A stretch of 64,000 nucleotides of DNA from Sipunculus nudus (taxonomy: Eukaryota > Annelida > Sipuncula > Golfingiida > Sipunculidae): NCBI GenBank assembly GCA_026874595.1, contig CM049320.1, positions 43,348,714-43,412,713 on the forward strand. The letters are read 5' to 3'. Positions 1 to 64,000 of the stretch are shown here, piece by piece. Under the pieces are notes generated by a model. That model made no database searches and had not been told where the DNA came from. It was given only the letters and a program-made list of their open reading frames with translations. Each line of letters opens with the position of its first letter. Within the stretch, counting starts at the first letter, position 1. Both the position numbers and the translations under genes were made by a program.

Positions 1-1648
1 TATTAAGTGATCTATATTTGTGGTGGGTGTTTGTACAAGACCTCTTGATCTTGTATTAAATGATCTGAAATTGTGGTTGGTGTTTGTACAGGACCTTTTG
101 ATTTTGTATTAAGTGATCTATATTTGTGGTGAATATTTGTACAGGGCCTCTTGATCTTGTATTAAGTGATCTAAAATTGTGGTGGGTGTTTGTACAGGAC
201 CTCTTGATCTTGTATAAAGTGATCTAAATTGTGGTGGGTGTTTGTACAGGGCCCCTTGATCTTGTATTAAGTGATCTATATTTGTGGTGGGTGTTTGTAC
301 AGGGCCTCTTGATTTTTATTAAGTGATCTATATTTGTGGTTGGTGTTTGTACAGGACCTTTTGATTTTGTATTAAGTGATCTATATTTGTGGTTGGTGTT
401 TGTACAGGGCCCCTTGATCTTGTATTAAGTGATCTATATTTGTGGTTGGTGTTTGTACAGGACCTCTTGATCTTGTATTAAGTGATCTATATTTGTGGTG
501 GGTGTTTGTACAGGACCTCTTGATTTTGTATTAAGTGATCTATATTTGTGGTGAATATTTGTACAGGGCCTCTTGATCTTGTATTAAGTGATTTAAAATT
601 GTTGTTGGTGTTTGTACAGGGCCTCTTGATCTTGTATAAAGTGATCAAAATTGTGGTTGGTGTTTGTACAGGGCCCCTTGATCTTGTATTAAGTGATCTA
701 TATTTGTGGTGGGTGTTTGTACAGGACCTCTTGATTTTGTATTAAGTGATCTATATTTGTGGTTGGTGTTTGTACAGGGCCCCTTCCCTTGATTTTGTAT
801 TAAGTGATCTATATTTGTGGTGGGTGTTTGTACAGGACCTTTTGATTTTGTATTAAGTGATCTATATTTGTGGTGAATATTTGTACAGGGCCTCTTGATC
901 TTGTATTAGGTGATCTAAAATTGTGGTGGGTGTTTGTACAGGACCTCTTGATCTTGTATAAAGTGATCAAAATTGTGGTTGGTGTTTGTACAGGGCCCCT
1001 TGATCTTGTATTAAGTGATCTATATTTGTGGTGGGTGTTTGTACAGGACCTCTTGATTTTGTATTAAGTGATCTATATTTGTGGTTGGTGTTTGTACAGG
1101 GCCCCTTCCCTTGATTTTGTATTAAGTGATCTATATTTGTGGTGGGTGTTTGTACAGGACCTTTTGATTTTGTATTAAGTGATCTATATTTGTGGTGAAT
1201 ATTTGTACAGGGCCTCTTGATCTTGTATTAAGTGATCTAAAATTGTGGTGGGTGTTTGTACAGGACCTCTTGATCTTGTATAAAGTGATCTAAATTGTGG
1301 TGGGTGTTTGTACAGGGCCCCTTGATCTTGTATTAAGTGATCTATATTTGTGGTGGGTGTTTGTACAGGACCTCTTGATTTTTTATTAAGTGATCTATAT
1401 TTGTGGTTGGTGTTTGTACAGGACCTTTTGATTTTGTATTAAGTGATCTATATTTGTGGTTGGTGTTTGTACAGGACCTTTTGATTTTGTATTAAGTGAT
1501 CTATATTTGTGGTTGGTGTTTGTACAGGACCTTTTGATTTTGTATTAAGTGATCTATATTTGTGGTTGGTGTTTGTACAGGACCTTTTGATTTTGTATTA
1601 AGTGATCTATATTTGTGGTGGGTGTTTGTACAGGACCTCTTGATTTTT
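1..1648. repeat. 53-bp minisatellite, left segment (continues beyond window start)
   Basis: Tandem copies of a roughly 53-bp unit containing TTAAGTGATCTATATTTGTG and GTGTTTGTACAGG. About 31 copies here, in several variants: GGTGGGTG or GGTTGGTG; GAATATTTGTACAGGGCC; GCCCCTTCCCTTG with a short insertion. Variants recur in a higher-order pattern of about 322 bp (the GAATATTT copy at 553, 875 and 1197). Each unit carries a TTTGTACAG/G acceptor-like site. The array resumes at 4281 after an inserted element. Short ORFs here are repeat translations. Confidence 0.95.
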
Positions 1649-4280
1649 AGCTCAGCTGACTATAAGTCATCTGAGCTATAGTCGTGGTCCATTGTCCGTC
1701 CGTCTGTCCGTCCGTCCGTCCGTCCGTCCGTCCGTCCGTAGATGTGGCACGTTTTGAAACCGTTAGACCTAGGAATCCAAAATTCGGCATAATGTTAGAT
1801 GTCCCCAAGATCTCCTACCAAGCCGAAAACTGGGTCTTTGCAACTTCGTTCCTTTGAGAAATTAAGGAAAAACCTCAATTTTATATTAAAAACCTATTTT
1901 CACACTTCAGGACTGCCTAATATCAAAACCACTCATCTGTTTTTCCTCATATTTACCATAAATATTCCTCTATATAGTTCCTATGTACATGCCAGAAATT
2001 ATGTCTGTATTATTTAATTTAAAAAAGTTATGGGCCCAAACATAATGCATTTTGTAAAAAATCAGAAAAGATATTTGATCACTTAACACAAAAAATGTTA
2101 AAGCTATGGACCTTTTTTCCAGTAATATAACTTTAATTAATCAAAATTAAATTGTATACCCAAAATTAGATGAAAATCTTTTTAATTTTTTAAAATATTA
2201 ATAAAAATAAAAAATTGGTACCTTAAATTTTGCCCAACTTTGACCATGGCACGTTTTTTTCCTGTAAGTACTGTGGATTTAATATTCACAGCATGTTTTT
2301 GTTAGCATTTCAACTGTTGACACCAAAAATTTGAAACCAGTTGATCAAAAACTGTAGATTTTAATCAAGTTTTCAAGCACCATGTAACATATTGTTTACA
2401 TCAAGCTAGTATTATGCAGTTTGCAAGAGCTCAGCTCCCCAGCTTCAGCTCTAAGTTCCTTAAATTTCGGCATACAGTTAGATGTCTCCAAAATCCCCTA
2501 CCATGCCAAGAATTTGGTCACTAGGACTTAATACCTTTGCGATATTAATGAAAAACTTCATTTTTCAATTAAAAACCCATTGTTACACTTCAAGACTGCC
2601 TAATATCAAAACCACTGATCTGACTTTAATCATAAATAATATACATATTTTTCATTCTCTATGCACATGCCAGAATGATGTCAGTATTGCTTAATTGTTT
2701 TAAGTTATGGGCCCAAACATAATGCACTTTGTAAAAAATCAAGAAATATATTTACTCCCTTAACAAGGGCATTGCTGAAGCTAGAGATTTTTTTGTCAGG
2801 GATGTAACATTATTTAATCAAGATTCAATTGAATACCCAAAATTAGTTCTGAATTTTTCAAATTTTATAAGTTATTAGTATAAATATAAAATTAGTACCT
2901 TAAATTTTGCCCAACTGTGACCATGGCACGTTTGTTTCCCGTGAGCACTGTTGATATAATTTTCATATCATGCACACATAAGGATTTCAGCTTTTTAGTT
3001 TAGAAAGCTGAAAGAAATTGGCCTAAAATTGTAGCTTTTATTAATGTTTTTTATGAGACCCTGTCAGACTTTGGCTCTCTCCAGCCCCTCTTGAGTCACC
3101 TGTATGTTGACCTTGTTGACCTTTCATCAAATTATGCACGCTTGAGGCGAGGCATACAGGAATCCAGGCAGCTTATGGCCAGCCACAGTTGATCCAGGTG
3201 TCCAACCCAACTCATCTAGTAGTTTTAACCAACAACATAACAATAAACAATAAATTAATAAATTTTTATTGGTTTTTAATAACAAATTAAAGAAAAATAG
3301 AAAAGGAATTTGTTAGTTTATAATAACAGGAAATTAACTTGCAGTTACTGATGATATAAGAATCTTGTATCGATGGGTAGAATGTCACATATTCTAAATA
3401 ACACCATGCAGTCACCTATGGCATTTTTCAGTTCAATTTTAATGATAAAGAAGTAAATCATATTATTCATTACTAATCATTAGGGATCATATGAAGGAAA
3501 TTAATGATAGACAAAGAAGCAGTTGATAATATTAATCTAGATTCCTACTGTGTCTAGTGTGTACATTGATGTGAAATTAGTCCAAAATGATTTTTTTACA
3601 GTTATTTTTTAATATAAATAAAAACCATAAAACCAGGTACTTATGATCATTATTTAAATGTGTGAACTTTGTATATTCTGGATTCTCAACATCATTGTTT
3701 GGTGAAAACTGAATAAATACCAGACATGGTGCGAAAACTTTGTAATTGTATTTAAATACGAATATGATTATATACTCCATTATAAAATTTCTTGCATAAA
3801 GAATGGGAATTCAGGTAAAAATGAAAGTATATGAATACTCGTGCAAATACTTTCAAAATGTATTCATGAGTGCATTCATGAATATATTCTTTAATATTAT
3901 TTTAATAATCATATCAGTTATATTTCATTTTAAAAAATCATATGATTCTCTAATTATTTTTAATAAAAATTATATTTGGGACAATATTTGTAATTTTTTT
4001 GAATAAATAGTTAAACTCTTATATTATATGTTCTGCTTATAAGTTATATGGCCAAGTCAAAATCTGTGTGACAATAGTACTCCAATTGTTAATAGAATAA
4101 ATGAAATCAATCCTCTTCCCTGTCTCCAAAGGTACTATCAAAATCATACATAAGCTAAACAACAACAACTCATAATACAGCTTATATTTATTACCACACA
4201 AAACCAGCATGTGCCTCATTTCTAAATAATATTTTTTTATCATATATAACAGCTGAGCGTCGTGACCCATAGGTCCCTTG
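1649..4280 (+). mobile_element. 2.6-kb non-autonomous element, copy A, inserted in the 53-bp array
   Basis: Begins AGCTCAGCTGACTATAAG followed by a (GTCC)n-type run, and ends AACAGCTGAGCG...CCCATAGGTCCCTTG. It is flanked on both sides by the 53-bp repeat, so the borders are visible. Copy B (29297-31904) is almost identical by eye. The termini share a short inverted motif (GCTCAGCTG / CAGCTGAGC). The body contains two diverged direct repeats about 678 bp apart (TTAAATTTTGCCCAACT near 2225 and 2903). No transposase or reverse-transcriptase frame is seen. The target-site duplication is unclear because the flanks are T-runs (2-4 bp at most). Superfamily not assigned. Confidence 0.85.
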
Positions 4281-7200
4281 TTTATTAAGTGATCTATATT
4301 TGTGGTTGGTGTTTGTACAGGACCTTTTGGTTTTGTATTAAGTGATCTATATTTGTGGTGGGTGTTTGTACAGGACCTCTTGATTTTTTATTAAGTGATC
4401 TATATTTGTGGTTGGTGTTTGTACAGGACCTTTTGATTTTGTATTAAGTGATCTATATTTGTGGTTGGTGTTTGTACAGGGCCCCTTCCCTTGATTTTGT
4501 ATTAAGTGATCTATATTTGTGGTGGGTGTTTGTACAGGACCTTTTGATTTTGTATTAAGTGATCTATATTTGTGGTGAATATTTGTACAGGGCCTCTTGA
4601 TCTTGTATTAAGTGATCTAAAATTGTGGTGGGTGTTTGTACAGGACCTTTTGATTTTTTATTAAGTGATCTATATTTGTGGTGGGTGTTTGTACAGGACC
4701 TTTTGATTTTGTATTAAGTGATCTATATTTGTGGTGGGTGTTTGTACAGGACCTCTTGATTTTTTATTAAGTGATCTATATTTGTGGTTGGTGTTTGTAC
4801 AGGACCTTTTGATTTTGTATTAAGTGATCTATATTTGTGGTTGGTGTTTGTACAGGGCCCCTTCCCTTGATTTTGTATTAAGTGATCTATATTTGTGGTG
4901 GGTGTTTGTACAGGACCTTTTGATTTTGTATTAAGTGATCTATATTTGTGGTGAATATTTGTACAGGGCCTCTTGATCTTGTATTAAGTGATCTAAAATT
5001 GTGGTGGGTGTTTGTACAGGACCTCTTGATTTTTTATTAAGTGATCTATATTTGTGGTGGGTGTTTGTACAGGACCTTTTGATTTTTTATTAAGTGATCT
5101 ATATTTGTGGTGGGTGTTTGTACAGGACCTTTTGATTTTGTATTAAGTGATCTATATTTGTGGTGGGTGTTTGTACAGGACCTCTTGATTTTTTATTAAG
5201 TGATCTATATTTGTGGTTGGTGTTTGTACAGGACCTTTTGATTTTGTATTAAGTGATCTATATTTGTGGTGGGTGTTTGTACAGGACCTCTTGATTTTTT
5301 ATTAAGTGATCTATATTTGTGGTTGGTGTTTGTACAGGACCTTTTGATTTTGTATTAAGTGATCTATATTTGTGGTTGGTGTTTGTACAGGGCCCCTTCC
5401 CTTGATTTTGTATTAAGTGATCTATATTTGTGGTGGGTGTTTGTACAGGACCTTTTGATTTTGTATTAAGTGATCTATATTTGTGGTGAATATTTGTACA
5501 GGGCCTCTTGATCTTGTATTAAGTGATCTAAAATTGTGGTGGGTGTTTGTACAGGACCTCTTGATCTTGTATAAAGTGATCTAAATTGTGGTGGGTGTTT
5601 GTACAGGGCCCCTTGATCTTGTATTAAGTGATCTATATTTGTGGTGGGTGTTTGTACAGGACCTCTTGATTTTTTATTAAGTGATCTATATTTGTGGTTG
5701 GTGTTTGTACAGGGCCCCTTCCCTTGATTTTGTATTAAGTGATCTATATTTGTGGTGGGTGTTTGTACAGGACCTTTTGATTTTGTATTAAGTGATCTAT
5801 ATTTGTGGTGAATATTTGTACAGGGCCTCTTGATCTTGTATTAAGTGATCTAAAATTGTGGTGGGTGTTTGTACAGGACCTCTTGATCTTGTATAAAGTG
5901 ATCTAAATTGTGGTGGGTGTTTGTACAGGGCCCCTTGATCTTGTATTAAGTGATCTATATTTGTGGTGGGTGTTTGTACAGGACCTCTTGATTTTTTATT
6001 AAGTGATCTATATTTGTGGTTGGTGTTTGTACAGGACCTTTTGATTTTTTATTAAGTGATCTATATTTGTGGTTGGTGTTTGTACAGGACCTTTTGATTT
6101 TGTATTAAGTGATCTATATTTGTGGTTGGTGTTTGTACAGGGCCCCTTCCCTTGATTTTGTATTAAGTGATCTATATTTGTGGTGGGTGTTTGTACAGGA
6201 CCTTTTGATTTTGTATTAAGTGATCTATATTTGTGGTTGGTGTTTGTACAGGACCTCTTGATTTTGTATTAAGTGATCTATATTTGTGGTTGGTGTTTGT
6301 ACAGGACCTTTTGATTTTGTATTAAGTGATCTATATTTGTGGTTGGTGTTTGTACAGGGCCCCTTCCCTTGATTTTGTATTAAGTGATCTATATTTGTGG
6401 TGGGTGTTTGTACAGGACCTTTTGATTTTGTATTAAGTGATCTATATTTGTGGTGGGTGTTTGTACAGGACCTTTTGATTTTGTATTAAGTGATCTATAT
6501 TTGTGGTTGGTGTTTGTACAGGACCTTTTGATTTTGTATTAAGTGATCTATATTTGTGGTGAATATTTGTACAGGGCCTCTTGATCTTGTATTAAGTGAT
6601 CTAAAATTGTGGTGGGTGTTTGTACAGGACCTCTTGATCTTGTATAAAGTGATCTAAATTGTGGTGGGTGTTTGTACAGGACCTCTTGATCTTGTATAAA
6701 GTGATCTAAAATTGTGGTTGGTGTTTGTACAGGGCCCCTTGATCTTGTATTAAGTGATCTATATTTGTGGTGGGTGTTTGTACAGGACCTCTTGATTTTT
6801 TATTAAGTGATCTATATTTGTGGTTGGTGTTTGTACAGGACCTTTTGATTTTGTATTAAGTGATCTATATTTGTGGTGAATATTTGTACAGGGCCTCTTG
6901 ATCTTGTATTAAGTGATCTAAAATTGTGGTTGGTGTTTGTACAGGGCCTCTTGTTCTTGTATAAAGTGATCTAAATTGTGGTGGGTGTTTGTACAGGGCC
7001 CCTTGATCTTGTATTAAGTGATCTATATTTGTGGTGGGTGTTTGTACAGGACCTCTTGATTTTTTATTAAGTGATCTATATTTGTGGTTGGTGTTTGTAC
7101 AGGACCTTTTGATTTTGTATTAAGTGATCTATATTTGTGGTGAATATTTGTACAGGGTCTCTTGATCTTGTATTAAGTGATCTAAAATTGTGGTTGGTGT

Positions 7201-7472
7201 TTGTACAGGGCCTCTTGTTTTTGTATAAAGTGATCTAAATTGTGGTGGGTGTTTGTACAGGGCCCCTTGATCTTGTATTAAGTGATCTATATTTGTGGTG
7301 GGTGTTTGTACAGGACCTCTTGATTTTTTATTAAGTGATCTATATTTGTGGTGGGTGTTTGTACAGGGCCCCTTGATCTTGTATTAAGTGATCTATATTT
7401 TTGGTGGGTGTTTGTTCAGGACCTCTTGATTTTGTATTAAGTAATCTATATTTGTGGTGGGTGTTTGTTCAG
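4281..7472. repeat. 53-bp minisatellite, right segment ending at the exon 1 acceptor
   Basis: About 60 further copies of the 53-bp unit. The last unit reads TTTGTGGTGGGTGTTTGTTC and runs into the real acceptor of exon 1 at 7471-7472. The last copies (from about 7380) show more substitutions, including TTGTTCAG in place of TTGTACAG, as expected for an array edge. The intronic side of the acceptor is therefore part of the repeat unit. Confidence 0.95.
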
Positions 7473-7615
7473 GAAGGTTGGAAGCAGGAGGGCAGAGACG
7501 GGGGAGACATCGGAGCTCCACGGGACGCATCAAGGCCGGACATGATGAAGGTGTTACAGAACCTTGAGTACATCCTCATCAAGTCCAGATATGATGGTGA
7601 TCAGAAAGAGGTCAG
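7473..7615 (+). CDS. HSPG2: Exon 1 of window: C-terminal part of first L4 domain
   Basis: Acceptor TTTGTTCAG/GA, donor CAG/GTAGGT; enters in phase 0 and leaves in phase 2. The peptide starts [14 protein letters not shown] and contains [15 protein letters not shown], aligning with exon 11 of the second L4 ([13 protein letters not shown]). At 143 nt it is 24 nt longer than exon 11; the eight extra residues lie in the glycine/aspartate-rich stretch before the ATRE-equivalent. The upstream exons of this L4 are left of the window, beyond the 53-bp array whose last copy supplies this acceptor. Confidence 0.9.
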
Positions 7616-10600
7616 GTAGGTCACAGGTCAAGGTCACGAGTATTCATGTAACTTTTTAAATATTAATACAGATTATAATCCTCTGATATTTTAAAAGCCC
7701 GGCTGTAGGGAGGATATGTTAGTTCATGATATGACCCATTCAGTTACAGGCATGATGTAGAAACATTATTGGATTAATGAATAGGTTTTGCTGGTACTGC
7801 TCACATTTCATCTTGTTTGCATTCTTTATTTGTAGAATCAGTGATATCTCTATGGGAGTCGGTGTTTCACAGGACCAAGGTCAAGGCCGAGCTGTCCTGG
7901 TTGAGGAGTGTAAGAAGTGCCCAACTGGATATACAGGCCTATCGTGTGATGTGAGTGTTTGAATTTCATTAGAGTAACTGCAGCAGTAGTAAAATCTAGA
8001 AAAACAGCTTCCTAAAAATTACTTCCAAACCACAGAGCTGGCTTTTGATGGTAATATTAGTTATTATAATGTTATAATATTATAATTATAAGGTGAAAAT
8101 GGAAACAGGGCTGATCATGGGATGGAACCCATTTCCTGTGACACACAAGTCAGATGCTGTACCTGCTGCGCCAATGAAGCAAGTTTCATTAGCAAGGCCA
8201 GCAGGAACTTTTGTGTACTGGTACATGGTTACATTAATGTCTAAAGTATTTTCTCTCGTACTATGTTGTCTTGTAGCAATGTGCTCCAGGCTTCACCAGG
8301 GGACCAGGAGGCAGATACCTCAGGCGTTGTGTGCCCTGTAAATGTAACGGCCTCTCTAACGAGTGTGACCCAGAGACTGGAGAATGTAAGGTCAGTATCA
8401 GTGAGACAGAGTGTTAGACAATAGGTGTGAGGTCAGTGTTATTGAGAGGGAGTGTAAGACAGCAGGTGTGAGGTCAGTGTTGGTGAGAGGGAGTGTAAGA
8501 CAACAGGTGTGAGGTCAGTATATATCAGTGAGAGGGAGTGTAAGACAGCAGGTGTGAGGTCAGTGTTAGTTAGAGGGAGTGTAAGACAGCAGGTGTGAGG
8601 TCAGTGTTATTGAGAGGGAGTGTAAGACAGCAGGTGTGAGGTCAGTGTTGGTGAGAGGGAGTGTAAGACAGCAGGCGTGAGGTCAGTGTTAGTTAGAGGG
8701 ACTGTAAGACAGCAGGTGTAAGGTCAGTGTTAGTTAGAGGGAGTGTAAGATGGCAGGCGTGAGGTCAGTGTTAGTTAGAGGGACTGTAAGACAGCAGGCG
8801 TGAGGTCAGTGTTAGTAAGAGGGACTGTAAGACAGCAGGTGTGAGGTCAGTGTTAGTTAGAGGGACTGTAAGACAGTAGGTGTGAGGTCAGTGTTATTGA
8901 GAGGGAGTGTAAGACAGCAGGTGTGAGGTCAGTGTTGGTGAGAGGGAGTGTAAGACAACAGGTGTGAGGTCAGTATATATCAGTGAGAGGGAGTGTAAGA
9001 CAGCAGGTGTGAGGTCAGTGTTAGTTAGAGGGAGTGTAAGACAGCAGGTGTGAGGTCAGTGTTATTGAGAGGGAGTGTAAGACAGCAGGTGTGAGGTCAG
9101 TGTTGGTGAGAGGGAGTGTAAGACAGCAGGCATGAGGTCAGTGTTAGTTAGAGGGACTGTAAGACAGCAGGTGTAAGGTCAGTGTTAGTTATAGGGACTG
9201 TAAGACAGCAGGTGTAAGGTCAGTGTTAGTTAGAGGGAGTGTAAGATGGCAGGCGTGAGGTCAGTGTTAGTTAGAGGGACTGTAAGACAGCAGGCGTGAG
9301 GTCAGTGTTAGTTAGAGGGACTGTAAGACAGCAGGTGTGAGGTCAGTGTTAGTTAGAGGGACTGTAAGACAGTAGGTGTGAGGTCAGTGTTATTGAGAGG
9401 GAGTGTAAGACAGCAGGTGTGAGGTCAGTGTTGGTGAGAGGGAGTGTAAGACAACAGGTGTGAGGTCAGTATATATCAGTGAGAGGGAGTGTAAGACAGC
9501 AGGTGTGAGGTCAGTGTTAATTAGAGGGAGTGTAAGACAGCAGGTGTGAGGTCAGTGTTATTGAGAGGGAGTGTAAGACAGCAGGTATGAGGTAAGTGTT
9601 GGTGAGAGGGAGTGTAAGACAGCAGGTGTGAGGTCAGTGTTATTGAGAGGGAGTGTAAGACAGCAGGTGTAAGGTCAATGTTATTGAGAGGGAGTGTCAG
9701 ACAGCAGGTGTGAGGTCAGTGTTAGTGAGAGGGAGTGTAAGACAACAGGTGTGAGGTCAGTATATATCAGTGAGAGGGAGTGTAAGACAGCAGGTGTGAG
9801 GTCAGTGTTAGTTAGAGGGAGTGTAAGACAGCAGGTGTGAGGTCAGTGTTATTGAGAGGGAGTGTAAGACAGCAGGTGTGAGGTCAGTGTTGGTGAGAGG
9901 GAGTGTAAGACAGCAGGCGTGAGGTCAGTGTTAGTTAGAGGGACTGTAAGACAGCAGGTGTAAGGTCAGTGTTAGTTAGAGGGAGTGTAAGATGGCAGGC
10001 GTGAGGTCAGTGTTAGTTAGAGGGACTGTAAGACAGCAGGCGTGAGGTCAGTGTTAGTAAGAGGGACTGTAAGACAGCAGGTGTGAGGTCAGTGTTAGTT
10101 AGAGGGACTGTAAGACAGTAGGTGTGAGGTCAGTGTTATTGAGAGGGAGTGTAAGACAGCAGGTGTGAGGTCAGTGTTGGTGAGAGGGAGTGTAAGACAA
10201 CAGGTGTGAGGTCAGTATATATCAGTGAGAGGGAGTGTAAGACAGCAGGTGTGAGGTCAGTGTTAGTTAGAGGGAGTGTAAGACAGCAGGTGTGAGGTCA
10301 GTGTTATTGAGAGGGAGTGTAAGACAGCAGGTGTGAGGTCAGTGTTGGTGAGAGGGAGTGTAAGACAGCAGGCATGAGGTCAGTGTTAGTTAGAGGGACT
10401 GTAAGACAGCAGGTGTAAGGTCAGTGTTAGTTATAGGGACTGTAAGACAGCAGGTGTAAGGTCAGTGTTAGTTAGAGGGAGTGTAAGATGGCAGGCGTGA
10501 GGTCAGTGTTAGTTAGAGGGACTGTAAGACAGCAGGCGTGAGGTCAGTGTTAGTTAGAGGGACTGTAAGACAGCAGGTGTGAGGTCAGTGTTAGTTAGAG

Positions 10601-13600
10601 GGACTGTAAGACAGTAGGTGTGAGGTCAGTGTTATTGAGAGGGAGTGTAAGACAGCAGGTGTGAGGTCAGTGTTGGTGAGAGGGAGTGTAAGACAACAGG
10701 TGTGAGGTCAGTATATATCAGTGAGAGGGAGTGTAAGACAGCAGGTGTGAGGTCAGTGTTAATTAGAGGGAGTGTAAGACAGCAGGTGTGAGGTCAGTGT
10801 TATTGAGAGGGAGTGTAAGACAGCAGGTATGAGGTAAGTGTTGGTGAGAGGGAGTGTAAGACAGCAGGTGTGAGGTCAGTGTTATTGAGAGGGAGTGTAA
10901 GACAGCAGGTGTAAGGTCAATGTTATTGAGAGGGAGTGTCAGACAGCAGGTGTGAGGTCAGTGTTAGTGAGAGGGAGTGTAAGACAACAGGTGTGAGGTC
11001 AGTATATATCAGTGAGAGGGAGTGTAAGACAGCAGGCGTGAGGTCAGTGTTAGTTAGAGGGACTGTAAGACCACAGGTGTAAGGTCAGTGTTAGTTAGAG
11101 GGAGTGTAAGACAGCAGGCGTGAGGTCAGTGTTAGTTAGAGGGACTGTAAGACAGCAGGTGTAAGGTCAGTGTTAGTTAGAGGGACTGTAAGACAGCAGG
11201 TGTAAGGTCAGTGTTAGTTAGAGGGAGTGTAAGACAGCAGGCGTGAGGTCAGTGTTAGTTAGAGGGAGTGTAAGACAGCAGACGTGAGGTCAGTGTTAGT
11301 TAGAGGGACTGTAAGTCAGCAGGTGTGAGGTCAGTGTTAGTTAGAGGGACTGTAAGACAGCAGGTGTGAGGTCAGTGTTATTGAGAGGGAGTGTAAAACA
11401 GCAGGTGTGAGGTCAGTGTTGGTGAGAGGGAGTGTAAGACAACAGGTGTGAGGTCAGTATATATCAGTGAGAGGGAGTGTAAGACAGCAGGTGTGAGGTC
11501 AGTGTTAGTTAGAGGGAGTGTAAGACAGCAGGTGTGAGGTCAGTGTTATTGAGAGGGAGTGTAAGACAGCAGGTGTGAGGTCAGTGTTGGTGAGAGGGAG
11601 TGTAAGACAGCAGGTGTGAGGTCAGTGTTATTGAGAGGGAGTGTAAGACAGCAGGTGTGAGGTCAGTGTTAATTAGAGGGAGTGTAAGACAGCAGGTGTG
11701 AGGTCAGTGTAAATGAGAGGGACTGTAAGACAGCAGGTGTAAGGTCAGTGTTAGTTAGAGGGAGTGTAAGACAGCAGGCGTGAGGTCAGTGTTAGTTAGA
11801 GGGACTGTAAGACAGCAGGTGTAAGGTCAGTGTTAGTTAGAGGGACTGTAAGACAGCAGGTGTAAGGTCAGTGTTAGTTAGAGGGAGTGTAAGATGGCAG
11901 GCGTGAGGTCAGTGTTAGTTAGAGGGACTGTAAGACAGCAGGCGTGAGGTCAGTGTTAGTTAGAGGGACTGTAAGACAGCAGGTGTGAGGTCAGTGTTAG
12001 TTAGAGGGACTGTAAGACAGCAGGCGTAAGGTCAGTGTTAGTTAGAGGGAGTGTAAGACAGCAGGCGTGAGGTCAGTGTTAGTTAGAGGGACTGTAAGAC
12101 AGCAGGCGTGAGGTCAGTGTTAGTTAGAGGGACTGTAAGACAGCAGGTGTAAGGTCAGTGTTAGTTAGAGGGAGTGTAAGACAGCAGGCGTGAGGTCAGC
12201 TTTAGTTAAAGGGACTGTAAGACAACAGGTGTGAGGTCAGTATATATCAGTGAGAGGGAGTGTAAGACAGCAGGTGTGAGGTCAGTGTTAGTTAGAGGGA
12301 GTGTAAGACAGCAGGTGTGAGGTCAGTGTTATTGAGAGGGAGTGTAAGACAGCAGGTGTGAGGTCAGTGTTGGTGAGAGGGAGTGTAAGACAGCAGGTGT
12401 GAGGTCAGTGTTATTGAGAGGGAGTGTAAGACAGCAGGTGTGAGGTCAGTGTTAATTAGAGGGAGTGTAAGACAGCAGGTGTGAGGTCAGTGTAAATGAG
12501 AGGGACTGTAAGACAGCAGGTGTAAGGTCAGTGTTAGTTAGAGGGAGTGTAAGACAGCAGGCGTGAGGTCAGTGTTAGTTAGAGGGACTGTAAGACAGCA
12601 GGTGTAAGGTCAGTGTTAGTTAGAGGGACTGTAAGACAGCAGGTGTAAGGTCAGTGTTAGTTAGAGGGAGTGTAAGACAGCAGGCGTGAGGTCAGTGTTA
12701 GTTAGACGGACTGTAAGACAGCAGGCGTGAGGTCAGTGTTAGTTAGAGGGACTGTAAGACAGCAGGTGTGAGGTAAGTGTTAGTTAGAGGGACTGTAAGA
12801 CAGCAGGTGTGAGGTCAGTGTTATTGAGAGGGAGTGTAAGACAGCAGGTGTGAGGTCAGTGTTGGTGAGAGGGAGTGTAAGACAACAAGTGTGAGGTCAG
12901 TATATATCAGTGAGAGGGACTGTAAGACAGCAGGTGTGAGGTCAGTGCTATTGAGAGGGAGTGTAAGACAGCAGGTGTGAGGTCAGTGTTGGTGAGAGGG
13001 AGTGTAAGACAACAGGTGTGAGTCAGTATATATCAGTGAGAGGGAGTGTAAGACAGCAGGTGTGAGGTCAGTGTTAGTTAGAGGGAGTGTAAGACAGCAG
13101 GTGTGAGTTCAGTGTTATTGAGAGGGAGTGTAAGACAGCAGGTGTGAGGTCAGTGTTGGTGAGAGGGAGTGTAAGACAGCAGGTGTGAAATCAGTGTTAT
13201 TGAGAGGGAGTGTAAGACAGCAGGTGTGAGGTCAGTGTTGGTGAGAGGGAGTGCAAGACAGCAGGTGTGAGGTCAGTGTTGCTGAGAATGAGTGTAAGAC
13301 AGCAGGTGTGAGGTCAGTGTTAGTTAGAGGGAGTGTAAGACAGCAGGTGTGAGGTCAGTGTTATTGAGAGGGAGTGTAAGACAGCAGGTGTGAGGTCAGT
13401 GTTGGTGAGAGGGAGTGTAAGACAACAGGTGTAAGGTCAATGTTATTGAGAGGGAGTGTAAGACAGCAGGTGTGAGGTCAGTGTAAGTGAGAGGAACTGT
13501 AAGACAGCAGGTGTGAGGTCAGTGTTGGTGAGAGGGAGTGTAAGACAGCAAGTGTGAGGTCAGTGTTGGTGAGAGGGAGTGTAAGACAACAGGTGTGAGG

Positions 13601-16600
13601 TCAGTATATATCAGTGAGAGGGAGTGTAAGACAGCAGGCGTGAGGACAGTGTTAATTAGAGGGACTGTAAGACCACAGGTGTAAGGTCAGTGTTAGCTAG
13701 AGGGAGTGTAAGACAGCAGGTGTGAGGTCAGTGTTAGTTAGAGGGACTGTAAGACAGCAGGTGTAAGGTCAGTGTTAGAGGGACTGTAAGACAGCAGGTG
13801 TAAGGTCAGTGTTAGTTAGAGGGAGTGTAAGACAGCAGGCGTGAGGTCAGTGTTAGTTAGAGGGACTGTAAGACAGCAGGTGTGAGGTCAGTGTTAGTTA
13901 GAGGGACTGTAAGACAGCAGGTGTGAGGTCAGTGTTAGTTAGAGGGACTGTAAGACAGCAGGCATAAGGTCAGTGATAGTTAGAGGGAGTGTAAGACAGC
14001 AGGCGTGAGGTCAGTGTTAGTTAGAGGGACTGTAAGACAGCAGGCGTGAGGTCAGTGTTAGTTAGAGGGACTGTAAGACAGCAGGTGTAAGGTCAGTGTT
14101 AGTTAGAGGGAGTGTAAGACAGCAGGCGTGAGGTCAGCTTTAGTTAAAGGGAGTGTGAGACAGCAGACGTGAGGTCAGTGTTAGTTAGAGGGACTGTAAG
14201 ACAGCAGGCGTGAGGTCAGTGTTAGTTAGAGGGAGTGTAAGACAGCAAGTGTAAGGTCAGTGTTAGTGAGAGTGAGTGTAAGACAGCAGGTGTGAGGTCA
14301 GTGTGAGTGAGAGGGAGTGTAAGACAGCAGGTGTGAGGTCAGTGTTTTTGAGAGGCAGTGTAAGACGGCAGGTGTGAGGTCAGTGTTAGTTAGAGGGGGT
14401 GTAAGACAGTAGGTGTGAGGTAAGTGTTAGTTAGAGGGACTGTAAGACAGCAGGTGTGAGGTCAGTGTTATTGAGAGGGAGTGTAAGACAGCAGGTGTGA
14501 GGTCAGTGTTGGTGAGAGGGAGTGTAAGACAACAAGTGTGAGGTCAGTATATATCAGTGAGAGGGACTGTAAGACAGCAGGTGTGAGGTCAGTGTTATTG
14601 AGAGGGAGTGTAAGACAGCAGGTGTGAGGTCATTGTTGGTGAGAGGGAGTGTAAGACAACAGGTGTGAGGTCAGTATATATCAGTGAGAGGGAGTGTAAG
14701 ACAGCAGGTGTGAGGTCAGTGTTAGTTAGAGGGAGTGTAAGACAGCAGGTGTGAGTTCAGTGTTATTGAGAGGGAGTGTAAGACAGCAGGTGTGAGGTCA
14801 GTGTTGGTGAGAGGGAGTGTAAGACAGCAGGTGTGAGGTCAGTGTTATTGAGAGGGAGTGTAAGACAGCAGGTGTGAGGTCAGTGTTGGTGAGAGGGAGT
14901 GCAAGACAGCAGGTGTGAGGTCAGTGTTGCTGAGAATGAGTGTAAGACAGCAGGTGTGAGGTCAGTGTTAGTTAGAGGGAGTGTAAGACAGTGTTAGTGA
15001 GAGTGAGTGTAAGACAGCAGGTGTGAGGTCAGTGTGAGTGAGAGGGAGTGTAAGACAGCAGGTGTGAGGTCAGTGTTTGTGAGAGGCAGTGTAAGACAGC
15101 AGGTGTGAGGTCAGTGTTAGTTAGAGGGGGTGTAAAACAGTAGGTGTTAGGTCAGTGTTAGTGAGAGGGAATGTAAGACAACAGATATGAGGTCAGTATC
15201 AGTGAGAAGGAGTGAGTGTTAGACAGCAGGTGTGAGGTCAATGTTAGTGAGAGTGAGTGTAAGACAGCAGGTGTGAGGTCAGTGTTATGGAGAGGGGGTG
15301 TAAGACAGTAGGTGTTAGGTCAGTGTTAGGGAGAGGGAATGTAAGACAACAGATGTGAGGTCAGTATCAGTGAGAGGGAGTGAGTGTTAGACAGCAGGTG
15401 TGAGGTCAATGTTAGTGAGAGGGAATGTAAGACAGCAGGTGTGAGGTCAGTGTGAGTGAGAGGGAGTGTAAGACAGCAGGTGTGAGGTCAGTGTTAGTGA
15501 GAGGGAGTGTAAAGGGTTGAACGCACCGAGGCTGACATGTGTCTCAACACAACACACAACACACAACACTGATGACGTCTAGTGTGTTTCAATGTCCTCT
15601 TGAGTCATGGTAGTGGACCAGGTCACACATCAAATTTTGAAGAAGGATTAACATAAGAGAAGTGTCGTCTTTGCATCCAGGGCTGCGTGGCATTATCTTG
15701 CAAGCTCGATTTGTCATGCAATGGAAGCCTGTGTTGAGTTGTCGGGAACAAGCTGGATCATGCAGTAGAGTTGGAAGCGTGACACTTTACACAATACAGG
15801 ACATGCCAGGCATCTCAAAAGGACACAACTTCCTGCCAACACACTGCATACTCCCACCAACACACTGCAGTCTACATGACGTGAACCCCATATGTGCTGT
15901 GAGTGTGTCAGTTAATTGGGTTGCTAGTTTGACTGCGCGACACACTTCATGTGAACCAAGTGTCAGTTTGTGTTGCCTGATTTCTGTGTCGGTCCCTGTG
16001 GCCCTGTGTCGATATGTGTGTTGGCCTTGGTGGGTTTAGCCCTTAAGACAACAGATGTGAGGTCAGTGATAAGTGAGAGGGAGTGTTAGATGACATATGT
16101 AGTTTAATGAGACATTGTGAGGAGTATGAGGACCTTCTTGAAATAATTAAGATGAGATGTAAAAGGAATTGAAATATAAAACAGTGCTCCTACAGAGACA
16201 GGCAGACAGTGCTGTTTAGTACTGTTTATTTGCTGATTCCTGACCTGTGGTTATTGAAGGGTGCATACAGCATTAACTTCAGGATTTAAAACCTTTTGTT
16301 AAGATTCAAGTCTCCTTTACATTTGACAGAGGAAGAACCAGTTTTATGGAATGTCATTTTCCTAATCTGAATGCATTTGACTAAATGAGGACTTTATTTT
16401 AGGGTTGTCAAGACAACACAATGGGTGAGAACTGTGACCAGTGCCGCCCTGGTTTCTATGGTGATCCAGCTAATGGCATTCCTTGTCGAGCATGCACTTG
16501 CCCTCTGTCAACAAGCAGCAACCAGTAAGTAACGTGTGCACATGCAGCTTCTGTATTCTGTTCAGTTGTGACTGGAAATAACTGTGAATATAGTGACAGC

Positions 16601-19600
16601 ATAAACAAAATAGTAAATGAACAATGCATGGAGTAGAATAGGTTACAAGTTATTTCATTAGAGCCGCCAGTGAATTTTGCTGAGTTTATGTGTTCACTTG
16701 TTTTTTTGGGGGGATGATTTGTTAATTTGTCCACACAGTTTCTTTAAAAGAAACTTTGTTGAGGTTTAGCCAAAGAACCATTGCTTTAAGTTTAGGGTAG
16801 GTCTGAATGAAGATATAACTAAATTCACCTCCGTTTTCATCTTGCTTTGTGTGTCTGTCAGTTTCCAGAAAATTAATTGATGGCCAAGATATGATTACTT
16901 TTTCCTGTCCACTTGTCTCATTTAAAAAAATCATTTAAATTCATTTACAACTTTGGTATCGTTTTGACAGCAGATGGTTATTTATTACAACTTTGATGTT
17001 GTGTTGACAGCAGATGGTTATTTACAACTTTTTTTATCATGTTGACAGCAGATGGTTATTTACAACTTTGATATTGTGTTGACAGCAGATGGTTATTCAC
17101 AACTTTGATATTGTGTAATGACAGCAGATGGTTATTTACAACTTTGATATTGTGTAATGACAGCAGATGGTTATTTACAACTTTGATATTGTGTAATGAC
17201 AGCAGATGGTTATTTACAACTTTTTTTATCATGTTGACAGCAGATGGTTATTTACAACTTTGATATTGTGTAATGACAGCAGATGGTTATTTACAACTTT
17301 TTTTATCATGTTGACAGCAGATGGTTATTTACAGCTTTGATATCGAGTTGACAACAGATGGTTATTTACAACTTTTTATATCATGTTGACAGCAGATGGT
17401 TATTCACAACTTTGATATTGTGTTGACAGCAGATGGTTATTTACAACTTTGATATTGTGTAATGACAGCAGATGGTTATTTACAACCGTTATTGAACACA
17501 GGTGACATTAAAACTAGTTCATGGTTCATGGTTAGATAATTGCTCTCCAAATAGCTAGGCCATTTCCTCTTTATCTTTTCAAATGCTTATATGTAAAAAA
17601 TATAAATATAAGTACATTCTGCATCTGTTAAAATTTTACAAAGTTCAGCTGAGCGCTGTGACCAATGGGTCTCTTGTTTTTTTCTGAAATTCCTAGGTTT
17701 AGCCAGGACTGTTACCTTGACACCAGAGATAATCAAGTTACTTGTCGGAACTGTCCTGATGGCTACACTGGACGTCGCTGTGAGAAGTGTGCCCCGGGCT
17801 TCACGGGAGACCCCACCAAGCCAGGGGACACCTGCAGCACAGGTACAGTACCCTCATATCTCTGACAGGTCACATGACCTGTTGGTTGGGCTGTCTCTTG
17901 TGTTATACTAATAACATTAACTTGAGTTCTGCTCCATCACACCTATTCTTATAAAAATAAGATTTATACCTTAGTGTGCATTACAGTAGAACACACACAA
18001 TTAAATAAAATGCCATTAAGTAATAACTAAGTATAACATTTCTGATGTCTTTCAATAATTCTTGGATTACTAAAACTCACATAAAATAGGTAAAATACAG
18101 CTCGGTTTCAATGCAGTTTAAAATTTTCCTTGTAACTGGAATAATCAATATGCTGATTATATACTTAAAAATCAAACTGTGTCCTTATTAGTAAGTAAAG
18201 TGGTCAGGTTTCTTTCTGCTGTCTGGTGTATGTTGTGATGACAAGTGATAGTGCTGCGTGAACAGCCTGTGCAGGTTGTGATGTCAGGCTCCTGAAAGCC
18301 ACATCTCTACCCCTCCAAGCTGTTTCCCTTAACAAAATTTATAATTCCAACTATCATCCATCCTGAAATGTTAATTAGGTAATCATGACATATGCAGTAA
18401 ATATATAGTGTATTTACAAAGAAATTAACAATTAGTGCTGTGCTGGCAGTTATACCAGCTGCAGAAAATATAGATGTTACCACAGCTAATATTATAAATT
18501 TTGGAAAACCTGAGATTTCTTCTTCAGGTCATTGACACATGACATCAGGTAAGTGTTACATGACATAGGACATGAGTGAGTTTGACAGGGTTTTGATACC
18601 TTTGTTTAGACTGACTTGTTGGGTTCACACCCCCCTTCCTAAGGTTCAAATGAAGGCCGGTGGGTGTTTCCCTTTCTTTGTAGGCATATAATAACTATCT
18701 ATATACACACAGTTTCAAGACACTTATTTGTTTGATTAGAAAAATAATTAACTGTTTCCCATTAAAGCACACAGTCCTTTTATTAATATGAGTGGCAAAG
18801 CAGTAGCAGCCTTGCATACATTGTGGCCGTTTAAGCTATACTTGCTTACACCTAGAATATGCTTCAGTTTTATTTACATAGATTAGGCACAACAATTATA
18901 ATTCAATTGAAGGTTATCATATGAACATACCCTGGCTTCAGCAATCAACATTATGAACATGTCTTCCTAAATCTCAGGACCAGATGTATTATTATATTCT
19001 ATGAAATCTATTAGTAATGTTCATGCCCCCTCGTCACCATTGCAGGCCAGCTCAAACTGTTGCTGGGACGTGATGTCTTCAATGTGATGTTGCCCTGGCT
19101 GCAAAGCACCATGGGCAAAAACCTCAGACCTATAAGGCCTGACAAAAGTTCAGCAGCCATAATATAATAGATTACGGTATGTTAAAATATTAATTTCCCT
19201 CACACTCAGGATCGGGAGTTTTCTAATTTATTAAACTTAATGGAAAATTATTAAAAATAAACAAAATATTGACCTTTCATTGTACATAATCAGCTTCCAT
19301 TGAACAAACAGTTTTGCCAAAATGCATTACTGACAAGGCTCAGGCCAAACTCTGTTATTTAAGTACTGTTTAGTGTCCTTCCCTCTGTCTCTTTACATAA
19401 CCAGTCCTTTATTATATTTTCAAGTATCACTACTTTTTTAGGCTTTTTAAGGGGCCTTCCCTAGCCTGCCAATGTTCTAGTTATTTAAAAACATTTACCC
19501 ATTTGCATTTTTCATTGCACAATAGAAACGTCAAATTTTAATAAAACACATTGTCATTTTCTGAAATTGTCATTTTTATAAATTCAGTTGGAGCTCCCAG

Positions 19601-22600
19601 TATTCACTGCCATAATTAGGATGCCATTACAAGCATCCATTTGTGAGCCTGTAATTTTGAGGCGTCCACATCTCAGAGCTTGCTGACCTAGTCTGGTTTG
19701 TGTGTGCTGCTATATGTGTATGAAATGATATGTTTACGGGGGTCACAATACCTGAATACTTGATGAAGCATCCCCAACAGCGATAATACAATCACTTCAA
19801 TTACTGTTTACTTATGTACTGATTTGTTTACAGGGGCCATGATACTAACATGTGTTGACTACTGCTTTAGTATTAAGACATATATTTCAGGGGCCACAAT
19901 ACTAACATGTGTACTCCTGTGTGAGATTATATGTTCATAGGGTCTACTCAATGCATTGACTACTTTTTAAGTATGAATGGATGTATGTTTATATGAGCCT
20001 TTAAATTTACATGTGTTGACTACTTTTTGAGCATTAAAGATATATGTTTCTTGGGGGACATATTTACATGTGTTGACTATTGTTTGAGCATGAAAGATAT
20101 ATGTTTCTTTGGGGGCATATTTACATGTGTTGACTATTGTTTGAGTATGAAAGGATATATGTTTATATGGGCCACTAACTTTACATGTGTTGACTACTGT
20201 TTCAGTATAAAATGATGTGTTTACAGGGGCGCAGGCTCTCAGACATCTCAGTCACTATCTGCGGCGAGGTACAACTTGTACATACATGTGCTTAACATAA
20301 TAACCTAGAAGCTGATCAGATGTCATCGGATCCTATCACACTCACCAATTTTTTTTATCAAAATTATTGAGGACAGGGCAGCCAGGGACACAGTTGTCAG
20401 TGATAAGGAATCAGTTTACTGGTTGTAATAAAATTAATAATGTTATGGTTTGGTTTCTACTCTTAGCAGTCTTTAGGTAGAATCAGATTTACATAATAGA
20501 GTACGTATACACCAGTTATATTATAAGACTTACATTTAGCCCCTCTATGTACAAATAAGTAATAATAATGCAATATATGTCCAAGCCAAATAGAAGATAT
20601 GTCCATGATTTTAAAAGAAACATTTTCTGTGTGAACTGCACAGTTGGTATTCATATTACACCTATGACACAGCTGACTACACTGCTGATCCACGGCAGCT
20701 TTCTTCTGATTTATGATTACCACTATGACACAGCTGACACCACTCTGCTGATCCATGACAGCTCTTCTGATATTTACATTACCAATATGACACAGCTGAC
20801 TTCACTCTGCTGATCCACGACCACTCTTCTGATATTTACATTACCAATATAACTCAGCTGACTTCACTCTGTTGATCCACGACAGCTCTTCTGATATTTA
20901 CTTTACCAATATGACACAGCTGACTTCACTCTGCCAATCAACAACAGCTCTTCTGATATTTACATTACCAATATATCACAGCTGACTTCACTATGCTGAT
21001 CCACAACAGCTCTTCTGATATTTACATTACCAATATGACACAGCTGACTTCACTCTGCTGATCCACGACAGCTCTTCTGATATTTACATTACCAATATGT
21101 CACAGCTGACTTCACTCTGCTGATCCATGACAGCTCTTCTGATATTTACATTACCAATATGACACAGCTGACTTCACTCTGCTGATCTACGACCACTCTT
21201 CTGATATTTACATTACCAATATGTCACAGCTGACTTCACTCTGTCGATCCACGACAGCTCTTCTGATATTTACATTACCAATATGACACAGCTGACTTCA
21301 CTCTGTCGATCCACAACAGCTCTTATGATATTTACATCACCAATATGACACAGCTGACTTCACTCTGTTGATCCATGACAGCTCATCTGATATTTACATT
21401 ACCAATATGTCACAGCTGACTTCACTCTGCTGATCCATGACAGCTCTTCTGATATTTACATAACCAATATGACACAGCTGACTTCACTCTGCTGATCTAC
21501 GACCACTCTTCTGATATTTACATTACCAATATGTCACAGCTGACTTCACTCTGTCGATCCACGACAGCTCTTCTGATATTTACATTACCAATATGACACA
21601 GCTGACTTCACTCTGTCGATCCACAACAGCTCTTATGATATTTACATCACCAATATGACACAGCTGACTTCACTCTGTTGATCCATGACAGCTCATCTGA
21701 TATTTACATTACCAATATGTCACAGCTGACTTCACTCTGCTGATCCACAACAGCTCTTCTGATATTTACATTACCAATATGACACAGCTGACTTCACTCT
21801 GCCGATCCACAACAGCTCTTCTGATATTTACATTACCAATATATCACAGCTGACTTCACTCTGCTGATCCACGACAGCTATCTTCTGATATTTACATTAC
21901 CAATATGACACAGCTGACTTCACTCTGCTGATCAACGACAGCTATCTTCTGATATTTACCTTACCAATATATCACAGCTGACCTCACTCTGCTGATCCAC
22001 AACAGCTCTTCTGATATTTACATTACCAATATGACACAGCTGACTTCACTCTGCTGATCCACGACAGCTCTTCTGATATTTACATCACCAATATGACACA
22101 GCTGACTTCACTCTGCTGATCCACGACAGCTCTTCTGATATTTACATTACCAATATGACACAGCTGACTTCACTCTGCTGATCCACGACAGCTCGTCTGA
22201 TATTTACATTACCAATATGACACAGCTGACTTCACTCTGCTGATCCACGACAGCTCTTCTGATATTTACATAACCAATATGACACAGCTGACTTCACTCT
22301 GCTTATACACAAAGTTGTCATATTGTAATATATATCATCAGGACACACGCTACATAACTCATCCCCAGGAGAAAATAGAACTGAGAGTGATAGAATTCTG
22401 ATTCTAACAGCAAAGCTAACATTTTTTTATCTGCATTTCAGCTTCTCTCTGTATGCAACAGCCATATCTAACATTCAGCATCTACACAATAGACATAGGC
22501 TAAAACATGGATATATCTAACTCACCTGTGACTATACAATGGTGGTATGTTGTATATTGTGTTAATTTTATGGTAAGGGAGACTACAGGTATCAACACAG

Positions 22601-25600
22601 TCCCAAGTAGTGGATTTGGTCTGCAGAAAACTATTCTACGTGTTAGAGGACGGTGCAGTGTTCTCACATCAGTGTCTGTGTGTACTCTGCTTGTGCTTCG
22701 GGTTGATGGCCACAGTAAGGTTACCATTTATATGTTAAATTGAAATCTGTAAAGTCCTGTATGAAGGTCCTTTGTTACCTGTGTACATAATGTAGAGTGT
22801 TGAATTCTGTATTTGAACCAGCCTTAAATATACCAGATAAAATACCAGAATGCTAGAGTCACATTCACAGAACAATTCATGATGATTGTGAACAGAAGTT
22901 TGGTATATCCTCAGACCAGAAGGCAAAAAGTGACCAGGTGTCATCACAGTTGTACTGCAGTTATATAAGAGCCTTGTGTTCATGATGGCTTGATTTTTTT
23001 CCAGTCAGACATGGGTGGAACTTGTTAGTTACCTTGACAATTGTATTGGGTAATTATGAGTATAATTAATATCTCAGGAACTGCCTTATGGCTGTTCTTA
23101 AATATTTTGTACAGAATAATCCTCTTCAGAAGACCCCGGAGGCCTCCAACAGTCTTGTTTTTCTTGGAATATTTGTTCAAGTAACTTGTAAGTTAATTGG
23201 TATTATGGCTGTTCAAAAATTTAGTCTCATTGGTCTGTGTTAGCTACATTATAATTGATGGACAGCAATGGTACCACCATCTAAAGTCTAACTTTTTCAA
23301 GGTTTTCCATAATTTCCCAGGTTTTCCAAATCATCCTTTTAACAAGGCTTCTTAATTGCATAGGGGAATTATTAAATGACATTTTACTGACAATTTAAAG
23401 TTAGCATTTAAGTAGGTAAGGGTCAGAGAATGAAGCATTTTAGAAATGAATAATGATGTTCTGCTGATTGTTTACCCAGGCTCTTTGTTTGTTAAAGCAC
23501 AATATTGTTATAACATTACAAGAGTCTTAACTATTCATCATTAAAACATGATAACCAAATAACGAGGCTTAATGAAAGCATCTTAAGTGATGAAACATCC
23601 AGATTCACATACAGAGTGGTCAGTGGCTGTAGATGATTCTTGTTACTTTTATCAGTAAATAAACATTTTATACAAAATTAATAAATTAAATTTATAAAAT
23701 GTTCACCATTACATTTACCCTTTGTATTTAGGAGTAAGAAAGCCACATCCATGTTATTACTGTATGCTGAGTTACAGACGCCAACTAAATGCAAAGAAAG
23801 GAACTATTCATTTACCATGTACTTCTCATATCTAGACTTACAAGTGAACATATAATCAGTGAATACAAGTGGTGACAATAACTAACTGCCTGTCAGTGTG
23901 AGTGACAGCTAGTAACGTTTGAGCTCAGTAACATGCTGACTTCATTAATTGTATGAGAAACATGCTATTTGCTTCTGATCAGTGATGTGTAACAATATTA
24001 AATACAAACCAACTAAAAATGGTCAGCCGACCTGCCATTATACTATCAATACACAAGCCACTGTGCTGGCTTCTCACTGTCGAATGCAACTGTTAAAGTC
24101 TAATGTTTTTCAATGACTTGGGTGATCATGTTTTATTATTTTTTTCTGACATTTACCCATAAGCATCTTGCTCTAGCTGTTGTTTTAAATGTATGTTGAT
24201 GGGGCAGAGGCAAATACACTACCATAATGACATGCTCATTTATAAGACTCATATAATAGAGTTCATTTTATCTTAACTATTTATAAGCTACTACTTACAT
24301 TAACATTTGTTAAATCAGTTTTGAAAGTTGGAGTTTCCATAAAATTAATGATTAAATCAGTATACACTGTATGTAATTGAATTATTAGTTGGTTGGTTGT
24401 GTGTTTTTGGCCATGCATGTGGTGTAAGGTACACTACTTGTCATCTTGTTGTCTATGTTGTCTTGATAATGAAGCTGATATGTCTTATTTTTTGTATTGT
24501 CCTTTCATCTTTGTGTCAGTAAATGTGGTTGACTTTAATCCCCAGGGATCCCTCTGATGTACCATTGACCACAGAGTTCCTGGTGTATCCTGCATGTCCT
24601 TCCTGGCCCTGTCCCTCAGACATGTATGTTCAGTTGATCATGTGTAATGTATTTTCCAGGTTTCATGTGTGACCCAAGGGGAAGCAGGGATGGTCAGCCT
24701 GATCCCAGGACTGGGAACTGTGACTGCAAGGTAAACTCTATGTCATTAATAGATAATTAAACCTCACTTTACCTTATAATTTACTCATTCATATTCAAGT
24801 TGGAGAGGTATTACTGCTAGATAAATGCCCCTTATCCATAGATAATTTTACTTAACTTGTACATAATTAAGGGGTCCCACTTGAATTAGCTGGTGCCCTA
24901 TAGTAATCACCCTGTCCATCCATCGTGCTGTCCATCTTTCCATCCACAAATTCAGTTCTGGATGTTAACCCCCGTTTGGATTGCCATATGATTTAAAACT
25001 GTATTAAATATGACCCACCAGTTAAATGGGAACCCTATTGATTTAAGGGCAAGAGGACAAGGCTGAGGACCCACATCTTTTAAAAGATTGTAGATGGATT
25101 TAAACCCAAACTTTTCATCACAAACCTTCCATCTTTGACATATGGCTCACCTGTCCATAGAGAAAGGTACTTCTCAATTTTAGGGTCACAGGGTTAAAGT
25201 TCAAGGTCACAGTCCATCCATTCATTCACAAATTAGTTTATTTATGATAACTCCAGTTTAGGTTGACAGATTGGTTTCAACCTTAATTTAATAATGGCCC
25301 ACCAGGTCATGTGAAGGTCACTGGACTCGCATCTTTAAAAAATTGTGGACACATTGTAAACGTTTCATCCAAAACTTTCCATCTTTCACTGATGAATTTC
25401 CTAACAATAGGAGAAAAAACGTGTATGTTTTGACATCACAAGTTCAAAGGTCAAGGTTAGAGGACCATCCTACTGATCTATATGCAGACCAGATGCTCCA
25501 TTCCTACACCTTCACACAAGACTTCCCCTGATTCAAAACTTGGCAGCTTTGTTCAGTTGTTTACATACTGTTTTGAGTCTGTTCCCTCTGTCTCTGCATG

Positions 25601-28600
25601 TAATCAGATCCTTTATTATATTTTTTCAAACATAACTCAGCCCGCACTGGAAGTCTGTGGGCCTTTTACAGAGCCCTTCCTTACCTGTCACTCTTCTTGT
25701 TCTAACTTAAAAGATAACTTTACCTATATATAGATAACAAACTCACTCAAAGATAACCATACCTCACCTATTGATAACTTTACCTTGGTAATAGACAACT
25801 TTGACTCACCCAAAGATAATCTTGCTCGTAGACTTTCATGTTTGTTGGTGTAAATGCCAGGTACCTTTCTTTAAGATATTCTTTTGGGAAGGTGAATTTT
25901 CAAGCTATATAAACTTAACCTCACTTGCAGCAACTTGAGTGTGACTTGGATAAGTGCAGAAGGACAAGAGTAACATATGGCCACAGATATTTGATCTCTA
26001 CATTGAACATGTTATTTCTAGGTTGAATGTAAGAGTACAAGAGTTACCTTTTGCTGCAGATATTTATCTTTGTGTTGGACATGTTATTTTTTGGTTGAAT
26101 GTAAGAGTACAAGGGTAACATTTTGCTGCAAATATTTGAATTCTGTGTTGGACATGTTATTTCTAGGATGATGTAAGAGTACAAGAGAGACCTTTTGCAC
26201 AAATATTTGAGCTGTGTGTTGGACATGATATTTTTTTGGTTGAATGTAAGAGTACAAGGGTAAAACTTTGCTTCAGATATTTGAATTCTGTGTTGGACAT
26301 GTTATTTCTAGGTTGAATGTAAGAGTACAAGAGTAACATATGGCCACAGATAATTGAGCTCTGTGTTCGTCATGTTGTTTCCAGGTTGAATGTAAGGTTT
26401 CAAGAGTAACCTAACCTTTTGCTGCAGATATTTGAGCTATGTGTTTGACATGTTGTTGTAGCGATTTGCCGTGGGGCCTCGCTGTGACCAGTGTCCTGCC
26501 AACTCATTCTTCCTCTCTGAGAAGAACCCAGAGGGCTGTATTAAATGCTTTTGTATGGGAATTGCCCGTGCCTGTACCAGCTCCGACTGGAATAGATGGA
26601 TGGTAATTATGATTACATCAACATTTATAGTTCTCCTTATTTATATTATGAATTTGTGTTTATTTTTAAGTATATGTCTTTTATAATTTCATGTGCAGGA
26701 AATTTTTTTAACCTGCCAAGCCATACATGTAAGAACAGAATTGATGTTGTTTTCAGATAGGTTCAAGGTTTGATACTGGTGTGGACGGCTTTGTGCTGTC
26801 TGATTTTGAGCGAGATAGGACGTTTGAAGACGGTATTTATTACGATGCACCAAGGAGGTCCATTTCATACAGGAACTTTAACAGTATTCCACAAAACACA
26901 TACTACTGGTCTCTACCTGACAAGTTCCTCGGCAACAAGGTCAGCTTTATATTGCTATAACATCTCTTAAGGTAGTATTTGTAGTACTGAATAAGACCTC
27001 ATGCAGATCTTATAAAACAGTCATTTCTGATTAAAATGTTGAAGAAGAACTCATGGTAGGTCTTTTGTTGTATTTGTTTACAGGTCACTTCATGTGGATG
27101 TCATTATAGTTCTAATGTTCTGTTACTATTTGTAAGTCACTTCATATGGATTTCATTATAGATCTAATGTTCTGTTACTACAAAATTTGTTAGTCACTTG
27201 ATATGAATGTCATCATAGAACCAATGTTCTGTTACTAGTTGTATGTCACTTCATATGGATGTCGTTATGGATCTAATGTTTTATAACTATATGTAGGTGA
27301 CGTCATATGGAGGTAATCTGAGGTACACGTTGAAGTTTGTGCCTGGGTTTGATCGTACACCAAATGATGAGCCAGACGTCATGATAAAGGTAACAAGTAC
27401 ATATGCTTCCTTCTATAACATTTTTCTATTTATCATTGTTAACTCAAGTTCCTCAGCACTCATCATATGTATATACATCACTTAAATGATAACTATACTT
27501 CTAATGTTAGACATCTTGTTATTGGTCACATGTGTACTACTGACTTAGGACCAGTCTTACAAAAATTACATGAATTACTGGTGCAGCCAGTAGGATAAGA
27601 CATGCTCCTTCATTTTTTAGCTCAGCTGAGTATGAGTCAGCTGAGCTCTAGTGATTATCTTTGTCAATTGTCCGTCCACTGGTTAACAGGGCATAAATCA
27701 TAACCATTACACCTAGCAACTTCTAATTTGATATCAAAGGTTGTCCTAGGCAAATCTCCTTGGAAACCTGAAATTAGGTCATGGTGACCTATATTCTGTG
27801 AGCTATCGGCAAAAACCATGATTTTGAGCCCACAGAAAGTTAGAAAGAGCATAAATTCATTATTTAGGCTAGAATCTTTTGTAAGATCTAGGAAGGTTCT
27901 TGGCAAATCTCCTGCAACCCAGATGTTATATCAGTGTGACCTATATTCTTGGAGTTTTGGGAAAAAGACATGACTTGAGCACACTGAATGTCAGATGGGC
28001 ATGGGACATATTGCATCTATTACATGTAAAATCTAGCTTCTAGCATGAAATCAAGGGAGGTTCTTGGCAAATCTTCTTGGAAAACTAAAATGATATCATG
28101 GTGACCCCTACTTTAGCACCCAGAGAGTCAGACAGCCCACAAATTTTTCTTATTTGATGTTAAGGGAGGTCCTTGTAATATCTTCTTGGACATCTGAAAT
28201 AAGGTCACTGTGACCTATATTCAGCAGGCTATGTTAAAGAATGTGAGATATGAGTGAGATATGATAAACCATATTTCTAAACCATCTGTTGTTGTTTTTC
28301 CAGGGTAATGATTATGAATTGAAATACAAACACACCCAGCCAATCGGGGCCAACATTGATACATCGTTTGAGGTGCCTTTCTATGAGGTGAGTTCAGTTT
28401 ATTTTACCAGTGGTTGTAAAGTTGATTGATTGTGGTCTGGTCATTGTTAATGACAGTAGCATTTGTAACCTTGTATTGTTTGTCATTTGTAAAGTTTGGT
28501 ATTACCAGATGTAAGAAGTTGCCACTTGTGTTTCTGAATATGTTACTGTGTTACTTGAGCATATGATTAGTCTTACCGTGTCTGCTGTCTACCACCTTCA

Positions 28601-31600
28601 CTTGATGTTGTCATGTGTTTAGCAATATTGGACTGGCATGCGGGGAAGACCTGCGACCAGGGAGTTCCTTCTCATGACCTTGGCTGACCTTGAATACATT
28701 ATGATCAAGGCTACATACACAGTCATGACCCAAGAAAGCACGTAAGTTCAAACCTTTCAATGTATTTCAAACACTTCCAACCTTTTAATGTGCAGTACAA
28801 TATCAAGTATATAAGCCAGAAACTTTGTTCCCAAATAACATGATCTAAAATCCAATCGGACTTACTGTAAAAATCTCAATAGAATACACATATTAAGATT
28901 AAGTCATTCACACATTAGGGAATTTTGTATGAACTCTACCTGCATCTTATATTTGGAGCTTCACCGTGAATATGGCAATGTGTTTGCACTCTGAAATATA
29001 CTGTATTTTTATGCCCCCGGGCATATAGTTTTACCCATGTCCGTCCTTCTGTCATTCCGAAATCAAACAGTTGTACGGACTTTTTTTCGCAATGCCTTCA
29101 GATATTGGCCTGATTTTTGGGGTGTGGCCAGATAATGACCAGTTACAGATCAAGTTCGCGTTTTGTCCTAGTTGACCTACTTTTGACCGTTTTACGGCTC
29201 CTAAACTTAGAAAATTTCATGAAAAAATAGAAATTTTCATGACAAATACACATGTACGGACTTTTTTTCACAATGCCTGCAGATATTGGCCTGATTAGCT
29301 CAGCTGACTATAAGTCATCTGAGCTATAGTCGTGGTCCATTGTCCGTCGTCCGTCCGTCTGTCCGTCAGTCCGTCCGTCCGTAGATGTGGCACGTTTTGA
29401 AACCGTAAGACCTAGGAATCCAAAATTTGGCATAATGTTAGATGTCCCCAAGATCTCCTACCAAGCCGAAAACTGGGTGTTTGCAACTTCGTTCCTTTGA
29501 GAAATTAAGGAAAAACCTCAATTTTTTATTAAAAACCTATTTTCACACTTCAGGACTGCCTAATATCAAAACCACTCATCTGTTTTACCTCATATTTATC
29601 ATAAATATTCCTCTATATAGTTCCTATGTACATGCCAGAAATAATGTCTGTATTATTTAATTTAAAAAAGTTATGGGCCCAAACTTAATGCATTTTGTAA
29701 AAAATCAGAAAAGATATTTGATCACTTAACACAAAAAATGTTAATGCTATGGACCTTTTTTCCAGTAATATAACTTTAATTAATCAAAATTAAATTGTAT
29801 ACCCAAAATTAGATGAAAATCTTTTAAATTTTTTAAAATATTAATAAAAATAAAAAATTTGTACCTTAAATTTTGCCCAACTTTGACCATGGCACGTTTT
29901 TTTCCTGTAAGTACTGTGGATTTAATTTTCACAGCATGTTTTTGTTAGCATTTCAACTGTTAACACCAAAAATTTGAAACCAGTTGATCAAAAACTGTAG
30001 ATTTTATTCAAGTTTTCAAGCACCATGTAACATATTGTTTACATCAAGCCAGTGTTATGCAGTTTGCAAGAGCTCAGCTCCCCAGCTTCAGCTCTTAGTT
30101 CCTTAAATTCGGCATACAGTTAGATGTCTCCAAAATGCCCTACCAGGCCAAGAATTTGGTCACTAGGACATTCGAGATATTAATGAAAAACTTCATTTTT
30201 CCATTAAAAACCCATTGTTACACTTCAAGACTGCCTAATATCAAAACTACTGATCTGACTTTAATCATAAATAATATACATATTTTTCATTCTCTATGCA
30301 CATGCCAGAATGATGTCAGTACTGAGTAATTGTTTTAAGTTATGGGCCCAAACATAATGCACTTTGTAAAAAATCAAGAAATATATTTACTCCATTAACA
30401 AGAGCATTGCTGAAGCTAGAGATTTTTTTGTCAGGGATGTAACATTATTTAATCAAGATTCAATTGAATACCCAAAATTAGTTCTGAATTTTTCAAATTT
30501 TATTTAGTATAAATATAAAATTAGTACCTTAAATTTTGCCCAACTGTGACCATGGCACGTTTGTTTCCCGTGAGCACTGTAGATATAATTTTCATATCAT
30601 GCACACATAAGCATTTCAGCTTTTTAGTTTAGAAAGCTGAAAGAAATTGGCCTAAAATTGTAGCTTTTATTAATGTTTTTTATGAGACCCTGTCAGACTT
30701 TGGCTCTCTCCAGCCCCTCTTGAGTCACCTGTATGTTGACCTTGTTGACCTTTCATCAAATTATGCACGCTTGAGGCGAGGCATACATGGAATCCAGGCA
30801 GCTTATGGCAAGCCACAGTTGATCCAGGTGTCCAACCCAACTCATCTAGTAGTTTTAACCAAGAACATAACAAAAAACAATAAATTAATAAATTTTTATT
30901 GGTTTTTAATAACAAATTAAAGAAAAGTAGAAAAGGAATTTGTTAGTTTATAATAACAGGAAATTAACTTGCAGTTACTGATGATATAAGAATCTTGTAT
31001 CAATGGGTAGAATGTCACATATTCCAAATAACACCATGCAGTCACCTATGGCATTTTTCAGTTCAATTTTAATGATAAAGAAGTAAATCATATTATTCAT
31101 TACTAATCATTAGGGATCATATGAAGGAAATTAGACAAAGATGCAGTTGATAATATTAATCTAGATTCCTGCTGTGTCTAGTGTGTACATTGATGTGAAA
31201 TTAGTCCAAAATGAATTTTTTACAGTTATTTTTTAAATATAAATAAAAGCCATAAAACCAGGTACTTATGATCATTATTTAAATGTGTGAATTTGGTATA
31301 TTCTGGATTCTCAACATCATTGTTTGGTGAAAACTGAATAAATTCCAGACATGGTGCAAATACTTTGTAATTGTATTTAAATACGAATATGATTTTGTAC
31401 TCCATTATAAAATTTCTTGCATAAAGAATGGGAATTCAGGTAAAAATGAAAATATATGAATACTCGTGCAAATACTTTCAAAATGTATTCATGAATGCAT
31501 TCATGAATATATTCTTTAATATTATTTTAATAATCATATCAGTTATATTTCATTTTGAAAAAATCATATGATTCTCTTATTATTTTTAATAAAAATTATA

Positions 31601-34600
31601 TTTAGGACAATATTTGTATTTTTTTAATAAATAGTTAAACTCTTATATTATATGTTCTGCTTATAAGTTATATGGCCAAGTCAAAATCTGTGTGACAATA
31701 GTACTCCATTTGTTAATAAAATAAATGAAATCAATCCTCTTCCCTGTCTCCAAAGGTACTATCAAAATCATACATAAGCTAAACAACAACAACTCATAAT
31801 ACAGCTTATATTTATTACCACACAAAACCAGCATGTGCCTCATTTCTAAATAATATTTTTTTATCATATATAACAGCTGAGCGTCCTGACCCATAGGTCC
31901 CTTGTTTTTGGTGTGTCGGCAGATAATGACCAGTTACAGATCGAGTTTGCGTTTCCGCCCTGGTTGACCTATTTTTGACTGTTTTACAGCTCCTAAACTT
32001 AGAAAATTTCATGAAAAATAGAAATTTTCATGACAAATACACATGTACGGACTTTTTTTCCCAATGCCTGCAGATATTGGCCTGATTTTTGGGTGTGGGC
32101 AGATAATGACCAGTTACAGATCGAGTTAGCGTTTCTTCCCGGTTGACCTATTTTGACAGTTTTACGGCTCCTAAACTTAGAAAATTTCATGAAAAATAAA
32201 AATTTTCATGACAAATACACATGTACGGACTTTTTTTCCCAATGCCTGCAGATATTAGCCTGATTTTTGGGTGTGTGCAGATAATGACCAGTTACAGATC
32301 GAGTTTGCGTTTCGTCCCGGTTGACCTATTTTTGACTGTTTTACAGCTCCTAAACTTAGAAAATTTCATGAAAAATATAAATTTTCATGACAAATGTACA
32401 TTTACAGCCGTTTTTAGCCCTCAGCTCATAGGCTGATGGGCTATTGTCGTCACCCAAGCTGTCCGTCCATCCGTCTGTCCGGCCGTCCGGCGTCTGTCCG
32501 TCCCGCATCTGTTAACTTTTACCTCGTGAGCAGGATATTTGTAAAACGATTCACTATTGGAATTTTATTTCATCAGTGAAGATGTATATTGATAAAATCT
32601 CAGTCAAGTTCCAAGATGGATGACCGTGACCCATTTTATTACAATTTAGAGCTGATTATAGAAAAACACTCAGAAGCTTATATCTCAGGAACCATTGTGT
32701 GGATTTTCACAAAACTAACTATGATCATTGGGAATGATGGTCTGTACGTGCTGCACAATTTTGGTGGCGCCACCTGCAATTTCTGATTTTTTAATCAATT
32801 TTTATCAGATTTTTCAATTTTGGCCTTGTGAGCGGGATATCTCTCAAAGGATTCACAAAATATTGGTCAAGTGCAAAGATGGGTGACCTTGACCTTTTTT
32901 TCTTTGTTTTAGAGCTGATTATACAAAAACACTCGGAAGCTTATATCTCAGGAACCATTTGGTGGATTGTTATGAAACATGGTACATACCTCTCCAATTT
33001 AAATTTATAACTGATTATCAGCTTTTGCTAATATTCTAGTTTCACAATGCAATGCTTACAGTTACTGGCCTAATGTTTGGTTTGGGCGCATAATGACCAC
33101 TTACAGATCGAGTTCGCATTTCGTCCCAGTTGACCTATTTTTGACCATATGACAGATCCTGAACATAGAAAATTTTATGAAAGACAGAAATTTTTATGAA
33201 AAATGCACATGTATGGACTTTTTTCACAATGCCTGCAGATACTGGGCTGATTTTTTGTGTGTTGCTTGATAATGACCTGTTACAGATAGAGTTTGCATTT
33301 TGCCATGTTGACCTACTTTTGACCATACGACACCTCCTGGACTTAAAAATTTTTTACAAAATTTAACAAATGTTTCTAATTTGCCCCAGGTGGGGGCATT
33401 AACTAAATACGGCACATCATGAAAGTGTACCTCCAATTAATTATTCATTTGGGCCCCACTGGATGTCTTATAGTTTGGCAGATCAATCTGTTAGGGGTCA
33501 TGAATAGTAATACAGGTAAAATACCTTGAGATATATACGTACATGCTTGTTTTTTTTCACTTCTTAAAAAATATATGAATACATGGTAACCTAAGATTTT
33601 TGGATGAATTCCACTATATAAAGTAGAAGTTGGGTGTGGGTTTGAGCTAAATCTGGGTGTGTATTCTAATAGAGACTTTAATGGAAGTAGTATGTATGCA
33701 TCGATGGCTAAACATTCGGAACAAAAATGGGATGCGTTTTCTTATGAGGCAGCGTATTCTGTTGAGAATACACAAAATAGATAAAAACAAAAAAAATTTA
33801 CATGCCAGTCTTTTTTTAGCGAACCTGTATGCTTATGCGATGGTGCGGCGTCGTGCGTCGTCTGTACGTTAACCATAGCTATCTCAAAAACGGCAGGAGC
33901 TAGCATCGCGAAATTTTTTGCAAATAATCAGTCATCCAAAAAACTATATCGGATTTTGTTTTTTTTTTTTCTAACTGCATTCTCATAGATTTTATAGGGA
34001 AAAAACTAAAAATATTTTTAAAATCTTCTTCTCCGAAACTGTCCAGCCAAATTGTCCAATATTTCACAGAAATGATCCCAGGAACAATCTTTCTCAAGTT
34101 TGTTCAAATGGTTCCAGTTCGGAGATTTTTGGCCGAGTTACAGGAGGTTGAACTTTGTTAACTGTGCAAAAAAGCATATTAAAATTTAAATCTCAGAAAC
34201 GGCTGGAGCTTTCATCACCAAATTTTATGCCAATATTGGTCACATGAGTCACATCTAAAAATTGAGGTATTGGTGGCGCCACCTGCATTGGCCTTTTTTG
34301 TACGGGGTCATTAGTGCCTGTATCACACTGAGGGCTACAAAAAACTTCTTCTGTGAAACCAAATGGCCAAAATATTTAATATTGCACAGAAATGATCCTA
34401 GGGTAGTGCTTTATGAAGTTTGTTCAAATGGTCTCTTTTTTTTGGTTATGGGGTTATGGGAAGCTGAATTTAGTCATATGCCAAAACAGCCCATTTAAGC
34501 GCAGTGGCTAAAAAGATCTTCTTCTCAAAAACCACTGGGCCAAATTCTTAAATCTCACACATTAATTATCCTCAGATGATGATAATTTCGAGTTTGTTCA

Positions 34601-37600
34601 AATAGTTTTGGTTCAGTGCTTTTTGGCTGAGTTACGGGAAGCTGAACTTAGCCAGTTTGCTGTAACTTCCTATATGAGTTATAAACGTTTTTAGAATGAT
34701 GCCACTGAAGCCAGTTTGTTAAATATTTTACAAGAATAATCTCTACAATAATTCTTATAATAATTGTCATTAATGGTTCCACATGAATGATTTTCTGGCT
34801 GAATTACTGAGATTGAATTGAGTCATTTAACCTTATATGTTAGCTGTGTGATGCTGTTACATTAGCCTGGCATCAGTTTATCAGCATCTATTACATCATG
34901 CCACTGGACATTTAGATTTCAGGTTATCTTTGGTTAATATTGACAAGAAAGTTTTTTTAAAAGCTTAAAAAAAAATTAGATATATGATTTTAAGTTATTC
35001 ATCATACCAGGCAATGTTACAATCATGGATATTCAGCTCTCTGTGGCTATATAAAGACAACTGTACATGGATTATAAATTATTGGTATCCCTACTCAACT
35101 TAATTCAAGAATTTGCCATCAGTGAGATATATCTGTATTTTAATTTTGCATTCAGTATGCATCCGTAATAATTTTACATATATTCCTGATTTCTTTTTTT
35201 ATAAAAAAAGTCAGTTGAAAAGCATTTTGTATTGGGAAAATAAATTTCAAAGTTATTTCAAGTAGGGACCTTTTTTTGTGTACAGATGGCAGCAATTGGT
35301 TTACCATTGGCAGCTTGCCAGTGCCTTGATGTTGGCCATTAGCCAAGATGATGTCAGCTCTATAAATAGTTTTGGCACAGTGCCAGGATTGGAAGAAGTG
35401 CAGCCAGGTAGAAGTCAAGAGTTCACTCAGTGCAGTAGCTGCATTCTATTTATAGCTCTGGCAGACTGCTTACTGCATCATATTTGCCACTAAATTTCAG
35501 CCTGAATCTATTTATAGCTTTGGCAGACTGCCAACTGTGTCAGATTATGCAACAGGTCAAGAGTTCACTCAGTGCAGCCAGGTACAGGTCAAAAGTTCAC
35601 TCAGTCTACCCAGGTGCAGGTCAAGAGTTCACTCAGTGCAGTAGCTTGAGGCAGCAATTTGTCACAGGTCACTCGGGGGCAAGTGCCTTACTCACCTTAG
35701 ACACAGCGTCTAGACACAATGTCTAGAAGCAGAATTCCCAGATTATTGGAACTTTATCTTTCAACTGTTTGAAAAAACTTAGTTTGCATTTAAAGCGAAT
35801 CAGGTTTATCATCAGGTCACATGTGAACTGCTGCGCCCTCATTTTTGGTTGACGTCTGACCTTTACTGGCTGCCCAGCGTCCATTTATGTGTCTGTTTCA
35901 ACACATAAACCCACATCTCCACCCTTTGATAGCTTTATAACATACACTAAAAATGGTGGCGCCATTTGCAACCATTTTTGCACAGCATCCATCTGTTCAT
36001 CTGCCTTGGGATAATATCACTCATATCTCAGCAGTAGTTTGACTTATCCACCTGAAATTTTGCAGGTTTATAGATCCTGGACAGCTTTCTCGATTTTATG
36101 ACAGGTGGCGCCACCTTCATTTATGTTTACTTTGCAGACATCCAAGCTCATATCTCGTGAACTGTTTGACCGATTGGGCCAAAATTTTTCATTTGTATAG
36201 ATCCCACATAGCTCTTCATCATAGGCAAAAGTAGTGTCGCCATCTGCAACCACTTATGCACAGCGTCCATCTGTTCATCCACCTTGGGATAAAACTCACT
36301 TATATCTTGGCAGTGGTTTTACTTATCCACCTGAAATTTTGCAGGTTTATACATCCTGGACAATTTTCTCAATTTTATGACAGGTGGCGCCACCTACATT
36401 AATGTTTATGCTGCAGACATCCATGCTTATATGCAACACACCTCACTCTATTCCCCTTGCCACTTAAACAATGCCTCGCTTCACCCGTCCCACTCTGATT
36501 TCTGTGGGTACATGTAGTCGCTTGTCGACTACCCATATTCTAGTTTTAAAATGTCCTAGTCTGAAACTTGCAGGGCCGAAACATCCATTTTGCTGAAATG
36601 ATAATGACTAAGGTAGATACGCAGGACGTAAGAGGATCAATATTAAATTTTAAAAATAAACCTCCATTCATACTCCCAAACAGTTTTGCATTAGGCCTGT
36701 AGGCCTTTTTTTTATGAAACTGGACATATTTTGTAAATTGTTCAAGTTACAGATATAATATGCTAGACTTTTAAAGAATGCTGCCATATTCCAACCTGTC
36801 AGTATTTCCCTGATAAGTGTTGAAAAAAGCTCATAACGAATATTATATAAATAGGACAAAGTAGATCCTGTTAAACGAGCATTCCTTTCATTATTGTGGT
36901 GCTCAAATTTTTTTTGTCAGTTGATTGTACCGTCACGATCAAAACAACCTGGTTTCCTAAATTCATTTAAACTTTACAAATGGGAGATTTTAAGACCAAA
37001 AACAAAAGATACTTCATGTGCCCTACTTTAAATCCTGTAATGTACTCCTAACAGTGCTGACGTAATGTACCCCTAAAAGTGCCAACCCTGTAATATACTC
37101 CTAAAAGTGATGACCCTAAAATTTACTCCTCACAGTGCCCACCTTGTAATGTACTCCTAACAGTGCCGACCCTGTAATGTACTCCTAACAGTGCCGACCC
37201 TGTAATGTACTCCTATCAGTGCCGACCCTGTTATGTACTCCTAACAGTGCCGACCCTGTAATGTACTCCTCACAGTGCCCACCTTGTAATGTACTCCTAA
37301 CAGTGCCGACCCTGCAATGTACTCCTAACAGTGCCGACCCTGTAATGTACTCCTAACAGTGCCGACCCTGTAATGAATGTCTAACAGTGCTGACCCTGTA
37401 ATGTACTCCTAACAGTGCCGACCCTGTAATGTACTTCTAACAGTGCCGACCCTGTAATGTACTCCTAACAGTGCTGACCCTGTAATGTACTCCTAACAGT
37501 GCCGACCCTGTAATGTATTCCTCACAGTGCCGACCCTGTAATGTTCTCCCAACAGTGCTGACCCTGTAATGTACTCCTAACAGTGCCAACCCTGTAATGT

Positions 37601-40600
37601 ACTCCTCACAGTGCCAACCCTGTAATGTACTCCTCACAGTGCCGACCTTGTAATGTGCTCCTAACAGTGCCGACCCTGTAATGTACTCCTTACAGTGCCG
37701 ACCCTGTAATGTACTCCCAACAGTGCTGACCCTGTAATCTACTCCTAACAGTGCCGACCCTGTAATGTACTCCTCACAGTGCCAACCCTGTAATGTACTC
37801 CTAACAGTGCCGACCCTGTAATGTACTCCTCACAGTGCCAACCCTGTAATGTACTCCTAACAGTGCCGACCCTGTAATGTACTCCTCACAGTGCTGACCC
37901 TATTACCCTCTCTTCATTTTCCTAACCTTCTACATTTTTGCCAGATTTTATATAAGATAATGAAAGTGAATACTTGGTGATCAGGCCCAAAACCTTCAAA
38001 CTCAATGCCATATTGACGTATGATAACAATCATAAACTTTAACCTGAGTTATGTTGGCACCATTACAAATTACAAGCTGAAAAGTTATAGTATGGGGGAA
38101 TTCATGATTGCTGTGTATTAATATGGTCACAGTCCATCAATATACTCAAGATTTATTAAAATATCGTCACCAGTAATGGAGCAATTAGCTTAACAAAAAA
38201 AAAACCTCAACCTGACTTTTCCATGAACAGTGTGGCCTTTGACTAACCTTTTGTCTTTCTGAATCCCTTGTAGTTGCATGCTCTGTTGTCCTTGGACCTT
38301 GTCAAAAACAGACCTTGATACTAGCATACAATCTGAAAATTACAATATGTAGCGTGTAAGTAGCTCTGTACTTGACACTTTTAATTTTCAAGGAAGACAT
38401 ATATCCCATGCCTTCTGGTGATTTTACAGACTGCGAGATGTGAGCTTGGACATCGCTGTAAATCGTGAAACAGGACTGGAGCGGGCGGTGGCTGTTGAAC
38501 AGTGTGAATGTCCAGTGGGCTACAAGGGCACATCCTGCCAGGTGGGTCACACACAGGGTTTACAGTGAGACATATGCTGTCTTGTTAATACATGCCTGTT
38601 TAAGATTGATCAGATTTTGTACGGGCAGTATCCTTACATATTTAATGAAGTCCGTTTTCACCAGACTTTTGTGGTGCCATGATGACTTAGCAAAAATTTG
38701 ATGGATCTTCTTTAAAAAACTCAGTATAAATATATACCAATAAAGACTCACCTGAATTCAGTTACCAAAAAATCTGTGAAATTTTGTACCTCAATGAATT
38801 TCGCACTTAGTCTCCCTTAAGTAACAATAATTATTAAAATTACATGTTAAATATGAACTGCTGATGGTCTGTTACACCATATTTGAAGTTAGCAGGAACA
38901 CCATGAGTGTAACACTGACGTAACCTCACCCTGTTATCTGGTTTTGAACAAGCCTACTTGTCCTGTAAATATCATGCTGTTGATAATTAATTTGAATGAT
39001 ATCTATACATTATATAGAATGTAATTTGACAGAAAATTAAGATTTTTGTTTCAGTGACAATGAAAAAAAATTTAAAATGTCTTGAATGTGAGTAGCTTTA
39101 TTGTCTGGGATGTGAGCAACACACCATGAATAACTGGTAGATGTCCATGAAGTTTAATGGAGGTTGGATATAGGATATTCAGGATTGATTGACTCCTTAA
39201 GTGATCTAAAGAACTCTAGCTTTACATGCACCATTAAAGGGGACTTGCATGTGTAGGCCAGGTTCAAATCGGACTCTTTAAAATGAGCTTAGCACTCTGA
39301 TGTGTATGTAATACTGGTATTTATCAATTTGAAAATGCTAATTTCATCATCTTTTACTATAAACATATACTTTATTTGGCTTCACCAGATAAATGATCTC
39401 TTAGCTGGGCAAAGCCAGTGTCACTCAAGCAGGTACGGATGTCAATTAAAGCTCCATGACAACATAAAATACTTCAGATATGCCCTCAGGTTCCTTTTCC
39501 AAACTCATTTTAAATTTAAAAAAAAAACAGCTATAGAAAATAATGTTTTTTTATTCATGAAAGTTCATGGTTCATACAGATGAATGCAAAATCTGCGAGT
39601 GAATACTTGAGGCTCCTATTATCTCCCACTGCTGACGATGCATCTCATCTTGTCAAGACCAGATTTTAAAAACTGGGAAAATCGTCTGTTAAATTTTGGA
39701 CTCCACAAATTTAATTTTTTTTTCTGTATGAAATTTCACAGATTTTACAGTATTTCAACATATATATTTAACATCTTTATTTAACACTAACATCCTCATG
39801 TAATTGTAAGTTTTGTGGTACCATACATTTGCTGGAAGACACCATCTAGCCTTGGACTGCACTGAATTGAAAACACTTTAGATTTGTAATCCGGCTTATC
39901 ATCACTGGGAGAGAGCAGTGGGAAGAGAAAGCAGGGGTTTCGGTAATCCGCATGTGCGGGACTCCTGTTGGACTTTTAGCAATATTTTCTTAGGGCAGAT
40001 CTCTTGCCTGTATGCGTTCCATCCTGCAAAATATGCTGAAGGCATGGCTGGATTGCTGATGTAACCGGACCTGGTTGGGAAATATGCTAGAAGATAACTG
40101 GTGGCGTGGGATATGAATAGTAAAATTAGAGCGACCTCCATGCCGCATTTATCCTCATACAACTGTACACAATTACAGTGAATGTGGACGCTAACTGTTG
40201 CCACTGAACAAAAGTTCACGGAAGGAAGGCTGGGAACCATGCTAAATATCATCCAGTAGCCCCTTCTATGAATATAAAAAACAGGTCAATATACTGCATT
40301 TACAGGCTTAACTTGTCAACTACTACAGTGGAATGCACATACCAAGATCATCACCTATCAAATGATTTAAGGAGTATTAAAAGCATACAAGGGTCTGTAG
40401 AAATATTATTCACAAATACATGACAAAGTACGTGGAAATGATACAATAAGGCAGATATTCTTAACTTCTGATATTATCTCACACTCACAAATCTGGTAGA
40501 TCCAACATCCAAGCAACAACAAAGACTATTTACTGAATTTTTATTGTTTTAACTTGAAATTGAGAGCTGGTCATTATTCAGTTCTTTTCAAATTAATTGA

Positions 40601-43600
40601 GAATGTTCTGTACATCTCCATCTGTGGCCGAGACCCAACCATCAGGTATGGTGCTGGCTCTTGATTTGTTCTTCATGGATATCACAAGAATGCTGTGGGC
40701 CATAGTCATGTTTTCTTATAACAAGGACTGAACAACATCAACTCCAGGGAAATATGTAAACGTTCACCTGGGGATGTGTATGTTATGTATATTACTTATT
40801 GACAGGACTGTGATGATGGCTATACCAGACCAGGAGACGGGATTTACCTGGGGATGTGTATGTAATGTATATTACTGATTGACAGGACTGTGCTGATGGC
40901 TACACCAGATCAGGAGACGGGATTTACCTGGGGATGTTTATTTTATGTATATTACTTATTGACAGGACTGTGATGATGGCTATACCAGATCAGGAGACGG
41001 GATTTACCTGGGGATGTGTATGTAATGTATATTACTGATTGACAGGACTGTGCTAATGGCTATACCAGATCAGAAGACGGGATTTACCTGGGGATGTGTA
41101 TGTTATGTATATTACTTATTGACAGGACTGTGATGATGGCTATACCAGATCAGGAGTCGGGATTTACCTGGGGATGTGTATGTAATGTATATTACTGATT
41201 GACAGGACTGTGCTGAAGGCTATACCAGATAAGAAGACGGGATTTACCTGGGGATGTGTATGTAATGTATATTACTGATTGACAGGACTGTGCTAATGGC
41301 TATACCAGATCAGAAGACGGGATTTACCTGGGGATGTGTATGTTATGTATATTACTGATTGACAGGACTGTGCTGAAGGCTATACCAGATAAGAAGACGG
41401 GATTTACCTGGAGATGTGTATGTAATATATATTACTGATTGACAGGACTGTGCTGAAGGCTATACCAGATAAGAAGACGGTATTTACCTGGGGATGTGTA
41501 TGTAATGTATATTACTGATTGACAGGACTGTGCTAATGGCTATACCAGATCAGAAGACGGGATTTACCTGGGGATGTGTATGTTATGTATATTACTTATT
41601 GACAGGACTGTGATGATGGCTATACCAGATCAGGAGTCGGGATTTACCTGGGGATGTGTATGTAATGTATATTACTGATTGACAGGACTGTGCTGAAGGC
41701 TATACCAGATAAGAAGACGGGATTTACCTGGGGATGTGTATGTAATGTATATTACTGATTGACAGGACTGTGCTAATGGCTATACCAGATCAGAAGACGG
41801 GATTTACCTGGGGATGTGTATGTTATGTATATTACTGATTGACAGGACTGTGCTGAAGGCTATACCAGATAAGAAGACGGGATTTACCTGGAGATGTGTA
41901 TGTAATATATATTACTGATTGACAGGACTGTGCTGAAGGCTATACCAGATAAGAAGACGGTATTTACCTGGGGATGTGTATGTAATGTATATTACTGATT
42001 GACAGGACTGTGCTGAAGGCTATACCAGATAAGAAGACGGGATTTACCTGGGGATGTGTATGTTATGTATATTACTGATTGACAGGACTGTGATGATGGC
42101 TATACCAGATCAGGAGATGAGATTTACCTGGGGGTGTGTATGTAATGTATATTACTGATTGACAGGACTGTGCTGAAGGCTATACCAGATCAGGAGACGG
42201 GATTTACCTGGGGATGTGTATGTTATGTATATTACTGATTGACAGGACTGTGCTGAAGGCTATACCAGATCAGGAGATGAGATTTACCTGGGGATGTGTA
42301 TGTAATGTATATTACTGATTGACAGGACTGTGCTGAAGGCTATACCAGATCAGGAGATGAGATTTACCTGGGGATGTGTATGTAATGTATATTACTGATT
42401 GACAGGACTGTGCTGATGGCTATACCAGATCAGGAGATGGGATTCACCTGGGGATGTGTATGTTATGTATATTACTTCTTGACAGGACTGTGCTGATGGC
42501 TATACCAGATAAGGAGATGGGATTTACCTGGGGGTGTGTATGTAATGTATATTACTGATTGACAGGACTGTGCTGATGGCTACACCAGATCAGGAGATTA
42601 GATTTACCTGGGGATGTGTATGTTATGTATATTACTGATTGACAGGACTGTGCTGATGGCTATACCAGATTAGGAGATGGGATTTACCTGGGGGTGTGTA
42701 TGTAATGTATATTACTGATTGACAGGACTGTGCTGATGGCTACACCAGATCAGGAGATGAGATTTACCTGGGGATGTGTATGTTATGTATATTACTGATT
42801 GACAGGACTGTGCTGATGGCTACACCAGATCAGGAGATGAGATTTACCTGGGGATGTTTATTTTATGTATATAACTTCTTGACAGGACTGTGCTGATGGC
42901 TATACCAGATCAGGAAATGGGATTTACCTAGGGATGTGTATGTAATGTATATTACTGATTGACAGGACTGTGCTAATGGCTATACCAGATCAGAAGACGG
43001 GATTTACCTGGGGATGTTTATTTTATGTATATTACTTATTGACAGGACTGTGATGATGGCTATACCAGATCAGGAGACGGGATTTACCTGGGGATGTGTA
43101 TGTAATGTATATTACTGATTGACAGGACTGTGCTAATGGCTATACCAGATCAGAAGACGGAATTTACCTGGGGATGTGTATGTTATGTATATTACTTATT
43201 GACAGGACTGTGATGATGGCTATACCAGATCAGGAGTCGGGATTTACCTGGGGATGTGTATGTAATGTATATTACTGATTGACAGGACTGTGCTGAAGGC
43301 TATACCAGATAAGAAGACGGGATTTACCTGGGGATGTGTATGTAATGTATATTACTGATTGACAGGACTGTGCTAATGGCTATACCAGATCAGAAGACGG
43401 GATTTACCTGGGGATGTGTATGTAATGTATATTACTGATTGACAGGACTGTGCTGAAGGCTATACCAGATAAGAAGACGGGATTTACCTGGAGATGTGTA
43501 TGTAATGTATATTACTGATTGACAGGACTGTGCTGAAGGCTATACCAGATAAGAAGACGGTATTTACCTGAGGATGTGTATGTAATGTATATTACTGATT

Positions 43601-46600
43601 GACAGGACTGTGCTGAAGGCTATACCAGATAAGAAGACGGGATTTACCTGGGGATGTGTATGTTATGTATATTACTGATTGACAGGACTGTGATGATGGC
43701 TATACCAGATCAGGAGATGAGATTTACCTGGGGGTGTGTATGTAATGTATATTACTGATTGACAGGACTGTGCTGAAGGCTATACCAGATCAGGAGACGG
43801 GATTTACCTGGGGATGTGTATGTTATGTATATTACTGATTGACAGGACTGTGCTGAAGGCTATACCAGATCAGGAGATGAGATTTACCTGGGGATGTGTA
43901 TGTAATGTATATTACTGATTGACAGGACTGTGCTGAAGGCTATACCAGATCAGGAGATGAGATTTACCTGGGGATGTGTATGTAATGTTTATTACTGATT
44001 GACAGGACTGTGCTGATGGCTATACCAGATCAGGAGATGGGATTCACCTGGGGATGTGTATGTTATGTATATTACTTCTTGACAGGACTGTGCTGATGGC
44101 TATACCAGATAAGGAGATGGGATTTACCTGGGGGTGTGTATGTAATGTATATTACTGATTGACAGGACTGTGCTGATGGCTACACCAGATCAGGAGATTA
44201 GATTTACCTGGGGATGTGTATGTTATGTATATTACTGATTGACAGGACTGTGCTGATGGCTATACCAGATTAGGAGATGGGATTTACTTGGGGGTGTGTA
44301 TGTAATGTATATTACTGATTGACAGGACTGTGCTGATGGCTACACCAGATCAGGAGATGAGATTTACCTGGGGATGTGTATGTTATGTATATTACTGATT
44401 GACAGGACTGTGCTGATGGCTACACCAGATCAGGAGATGAGATTTACCTGGGGATGTTTATTTTATGTATATAACTTCTTGACAGGACTGTGCTGATGGC
44501 TATACCAGATCAGGAAATGGGATTTACCTAGGGATGTGTGCACCATGTGAGTGTAATGGACATTCTTCAAGCTGTGACCCAGATACAGGTGTCTGTCTGG
44601 TAAGTGGATGATAAATAAAACGTGCCACCCAAAAAACGGTTAATTGGAAAATATGTCTTAATCAAAATTAGGTCATGCAAATTTAGGTTAGTTAGATTTA
44701 TTGCCATTGATATTTTCAAAAATTCTCATGGCTGCATTTACTTATGTATGGTTTTGATATATTATACAGAGAATCATAATTTTAACTACTCACAACAAGA
44801 AAATTGAACCATAGAACAAAACCAACATAACTGTTATTTAAGAATATTTTACAAATGAATGATGTAGATAAAAGAAAGAAATTTATGACCAAGTTGTTGC
44901 AGAAAACTAACAATATTGTTCTATTGGAAGATTTAAGCTTTCAAAACCATTTCACACAAGTAGAATAGTTGGTCAGTGTTAGGTCAGCTGATATATGTGA
45001 AAGGATTGTGATTTTTTTGGTGACCAACACCATGTAAGTTGACAAAACCCTGAGATAACTGCTGTAGGAAGTATCTTGACACACGGTCATTACAGGAATG
45101 TCAGCACAATACTGAAGGAGAAAGTTGTGAGCGATGTGCTGATGGTTACTATGGAGACGCGACTCGAGGTACCAGCAGTGACTGTAGAGTGTGCCCTTGT
45201 CCTCTGACCACTCCATCCAATCAGTGAGTGATGGATATGATCCACATGATTTTTGTATCAACCAATCAGTGAGTAGTGGGTGTAGCCAGTGTGGTTTCTG
45301 TATCAACCAATCAGTGAGTAGCTGGTGTGGCCAGTGTGGTTTCTGTATCAACCAATCAGTCAGTAATGGGTGTGACAAGTATGGTTTCTGTATCAATCAG
45401 TCAGTGACTTATAAAAAAAGTAAAGATATGAAATTAATAAGTCAAAATATGAATGTTTTTGCTATAAAGAAATAAAGCCATGCTGTAGAAACTATAGATT
45501 CATAAAGAGTGTCACCAGCTATGACAGATTAAATGCAAATATCCATCCAAAATCTTAACCAGATTGAACTCCTCTCAGATCAGTGTAACAGCCTGTGTTA
45601 CATCTTACTCGATCGCAGATTCTCCAGGACCTGTCGTCTAGATCCAGATGGTCAGGTGACCTGCCTGAACTGTCAAGAAGGGTATACTGGTCGTCGTTGT
45701 GAGCGCTGTGCTGCTGGGTACGAGGGCAATCCTCTACAACCTGGAAGACCCTGTGTGAAGAAAGGTACACATTTTCAAATGATAGCCATATGTCATAGCT
45801 GTACATGAATCCATCACTTGGTGTTTTAAGAGTTTCATTTTCTGGTTTTGATACAAAGTTTAATCAGTTGTGATGGATGTTTTATTTGTTGTATTAAACA
45901 TTGTCTAATCAGTGAGGCTGTGCATGGCAGGTAGTCTAGATAACTAAGGTGAAACACAGGGCAAGTAGCAAATATCAGTGAATGATAAATCCATGAGAAA
46001 TAGCACAACTTAATATAAGGGAGCAAGTTAAGTTTGAATTGAAATAATCCTTGTGAGGTGACAACAGGACCTGTACATGATTTTCAAATGTGTGAAATCA
46101 AAGTTCTTTACAGATCAGTAAAAAATGGCAATTTTCAAGTGAATCAAATGCAGCATTGTGAGATCATGTTTTCACATTGATATATATATCCCAGGGTGAT
46201 TGTCTGTCTGTGTATCTTCCTTAGATGCCTGTGACTGTGATCCACGAGGAACCAAACCAGACACTGCTTGTGATCCTAGAACTAGACAGTGTCAGTGCAA
46301 GGTCAGTCATATCAGTATCACAAGTCATTAAAACACAGCAGTTCATTTTACAAAACAGCTACAGATATTTTTACCACAGATATGTTATGGTAATGTATAC
46401 ACTAATCTGACCTTGTTTATCTTGGCATACAGCCAGCTGAAGTGACAACACCAGCACTAGGCTAAAAGTTCAGTATTTTTCATTTACATTTAGTTTTGCA
46501 CTTCAAAGCTTCATTTTATCATTGTAGTATAATGACTTTTTATTATTTATGAAGATGGTCACATTTCACAAGGTGGTAGCTTTTTTGTCACAAGGGTAAT

Positions 46601-49600
46601 TTTGACCATTTTTTTTTTAAATTTATTATTATTTAGTGGGGTTGATCTATCCCTAGGAGAAGTGTCAAGGCTCTAACTTCACCTTTTAGAGACAAGATAA
46701 AATATTAAACATAAAAATTTCTTATATATCATCTGTATTCTTATAACTTTAATGATTGTTTTTACCATGAAGCACTTTTTTCACAAAACATGAAATATCT
46801 CAGCAACCTCTTATGTTATAAACTCCAAATTTAAATAAAGTTAACATCTAATGCCCTTACATATATGTTACGTCTTTGTACTGACTCTCCTTCTGTGTTT
46901 TCTCAAGCAATATATCTTGACAAGATTTTCTTGAAAAATGTCTGCAGTGTACAAAATTACTGTGACCATGTTTGAACAATTACTGTGTCTCTATGAAGTG
47001 ATCACATGATTTATTCAGTAGAACTGATAGCTTACAAATCAGGGTACATATACAACTTTAAATATATTGTAAAAACCATACAAATAATGTCATGGCAATA
47101 AATACTCTGATGGTGTGACTGCTTGGCAGAAACTGCTTTCACTCCAACACATGTAATGAAATCTACATGAATATATGCTTGTCTCTTATTTAGTCTGTAA
47201 AGACCTCATGCCTAAATTGTATCCCCACACAAAGTCGTGATAATATGGTTTCACGACGGTCCCGCCGCCGCCGCCGCCAAAAAACTTGTGAGCAGGATAA
47301 CTAAAAAAATATTTCACTGATCTTTTTCAAACTTTACATTTGTATAGATATAGGTAAGGGGACGAAGCCTATTTAAAATGGGGTCATGAACTATGCTAGG
47401 AGAGTGACCTTGACCTTGAATAGGTCCATTTTTGCTGAAAATAACACAAATTCTTAAATATCTCGAGTAAGCTTGCATGGACTGGTCCAAAAATCAAGGT
47501 GACCGAAGATCTTGGATAGCCTTGTGATATACCGGAAACTGGTGGTGCCACCTATTATCCTTTTCTTGTTTTCACGCCTTTTAATACTCCCATAATTGCC
47601 ACTTGAAAGTACTGTAAGCATTATAAGTCAAAAACTAATGGACAGATTTCTTTTAGAGATGGGTTATGGGATGAGGTCTATTTACATTTGGGTCATGACC
47701 TTTACCATGAGAGTGGCCTTGACCTTTAATGTGTCCATATTTGGTGAAAATCACACACCTCTTATGATATCTCCAGTGTTGATAGCCATATGGATTTCAA
47801 ATCTGACTTATGTATGGCCACCACTAAAGTAAGAACCCTATAGGTTCTAGGGTCAAAGGTCAAGGTCACAGGACACATCTTTAAAAAGATTGTGGATGAA
47901 TTTTCAGCCAAACAATTCATCTCAGATCTTTCATCTTGCACATATAGTTCACCTGCCAAGAGTGGAAGACCCCTATCAATTTTGAGGTCACAAGGTCAAA
48001 GGTGAAGGTCACAGGAGCCATCTGTCAAAAAATTAGTTTCTGGATGATAATTCCTGCTTTTATTGATGTATGGATTTCAAACTTGACTTGTATATGTCCC
48101 ATTGGAAAAGCAAGACCCGAATTGATTTTGGGGTCATGAGGTCAAAGGTCAAGGTCACAGGACACATCTTAAAAAAAAAGTGGATGCATTTTCAGCCAAA
48201 CATTTCATCTCAGATCTTTCATCTTGCACATGTAGTTCACCTGCCAAGAGAGGAAGACCCCTATCAGTTTTGAGGTCACAAGGTCAAAGGTGAAGGTCAC
48301 AGGAGCCATCTGTCCAAAAATTTGTTTCTGGATGATAATTCCTGCTTTTATTGATGTATAGATTTCAAACTTGACTTGTATATATCCCATTGGAAAAGCA
48401 AGACCCGAATTGATTTTGGGGTCACAGGACACATCTTTTAAAAGATCAAGGTCACAGGACCAACATCTTCAAAAAGATTGTTGATTGATAGATGGAAGAA
48501 AACAATAATTGCTAGCCAAGTGTCAGTATATGCTGCTAAAAATGGGGGCCTATTCTTAAAGGGGGGGGGGGCCTACTATGTCTGGGGATACTCTGGCTCC
48601 TACGTGCCAAGAAATGTCTAGTTTCTTTCTGGAAATGATTTTGGTGACTACCAAGTATTTTGTATCATTTTTGGAACAAATATGGATGTAAAAATGCTAT
48701 TTATAGGGCTATTAGTATGTACTAATTTATCTGCCCATTACATTTTAGATCACCATTTTCTAGACATCTTTTGTGGTAAAAAGAGCGTTACATATTGTTC
48801 ACCTAAATTAAGAGTGAAAACTTTTCCAGTGGGTTATGATATAAGGTAAAAACTTGCTTGTCATTTTAAAGTACTGTTCAGGAGCATTTACTTAAAGACC
48901 TTTAAATTTCTTACAGTTACATATTCCATCTTTTCTAAAATAAACAATCAAATAAATATGTCACTTTGAAAAAGTTAAACGGGACAACATAACTTCTTTC
49001 ATAAACTTACCCATCAACTTCCACAAAACCCACACAAATTGCTCAGTTCTACATCAGAAGTAGGCTTGACACCTCCAGCAGGTAAAAAGCTCCAAGTAAT
49101 GTTTTAAAATGACAGGCAAAATGTGCTTAGGTAAGCTTCCAAGAAAAAAATACACATCAGCATGTGACACGGGACATGCCAAAATGGCATCAACTGCAGG
49201 GACATTTTGTTTCATATAACTGAGACTTTAGTAATTAGAAAACAAATAATGGTACACTTGATTAGGACATGTTCTAAGCTTTCAGATGTTACAAAGATCA
49301 TGCCTGTAGGGGTTCTGAGGCCATCACAGTGGAGATTTAAGTAACTTTAAGTACAGCTTGCTTCGAAAAGCTACCACCTTCTGAAATGTGACCAGATACC
49401 TTAATGTTAATCTGTAAAACATTCAGCAAGTGACCATTACATCCCATACCTGAATGGAAGATATGCTGTTAAATAGCTGGACTTAAATGTGTTCACATGA
49501 TGAATTTGACTGTTATCCAGACCAATGTGCAGGGAGTGCGATGTGACAGGTGTGCCGATGGTTCATTTAACCTTGATGAGAACAATGTTGATGGTTGTAC

Positions 49601-52600
49601 CAAATGTTGGTGCTCCGGTCACTCTACACAGTGCCAGGGATCAGGCTACTACAAAGACTCAGTAAGTATATCTGACACGGTTGGTCTTACTGTACTTCCC
49701 CAGTGACAACAGCTATACCAAGTGTTGGTTCTCCAGTCACTCTACACAGTGCCAGGGATCAGGCTACTACAAGGAATCAGTAAGTATATCTGACATGGTT
49801 GGTCTCACTGTACTATCCCAGCGTCAACAACTATACCAAATGTTGGTGCTCCGGTCTCTCTACACAGTGCCAGGGATCAGGCTACTACAAAGACTCAGTA
49901 AGTATATCTGACACGGTTGGTCTCACTGTACTATCCCATTGTTAACAACTATACCAAGTGTTAGTTCTCCGGTCACTCTACACAGTGCCAGGGATCAGGC
50001 TACTACAAGGACTCAGTAAGTATATCTGACATGGTTGGTCTCACTGTACTTCCCCAGTGTCAACAGCTTTACCAAATGTTGGTGCTCCGGTCACCCTACA
50101 CAGTGCCAGGGATCAGGCTACTACAAAGACTCAGTAAGTATATCTGACATGTTTGGTCTCAATGTACTTCCCCAGTGTCAACAACTATACCAAATGTTGG
50201 TGCTCCAGTCACTGTACACAGTGCCAGGAATCAGGCTACTCTAAGGACTCTGGCATGGTTAGTGTAGCTGACCTTCAGAATTAATGTTTTCATTATTTGC
50301 AAGTTTGCAGATGATTTTTAAAAAAAGTTATGCCTGGCTAATTTTGAAATCAGAATTTAACATTTGATTCATCAGTTGATTATCGTTACAATATTAATAT
50401 CTTTATGAAATTAGGAGTCTGAAAAATTAACTTGACTAGCTTTAATAGAAGAAGTTCTGCAGCATCTTGATGAAATCAATAAGACGGTTGAATGTTACTG
50501 AATAAACCCTAAAATACCTTTGTGATACAGAGGTAGGAGGTTATTTATCTATATATTTATATATATTTTCATATGTAGTATAAATCAAAACACATGTACA
50601 CATGTATAAAATAACTGTGATTTTGGAATCCTGATTGCTTCTATAGCACTAAAATTTTCCATGGAATAATTCAGCCACATAGCTTTCTGCTTTGTGATGC
50701 TACGTGTCAGTCTCACCATTACTTGTCATGGAGTTGTCTTGTTACAGATAGTCCCTGTCTACATCTCTGATGGCACTCACAACTTTGCCATGACAACGCG
50801 CAGCAGGACGGACTTCATCACAGACGGGTTTACTGTCAACACAAGGAGAAAGGAGATCAAGTTTGAAGACCTGACCAGTGTCCAGCAGGACAGGCGCACC
50901 TTATTCTTCAACCTACCCCCAAGATTCAGGGGAAACCAGGTGAGGAAACAATAAAAACAAGACAGAGATTCAATGAAAACCAAGTGGGAACACGATAAGA
51001 CCAAGATTCAGGGGAAATTAGATGGGAAACAATAAAACAAGTCAGAGATTCATGGAAATCCAAGTGGGAAAACGATTAAACATTTAGGAAAAATTATATG
51101 GGGAAACAATAAAACAAGACAGAGATTCATTAAAACCAAGTGTGAAAACAATTAAACCAAAATTCAGGGGAAGCCAAGTGAGGAAACAATAAAAAAAAGA
51201 CATAGATTCATGGAATACCAAGTGGGAAAAGATTAAACTAAGATTCAGGGGAAATTAGGTGGAGAAACAATAAAACAAGACAGAGTTTCGTGGAAAACCA
51301 AGTGGGAAAACTATTAAACAAAAATTCAGGGGAAACCAGGTGAGGAAACAATAAAAACAAGACAGAGATTCATGGAAAACCAAGTGGGAAAAGGATTAAA
51401 CTTAGATTCAGGGGAAATTAGGTGGAGAAACAATAAAACAAGACAGAAATTCATGGAAAACCAAGTGGGAAAACTATTTAAACAAAATTCAGGGGAAACC
51501 AGGTGAGGAAACAATAAAAACAAGACAGAGATTCATGGAAAACCAAGTGGGGGAAAAGGATTAAACTAAGATTCAGGGGAAATTAGGTGGAGAAACAATA
51601 AAACAAGACAGAAATTCATGGAAAACCAAGTGGGAAAACTATTAAAACAAAATTCAGGGGAAACCAGGTGAGGAAACAATAAAAACAAGACAGAGATTCA
51701 TGGAAAACCAAGTGGGAAAATGATTAAACTAAGATTCTGGGGAAATTAGGTAGGGAAACAATGAAACAAGACAGAGATTCATGGAAAATTAAGTGGGAAA
51801 ACAATTAAACAAAAATTAAGGGGAAACCAGGTGGGGAAACAAATAACACAAGACCAAAATTCAGGGGAAACCAGATGGGAAACATTAAAAACAAGACCAA
51901 GATTCAGTGGAAACTATTGGGGAGAAATCTAAACAAGAGCAAGATTTCTGGTGAACCATATGAGAAACAATAAAAACAAGGCAAATTATAAGGGAATCCA
52001 ATTGGGAAACAATCAAACAAGACAAAGATTTATGGAATCTTGGTGGGAAATAATAAAAAAACAAGATGCATATTAAGGGGAACCAAGTGGAAAAGAATAA
52101 AAACAAGATCCAAATTCAGGGGAACCTGCAGTTTGGAAAAAAAAGATCAGAACCAATAGTCAGGGGAATATTGCTTCTTTCACTGTTAAAAAATTTAATC
52201 TTTACTCAATATGTGTACAGGAAAAAACATATATTCCACTCAATAAAGGTATCCAAACAAGACCAAAATGACATGAACAATTGCAGATATCAGATGACCT
52301 TTATCTTTTCACATATGGTTGTACTTGTGATTAATTTCCTGACAGTTCTTTGGGGATTCTTTTCTAGTGTATGCTTTCTTATATGTTACCGGCCTTGACG
52401 TTTGTTTAATATAACTCATATGACTGTTGTATTGCACAGCTGGCTTCTTATGGTGGATCCCTCACGTATCAGGTGTCATTCACAAAGTCAGACGATGAAG
52501 GCCGTGCTTACCGGGATGTTGATGTGGAACTTATTGTAAGTAAATCAGCTAGACTATTTATTAATTATTTCTCTGTCTGTCAAATGGACTGTATTGTCAG

Positions 52601-55600
52601 TTTAATTAAGATGAAGCCATATTGCAGTGTAGGGATGTGATAATGAAGGCCAATGGAATTTGATGTATTGCAGTTTACTGGATGAACTCAATTCAGAACT
52701 AGTGCCTTGATTATTATAATGATGACCTCTCTCCTTAAAATTCACACACACATTATCTGTTGATTTCCCTCAGGTTTTTAACAGGTTATTAACTTTAGAT
52801 TATATCTAAAATTCTAGTGTCAGTTTAATTATGTATAAGTTAAATTGTGAAATAAGGATATATCTCCTCTACTTAAGAATCATATTAATTATATTTAAAG
52901 TCATTATTATATGTTTATTATTTTGTTTTCTCTATATTATGAATAGTGTAACTTTTAGTTTCTTATTGCACGGTGTCTGCACCATACAAGCTACTATATT
53001 TATGTCTCCTTCCCCTCCAGGGGAGACATGTTGTTTTCAGTGCCATCGTTGTCTGTAGGATATCTTGTGGAGGTTATAACTTTTGAAGGGCTGCATATTT
53101 CCCTCCGAAATTTAAAACACTGTTGATTCCCATCAAAATCTCAGAGGAGTTTGAAACTGGGTGACCTTGACTTTCATTTTCAGGGTTAAATCTGGCCAAA
53201 TGTTAAATTTTTGTAGGATATCTTGTGAACACGATAACGTTTGAAGGGCTGCATATTTTCCTCTGTAATTTAAAAAGCAGATTGTTCCTACAGTGACCTA
53301 GACCTCCATCCTCAAGGTCAAATCCAAATTTGAAAATTATTTTGAAGCCGATAACTTTTGAAATGTTTCACATTTTGTCCTCAAATTTGGTACCCTGATT
53401 TTCCTTACAATGTTCTTGTATGAGTTTGAAAACCAGTGACTTTGACCTTATTCTTCAAGGTCAAATCTGCTGAAATGTAAAATTTTTGGGTAATTTTGTA
53501 AACATGATAACTTTTTAAGGGCTGCATATTTTCCACCGAAATTGTACATACTAATGGTTCCTAATGAAATCTCAGATGACTTCAAAACCCAGTTACCTTG
53601 ACCTCCATCTTTTGTTACAGGGTTATGAGAGAGGGGAGGTGAGGCTGTACTTGTTATTACCTGTATAGTGAATGTTACCTGTTGTTACAGGGTAATGTGA
53701 GAGGGGAGGAGGTGAGGCTGTAGTTGTTATTACCTGTACTATGAATGTTACCTGTTGTTACAGGGTAATGTGAGAGGGGAGGAGATGAGGCTGTACTTGT
53801 TATTACCTGTACTATGAATGTTACCTGTTGTTACAGGGTAATGTGAGGGGGGAGGAGATGAGGCTGTACTTGTTATTACCTGTACTATGAATGTTACCTG
53901 TTGTTACAGGGTAATGTGAGAGGGGAGGAGGTGAGGCTGTACTTGTTATTACCTGTACTATGAATGTTACCTGTTGTTACAGGGTAATGTGAGAGGGGAG
54001 GAGGTGAGGCTGTACTTGTTATTACCTGTACTATGAATGTCACCTGTTGTTACAGGGTAATGTGAGAGGGGAGGAGGTGAGGCTGTACTTGTTATTACCT
54101 GTACTATGAATGTTACCTGTTGTTACAGGGTAATGTGAGAGGGGAGGAGATGAGGCTGTACTTGTTATTACCTGTACTATGAATGTTACCTGTTGTTACA
54201 GGGTAATGTGAGGGGGGAGGAGATGAGGCTGTACTTGTTATTACCTGTACTATGAATGTTACCTGTTGTTACAGGGTAATGTGAGAGGGGAGGAGCTGAG
54301 GCTGTACTTGTTATTACCTGTACTATGAATGTTACCTGTTGTTACAGGGTAATGTGAGAGGGGAGGAAGTGAGGCTGTACTACCTGTATCCTGGTGAGAT
54401 GCAGCCTGACACGACCAACAGAGTGAACATCCTCATGACAGAGGTAAGTATTACCAGAGCTCTGACATCCAGGTTACAGCTTTACAAGCTGCTGCCTCTA
54501 CCGTTCTACATCCAGGTATTATTTGTCTGTGTAGACAGCTATTTCTAACTGTTCATAATTAATTTTCAGGTACACCTAAGAGGCAGATAATAAACAAACA
54601 AACTTTCATGATAAAAAAATAATCCCTATGGAGTTACACATGTAAAATAAGAGATGTTCTTGTTTTGAAAAAAAACTCTGAATAAATTTGCTGACCAATC
54701 AAGGCCACCAACCAGTAGAAGTATCTTGCATTGTTTTGAATGATGTAGGTCATTTTTATCCTCTTACCTTTCAGATTAGTATGTTTTGATTAAACATATA
54801 TGCAATACAGTTATATTTTGTTCATGTGAAATCATGAAATTAAGAAATGGAGAACTGGTTCTAATTTTCATACCTTACCATATTTTCAGATATACATATC
54901 AAGATTTGGTGTATGAACATAAAAATAGATGTAAGTTGAATAGACTTTTTGATTTATGAACTGAGAGTTGATTGATGTACTGACAGTATATCTATAAACA
55001 GACTTGATTGATGGATGGACAGACATTTGACGAATGAACACATAGCTGATTGATGGTAAGACAGACATTTGATTGATGGACAGAGAGTTGATTGATGAAC
55101 AGACAGTTGACTGATGGAGAGACATTTGATTGATGGACAGACAGTTGATTGATGAACAGACAGTTTACTGATGGAGAGACATTTGATTGATGGACAGACA
55201 TTTGATTGATGGACAGACAGTTGACTGATGGAGAGACATTTGATTGATGGACAGACATTTGATTGATGGACAGACATTTGATTGATAGAAAGACAGACAG
55301 TTGATTGATGGATAGAGAAAACTTTGATTGATGGATAGACAAACAGATGATGGATGGACAGACATTTGATTGATGGACAGTCTGTTAGTTGTTAAACTTT
55401 TATTAGGTTGTATTGATCAAAATGAAGTGTAACTTGACATTGCACTTATATTTGTGGGGTTAGGCATCCTTCCAGTCAGGCCGCGGTGGACAGGTGACCA
55501 GAGCTTTGTTTATGGAGGTCCTATCAAACATTGTGGCTTTGATGGTACGAGCCACGTATCAGACCAGGATGGCGTCTGCCAGCATTTCGCGTCTCAGCTT

Positions 55601-58502
55601 GGACACAGCTGTACCAGAGGACACTGGGCTCGGAACTGTCATGTCCGTGGAGTATTGTCGCTGTCCCCCTGGCTATACCGGTCTCTCATGCGAGGTAAAT
55701 TGTCACTCCTGAAGCATTGTCAGGTGTGGCCATCATTCATTCAGTTTCATACTTCCAGCTTGCACAGTACTGTGTCAACAATTCAGACTGCTTAGGCCAA
55801 AATAAAAAAAAAAGGTGCACTGCTATGGTTCTCAGGTAGCTAGATGGAACCAGCTACCTGTTCATTTCGAAATTATATAGTAAATAAAAATAATTAAGGT
55901 TTAACATAAAAAGCGTTTACAAAATAAAACAGATTCCAAATTGATTGAGAATGTACTGTGTTATTTTTTTTTTAATTGTTGGCTCTGCTGTTACCCACAG
56001 AACAACCTTGCAAGCAGGATTGCTCACAGCATATATATATAAAATTCAGGGAATTTTTAATGGCTATGGTGACTGTAATTGATTCTCCGGCAGGAAGGCA
56101 TTGGCATCCCTTGCCTCATGAGCCAGCATTCAATAATTTCATTCTACATTTCCCTTTTACTTCTCAGTTGAGGTTGTGTTGTGTTTGAAGGTTTAATCTT
56201 GTTTTCCTTTGATTTTTCTCCACACGTGTAGGTTGATGATGCAGAGAATGGTTACACAAAATATATGGCCCAAACCATTAATGACAGACCAACTGTTTCT
56301 AAGCAGTAATACACAAGTAATGTATAATTCTAATAAAACATGAATCTGCACAGGTAACAAACTACAAAGGCAGAACACAGTGCAGTTACTTTGATCATTT
56401 GAAGCCATATGTTGTTATTGTGTGATAAAATCATACACATTGATATGTGTTTGATATCAGTGTGTAAGGTTCTATTAAGATGACATTATCAATTCCAAAA
56501 TTCTAGTTTCAGTTTACTTTGCTTTCTGTACCATTTCAGATACAATTTTCAAATAAGGATTTGGTTTGGGTAAGCAGTAAAATGATGTTTTTGAGCCCAA
56601 ATTTGAATTTGGTGGGATTGTTTTTCCCTAAAAAACAGCTAAAATTCAGGATGAAACAAAGAAAAGTCATTACATATTTTTCACAATTGGCCATAATCCT
56701 GACATTGAAAGTGAGCTTAACCTTGTGTTTATCCATTTCTTTTGAACTCCAAATTTCACATTTCACACAGTTGGCCCCTAGACCTGCATGTGGCTATGGA
56801 TCTTGCACAATTGTATTACCTTTCTAAAGGTTTGGGGTACTTTGGTTTCTTCTTCATTGCTGCACTGCTACAGACAGCCCCTGTGAGGAAGATAACCAAA
56901 TAAATATCTGCTAATAGATCTGCAGAATTATCATCTGCAATTCTGCATATATAGATACTACTAAGAGGACAAAGCTTTTTTTAAATGGGTCATGACCTTT
57001 ACTATAAAAAGTTCAGGAGAAAATCATGCAAACATCAGATATAGGTTGATGGATTGCCCTGAAAATCTGTATAACAGTTGACACAAGACTTGTTTACAAG
57101 ATCCAACTACAGTAGTAGTTGCCAATTTCTGGGGATAATTTGGATCACCAATGCAAAAAATTTCCAGTAATAGTGTGTCTTAATTTAACTTTTCTGTGTC
57201 CATTGATTTTTGTAGTTAAAATGAAGACATTTGTGTTTTATCTGTTTTCTTATAATATACTTTTCTGTGTTTTGGTGTATACATGAACTTTACTGTGGGA
57301 ACATCCACTTGCTTACATTTATATACATACAACATAATCATCATAATGAATAACCTAAGCTGATTGTGTGTATTTCTGACAGAAATGCTCGTCTGGATAC
57401 ACAGAGACCCGGGACCCAGCGACAGGCAGACTGGTGTGTGCTCGCTGCTTCTGTAATGGACATGCCACATCATGTGATGAGAGCACTGGAGCATGTCTTG
57501 TGAGTATAAAAAAGTAATCTGATTATTGTGTAATAATGGCTCTAACAGAGGGCAAATATATTTCTGGATCATGTCTGTTTCAAAGCTTTCCCTCTGAGTG
57601 TCACCTGTATCATGTCTATATTAAAACCTCTCCCTTGGAGTTTCACCAGGATCATGTCTAAATTCAAAGATTTCCCTTTGATGTTTCACCTGGATCATTG
57701 CTAAATTCAAAGATTTCACTTTGATGTTTCACATGGATCATGTCTATATTCAAAGATTTCCCTTTGAGTTTCACCTGGATCATGTCCTTATTCAAAGATT
57801 TCCCTTTGAGTGTCACCTTGATCATGTCTATATTCAAAGATTTCCCTTTGATTTACACCTTTAACATGTCTCTATTCAAAGATTTCCCTTTGAGTTTCAC
57901 ATGAATCATGTCTATATTCAAAGCTTTCCCTTTGAGTTTCACCTGGATCATGTCTACTTTCAAAGATTTCCCTTTGAGTTTCACCTGGATCATGTCTATA
58001 TTCAAAGATTTCCCTTTGAGTTTCACATGGATCATGTCTATATTCAAGGATTTCCCTTTGAGTTTCACATGGATCATGTCTATATTCAAAGATTTCCCTT
58101 TTAGTTTCACCTGGATCATGTCTATATTCAAAGATTTCCCTTTGAGTTTCACATGGATCATGTCTATATTCAAAGATTTCCCTTTGAGTTTCACATGTAT
58201 CATGTCTGTATTCAAAGATTTCCCTTTGAGTTTCACATGGATCATGTCTATATTCAAAGATTTCCCTTTGAGTTTCACCTTGATCATGTCTATATTCAAA
58301 ACTTTCCCTTTGAGTTTCACCTGGATCATGTCTATATTCAATGATTTCCCTTTGAGTGTCACCTGGATCATGTCTATGTGTCATCTGGATCAAACCTTTC
58401 CCTCAGTGTATGATATCCTCTGCCAGCTTTTTATGCCTTTAGCCTAATGTGTTTTCAAATATCCTGTTCTGGCTGGGATCTCTCTGTCTCTTTCTCTCTG
58501 TG

Positions 58503-58551
<49 letters not shown>

Positions 58552-60924
58552 CTCTCTCCGTGTTAACTGGATGCCATCAGAAGCCTTTTTGTTTTCTAGC
58601 CATCTCTTATCTCATAAGGAGTCTCTTTTCACACTCGTCATCACGGTATCCTCTGATTTCTAGGACTGTAGACACAACACAAAAGGAGACCGCTGTGAGA
58701 TCTGTGCTGATGGTTACTTCGGTGATGCAACTGGTGGCACATCAGATGACTGCCGAAGATGTCCATGTCCACTGACCACACCGGCTGGACAGTAAGATAT
58801 CAGCTATTATTAGGTTTAATGAGTATCCTGTAAAACTTTGTACTTTTAAATAGTTTTGACTTTCTATGATATAAGGTAAGATGAAAAAATCTTATTAATA
58901 CATTCATGTAAGAACAGTTTAGTACAATTTATAAAGGCTCTGACAGAGATTGTGAATTGAAAGAAAAGTGTTAAACAAATATGATAAAATGAGATCAGAA
59001 ACTGATAATGCCGTTCACACATGCTAGATGTGTATAAACATTAAACAACTGACTGACATTTCAAAACTTTACAACTGACTGAACTGTAATTAGTATTGAG
59101 AATAGATGTGTGCATAAACAACTGACTGAACTGTAATTAGTATTGAGAATAGATGTGTGCATAAACAACTGACTGAACTGTAATTAGTATTGAGAATAGA
59201 TGTGAGCATAAACAACTGACTGAACTGTAATTAGTTTTGAGAATAGATGTGAGCATAAACAACTGATTGAACTGTAATAAGTATTGAGAATAGATTATAC
59301 ACAATTTAAAGAAAACGTACATGAATTTGAACTGTGAACCTATGTACCACTTGACAGGTGACTGTAGTGGCTGAGATGGGTTATCCTTGAGCTATTTTAA
59401 CTCTGACTGTATGGCTGAATAATTACATAATTTTTAATTTCAAGTAAAATATTCTAATAAAAGTATATATATATACATTTTTTACTGTGAGATTTTAGGT
59501 ATATCACAGATGATTTTGAATGAAATGACTTTTTAGCTCTGCTGACTTTCAGTCATGCTGAGCTATTGCGATTGGTCTTTCTCCTACGTCCTTCTGTCAA
59601 ACCAATTGTCTGTCTGACTGCCAGCAGGGCACAAATCATAACCCTTAAACTTGGAAATTTCTGACTTAATATCCAGGGAGGTCTTGGTTTAAACCACATA
59701 CAGGCCTCCCATATCACCCTTTTTTTCGAGAATTTACTGAAAAATACAAAAATTTCTCTTTTTAGTGAACCTGTGAGCGTGTGCGATGGTGTGGCATAGT
59801 CCATCAGCTGTCGTCCATACATTAACACATATTATCTCAAAAACATCAGAAGCTAGCATCACTAAATTTTATGCAAAAATTCAGTCATCAAAAAACTCTG
59901 TTTGAATGAGGTTATTATTTGGCTATCTGGATTGACTTTACAGGGACATTTTTGACTTTACATGTATTTTTATTGAAAAAGCTAAAAAAAACTTTAAGAA
60001 AAAATTTTTTAGTGTGATGTAGTGCATATTTTTCCCCTCAAATTGATTCACAGATTGTTCCAATCAGTATTGCAGATGACTGATGACTAATGAATACATT
60101 GAATTTTTAGGTGTAACCTGCAGACTAAAAAAACTACTAACTCTTTTCCCTCAAATTTGGCACACTAGTGTGACCTTTACATCTGTTATGACAGCTGATG
60201 ACTTGTACTTTTGTTATTACATGTGATGACCTATACTACTATTATGACGTGATGACTTGTACTTCTATTGTGACATGTGATGACCTGTACTTCTATTATG
60301 ACAAGTTATGACCTATACTTCTGTTATGACATGTTATGACCTATACTTCTATTATGACATGTTATGACCTATACTTCTATTATGATATATGATGACCTAT
60401 ACTTCTATTATAACATGTGATGACCTGTACTTCTATTATAACATGTGATGACCTGTACTTCTATTATAACATGTGATGACCTGTATTTCTATTATAACAT
60501 GTGATGACCTATACTTCTATTATAACATGTGATGACCTGTACTTCTATTATGACATGTTATGACCTATACTTCTATTATAACATGTGATGACCTGTACTT
60601 CTATTATAACATGTGATGACCTATACTTCTATTATAACATGTGATGACCTGTACTTCTATTATGACATGTTATGACCTATACTTTTATTATGACATGTGA
60701 TGACCTGTACTTCTATTAAGACATGTTATGACTTATACTTCTATTATGACATGTGATAACATGTACTCCTATTATGACATGTGATGACATGTACTTCAGG
60801 ACTGAAAAAAATTTGTCACTGATCTTCTCTGTTGCAGGCGTTCACCAACTTGTATCCTGGATCGTGATGGCTTGGTCACATGCACGCAGTGTGCCAGAGG
60901 ATATACAGGTCGTAACTGCGGTTC
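7473..60924 (+). CDS. HSPG2: Perlecan-like proteoglycan core protein, domain III region, 24 exons, incomplete at both ends
   Basis: A secreted extracellular-matrix proteoglycan core. In known perlecans this region lies in basement membranes and is built of laminin IV type A (L4) and laminin-EGF (LE) modules. Joining the 24 exons gives 2996 nt (998 codons plus 2 nt) with no stop. Approximate residues in the joined fragment: partial L4 1-72; LE block 73-284; second L4 285-469; LE block 470-683; third L4 684-876; LE 877-998. Diagnostic strings are [35 protein letters not shown] and [10 protein letters not shown]4 modules embedded in LE repeats, four LE between successive L4s, and the ATRE...L..LEYI.IKA.Y motif fit perlecan better than laminin alpha or gamma chains. 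The start codon, SEA/LDL-A and Ig domains, and the C-terminal LG domains would lie outside the window. Exons are about 6 percent of the span. Coordinates enclose introns. Confidence 0.88.
7836..7950 (+). CDS. HSPG2: Exon 2: end of first L4 and start of an LE repeat
   Basis: Acceptor TTTGTAG/AATC, donor GAT/GTGAGT; phase 2 to 0. It reads [17 protein letters not shown], then [19 protein letters not shown]. The xSxISMxVxV strand and the VEEC..CP.GYTG.SC transition are the hallmark of L4 passing into the second half of an LE repeat in perlecan. Counterpart of exon 12 (112 nt) and of the second half of exon 21. Confidence 0.92.
7951..8276 (+). other. Intron 2, no recognised feature
   Basis: 326 bp between exons 2 and 3 with standard GT...AG ends. 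It is AT-rich with a short TATAAT-like run near 8065-8090. An open frame of 82 codons runs through it into exon 3, but in a different frame from the protein, so I treat it as chance. Confidence 0.7.
8277..8390 (+). CDS. HSPG2: Exon 3: laminin-EGF repeat
   Basis: Acceptor CTTGTAG/CAA, donor AAG/GTCAGT; phase 0 to 0, 38 codons. Begins [18 protein letters not shown] and ends [11 protein letters not shown]. Its length equals exon 13 (114 nt), and exon 22 is three nucleotides longer. The C-x-C-NG-x(4)-CDPETGxC pattern is typical LE. Its donor is immediately followed by the huge minisatellite of intron 3, whose unit repeats the string TGTAAGGTCAGT that makes up this exon-intron junction. Confidence 0.93.
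8391..15509. repeat. 41-45-bp minisatellite of intron 3, starting at the exon 3 donor
   Basis: Roughly 160-170 units containing GTGAGGTCAGTGTTAGTTAG and GGGAGTGTAAGACAGCAGGT. The array starts within 20 bp of the exon 3 donor, and many units contain TGTAAGGTCAGTG, the same string as the exon-intron junction. Longer units carry AGTATATATCAGTGAG; these fall at 8519, 9761 and 11003, so a 1242-bp higher-order block is tandemly duplicated. Every unit also holds an AGGTCA hexamer. Confidence 0.95.
15513..16043. mobile_element. 531-bp MITE with TAA target-site duplication, PIF/Harbinger-like
   Basis: The array is interrupted by unrelated, GC-richer sequence. The ends are AGGGTTGAACGCACC and, reverse-complemented from the right side, AGGGCTAAACCCACC: 12 of 15 match, and imperfect pairing continues to about 25 bp, mostly through transitions. 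The flanks are TAA on both sides (15510-15512 and 16044-16046) and the array sequence GTGTAAGACAAC is restored if the element and one TAA are removed. A 3-bp TWA duplication is typical of PIF/Harbinger elements. A 125-codon ORF inside shows no recognised domain and is probably chance. Confidence 0.8.
16044..16402. other. Array remnant then unique intron 3 sequence
   Basis: 16044-16100 is the continuation of the intron 3 minisatellite (GACAACAGATGTGAGGTCAG) on the right of the MITE, about one and a half units. The rest, up to the exon 4 acceptor, is ordinary AT-rich intron in which I see nothing. Confidence 0.75.
16403..16524 (+). CDS. HSPG2: Exon 4: laminin-EGF repeat
   Basis: Acceptor ATTTTAG/GGT, donor CA/GTAAGT; phase 0 to 2, 40 codons plus 2 nt. 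Peptide [20 protein letters not shown] followed by a short loop and [13 protein letters not shown]. Homologous to exons 14 and 23 (128 nt each) but two codons shorter in the loop after the GFYGD motif. The split codon CA/G continues in exon 5 as glutamine. Confidence 0.93.
16941..17487. repeat. 39-bp tandem array in intron 4
   Basis: About 13 copies of a 39-41-bp unit made of GACAGCAGATGGTTATTTAC and AACTTTGATATTGTGT; variants replace GATATTGTG by TTTTATCATG. The unit contains TTGACAGCAG, acceptor-like, but does not resemble the exon 4 or exon 5 edges. It ends 210 bp before exon 5. Confidence 0.9.
17640..17676 (+). mobile_element. 3'-end remnant of the AGCTCAGCTGA family next to exon 5
   Basis: GTTCAGCTGAGCGCTGTGAC followed by CAATGGGTCTCTTG corresponds to the 3' end of the 2.6-kb element (CAGCTGAGCGTCGTGACCC, AGGTCCCTTG) with a few changes. 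The following T-run lies 3-20 bp before the exon 5 acceptor. The 5' extent of the remnant cannot be placed. Confidence 0.6.
17697..17842 (+). CDS. HSPG2: Exon 5: laminin-EGF repeat
   Basis: Acceptor AATTCCTAG/GTTT, donor ACAG/GTACAG; phase 2 to 1, 146 nt. It reads [20 protein letters not shown], then [18 protein letters not shown]. Exactly the length of exon 15. The pyrimidine tract of its acceptor coincides with the 3' end of a transposable-element remnant (17640-17676). Confidence 0.93.
17843..19360. other. Intron 5, left part, no recognised feature
   Basis: About 1.5 kb of AT-rich sequence without long ORFs, tandem repeats or recognisable elements. Near 18640-18655 there is GGTTCAAATGA, which resembles a tRNA-type B box, but no matching A box or cloverleaf was found. 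Confidence 0.6.
19361..19500. repeat. Dispersed repeat, copy 1 (pair with 25551-25720)
   Basis: Contains TTCCCTCTGTCTCT, then CAGTCCTTTATTATATTTTC and GGGGCCTTCCCTAGCCTG. The same order occurs at 25551-25720 (TTCCCTCTGTCTCT, CAGATCCTTTATTATATTTT, GAGCCCTTCCTTACCTG). A diverged dispersed element, family unknown. Confidence 0.6.
19815..20240. repeat. 60-70-bp degenerate tandem array in intron 5
   Basis: About six or seven diverged units with ACATGTGTTGACTACTGTTT and AAAGATATATGTTTCTT and a GGGG(C/A)CA core. The central two units are nearly identical; the outer ones are worn. No relation to an exon edge. Confidence 0.85.
20655..22310. repeat. 62-bp tandem array in intron 5, about 27 copies
   Basis: The unit contains TGATATTTACATTACCAATA, TGACACAGCTGACTTCACTC and TGCTGATCCACGACAGCTCT. 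Each copy carries the CAGCTG hexamer. Variants (GTCACAGC, CTGTCGATCC, CTTATGATATTTACATC) recur in blocks, for instance 21230-21370 and 21540-21670, showing duplication of several units at once. Confidence 0.93.
22311..24659. other. Intron 5, right part, no recognised feature
   Basis: About 2.3 kb of AT-rich intron ending in the exon 6 acceptor ATTTTCCAG. Short frames of 75-82 codons occur on both strands around 22500-22980 but have no recognisable domain and are probably chance. Confidence 0.6.
24660..24730 (+). CDS. HSPG2: Exon 6: laminin-EGF repeat, first half, lacking two cysteines
   Basis: Acceptor TTTTCCAG/GTTT, donor AAG/GTAAAC; phase 1 to 0, 71 nt. The peptide is [12 protein letters not shown] followed by [12 protein letters not shown]. 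The counterpart exon 16 reads [18 protein letters not shown]. Compared with it, exon 6 lacks the first and third cysteines of the LE consensus. These are the two that normally bond with each other. The exon is preceded by about 6.8 kb of intron. Confidence 0.9.
24895..25520. repeat. Two diverged ~300-bp units of a TCAAGGTCACAG-type dispersed repeat
   Basis: Each unit has a CCATCCA...CACAAATT opening, a 'dihydro' block of the form CCACCAG...GGTCA, ACATCTTTTAAAAGATTGT or its variant, and AAGTTCAAGGTCACAG. The same modules appear at 47760-48480. Worn, non-coding; intron 6. Confidence 0.65.
25551..25720. repeat. Dispersed repeat, copy 2 (pair with 19361-19500)
   Basis: Diverged second copy of the repeat described at 19361-19500, in the same orientation, in intron 6. 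Confidence 0.6.
25940..26461. repeat. ~72-bp tandem array ending at the exon 7 acceptor
   Basis: Six to seven units with GAATGTAAGAGTACAAGAGT, GCTGCAGATATTTGA and TGTGTTGGACATGTTATTTC, each ending TTCTAG/G. The last unit reads GTGTTTGACATGTTGTTGTAG and its AG is the real acceptor of exon 7 (26460-26461). Only the intronic side of the junction is repeated. Confidence 0.88.
26462..26602 (+). CDS. HSPG2: Exon 7: laminin-EGF half leading into second L4
   Basis: Acceptor TTGTTGTAG/CGA, donor ATG/GTAATT; phase 0 to 0, 47 codons, the same length as exon 17. Contains [19 protein letters not shown], then [17 protein letters not shown] and SSDWNRWM. The NPxGCxxCFCMG string just before an L4 domain is characteristic of perlecan. 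The upstream array repeats the intronic side of this acceptor. Confidence 0.93.
26757..26939 (+). CDS. HSPG2: Exon 8: second L4 domain, N-terminal part
   Basis: Acceptor TGTTTTCAG/ATA, donor AAG/GTCAGC; phase 0 to 0, 61 codons. Contains [14 protein letters not shown] and [15 protein letters not shown]. The YYW.LP..FLG.K segment is the most conserved part of L4 domains in laminins and perlecan. Matches exon 18 (192 nt) in the third L4, where the same position reads [13 protein letters not shown]. Confidence 0.93.
27075..27296. repeat. ~54-bp degenerate array ending at the exon 9 acceptor
   Basis: Four units containing GTCACTTCATATGGATGTCA, TTATAGATCTAATGTT and CTGTTACTA. The exon 9 start GTGACGTCATATGG is the fifth member: 17 of its first 21 nt match the unit at 27246. 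The first unit even begins with TTTACAG/GTCAC, an acceptor at the equivalent place. Confidence 0.85.
27297..27389 (+). CDS. HSPG2: Exon 9: second L4 domain, core strand
   Basis: Acceptor ATATGTAG/GTG, donor AAG/GTAACA; phase 0 to 0, 31 codons: [18 protein letters not shown] and then [10 protein letters not shown]. The SYGG.L.Y.(V/L).F motif is the L4 signature. Counterpart of exon 19. The first 21 nt (GTGACGTCATATGG...) recur about four times, diverged, in the intron directly upstream. Confidence 0.93.
27619..28260 (+). mobile_element. Relative of the AGCTCAGCTGA family in intron 9
   Basis: Begins AGCTCAGCTGAGTATGAGTC with TGTCCGTCC soon after, like the 2.6-kb element's 5' end. The body differs: three or four diverged units of about 130-190 bp with GGTTCTTGGCAAATCTCCT and GTGACCTATATTC. 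No 3' terminus of the CAGCTGAGCG type was found, so the right border is approximate. Confidence 0.6.
28304..28387 (+). CDS. HSPG2: Exon 10: second L4 domain
   Basis: Acceptor TTTTTCCAG/GGT, donor GAG/GTGAGT; phase 0 to 0, 28 codons: [17 protein letters not shown] then SFEVPFYE. Counterpart of exon 20 ([17 protein letters not shown]), which is four codons longer. Confidence 0.92.
28623..28741 (+). CDS. HSPG2: Exon 11: second L4 domain, ATRE motif
   Basis: Acceptor TGTGTTTAG/CAA, donor AC/GTAAGT; phase 0 to 2, 119 nt. Contains [18 protein letters not shown], then [16 protein letters not shown]. The ATRE.L...LA.L...(L/M)I(R/K)A.Y string is strongly perlecan-like. Counterpart of exon 1 and of the first 119 nt of exon 21. 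Followed by a 9.7-kb repeat-rich intron. Confidence 0.94.
29011..29296. repeat. 180-bp repeat cluster, left end, split by element copy B
   Basis: Starts with the hairpin-like ATGCCCCCGGGCAT and ATAGTTTTACCCATGTCC. It is followed by one full and one partial 180-bp unit (GGACTTTTTTTCGCAATGCC, AGATATTGGCCTGATTTT, GATAATGACCAGTTACAG, GAAATTTTCATGACAAATAC). Interrupted after GGCCTGATT by the 2.6-kb element; the interrupted unit resumes at 31905. Confidence 0.85.
29297..31904 (+). mobile_element. 2.6-kb non-autonomous element, copy B, nested in the 180-bp repeat
   Basis: Near-identical second copy of 1649-4280, 2608 bp, same orientation. It differs from copy A by scattered substitutions, a shorter (GTCC)n run and small indels, for example near 30165 and 31130. 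Because the interrupted 180-bp unit continues as TTTTTGGTGTGTCGGCAGAT directly after the element's CCCTTG, both ends are fixed. The inserted element is younger than the repeat it sits in. Confidence 0.85.
31905..32404. repeat. 180-bp repeat cluster, right end
   Basis: Rest of the interrupted unit and two complete 180-bp units starting at 32039 and 32219 (ACATGTACGGACTTTTTTTC, GGGCAGATAATGACC, CTCCTAAACTTAGAAAATTT). The same units form 60971-61785. Non-coding. Confidence 0.85.
32405..36440. repeat. Composite dispersed repeat, long copy, intron 11
   Basis: A series of modules: AGCCCTCAGCTCATAGGCTG with (GTCC)n (32415); two diverged units with AGCTTATATCTCAGGAACC (32660, 32940); a further 180-bp-type stretch (33035-33420); a module with GAACCTGTATGCTTATGCGA (33820) and repeated 'TCTCAAAAACGGCAGG' blocks to about 34800; a GTTCACTCAGTGCAG block (35400-35640); CTAGACACAATGTCTAG (35710); then two units with GGTGGCGCCACCT. 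The same modules occur in the same order, shorter, at 61786-63710. Possibly one large degraded element. No coding frame recognised. Confidence 0.65.
36441..37029. other. Intron 11 stretch, no recognised feature
   Basis: About 590 bp with no ORF above 63 codons and no repeat I recognise. Confidence 0.55.
37030..37905. repeat. 28-bp tandem array in intron 11, about 31 copies
   Basis: Unit CTAACAGTGCCGACCCTGTA plus ATGTACTC, with CTCACAGTGCCAACC and CTGACC variants. It is more GC-rich than its surroundings. A 66-codon minus-strand ORF across it is only repeat translation. It lies 520 bp before exon 12 and shares nothing with the exon edge. Confidence 0.94.
37906..38429. other. End of intron 11, no recognised feature
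   Basis: Ordinary AT-rich intron running to the exon 12 acceptor GATTTTACAG. Confidence 0.6.
38430..38541 (+). CDS. HSPG2: Exon 12: end of second L4 and start of LE
   Basis: Acceptor GATTTTACAG/ACTG, donor CAG/GTGGGT; phase 2 to 0, 112 nt. It reads [18 protein letters not shown], then [19 protein letters not shown]. The A.(E/A)VEQC.CP.GY.G.SCQ run is the perlecan L4-to-LE transition. Joins exon 11 across 9.7 kb by matching phase and homology. Confidence 0.93.
38542..40766. other. Intron 12, unique part
   Basis: About 2.2 kb of AT-rich sequence. A 116-codon minus-strand ORF at 39902-40252 (with [19 protein letters not shown]) has no domain I can name. It may be a worn fragment of a mobile element or chance, so I do not call it as a gene. 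Nothing else recognised. Confidence 0.5.
40767..44485. repeat. 80-bp array: 46 units made of the exon 13 acceptor and 5' half
   Basis: From 40801 to 44480 the sequence stays in an exact 80-bp register (46 units, no net indel). Each unit has the string TTGACAGGACTGTGCTGATG, then GCTATACCAGATCAGGAGAT, TTACCTGGGGATGTGTATG and ATGTATATTACTGATT. The first 52-56 nt after the AG match exon 13; the remaining ~24 nt match its intronic acceptor with a TACTGAT branch-like motif. A 1600-bp block (20 units) is duplicated (42041-42960 recurs at 43641-44560). A partial unit precedes 40801. Confidence 0.95.
44486..44599 (+). CDS. HSPG2: Exon 13: laminin-EGF repeat whose 5' half is amplified upstream
   Basis: Acceptor CTTGACAG/GAC, donor CTG/GTAAGT; phase 0 to 0, 38 codons: [18 protein letters not shown], then [18 protein letters not shown]. 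The first 54-56 nt plus about 24 nt of preceding intron form the 80-bp unit repeated 46 times upstream. I chose this copy as the real exon because only it continues into GCACCATGTGAGTGT and keeps the LE cysteines. Every upstream unit runs into TAA soon after ATGTGTATG. Confidence 0.93.
44600..45095. other. Intron 13, no recognised feature
   Basis: 496 bp, AT-rich, normal GT...AG ends, no repeat or ORF of note. Confidence 0.65.
45096..45223 (+). CDS. HSPG2: Exon 14: laminin-EGF repeat
   Basis: Acceptor CATTACAG/GAA, donor CA/GTGAGT; phase 0 to 2, 128 nt. [20 protein letters not shown] then [14 protein letters not shown]. Same length as exon 23. The junction string CCAATCAGTGAGT is repeated downstream in a 45-bp array. 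Confidence 0.93.
45212..45405. repeat. 45-bp array that begins inside the exon 14 donor
   Basis: The exon ends CCATCCAATCA/GTGAGT. Downstream, CAACCAATCAGTGAGTAG recurs about every 45 bp (near 45256, 45307 and 45352), with GTGTAGCCAGTGTGGTTTCT between. The last two copies read CAGTCAGT and have lost the donor. 45 bp is a multiple of three, so both strands stay open through the array; these ORFs are repeat translations. Confidence 0.88.
45619..45764 (+). CDS. HSPG2: Exon 15: laminin-EGF repeat
   Basis: Acceptor GATCGCAG/ATTC, donor AAAG/GTACAC; phase 2 to 1, 146 nt. [18 protein letters not shown] then [18 protein letters not shown]. The (M/Q)FSRTC and [11 protein letters not shown] strings are standard for the LE that follows the CPL motif in perlecan. 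Same size and phases as exon 5. Confidence 0.93.
45765..46224. other. Intron 15, no recognised feature
   Basis: 460 bp of plain AT-rich intron between exons 15 and 16. Confidence 0.65.
46225..46301 (+). CDS. HSPG2: Exon 16: laminin-EGF repeat, first half
   Basis: Acceptor TTCCTTAG/ATGC, donor AAG/GTCAGT; phase 1 to 0, 77 nt. [17 protein letters not shown] then RQCQCK. All five early LE cysteines are present, unlike its paralogue exon 6. Confidence 0.92.
46302..47189. other. Intron 16, left part, no recognised feature
   Basis: About 890 bp, AT-rich, with poly-T stretches and no repeat I recognise. Confidence 0.6.
47190..48490. repeat. TCAAGGTCACAG-type dispersed repeat with internal ~300-bp units
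   Basis: Opens near a GTCCCGCCGCCGCCGCCGCC run (47259-47278). It then has two units with GAGTGACCTTGACCTT, GTGGTGCCACCTATTATCC, and from 47760 two to three near-identical units of about 300 bp (GGTCAAAGGTCAAGGTCACA, CATCTCAGATCTTTCATCTT, GTTCACCTGCCAAGAG, GGATGATAATTCCTGC). The extended half-site TCAAGGTCA recurs. Non-coding; intron 16. Confidence 0.75.
48491..49520. other. Intron 16, right part, no recognised feature
   Basis: About 1 kb of AT-rich sequence with one poly-G run near 48560. Nothing recognised before the exon 17 acceptor. Confidence 0.6.
49521..49661 (+). CDS. HSPG2: Exon 17: laminin-EGF half leading into third L4
   Basis: I take the acceptor as TGTTATCCAG/ACC rather than the later GTGCAG/GGA, because it gives 141 nt (47 codons), the same as exon 7, and places eight residues (TNVQGVRC) before the first cysteine as exon 7 does. 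Donor TCA/GTAAGT. Contains [19 protein letters not shown], then [10 protein letters not shown]. Its 3' half and donor recur five times downstream with a 118-bp period. Confidence 0.9.
49662..50260. repeat. 118-bp array: five copies of the exon 17 3' half with its donor
   Basis: Donor TCA/GTAAGTATATCTGACA occurs at 49662 (real), 49780, 49898, 50016 and 50134, exactly 118 bp apart; a sixth member near 50252 has lost the donor. Each unit holds TACCAAATGTTGGTGCTCCG, GTCACTCTACACAGTGCC, GGATCAGGCTACTACAA and the intronic GGTCTCACTGTACTTCCCCAG. In these copies a CCCCAG acceptor-like site precedes the exon-like 76 nt. The exon reading frame is open through individual copies, but 118 and 76 are not multiples of three. 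Confidence 0.93.
50261..50747. other. Intron 17, right part, no recognised feature
   Basis: About 490 bp of AT-rich intron ending in TTGTTACAG before exon 18. Confidence 0.65.
50748..50939 (+). CDS. HSPG2: Exon 18: third L4 domain, N-terminal part
   Basis: Acceptor TTGTTACAG/ATA, donor CAG/GTGAGG; phase 0 to 0, 64 codons. [35 protein letters not shown] and [13 protein letters not shown]. It matches L4 exon 8, with LFFNLPPRF at the YYWSLPDKF position. The last 21 nt and the donor seed the downstream 40-bp array. Confidence 0.92.
50940..52130. repeat. ~40/80-bp array that begins at the exon 18 donor
   Basis: The exon ends AGATTCAGGGGAAACCAG and the donor is GTGAGGAAACAAT. Alternating half-units follow: ATTCAGGGGAAACCAGGTGA or its AAATTAGGTGG variant, and GAGATTCATGGAAAACCAAG with TGGGAAAA. 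The donor string AACCAG/GTGAGG is restored exactly at 51340, 51503 and 51668. About 28 half-units; the right end is increasingly worn. Confidence 0.92.
52131..52439. other. End of intron 18, no recognised feature
   Basis: About 310 bp of AT-rich intron leading to TATTGCACAG. A 110-codon frame crossing 52066-52398 starts inside the array and has no recognisable domain. Confidence 0.6.
52440..52535 (+). CDS. HSPG2: Exon 19: third L4 domain, core strand
   Basis: Acceptor TATTGCACAG/CTG, donor ATT/GTAAGT; phase 0 to 0, 32 codons: [19 protein letters not shown], then RDVDVELI. SYGGxLxYxVxF is the L4 signature. Counterpart of exon 9 (31 codons). Confidence 0.94.
52536..52994. other. Intron 19, left part, no recognised feature
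   Basis: About 460 bp, very AT-rich; nothing recognised. Confidence 0.6.
52995..53607. repeat. Hairpin-headed dispersed repeat with ~180-bp units, intron 19
   Basis: Begins with an inverted repeat ATGTCTCC...GGAGACAT (53003-53029). Three to four diverged units follow with GTAGGATATCTTGTG, TAACTTTTGAAGGGCTGCAT, and TGACCTTGAC or GACCTCCATC. Non-coding. The head hairpin parallels those at 29011 and 60971. Confidence 0.75.
53608..54347. repeat. 73-bp array: ten copies of the exon 20 acceptor and 5' part
   Basis: Each unit has CTGTTGTTACAGGGTAATGT, GAGAGGGGAGGAGGTGAGG, CTGTACTTGTTATTACCTGT and ACTATGAATGTTAC. The real acceptor (54346-54347) and the first ~44 nt of exon 20 belong to the same family but lack the TTGTTAT insertion. 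In the exon's frame each decoy reads [17 protein letters not shown] and then a TGA stop. The array's first unit is diverged. Confidence 0.94.
54348..54443 (+). CDS. HSPG2: Exon 20: third L4 domain
   Basis: Acceptor TTGTTACAG/GGT, donor GAG/GTAAGT; phase 0 to 0, 32 codons: [18 protein letters not shown], then NRVNILMTE. The upstream array holds about ten copies of the acceptor and first ~44 nt of this exon. This copy is the real one: it alone reads CTGTACTACCTGTATCC and continues to a donor, while the decoys insert TTGTTAT and stop. Confidence 0.92.
54444..54954. other. Intron 20, left part, no recognised feature
   Basis: About 510 bp, AT-rich, nothing recognised. Confidence 0.6.
54955..55385. 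repeat. 18-22-bp tandem array in intron 20
   Basis: Short units TTGATTGATGGACAGACA with variants GACTGATGGAGAGACA and TTGATTGATGAACAGACAG, arranged in longer blocks of 60-70 bp. Four overlapping minus-strand ORFs of 66-116 codons with HQS..CPSIK-like repeats are artefacts of this array. Confidence 0.9.
55464..55694 (+). CDS. HSPG2: Exon 21: end of third L4 and start of LE, a fused exon
   Basis: Acceptor GGGGTTAG/GCA, donor GAG/GTAAAT; phase 0 to 0, 77 codons. [31 protein letters not shown], then [14 protein letters not shown]. Its 231 nt equal exons 11 plus 12 (119 + 112) exactly. The sequence is continuous across the site where both other L4 domains carry a phase-2 intron. Confidence 0.93.
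55695..56859. other. Intron 21, left part, no recognised feature
   Basis: About 1.2 kb of AT-rich intron. ORFs of 70-102 codons on both strands (56190-56830) show no domain and overlap one another, so I treat them as chance. Confidence 0.55.
56860..57080. repeat. Worn copy of the intron 16 dispersed repeat
   Basis: GAGGACAAAGC, TTTAAATGGGTCATGACC and AATCATGCAAACATCAGAT parallel the start of the 47190-48490 repeat (GGGGACGAAGCC, TTAAAATGGGGTCATGAAC). Much decayed. Confidence 0.5.
57383..57499 (+). CDS. HSPG2: Exon 22: laminin-EGF repeat
   Basis: Acceptor TTTCTGACAG/AAA, donor CTT/GTGAGT; phase 0 to 0, 39 codons. [19 protein letters not shown], then [18 protein letters not shown]. Counterpart of exons 3 and 13 with one extra codon. 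Confidence 0.93.
57560..58400. repeat. 42-bp array after exon 22, about 20 copies
   Basis: Units of TTCAAAGATTTCCCTTTGAG, TTTCACCTGGATCATGTCTA and TA. Because 42 is a multiple of three and the unit is stop-free in several frames, ORFs of up to 179 codons appear on both strands; they are not genes. The exon 22 end GGAGCATGTCTT resembles the unit's GGATCATGTCTA, but the match is too short to claim an exon origin. Confidence 0.93.
58479..58560. repeat. (CT)n microsatellite
   Basis: CT-rich simple repeat, nearly pure in its second half (58508-58548), flanked by CTCTGTGTCTC variants. About 100 bp upstream of the exon 23 acceptor. Confidence 0.95.
58664..58791 (+). CDS. HSPG2: Exon 23: laminin-EGF repeat
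   Basis: Acceptor GATTTCTAG/GAC, donor CA/GTAAGA; phase 0 to 2, 128 nt. [20 protein letters not shown], then [14 protein letters not shown]. Same length and phase as exon 14. Confidence 0.93.
59045..59300. repeat. 47-bp array in intron 23, about five copies
   Basis: Unit AACAACTGACTGAACTGTAA plus TTAGTATTGAGAATAGATGT and GTGCATA. Not related to an exon edge. Confidence 0.9.
59535..59762 (+). mobile_element. 5' end of another AGCTC-TGCTGA element, intron 23
   Basis: AGCTCTGCTGACTTTCAGTC and ATGCTGAGCTATTG follow the 5' pattern of the 2.6-kb element (AGCTCAGCTGA...CTGAGCTATAG). The body shares GGGCACAAATCATAACCCTTA with the 27619 copy (AGGGCATAAATCATAACCATTA). Truncated on the right by the next repeat. 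Confidence 0.6.
59763..60160. repeat. Copy of the GAACCTGTGAGC...TGCGATGGTG repeat module
   Basis: AGTGAACCTGTGAGCGTGTG and ATCTCAAAAACATCAGAAGC match the modules at 33820 and 61888. Right end uncertain. Confidence 0.65.
60165..60800. repeat. 30-bp array upstream of exon 24, about 21 copies
   Basis: Unit TTCTATTATAACATGTGATG plus ACCTGTACTT, with TATGACATGTTATGACCTATA variants. It stops about 40 bp before the exon 24 acceptor and does not share its sequence. Confidence 0.92.
60838..60924 (+). CDS. HSPG2: Exon 24: laminin-EGF repeat, first part, last exon in the window
   Basis: Acceptor CTGTTGCAG/GCG, donor TTC/GTAAGT; phase 2 to 2, 87 nt. Peptide [19 protein letters not shown], then GYTGRNCGS. 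It matches the first 87 nt of exons 5 and 15 (146 nt each), so this LE is split by an additional intron. The remaining roughly 59 nt (second C.xC, GY.GNP) should be on an exon right of the window. Confidence 0.88.
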
Positions 60925-60970
60925 GTAAGTAATTCAATTGCAAATATTGAAAAAATATATATATATATTT

Positions 60971-61785
60971 TTATGCCCCCGCCACAAAGTGGCCGGGGCA
61001 TATAGTTTTACCCATGTCCGTCATTCTGTCCTTTCGTCATTCCGAAATCAAACAGTTGTACAGACTTTTTTGGCAATGCCTGCAGATATTGGCCTGATTT
61101 TTTGTGTATGGGCAGATAACGACCAGTTACAGATCTAGTTTATGTTTCGTCCCGGTTGACCTACTTTTGACCATTTTACGGCTCCTAAACTTAGAAAATT
61201 TCATGAAAAATAGAAATTTTCATGACAAATACACATGTACAGACTTTTTTCGCAATGCCTGCAGATATTGGCCTGATTTTTGGTGTGTGGGCAGATATTG
61301 ACCAGTTACAGATTGAGATCGTGTTTTGTCTCGGTTGACCTACTTTTGACCCTTTGACGATACCCTAACATAGAAAATTTCATGAAAAATACAAATTTTC
61401 ATGACAAGTGCACATGTACAGACTTTTTTTCGCAGTGGCTGCAGATATGGACCTGATTTTTGGTGTGTGGGCATATAATGACCAGTTACAGATTGAGTTC
61501 GCGTTTCATCCCAGTTGACATACTTTTGACCATTTGACTCCTCCTGAACATAGAAAATTTCATGAAAAATAGAAATTTTCATAACAAATGCATATGTACA
61601 GATTTTTTTTTGCAATGCCTGCAGATACCACCCTGATTTTTTATTAGTGGGCAGATAATGACCAGGTACAGATCGAGTTCACGTTTCGTCCCAGTTGACC
61701 TACTTTTGATTGTTTTACAGCTCCTAAACACAGAAAATTTCATGAAAAATATAAATTTTCATGTCAAAAGTACATGTACAGCTGT
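60971..61785. repeat. 180-bp repeat cluster with hairpin head, second copy
   Basis: Starts with an inverted repeat ATGCCCCCGCCAC / GTGGCCGGGGCAT (60972-61000) and ATAGTTTTACCCATGTCC, then four units of about 180 bp (starts near 61057, 61240, 61420 and 61597). Same family as 29011-32404. Non-coding; downstream of exon 24. Confidence 0.85.
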
Positions 61786-63710
61786 TTTTAGCCCTCAGCT
61801 CATAGGCTGATGGGCTATTGTCATCACCCAAGCTGTCCGTCTGTCTGTCCGTCTGGCATCCGGATGGGTGACCTTGACCCATTTTTAGGGAACCTGTGAG
61901 CTTATGCAATGGTGCGGCGGCATCCGTCGTGTGTCGTGCATTGTACGTCATGCGCGTCTGTACGTTAACCATAGCTATCTCAAAAACTGCAGAAGCTAGC
62001 ATCACCAAAATTTTTTCAAATAATTAGTCATCTGAAAAACTCTATCAGATTTTGTTTATTTTTTTTCTAACTGCATTTTCTTAGATTTTATAGGGGAAAA
62101 GCTAAAAAAGCTTTAAAAATCTTCTCCGAAACTGTCCAGCCAAATTGTCCAAGATTTCACAGAAATGATCCCTGGAACAATCTCTCTCAAGTTTGTTCGA
62201 ATGGTTCCAGTTTGGAGATTTTTGGCCGAGTTACATGAGGTTAAACTTAGTCATCTGTCCAAAAAAGCACACTAAAATTAAAATCTCAGAAACAGCTAGA
62301 GCTATAATCACCAAATTTTATACCGATGTTTGTCACATATGTCAGATCTGAAATTGAGGTATTGGTGGCGCCACGTACATTGATGTGTTTTTTTACTAGC
62401 GAAAATGTAATTAAAACTCTTCTAGCTTATACCCTGATTTATGATGAAACTGTTAAGCTGAATGGTTTAAACATTACAAGAATTATTCTATGGTAGGGTT
62501 CTGCCAGTTTTATAAGAATAGATTGGGTAAATACAGCTTTAATAAAGCATTGTAGCCAATTGAAAAAGGCTTTCTGTGTTTAGAAACAGATTTGACAAGA
62601 TGCTGAGTTTCAGCAACCAAGTCAAGAGGTCACTCAGTACAAACAGGTGGGGTCCAGACATCACTATGGCAACTGACCTGGCTCTGGGGGGGTGTCTAGA
62701 CAATGTGTCTAGATGTCTAGACACTGCGTCTAGGCGTCTAGACACAATGTATAGTGCAGAATTCCCAGATTATTGGAACTATATCTTTCAGAAAAAAACT
62801 TGGTTTACATTATAAGCGAATTGGATTTATCATCAGGTCACATGTGAACTGCTGCGCCCTCATTTTTTGTTGACCTGTGACCTTTCCTTGCTGCCCAGTG
62901 TCCATTTGTGCGTCTGTTTCCACACATAAACCCACACATCTCCAGAACCGTTTGACCAATCAGGAAAAAATTTTTACACAAATGTAGCCCTGGGATAGCT
63001 TTATAACATACACAAAAAAAGGTGGCGCCACCTGCAACCATTTTTGCACAGCGTCCATCTGTTCATCTGCCTTGGGTTAAAATAACTCATATCTCTGCAG
63101 TGGGTTGACTAATTCACCTAAAATTCGGCATGCGTATACATCCTAGATAGCTTTCTTGATTTTATGACAGGTGGCACCGCCTACATTCACGTTAACGCTG
63201 CAGACATCCAAGCTCATATCTCGGGAACGGTTTGACTGATCAGGAAAAAATTTTTTTACACAAATGTCGCCCTTGGATAGCTTTATAACATACACAAAAA
63301 TGGTGGTGCCACCTGCAGCCATTTTTGCACTGCGTCCATCTGTTTGTCTGCCGTAGATTAAAATCACTCATATCTCTGCAGTGGTTTGACTAATTCACCT
63401 GAAAATTGGCATGCGTATACATTCTAGATAGCTTTCTTGATTTTATGACAGGTGGTGCCACCTACCTTCACATTCACGCTGCAGACATCCAAGCTCATAT
63501 CTCAGGAACCGTTCGACCAATCAGGAAAAAAAATTTACACAAATGTAGCCCTGGATAGCTTTATAACATACACAAAAATGGTGGGGTCACCTGCAGCAAT
63601 TTTTGCACTGCGTCCATCTGTTTGTCTGCCTTAGGTTAAAATCACTTGTATCTCTGCAGTGGTTTGACTTTTCCACATAAAATTTTGCATGTGTATACAG
63701 CCCATACGAA
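61786..63710. repeat. Composite dispersed repeat, short copy
   Basis: Same modules in the same order as 32405-36440: AGCCCTCAGCTCATAGGCTG (61790); GAACCTGTGAGCTTATGCAA (61890); TTGGTGGCGCCACGTACAT (62363); AGAGGTCACTCAGTAC (62623); TCTAGACAATGTGTCTAGAT (62695); AAGCGAATTGGATTTATCAT (62813); then three units of about 290 bp with CATACACAAAAA(T/A)GGTGG and CACCTGCAGCCATTTTTGCA. No coding frame. Confidence 0.7.
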
Positions 63711-63719
63711 ATGACAAGC

Positions 63720-64000
63720 AAGATTTATGCCAGATTTATGCCAGAAATTATGAAGGAAATTATGCCAGATCTTGCTTAAATTTTATGCAAGATTTATGTC
63801 AGAAATAGAGGCGAATTATGTAAATGAGCTTAAGCAAGATCTTGCTTAATACAAAATCTTGCTTAAATATTTACGCAAGAAAAGGTCATTAAGCAAGATT
63901 TATGTCAGAAATAGAGGCGAATTATTTAAATGAGCTAAGCTAGATCTTGCTTAATAAAATCTTGCTTAAATATTAAGCAAGAAAAGGTCATTAAGCAAGA
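63720..64000. repeat. Palindromic AAGCAAGATCTTGCTT-type tandem repeat at the window edge
   Basis: Repeats of AGCAAGATTTATGTCAGAAA, TAGAGGCGAATTAT(G/T)TAAATGAGC and AGATCTTGCTTAA. The core AAGCAAGATCTTGCTT is self-complementary, and inverted copies (CTTGCTTAAATATT...AAGCAAG) alternate, so long hairpins can form. Two units of about 115 bp are visible; it continues beyond the window. Confidence 0.85.

Follow-up and report, generated by a model that had tools for sequence, protein, structure and literature searches.

The 64,000-nt window, the whole stretch of DNA analysed here, is filled by a fragment of the perlecan (HSPG2) gene. When joined, the 24 exons in the window and nine more from the upstream 10 kb form a single open reading frame of 33 exons and 1426 codons, which contains no stops, compared with 40 and 130 in the other two frames. 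Pfam analysis of the joined exons identified Ig, LDL-receptor A, Laminin_B and laminin-EGF domains in the order expected of perlecan. Furthermore, among solved relatives, a 171-residue part has its best match in the basement membrane heparan sulfate proteoglycan core protein (E 2.1e-29). The exon model can be relied on. The upstream donor at L030:3739 was probably placed one codon too far; no array is found there. The assembly comprises 1.43 Gb in 153 contigs, and its dispersed repeats give a bivalve-like impression.

Tandem arrays were counted with TRF (period at least 8, score at least 100, overlapping rows merged), and an array within 10 bp of a splice junction was scored as touching it. 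The filter leaves 30 arrays in the window and the 10 kb upstream, which become 23 when five transposon-like satellites (periods 178–303) are set aside and two pieces are merged into insertion-split arrays. Thirteen of the 23 touch a junction, eight on the donor side and five on the acceptor side. Twelve overlap an exon end, and one more ends 7 bp short but has the AG within its unit. All nine junction arrays of the original prediction are present by TRF and exon borders, at the acceptors of exons 1, 7, 9, 13 and 20 and the donors of exons 3, 14, 17 and 18; four further junction arrays lie in the upstream 10 kb, outside the stretch first read. The estimate that nine of about seventeen arrays touch a junction corresponds to 9/18 in the window, with 4/5 upstream.

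The exons and arrays listed below by position lie on the + strand. Exon 1 (7473..7615; exon model and Pfam) closes the first laminin B module of perlecan. The 53-bp TRF array at its acceptor starts 140 bp upstream of the window and spans 1..7474 in two pieces (1–1647 and 4283–7474), interrupted at ~1647–4283 by a 2.6-kb dispersed element, a second copy of which, 96.7% identical, lies at 29295–31907. Copies of the splice site within arrays, or decoys, were located by wraparound (gapped) alignment of the units. Between 4283 and 7474, the exon-1 array holds 59 decoy copies, of which 53 were counted as intact, and its AG columns are free of substitutions. The donor of exon 3 (8277..8390; exon model) carries a 41-bp array (8385..15512) in which 167 of 171 decoys retain GT. 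At the acceptor of exon 7 (exon start 26462), a 73-bp array spans 25964..26467 with four of six decoy AGs intact; its TRF end, 26454, falls 7 bp before the exon, and gapped alignment places the AG inside the unit.

The 52-bp array at the acceptor of exon 9 (27084..27311; exon start 27297) has no intact decoy among three, AA replacing AG in the consensus unit. An 80-bp array (40766..44539) abuts the acceptor of exon 13 (exon start 44486) with all 46 decoy AGs intact, and a 45-bp array (45217..45407) lies at the donor of exon 14 (exon end 45223) with GT intact in 4/4 decoys. The donors of exons 17 and 18 (exon ends 49661 and 50939) carry a 118-bp array at 49598..50240 (GT intact 4/4) and an 81-bp array at 50919..52126 (10/14), respectively. 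At the acceptor of exon 20 (exon start 54348), the copies of a 73-bp array (53612..54381) match at 97%, and all ten decoy AGs are intact. For contrast, TRF also identified intronic arrays at 16943..17486, 210 bp from exon 5; at 20663..22310 (62-bp unit), 2349 bp from exon 6; and at 57564..58377 (42-bp unit), separated by 64 bp from the exon 22 donor and not touching it.

The TRF arrays take in 2 bases of exon 1, 6 of exon 3, 15 of exon 9, 54 of exon 13, 7 of exon 14, 64 of exon 17, 21 of exon 18 and 34 of exon 20. The five units said to include exon sequence (exons 9, 13, 17, 18 and 20) do so, though over 15–64 nt rather than about 20–75 nt. From gaps and periods, the exon share of a unit ranges from zero to about two thirds, as expected if the duplication breakpoints straddle the junction.

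Splice junctions are favoured far beyond random placement, as had been proposed. When each array slides within its own intron, 0.88 touching arrays are expected rather than 13 (P 2e-15); with locus-wide placement the expectation is 1.17, and 13 was reached in 0/3000 simulations. With nothing set aside, 13/30 arrays lie at a junction. The 20 kb downstream, kept out of the main count, contains eight arrays and one probable exon (judged by eye), with no array within about 100 bp of that exon; including its arrays gives 13/31. Seen from the junctions, 13 of the 66 in this stretch of perlecan, a fifth, have an array of their own. No sequence is common to any two of the 13 junction arrays by blastn at E up to 1e-3, and their births therefore look independent.

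An excess of this kind could also arise by survivorship, if arrays were born evenly and, within introns, quickly deleted, but persisted and accumulated where a conserved exon edge anchored them. Every one of the 13 junction arrays is on the intron side, beside an intact exon copy, and deletions overrunning an array into the exon would presumably be selected against. Against this, junction arrays are neither more diverged than the other arrays (median TRF identity 88 versus 88.5, p 1.0) nor clearly longer (median 770 versus 488 bp, p 0.23), and the idea that they are older or longer was dropped. The equal copy identity argues against simple longer survival, although TRF identity is a poor clock in arrays that homogenise and is compatible with a difference in survival. 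The excess is, moreover, more than tenfold, and survivorship is an unlikely, though plausible, explanation. The related suggestion that selection merely tolerates arrays at the exon edge fits their intron-side position, but it would hardly be the sole source of such an excess among arrays that do not look older than the rest.

It has also been suggested that R-loops or spliceosome pausing during transcription break the junctions, which are then repaired by tandem duplication. Positive coding-strand GC skew was found in 9/13 junction arrays and 4/10 others, and reaches 0.65 in the exon-3 array. The difference in mean skew (0.22 versus 0.02) is not significant, however (p 0.13), and none of the five arrays in CCT chaperonin genes, which are probably broadly expressed, lies at a junction. 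A transcription-linked origin is rather doubtful.

The original prediction called for comparison with other genes of this genome. In the control genes, 4/21 arrays lie within 10 bp of a junction, compared with 1.3 expected (P 0.037), and 3/21 at 0 bp (P 0.085). Arrays in myosin C9, myosin C5 and laminin-EGF C4 span a junction, and that in laminin-EGF C1 begins 1 bp past the exon. The control filter left out nine arrays with a period >200, none of them <161 bp from an exon hit. By eye, a two-copy duplication at a myosin hit on C8 probably spans a donor; the control model has no exon for this hit, its exon is not among the 114 and it is not part of the 4/21, but it is the fifth of the 5/228 control junctions with an array. 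Coding arrays in myosin, considered on account of long open frames at the hits, were rejected: TRF found few arrays, and the longest frame in myosin C9 is 128 codons. The excess in other genes is weak, which singles out perlecan as a hot spot; the pattern is strong there, and no general pattern emerges from the other genes sampled.

The gene does carry decoy copies of its own splice sites beside the true ones, as predicted. Each array contains 1 to 171 decoys, and 338 of the 360 retain AG or GT. Of these 338, 232 score at least as high as the true site, 156 of them among the 171 decoy donors of exon 3. In 10/13 arrays, the reading frame runs into a stop before it reaches the first decoy, so that regular use of decoys would break the protein and is unlikely in perlecan, judging from the reading frame.

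One possible reading is that selection maintains the repeated splice sites as an aid to exon recognition or a means of tuning splicing. The number of decoys that equal or exceed the true site is consistent with this, albeit dominated by exon 3, as is the count of decoy dinucleotide mismatches in 12/13 arrays, 17 against 44.8 expected for any column pair. That difference is not significant (P 0.08), nor are the comparison with other AG/GT dinucleotides within those units (P 0.39) and the rank test (P 0.23), and neither purging nor extra conservation of decoys was retained as a conclusion for these 12 arrays. True sites that bear arrays are no weaker than the others (donors, 8 versus 25, p 0.80; acceptors, 5 versus 28, p 0.35), and weak true sites behind the arrays were likewise dropped as an explanation. 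Decoy use would, in addition, usually bring in a stop. Selection for a splicing aid is very unlikely. Neither GC skew, true-site strength nor copy identity accounts for perlecan being special.

An assembly artefact, with repeats made or miscounted by the assembler, is extremely improbable. The copies differ from one another (TRF match 72–97%), the exons are intact in the joined frame and similar arrays occur on other chromosomes. The analysis is based on one assembly, in which array lengths may be wrong.

Tandem repeats of exon–intron boundaries have been named 'mirages' in amphioxus. The accessible passages of the two reports (PMC3087553, PMC3902484) describe mirages in Adh3, the globins BflGb6 and BflGb9 and troponin C, with similar tandem repeats in PGBD5. 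One boundary is repeated in BflGb6, with three units in one haplotype and six in a second, and one in BflGb9, while PGBD5 has two repeats; splicing is reported to be normal, and mirage length to be unstable between haplotypes or cells (PMC3087553, PMC3902484). As far as those passages go, the perlecan arrays share with mirages a tandem unit that spans the boundary (12/23 arrays, plus one), duplication of both 5′ and 3′ splice boundaries (here eight donor and five acceptor), retention of AG/GT in many but not all units (338/360) and an intact authentic exon (33 exons, 0 stops). They differ in affecting 13 boundaries of one gene, with up to about 170 units, and in lying in a genome that probably does not belong to a cephalochordate. 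The earlier statement that no such description was known thus does not hold for the type of element (PMC3087553, PMC3902484). Among the matches listed from open-licence papers, no gene-wide case and no case outside cephalochordates was found. The kind of element is already known; such a number within a single gene looks new.

In human IFI6 (6-16), Turri et al. in 1995 reportedly found a minisatellite that yields several splice donor sites, the extra donors being used. Units with splice donor sites would be common to both cases, whereas IFI6 is said to involve one array in one gene and actual use of the extra donors. In earthworm metallothionein genes, intron 1 contains large repeats of the minisatellite class, and fourth-exon duplications are missing from the transcript (PMC12783039). 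Intronic minisatellites are present in both systems; in the text available for the earthworm, a junction-spanning unit is not stated, as it is for perlecan here. PMC3862624 was discarded as a related case, 'minisatellite' appearing in its accessible text only in a reference title.

It is proposed that these mirage-type minisatellites were probably born as tandem duplications straddling exon–intron junctions, and that the junctions of perlecan are hot spots for such births. A duplication would arise with breakpoints in the exon edge and the intron. The exon-proximal copy would remain under selection as the splice site in use, while the remaining copies, now intronic, could contract or grow, to as many as about 170, through unequal exchange or slippage. 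Thirteen births at 66 junctions, more than ten times random placement, would mark these junctions as birth hot spots. Birth would then be the biased step and splicing would be normal, the decoys probably being ignored because, under exon definition, the splice sites that pair are the two closest to the coding exon.

The authors of PMC3087553 tied mirages to the Rogers model, in which introns are created by tandem duplication of AG/GT-containing segments. On the accessible text, tandem duplication that takes in splice signals is common to that model and perlecan; they differ in that no new intron was identified in perlecan, where the frame crosses all 33 modelled exons. The arrays nevertheless bear on intron gain via tandem duplication. 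They extend a curiosity of a few amphioxus genes to what is probably a different phylum and to a whole stretch of one gene, with the excess over chance measured. Exon 3, with its 171 decoy donors, is a ready-made test case for the choice that the spliceosome makes among near-identical sites, and the locus can be used to examine whether minisatellite birth is random or occurs at functional borders. More tentatively, junctions may be hot spots of germ-line duplication, such that some genes carry a minisatellite at a fifth of their junctions (13/66), the exon–intron map may itself dictate where minisatellites lie, and the splicing machinery may cope with as many as about 170 decoys of full strength.

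All of the arrays named in the original prediction were recovered by TRF, and its nine junction arrays, intronic minisatellites that touch an exon–intron boundary, were confirmed at the acceptors of exons 1, 7, 9, 13 and 20 and the donors of exons 3, 14, 17 and 18. The 10 kb upstream, outside the range of that prediction, hold four further donor arrays, which take in 27, 24, 10 and 6 exon bases. The predicted exon numbering agrees with a model of 24 window exons, with AG acceptors and GT donors throughout, on a 64-Mb contig of the 1.43-Gb genome; the end of exon 7 was set by eye to 26602. Joined to nine exons from the upstream 10 kb, these give 1426 stop-free codons (40 and 130 stops in the remaining two frames). 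One modelled upstream donor lacks an initial GT and was probably set one codon too far. The joined exons match Pfam Ig, three LDL-receptor A, three Laminin_B and several laminin-EGF domains, and among solved proteins a 171-residue segment is closest to the core protein of basement membrane heparan sulfate proteoglycan, or perlecan (E = 2.1e-29).

Junction arrays in this perlecan stretch are real and far above chance. Dropping five transposon-like satellites and joining two insertion-split arrays reduced 30 filtered and merged arrays to 23, of which 13 lay within 10 bp of a junction and 12 overlapped an exon. Placement at random within introns, the comparison that the prediction had proposed, revealed this excess: sliding each array inside its own intron yielded 0.88 expected junction arrays (P = 2e-15). 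Locus-wide random placement yielded 1.17, and 13 was reached in none of 3000 simulations. The count was 13/30 without dropping or joining arrays, and 13/31 when 20 kb downstream were added to the 23. Ten perlecan arrays lie away from junctions, so ordinary intronic arrays occur too.

The exon-1 array contains a dispersed 2.6-kb element (1647–4283) inserted into the minisatellite; a second copy (29295–31907) is 96.7% identical. The exon-13 array (40766–44539) seemingly carries higher-order repeats, with frames recurring at 240 bp and those of 42163–42893 found again at 43763–44493. A tandem unit of ~180 bp, which occurs at 31905–32395 and 61057–61789 as well as in a laminin gene of a different chromosome (L031–L034), is a dispersed satellite, and probably transposon-borne.

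The controls were 268 kb of myosin, CCT and laminin-EGF genes in 19 stretches with 114 modelled exons; the choice was not random but went by gene family and, for the most part, favoured compact genes. These stretches hold 21 arrays of period up to 200. Four of the arrays touched a junction, at acceptors in myosin C9 and laminin-EGF C4 and donors in myosin C5 and laminin-EGF C1 (contigs of the assembly), against 1.27 expected at 10 bp (P = 0.037); the counts were three at 0 bp (P = 0.085), five at 25 bp (P = 0.020) and five at 50 bp (P = 0.054). On C8, a two-copy duplication, judged by eye, probably spans a donor. Junction arrays thus exist in other genes but are much rarer there, with 5/228 junctions affected, including the C8 case, against 13/66 in perlecan (Fisher, 4e-6). 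Per array, the junction share was 13/23 in perlecan versus 4/21 (Fisher, 0.015) or 5/21 (Fisher, 0.036) in controls, and arrays covered 39% of the 94-kb perlecan stretch versus 9% of control stretches. The pattern therefore extends beyond perlecan, which is its extreme case.

Elsewhere in the assembly, myosin residues of about 109–153 are matched several times inside 3.7 kb (C2:44848559–44852248), perhaps as alternative exons. Nine intact bacterial groEL matches of equal score lie on eight contigs (C61, C62, C66, C72, C73, C75, C89, twice, and C99). The C61 copy, on a 2.2-Mb contig, shares 64–70% identity with at least 80 database loci of mixed phyla among the matches listed; the source is an unplaced bacterial associate or contaminant.

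The junction arrays probably arose separately, because no pair of the 13 shares sequence, exons that are homologous between the three laminin-B modules have their arrays mostly at differing ends, and the donor arrays of the EGF exons preceding modules 1 and 3 have unrelated units. Array anatomy agrees with a tandem duplication whose breakpoints would straddle the junction, and with subsequent expansion on the intron side. Were the excess instead due to preferential survival, junction arrays should be older or longer than others, yet copy identity is equal (88 versus 88.5 for other arrays) and length does not clearly differ. Neither GC skew, between junction and other arrays, nor splice-site strength, between array-bearing and other sites, separated the groups. 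On these grounds a bias at the birth of arrays is favoured.

Wraparound alignment identified 360 decoys, array copies of the true splice site, across the 13 arrays, with AG or GT intact in 338; the consensus unit has the correct dinucleotide in all but the exon-9 array (12/13). Under a matrix built on the same gene's 33 acceptors and 32 donors, 232/338 intact decoys matched or exceeded the score of the true site, and exon 3 accounts for 156 of these. Intact decoys occur in 12 arrays. In eight of these the median decoy outscores the true site or trails it by less than 1 bit; in the other four (those of the upstream EGF exon, the exon immediately preceding exon 1, exon 7 and exon 18) the decoys are weaker. 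Across 12 arrays, decoy dinucleotides showed neither purging nor significant protection (17 mismatches versus 44.8 expected, P = 0.08); a comparison with the remaining AG/GT inside units (P = 0.39) and a rank test (P = 0.23) likewise gave no significant difference. An in-frame stop precedes the first decoy in 10/13 arrays, the exceptions being exon 1, the LDL-receptor exon and the upstream EGF exon.

The original prediction knew of no account of such a gene-wide pattern; the kind of element is already known, and it is the scale in perlecan that looks new. Tandem repeats of exon–intron boundaries were named mirages in amphioxus (PMC3087553, PMC3902484), and the cases in PMC3902484 include a troponin C mirage and a similar one in PGBD5; molluscan or gene-wide cases were not found in the open-licence literature, covered mostly by titles and abstracts. 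The perlecan junction arrays are mirage-type elements, probably in a new phylum, and earthworm metallothionein genes, for which PMC12783039 reports intronic minisatellites and exon duplications missing from the transcript, provide a lead for comparison.
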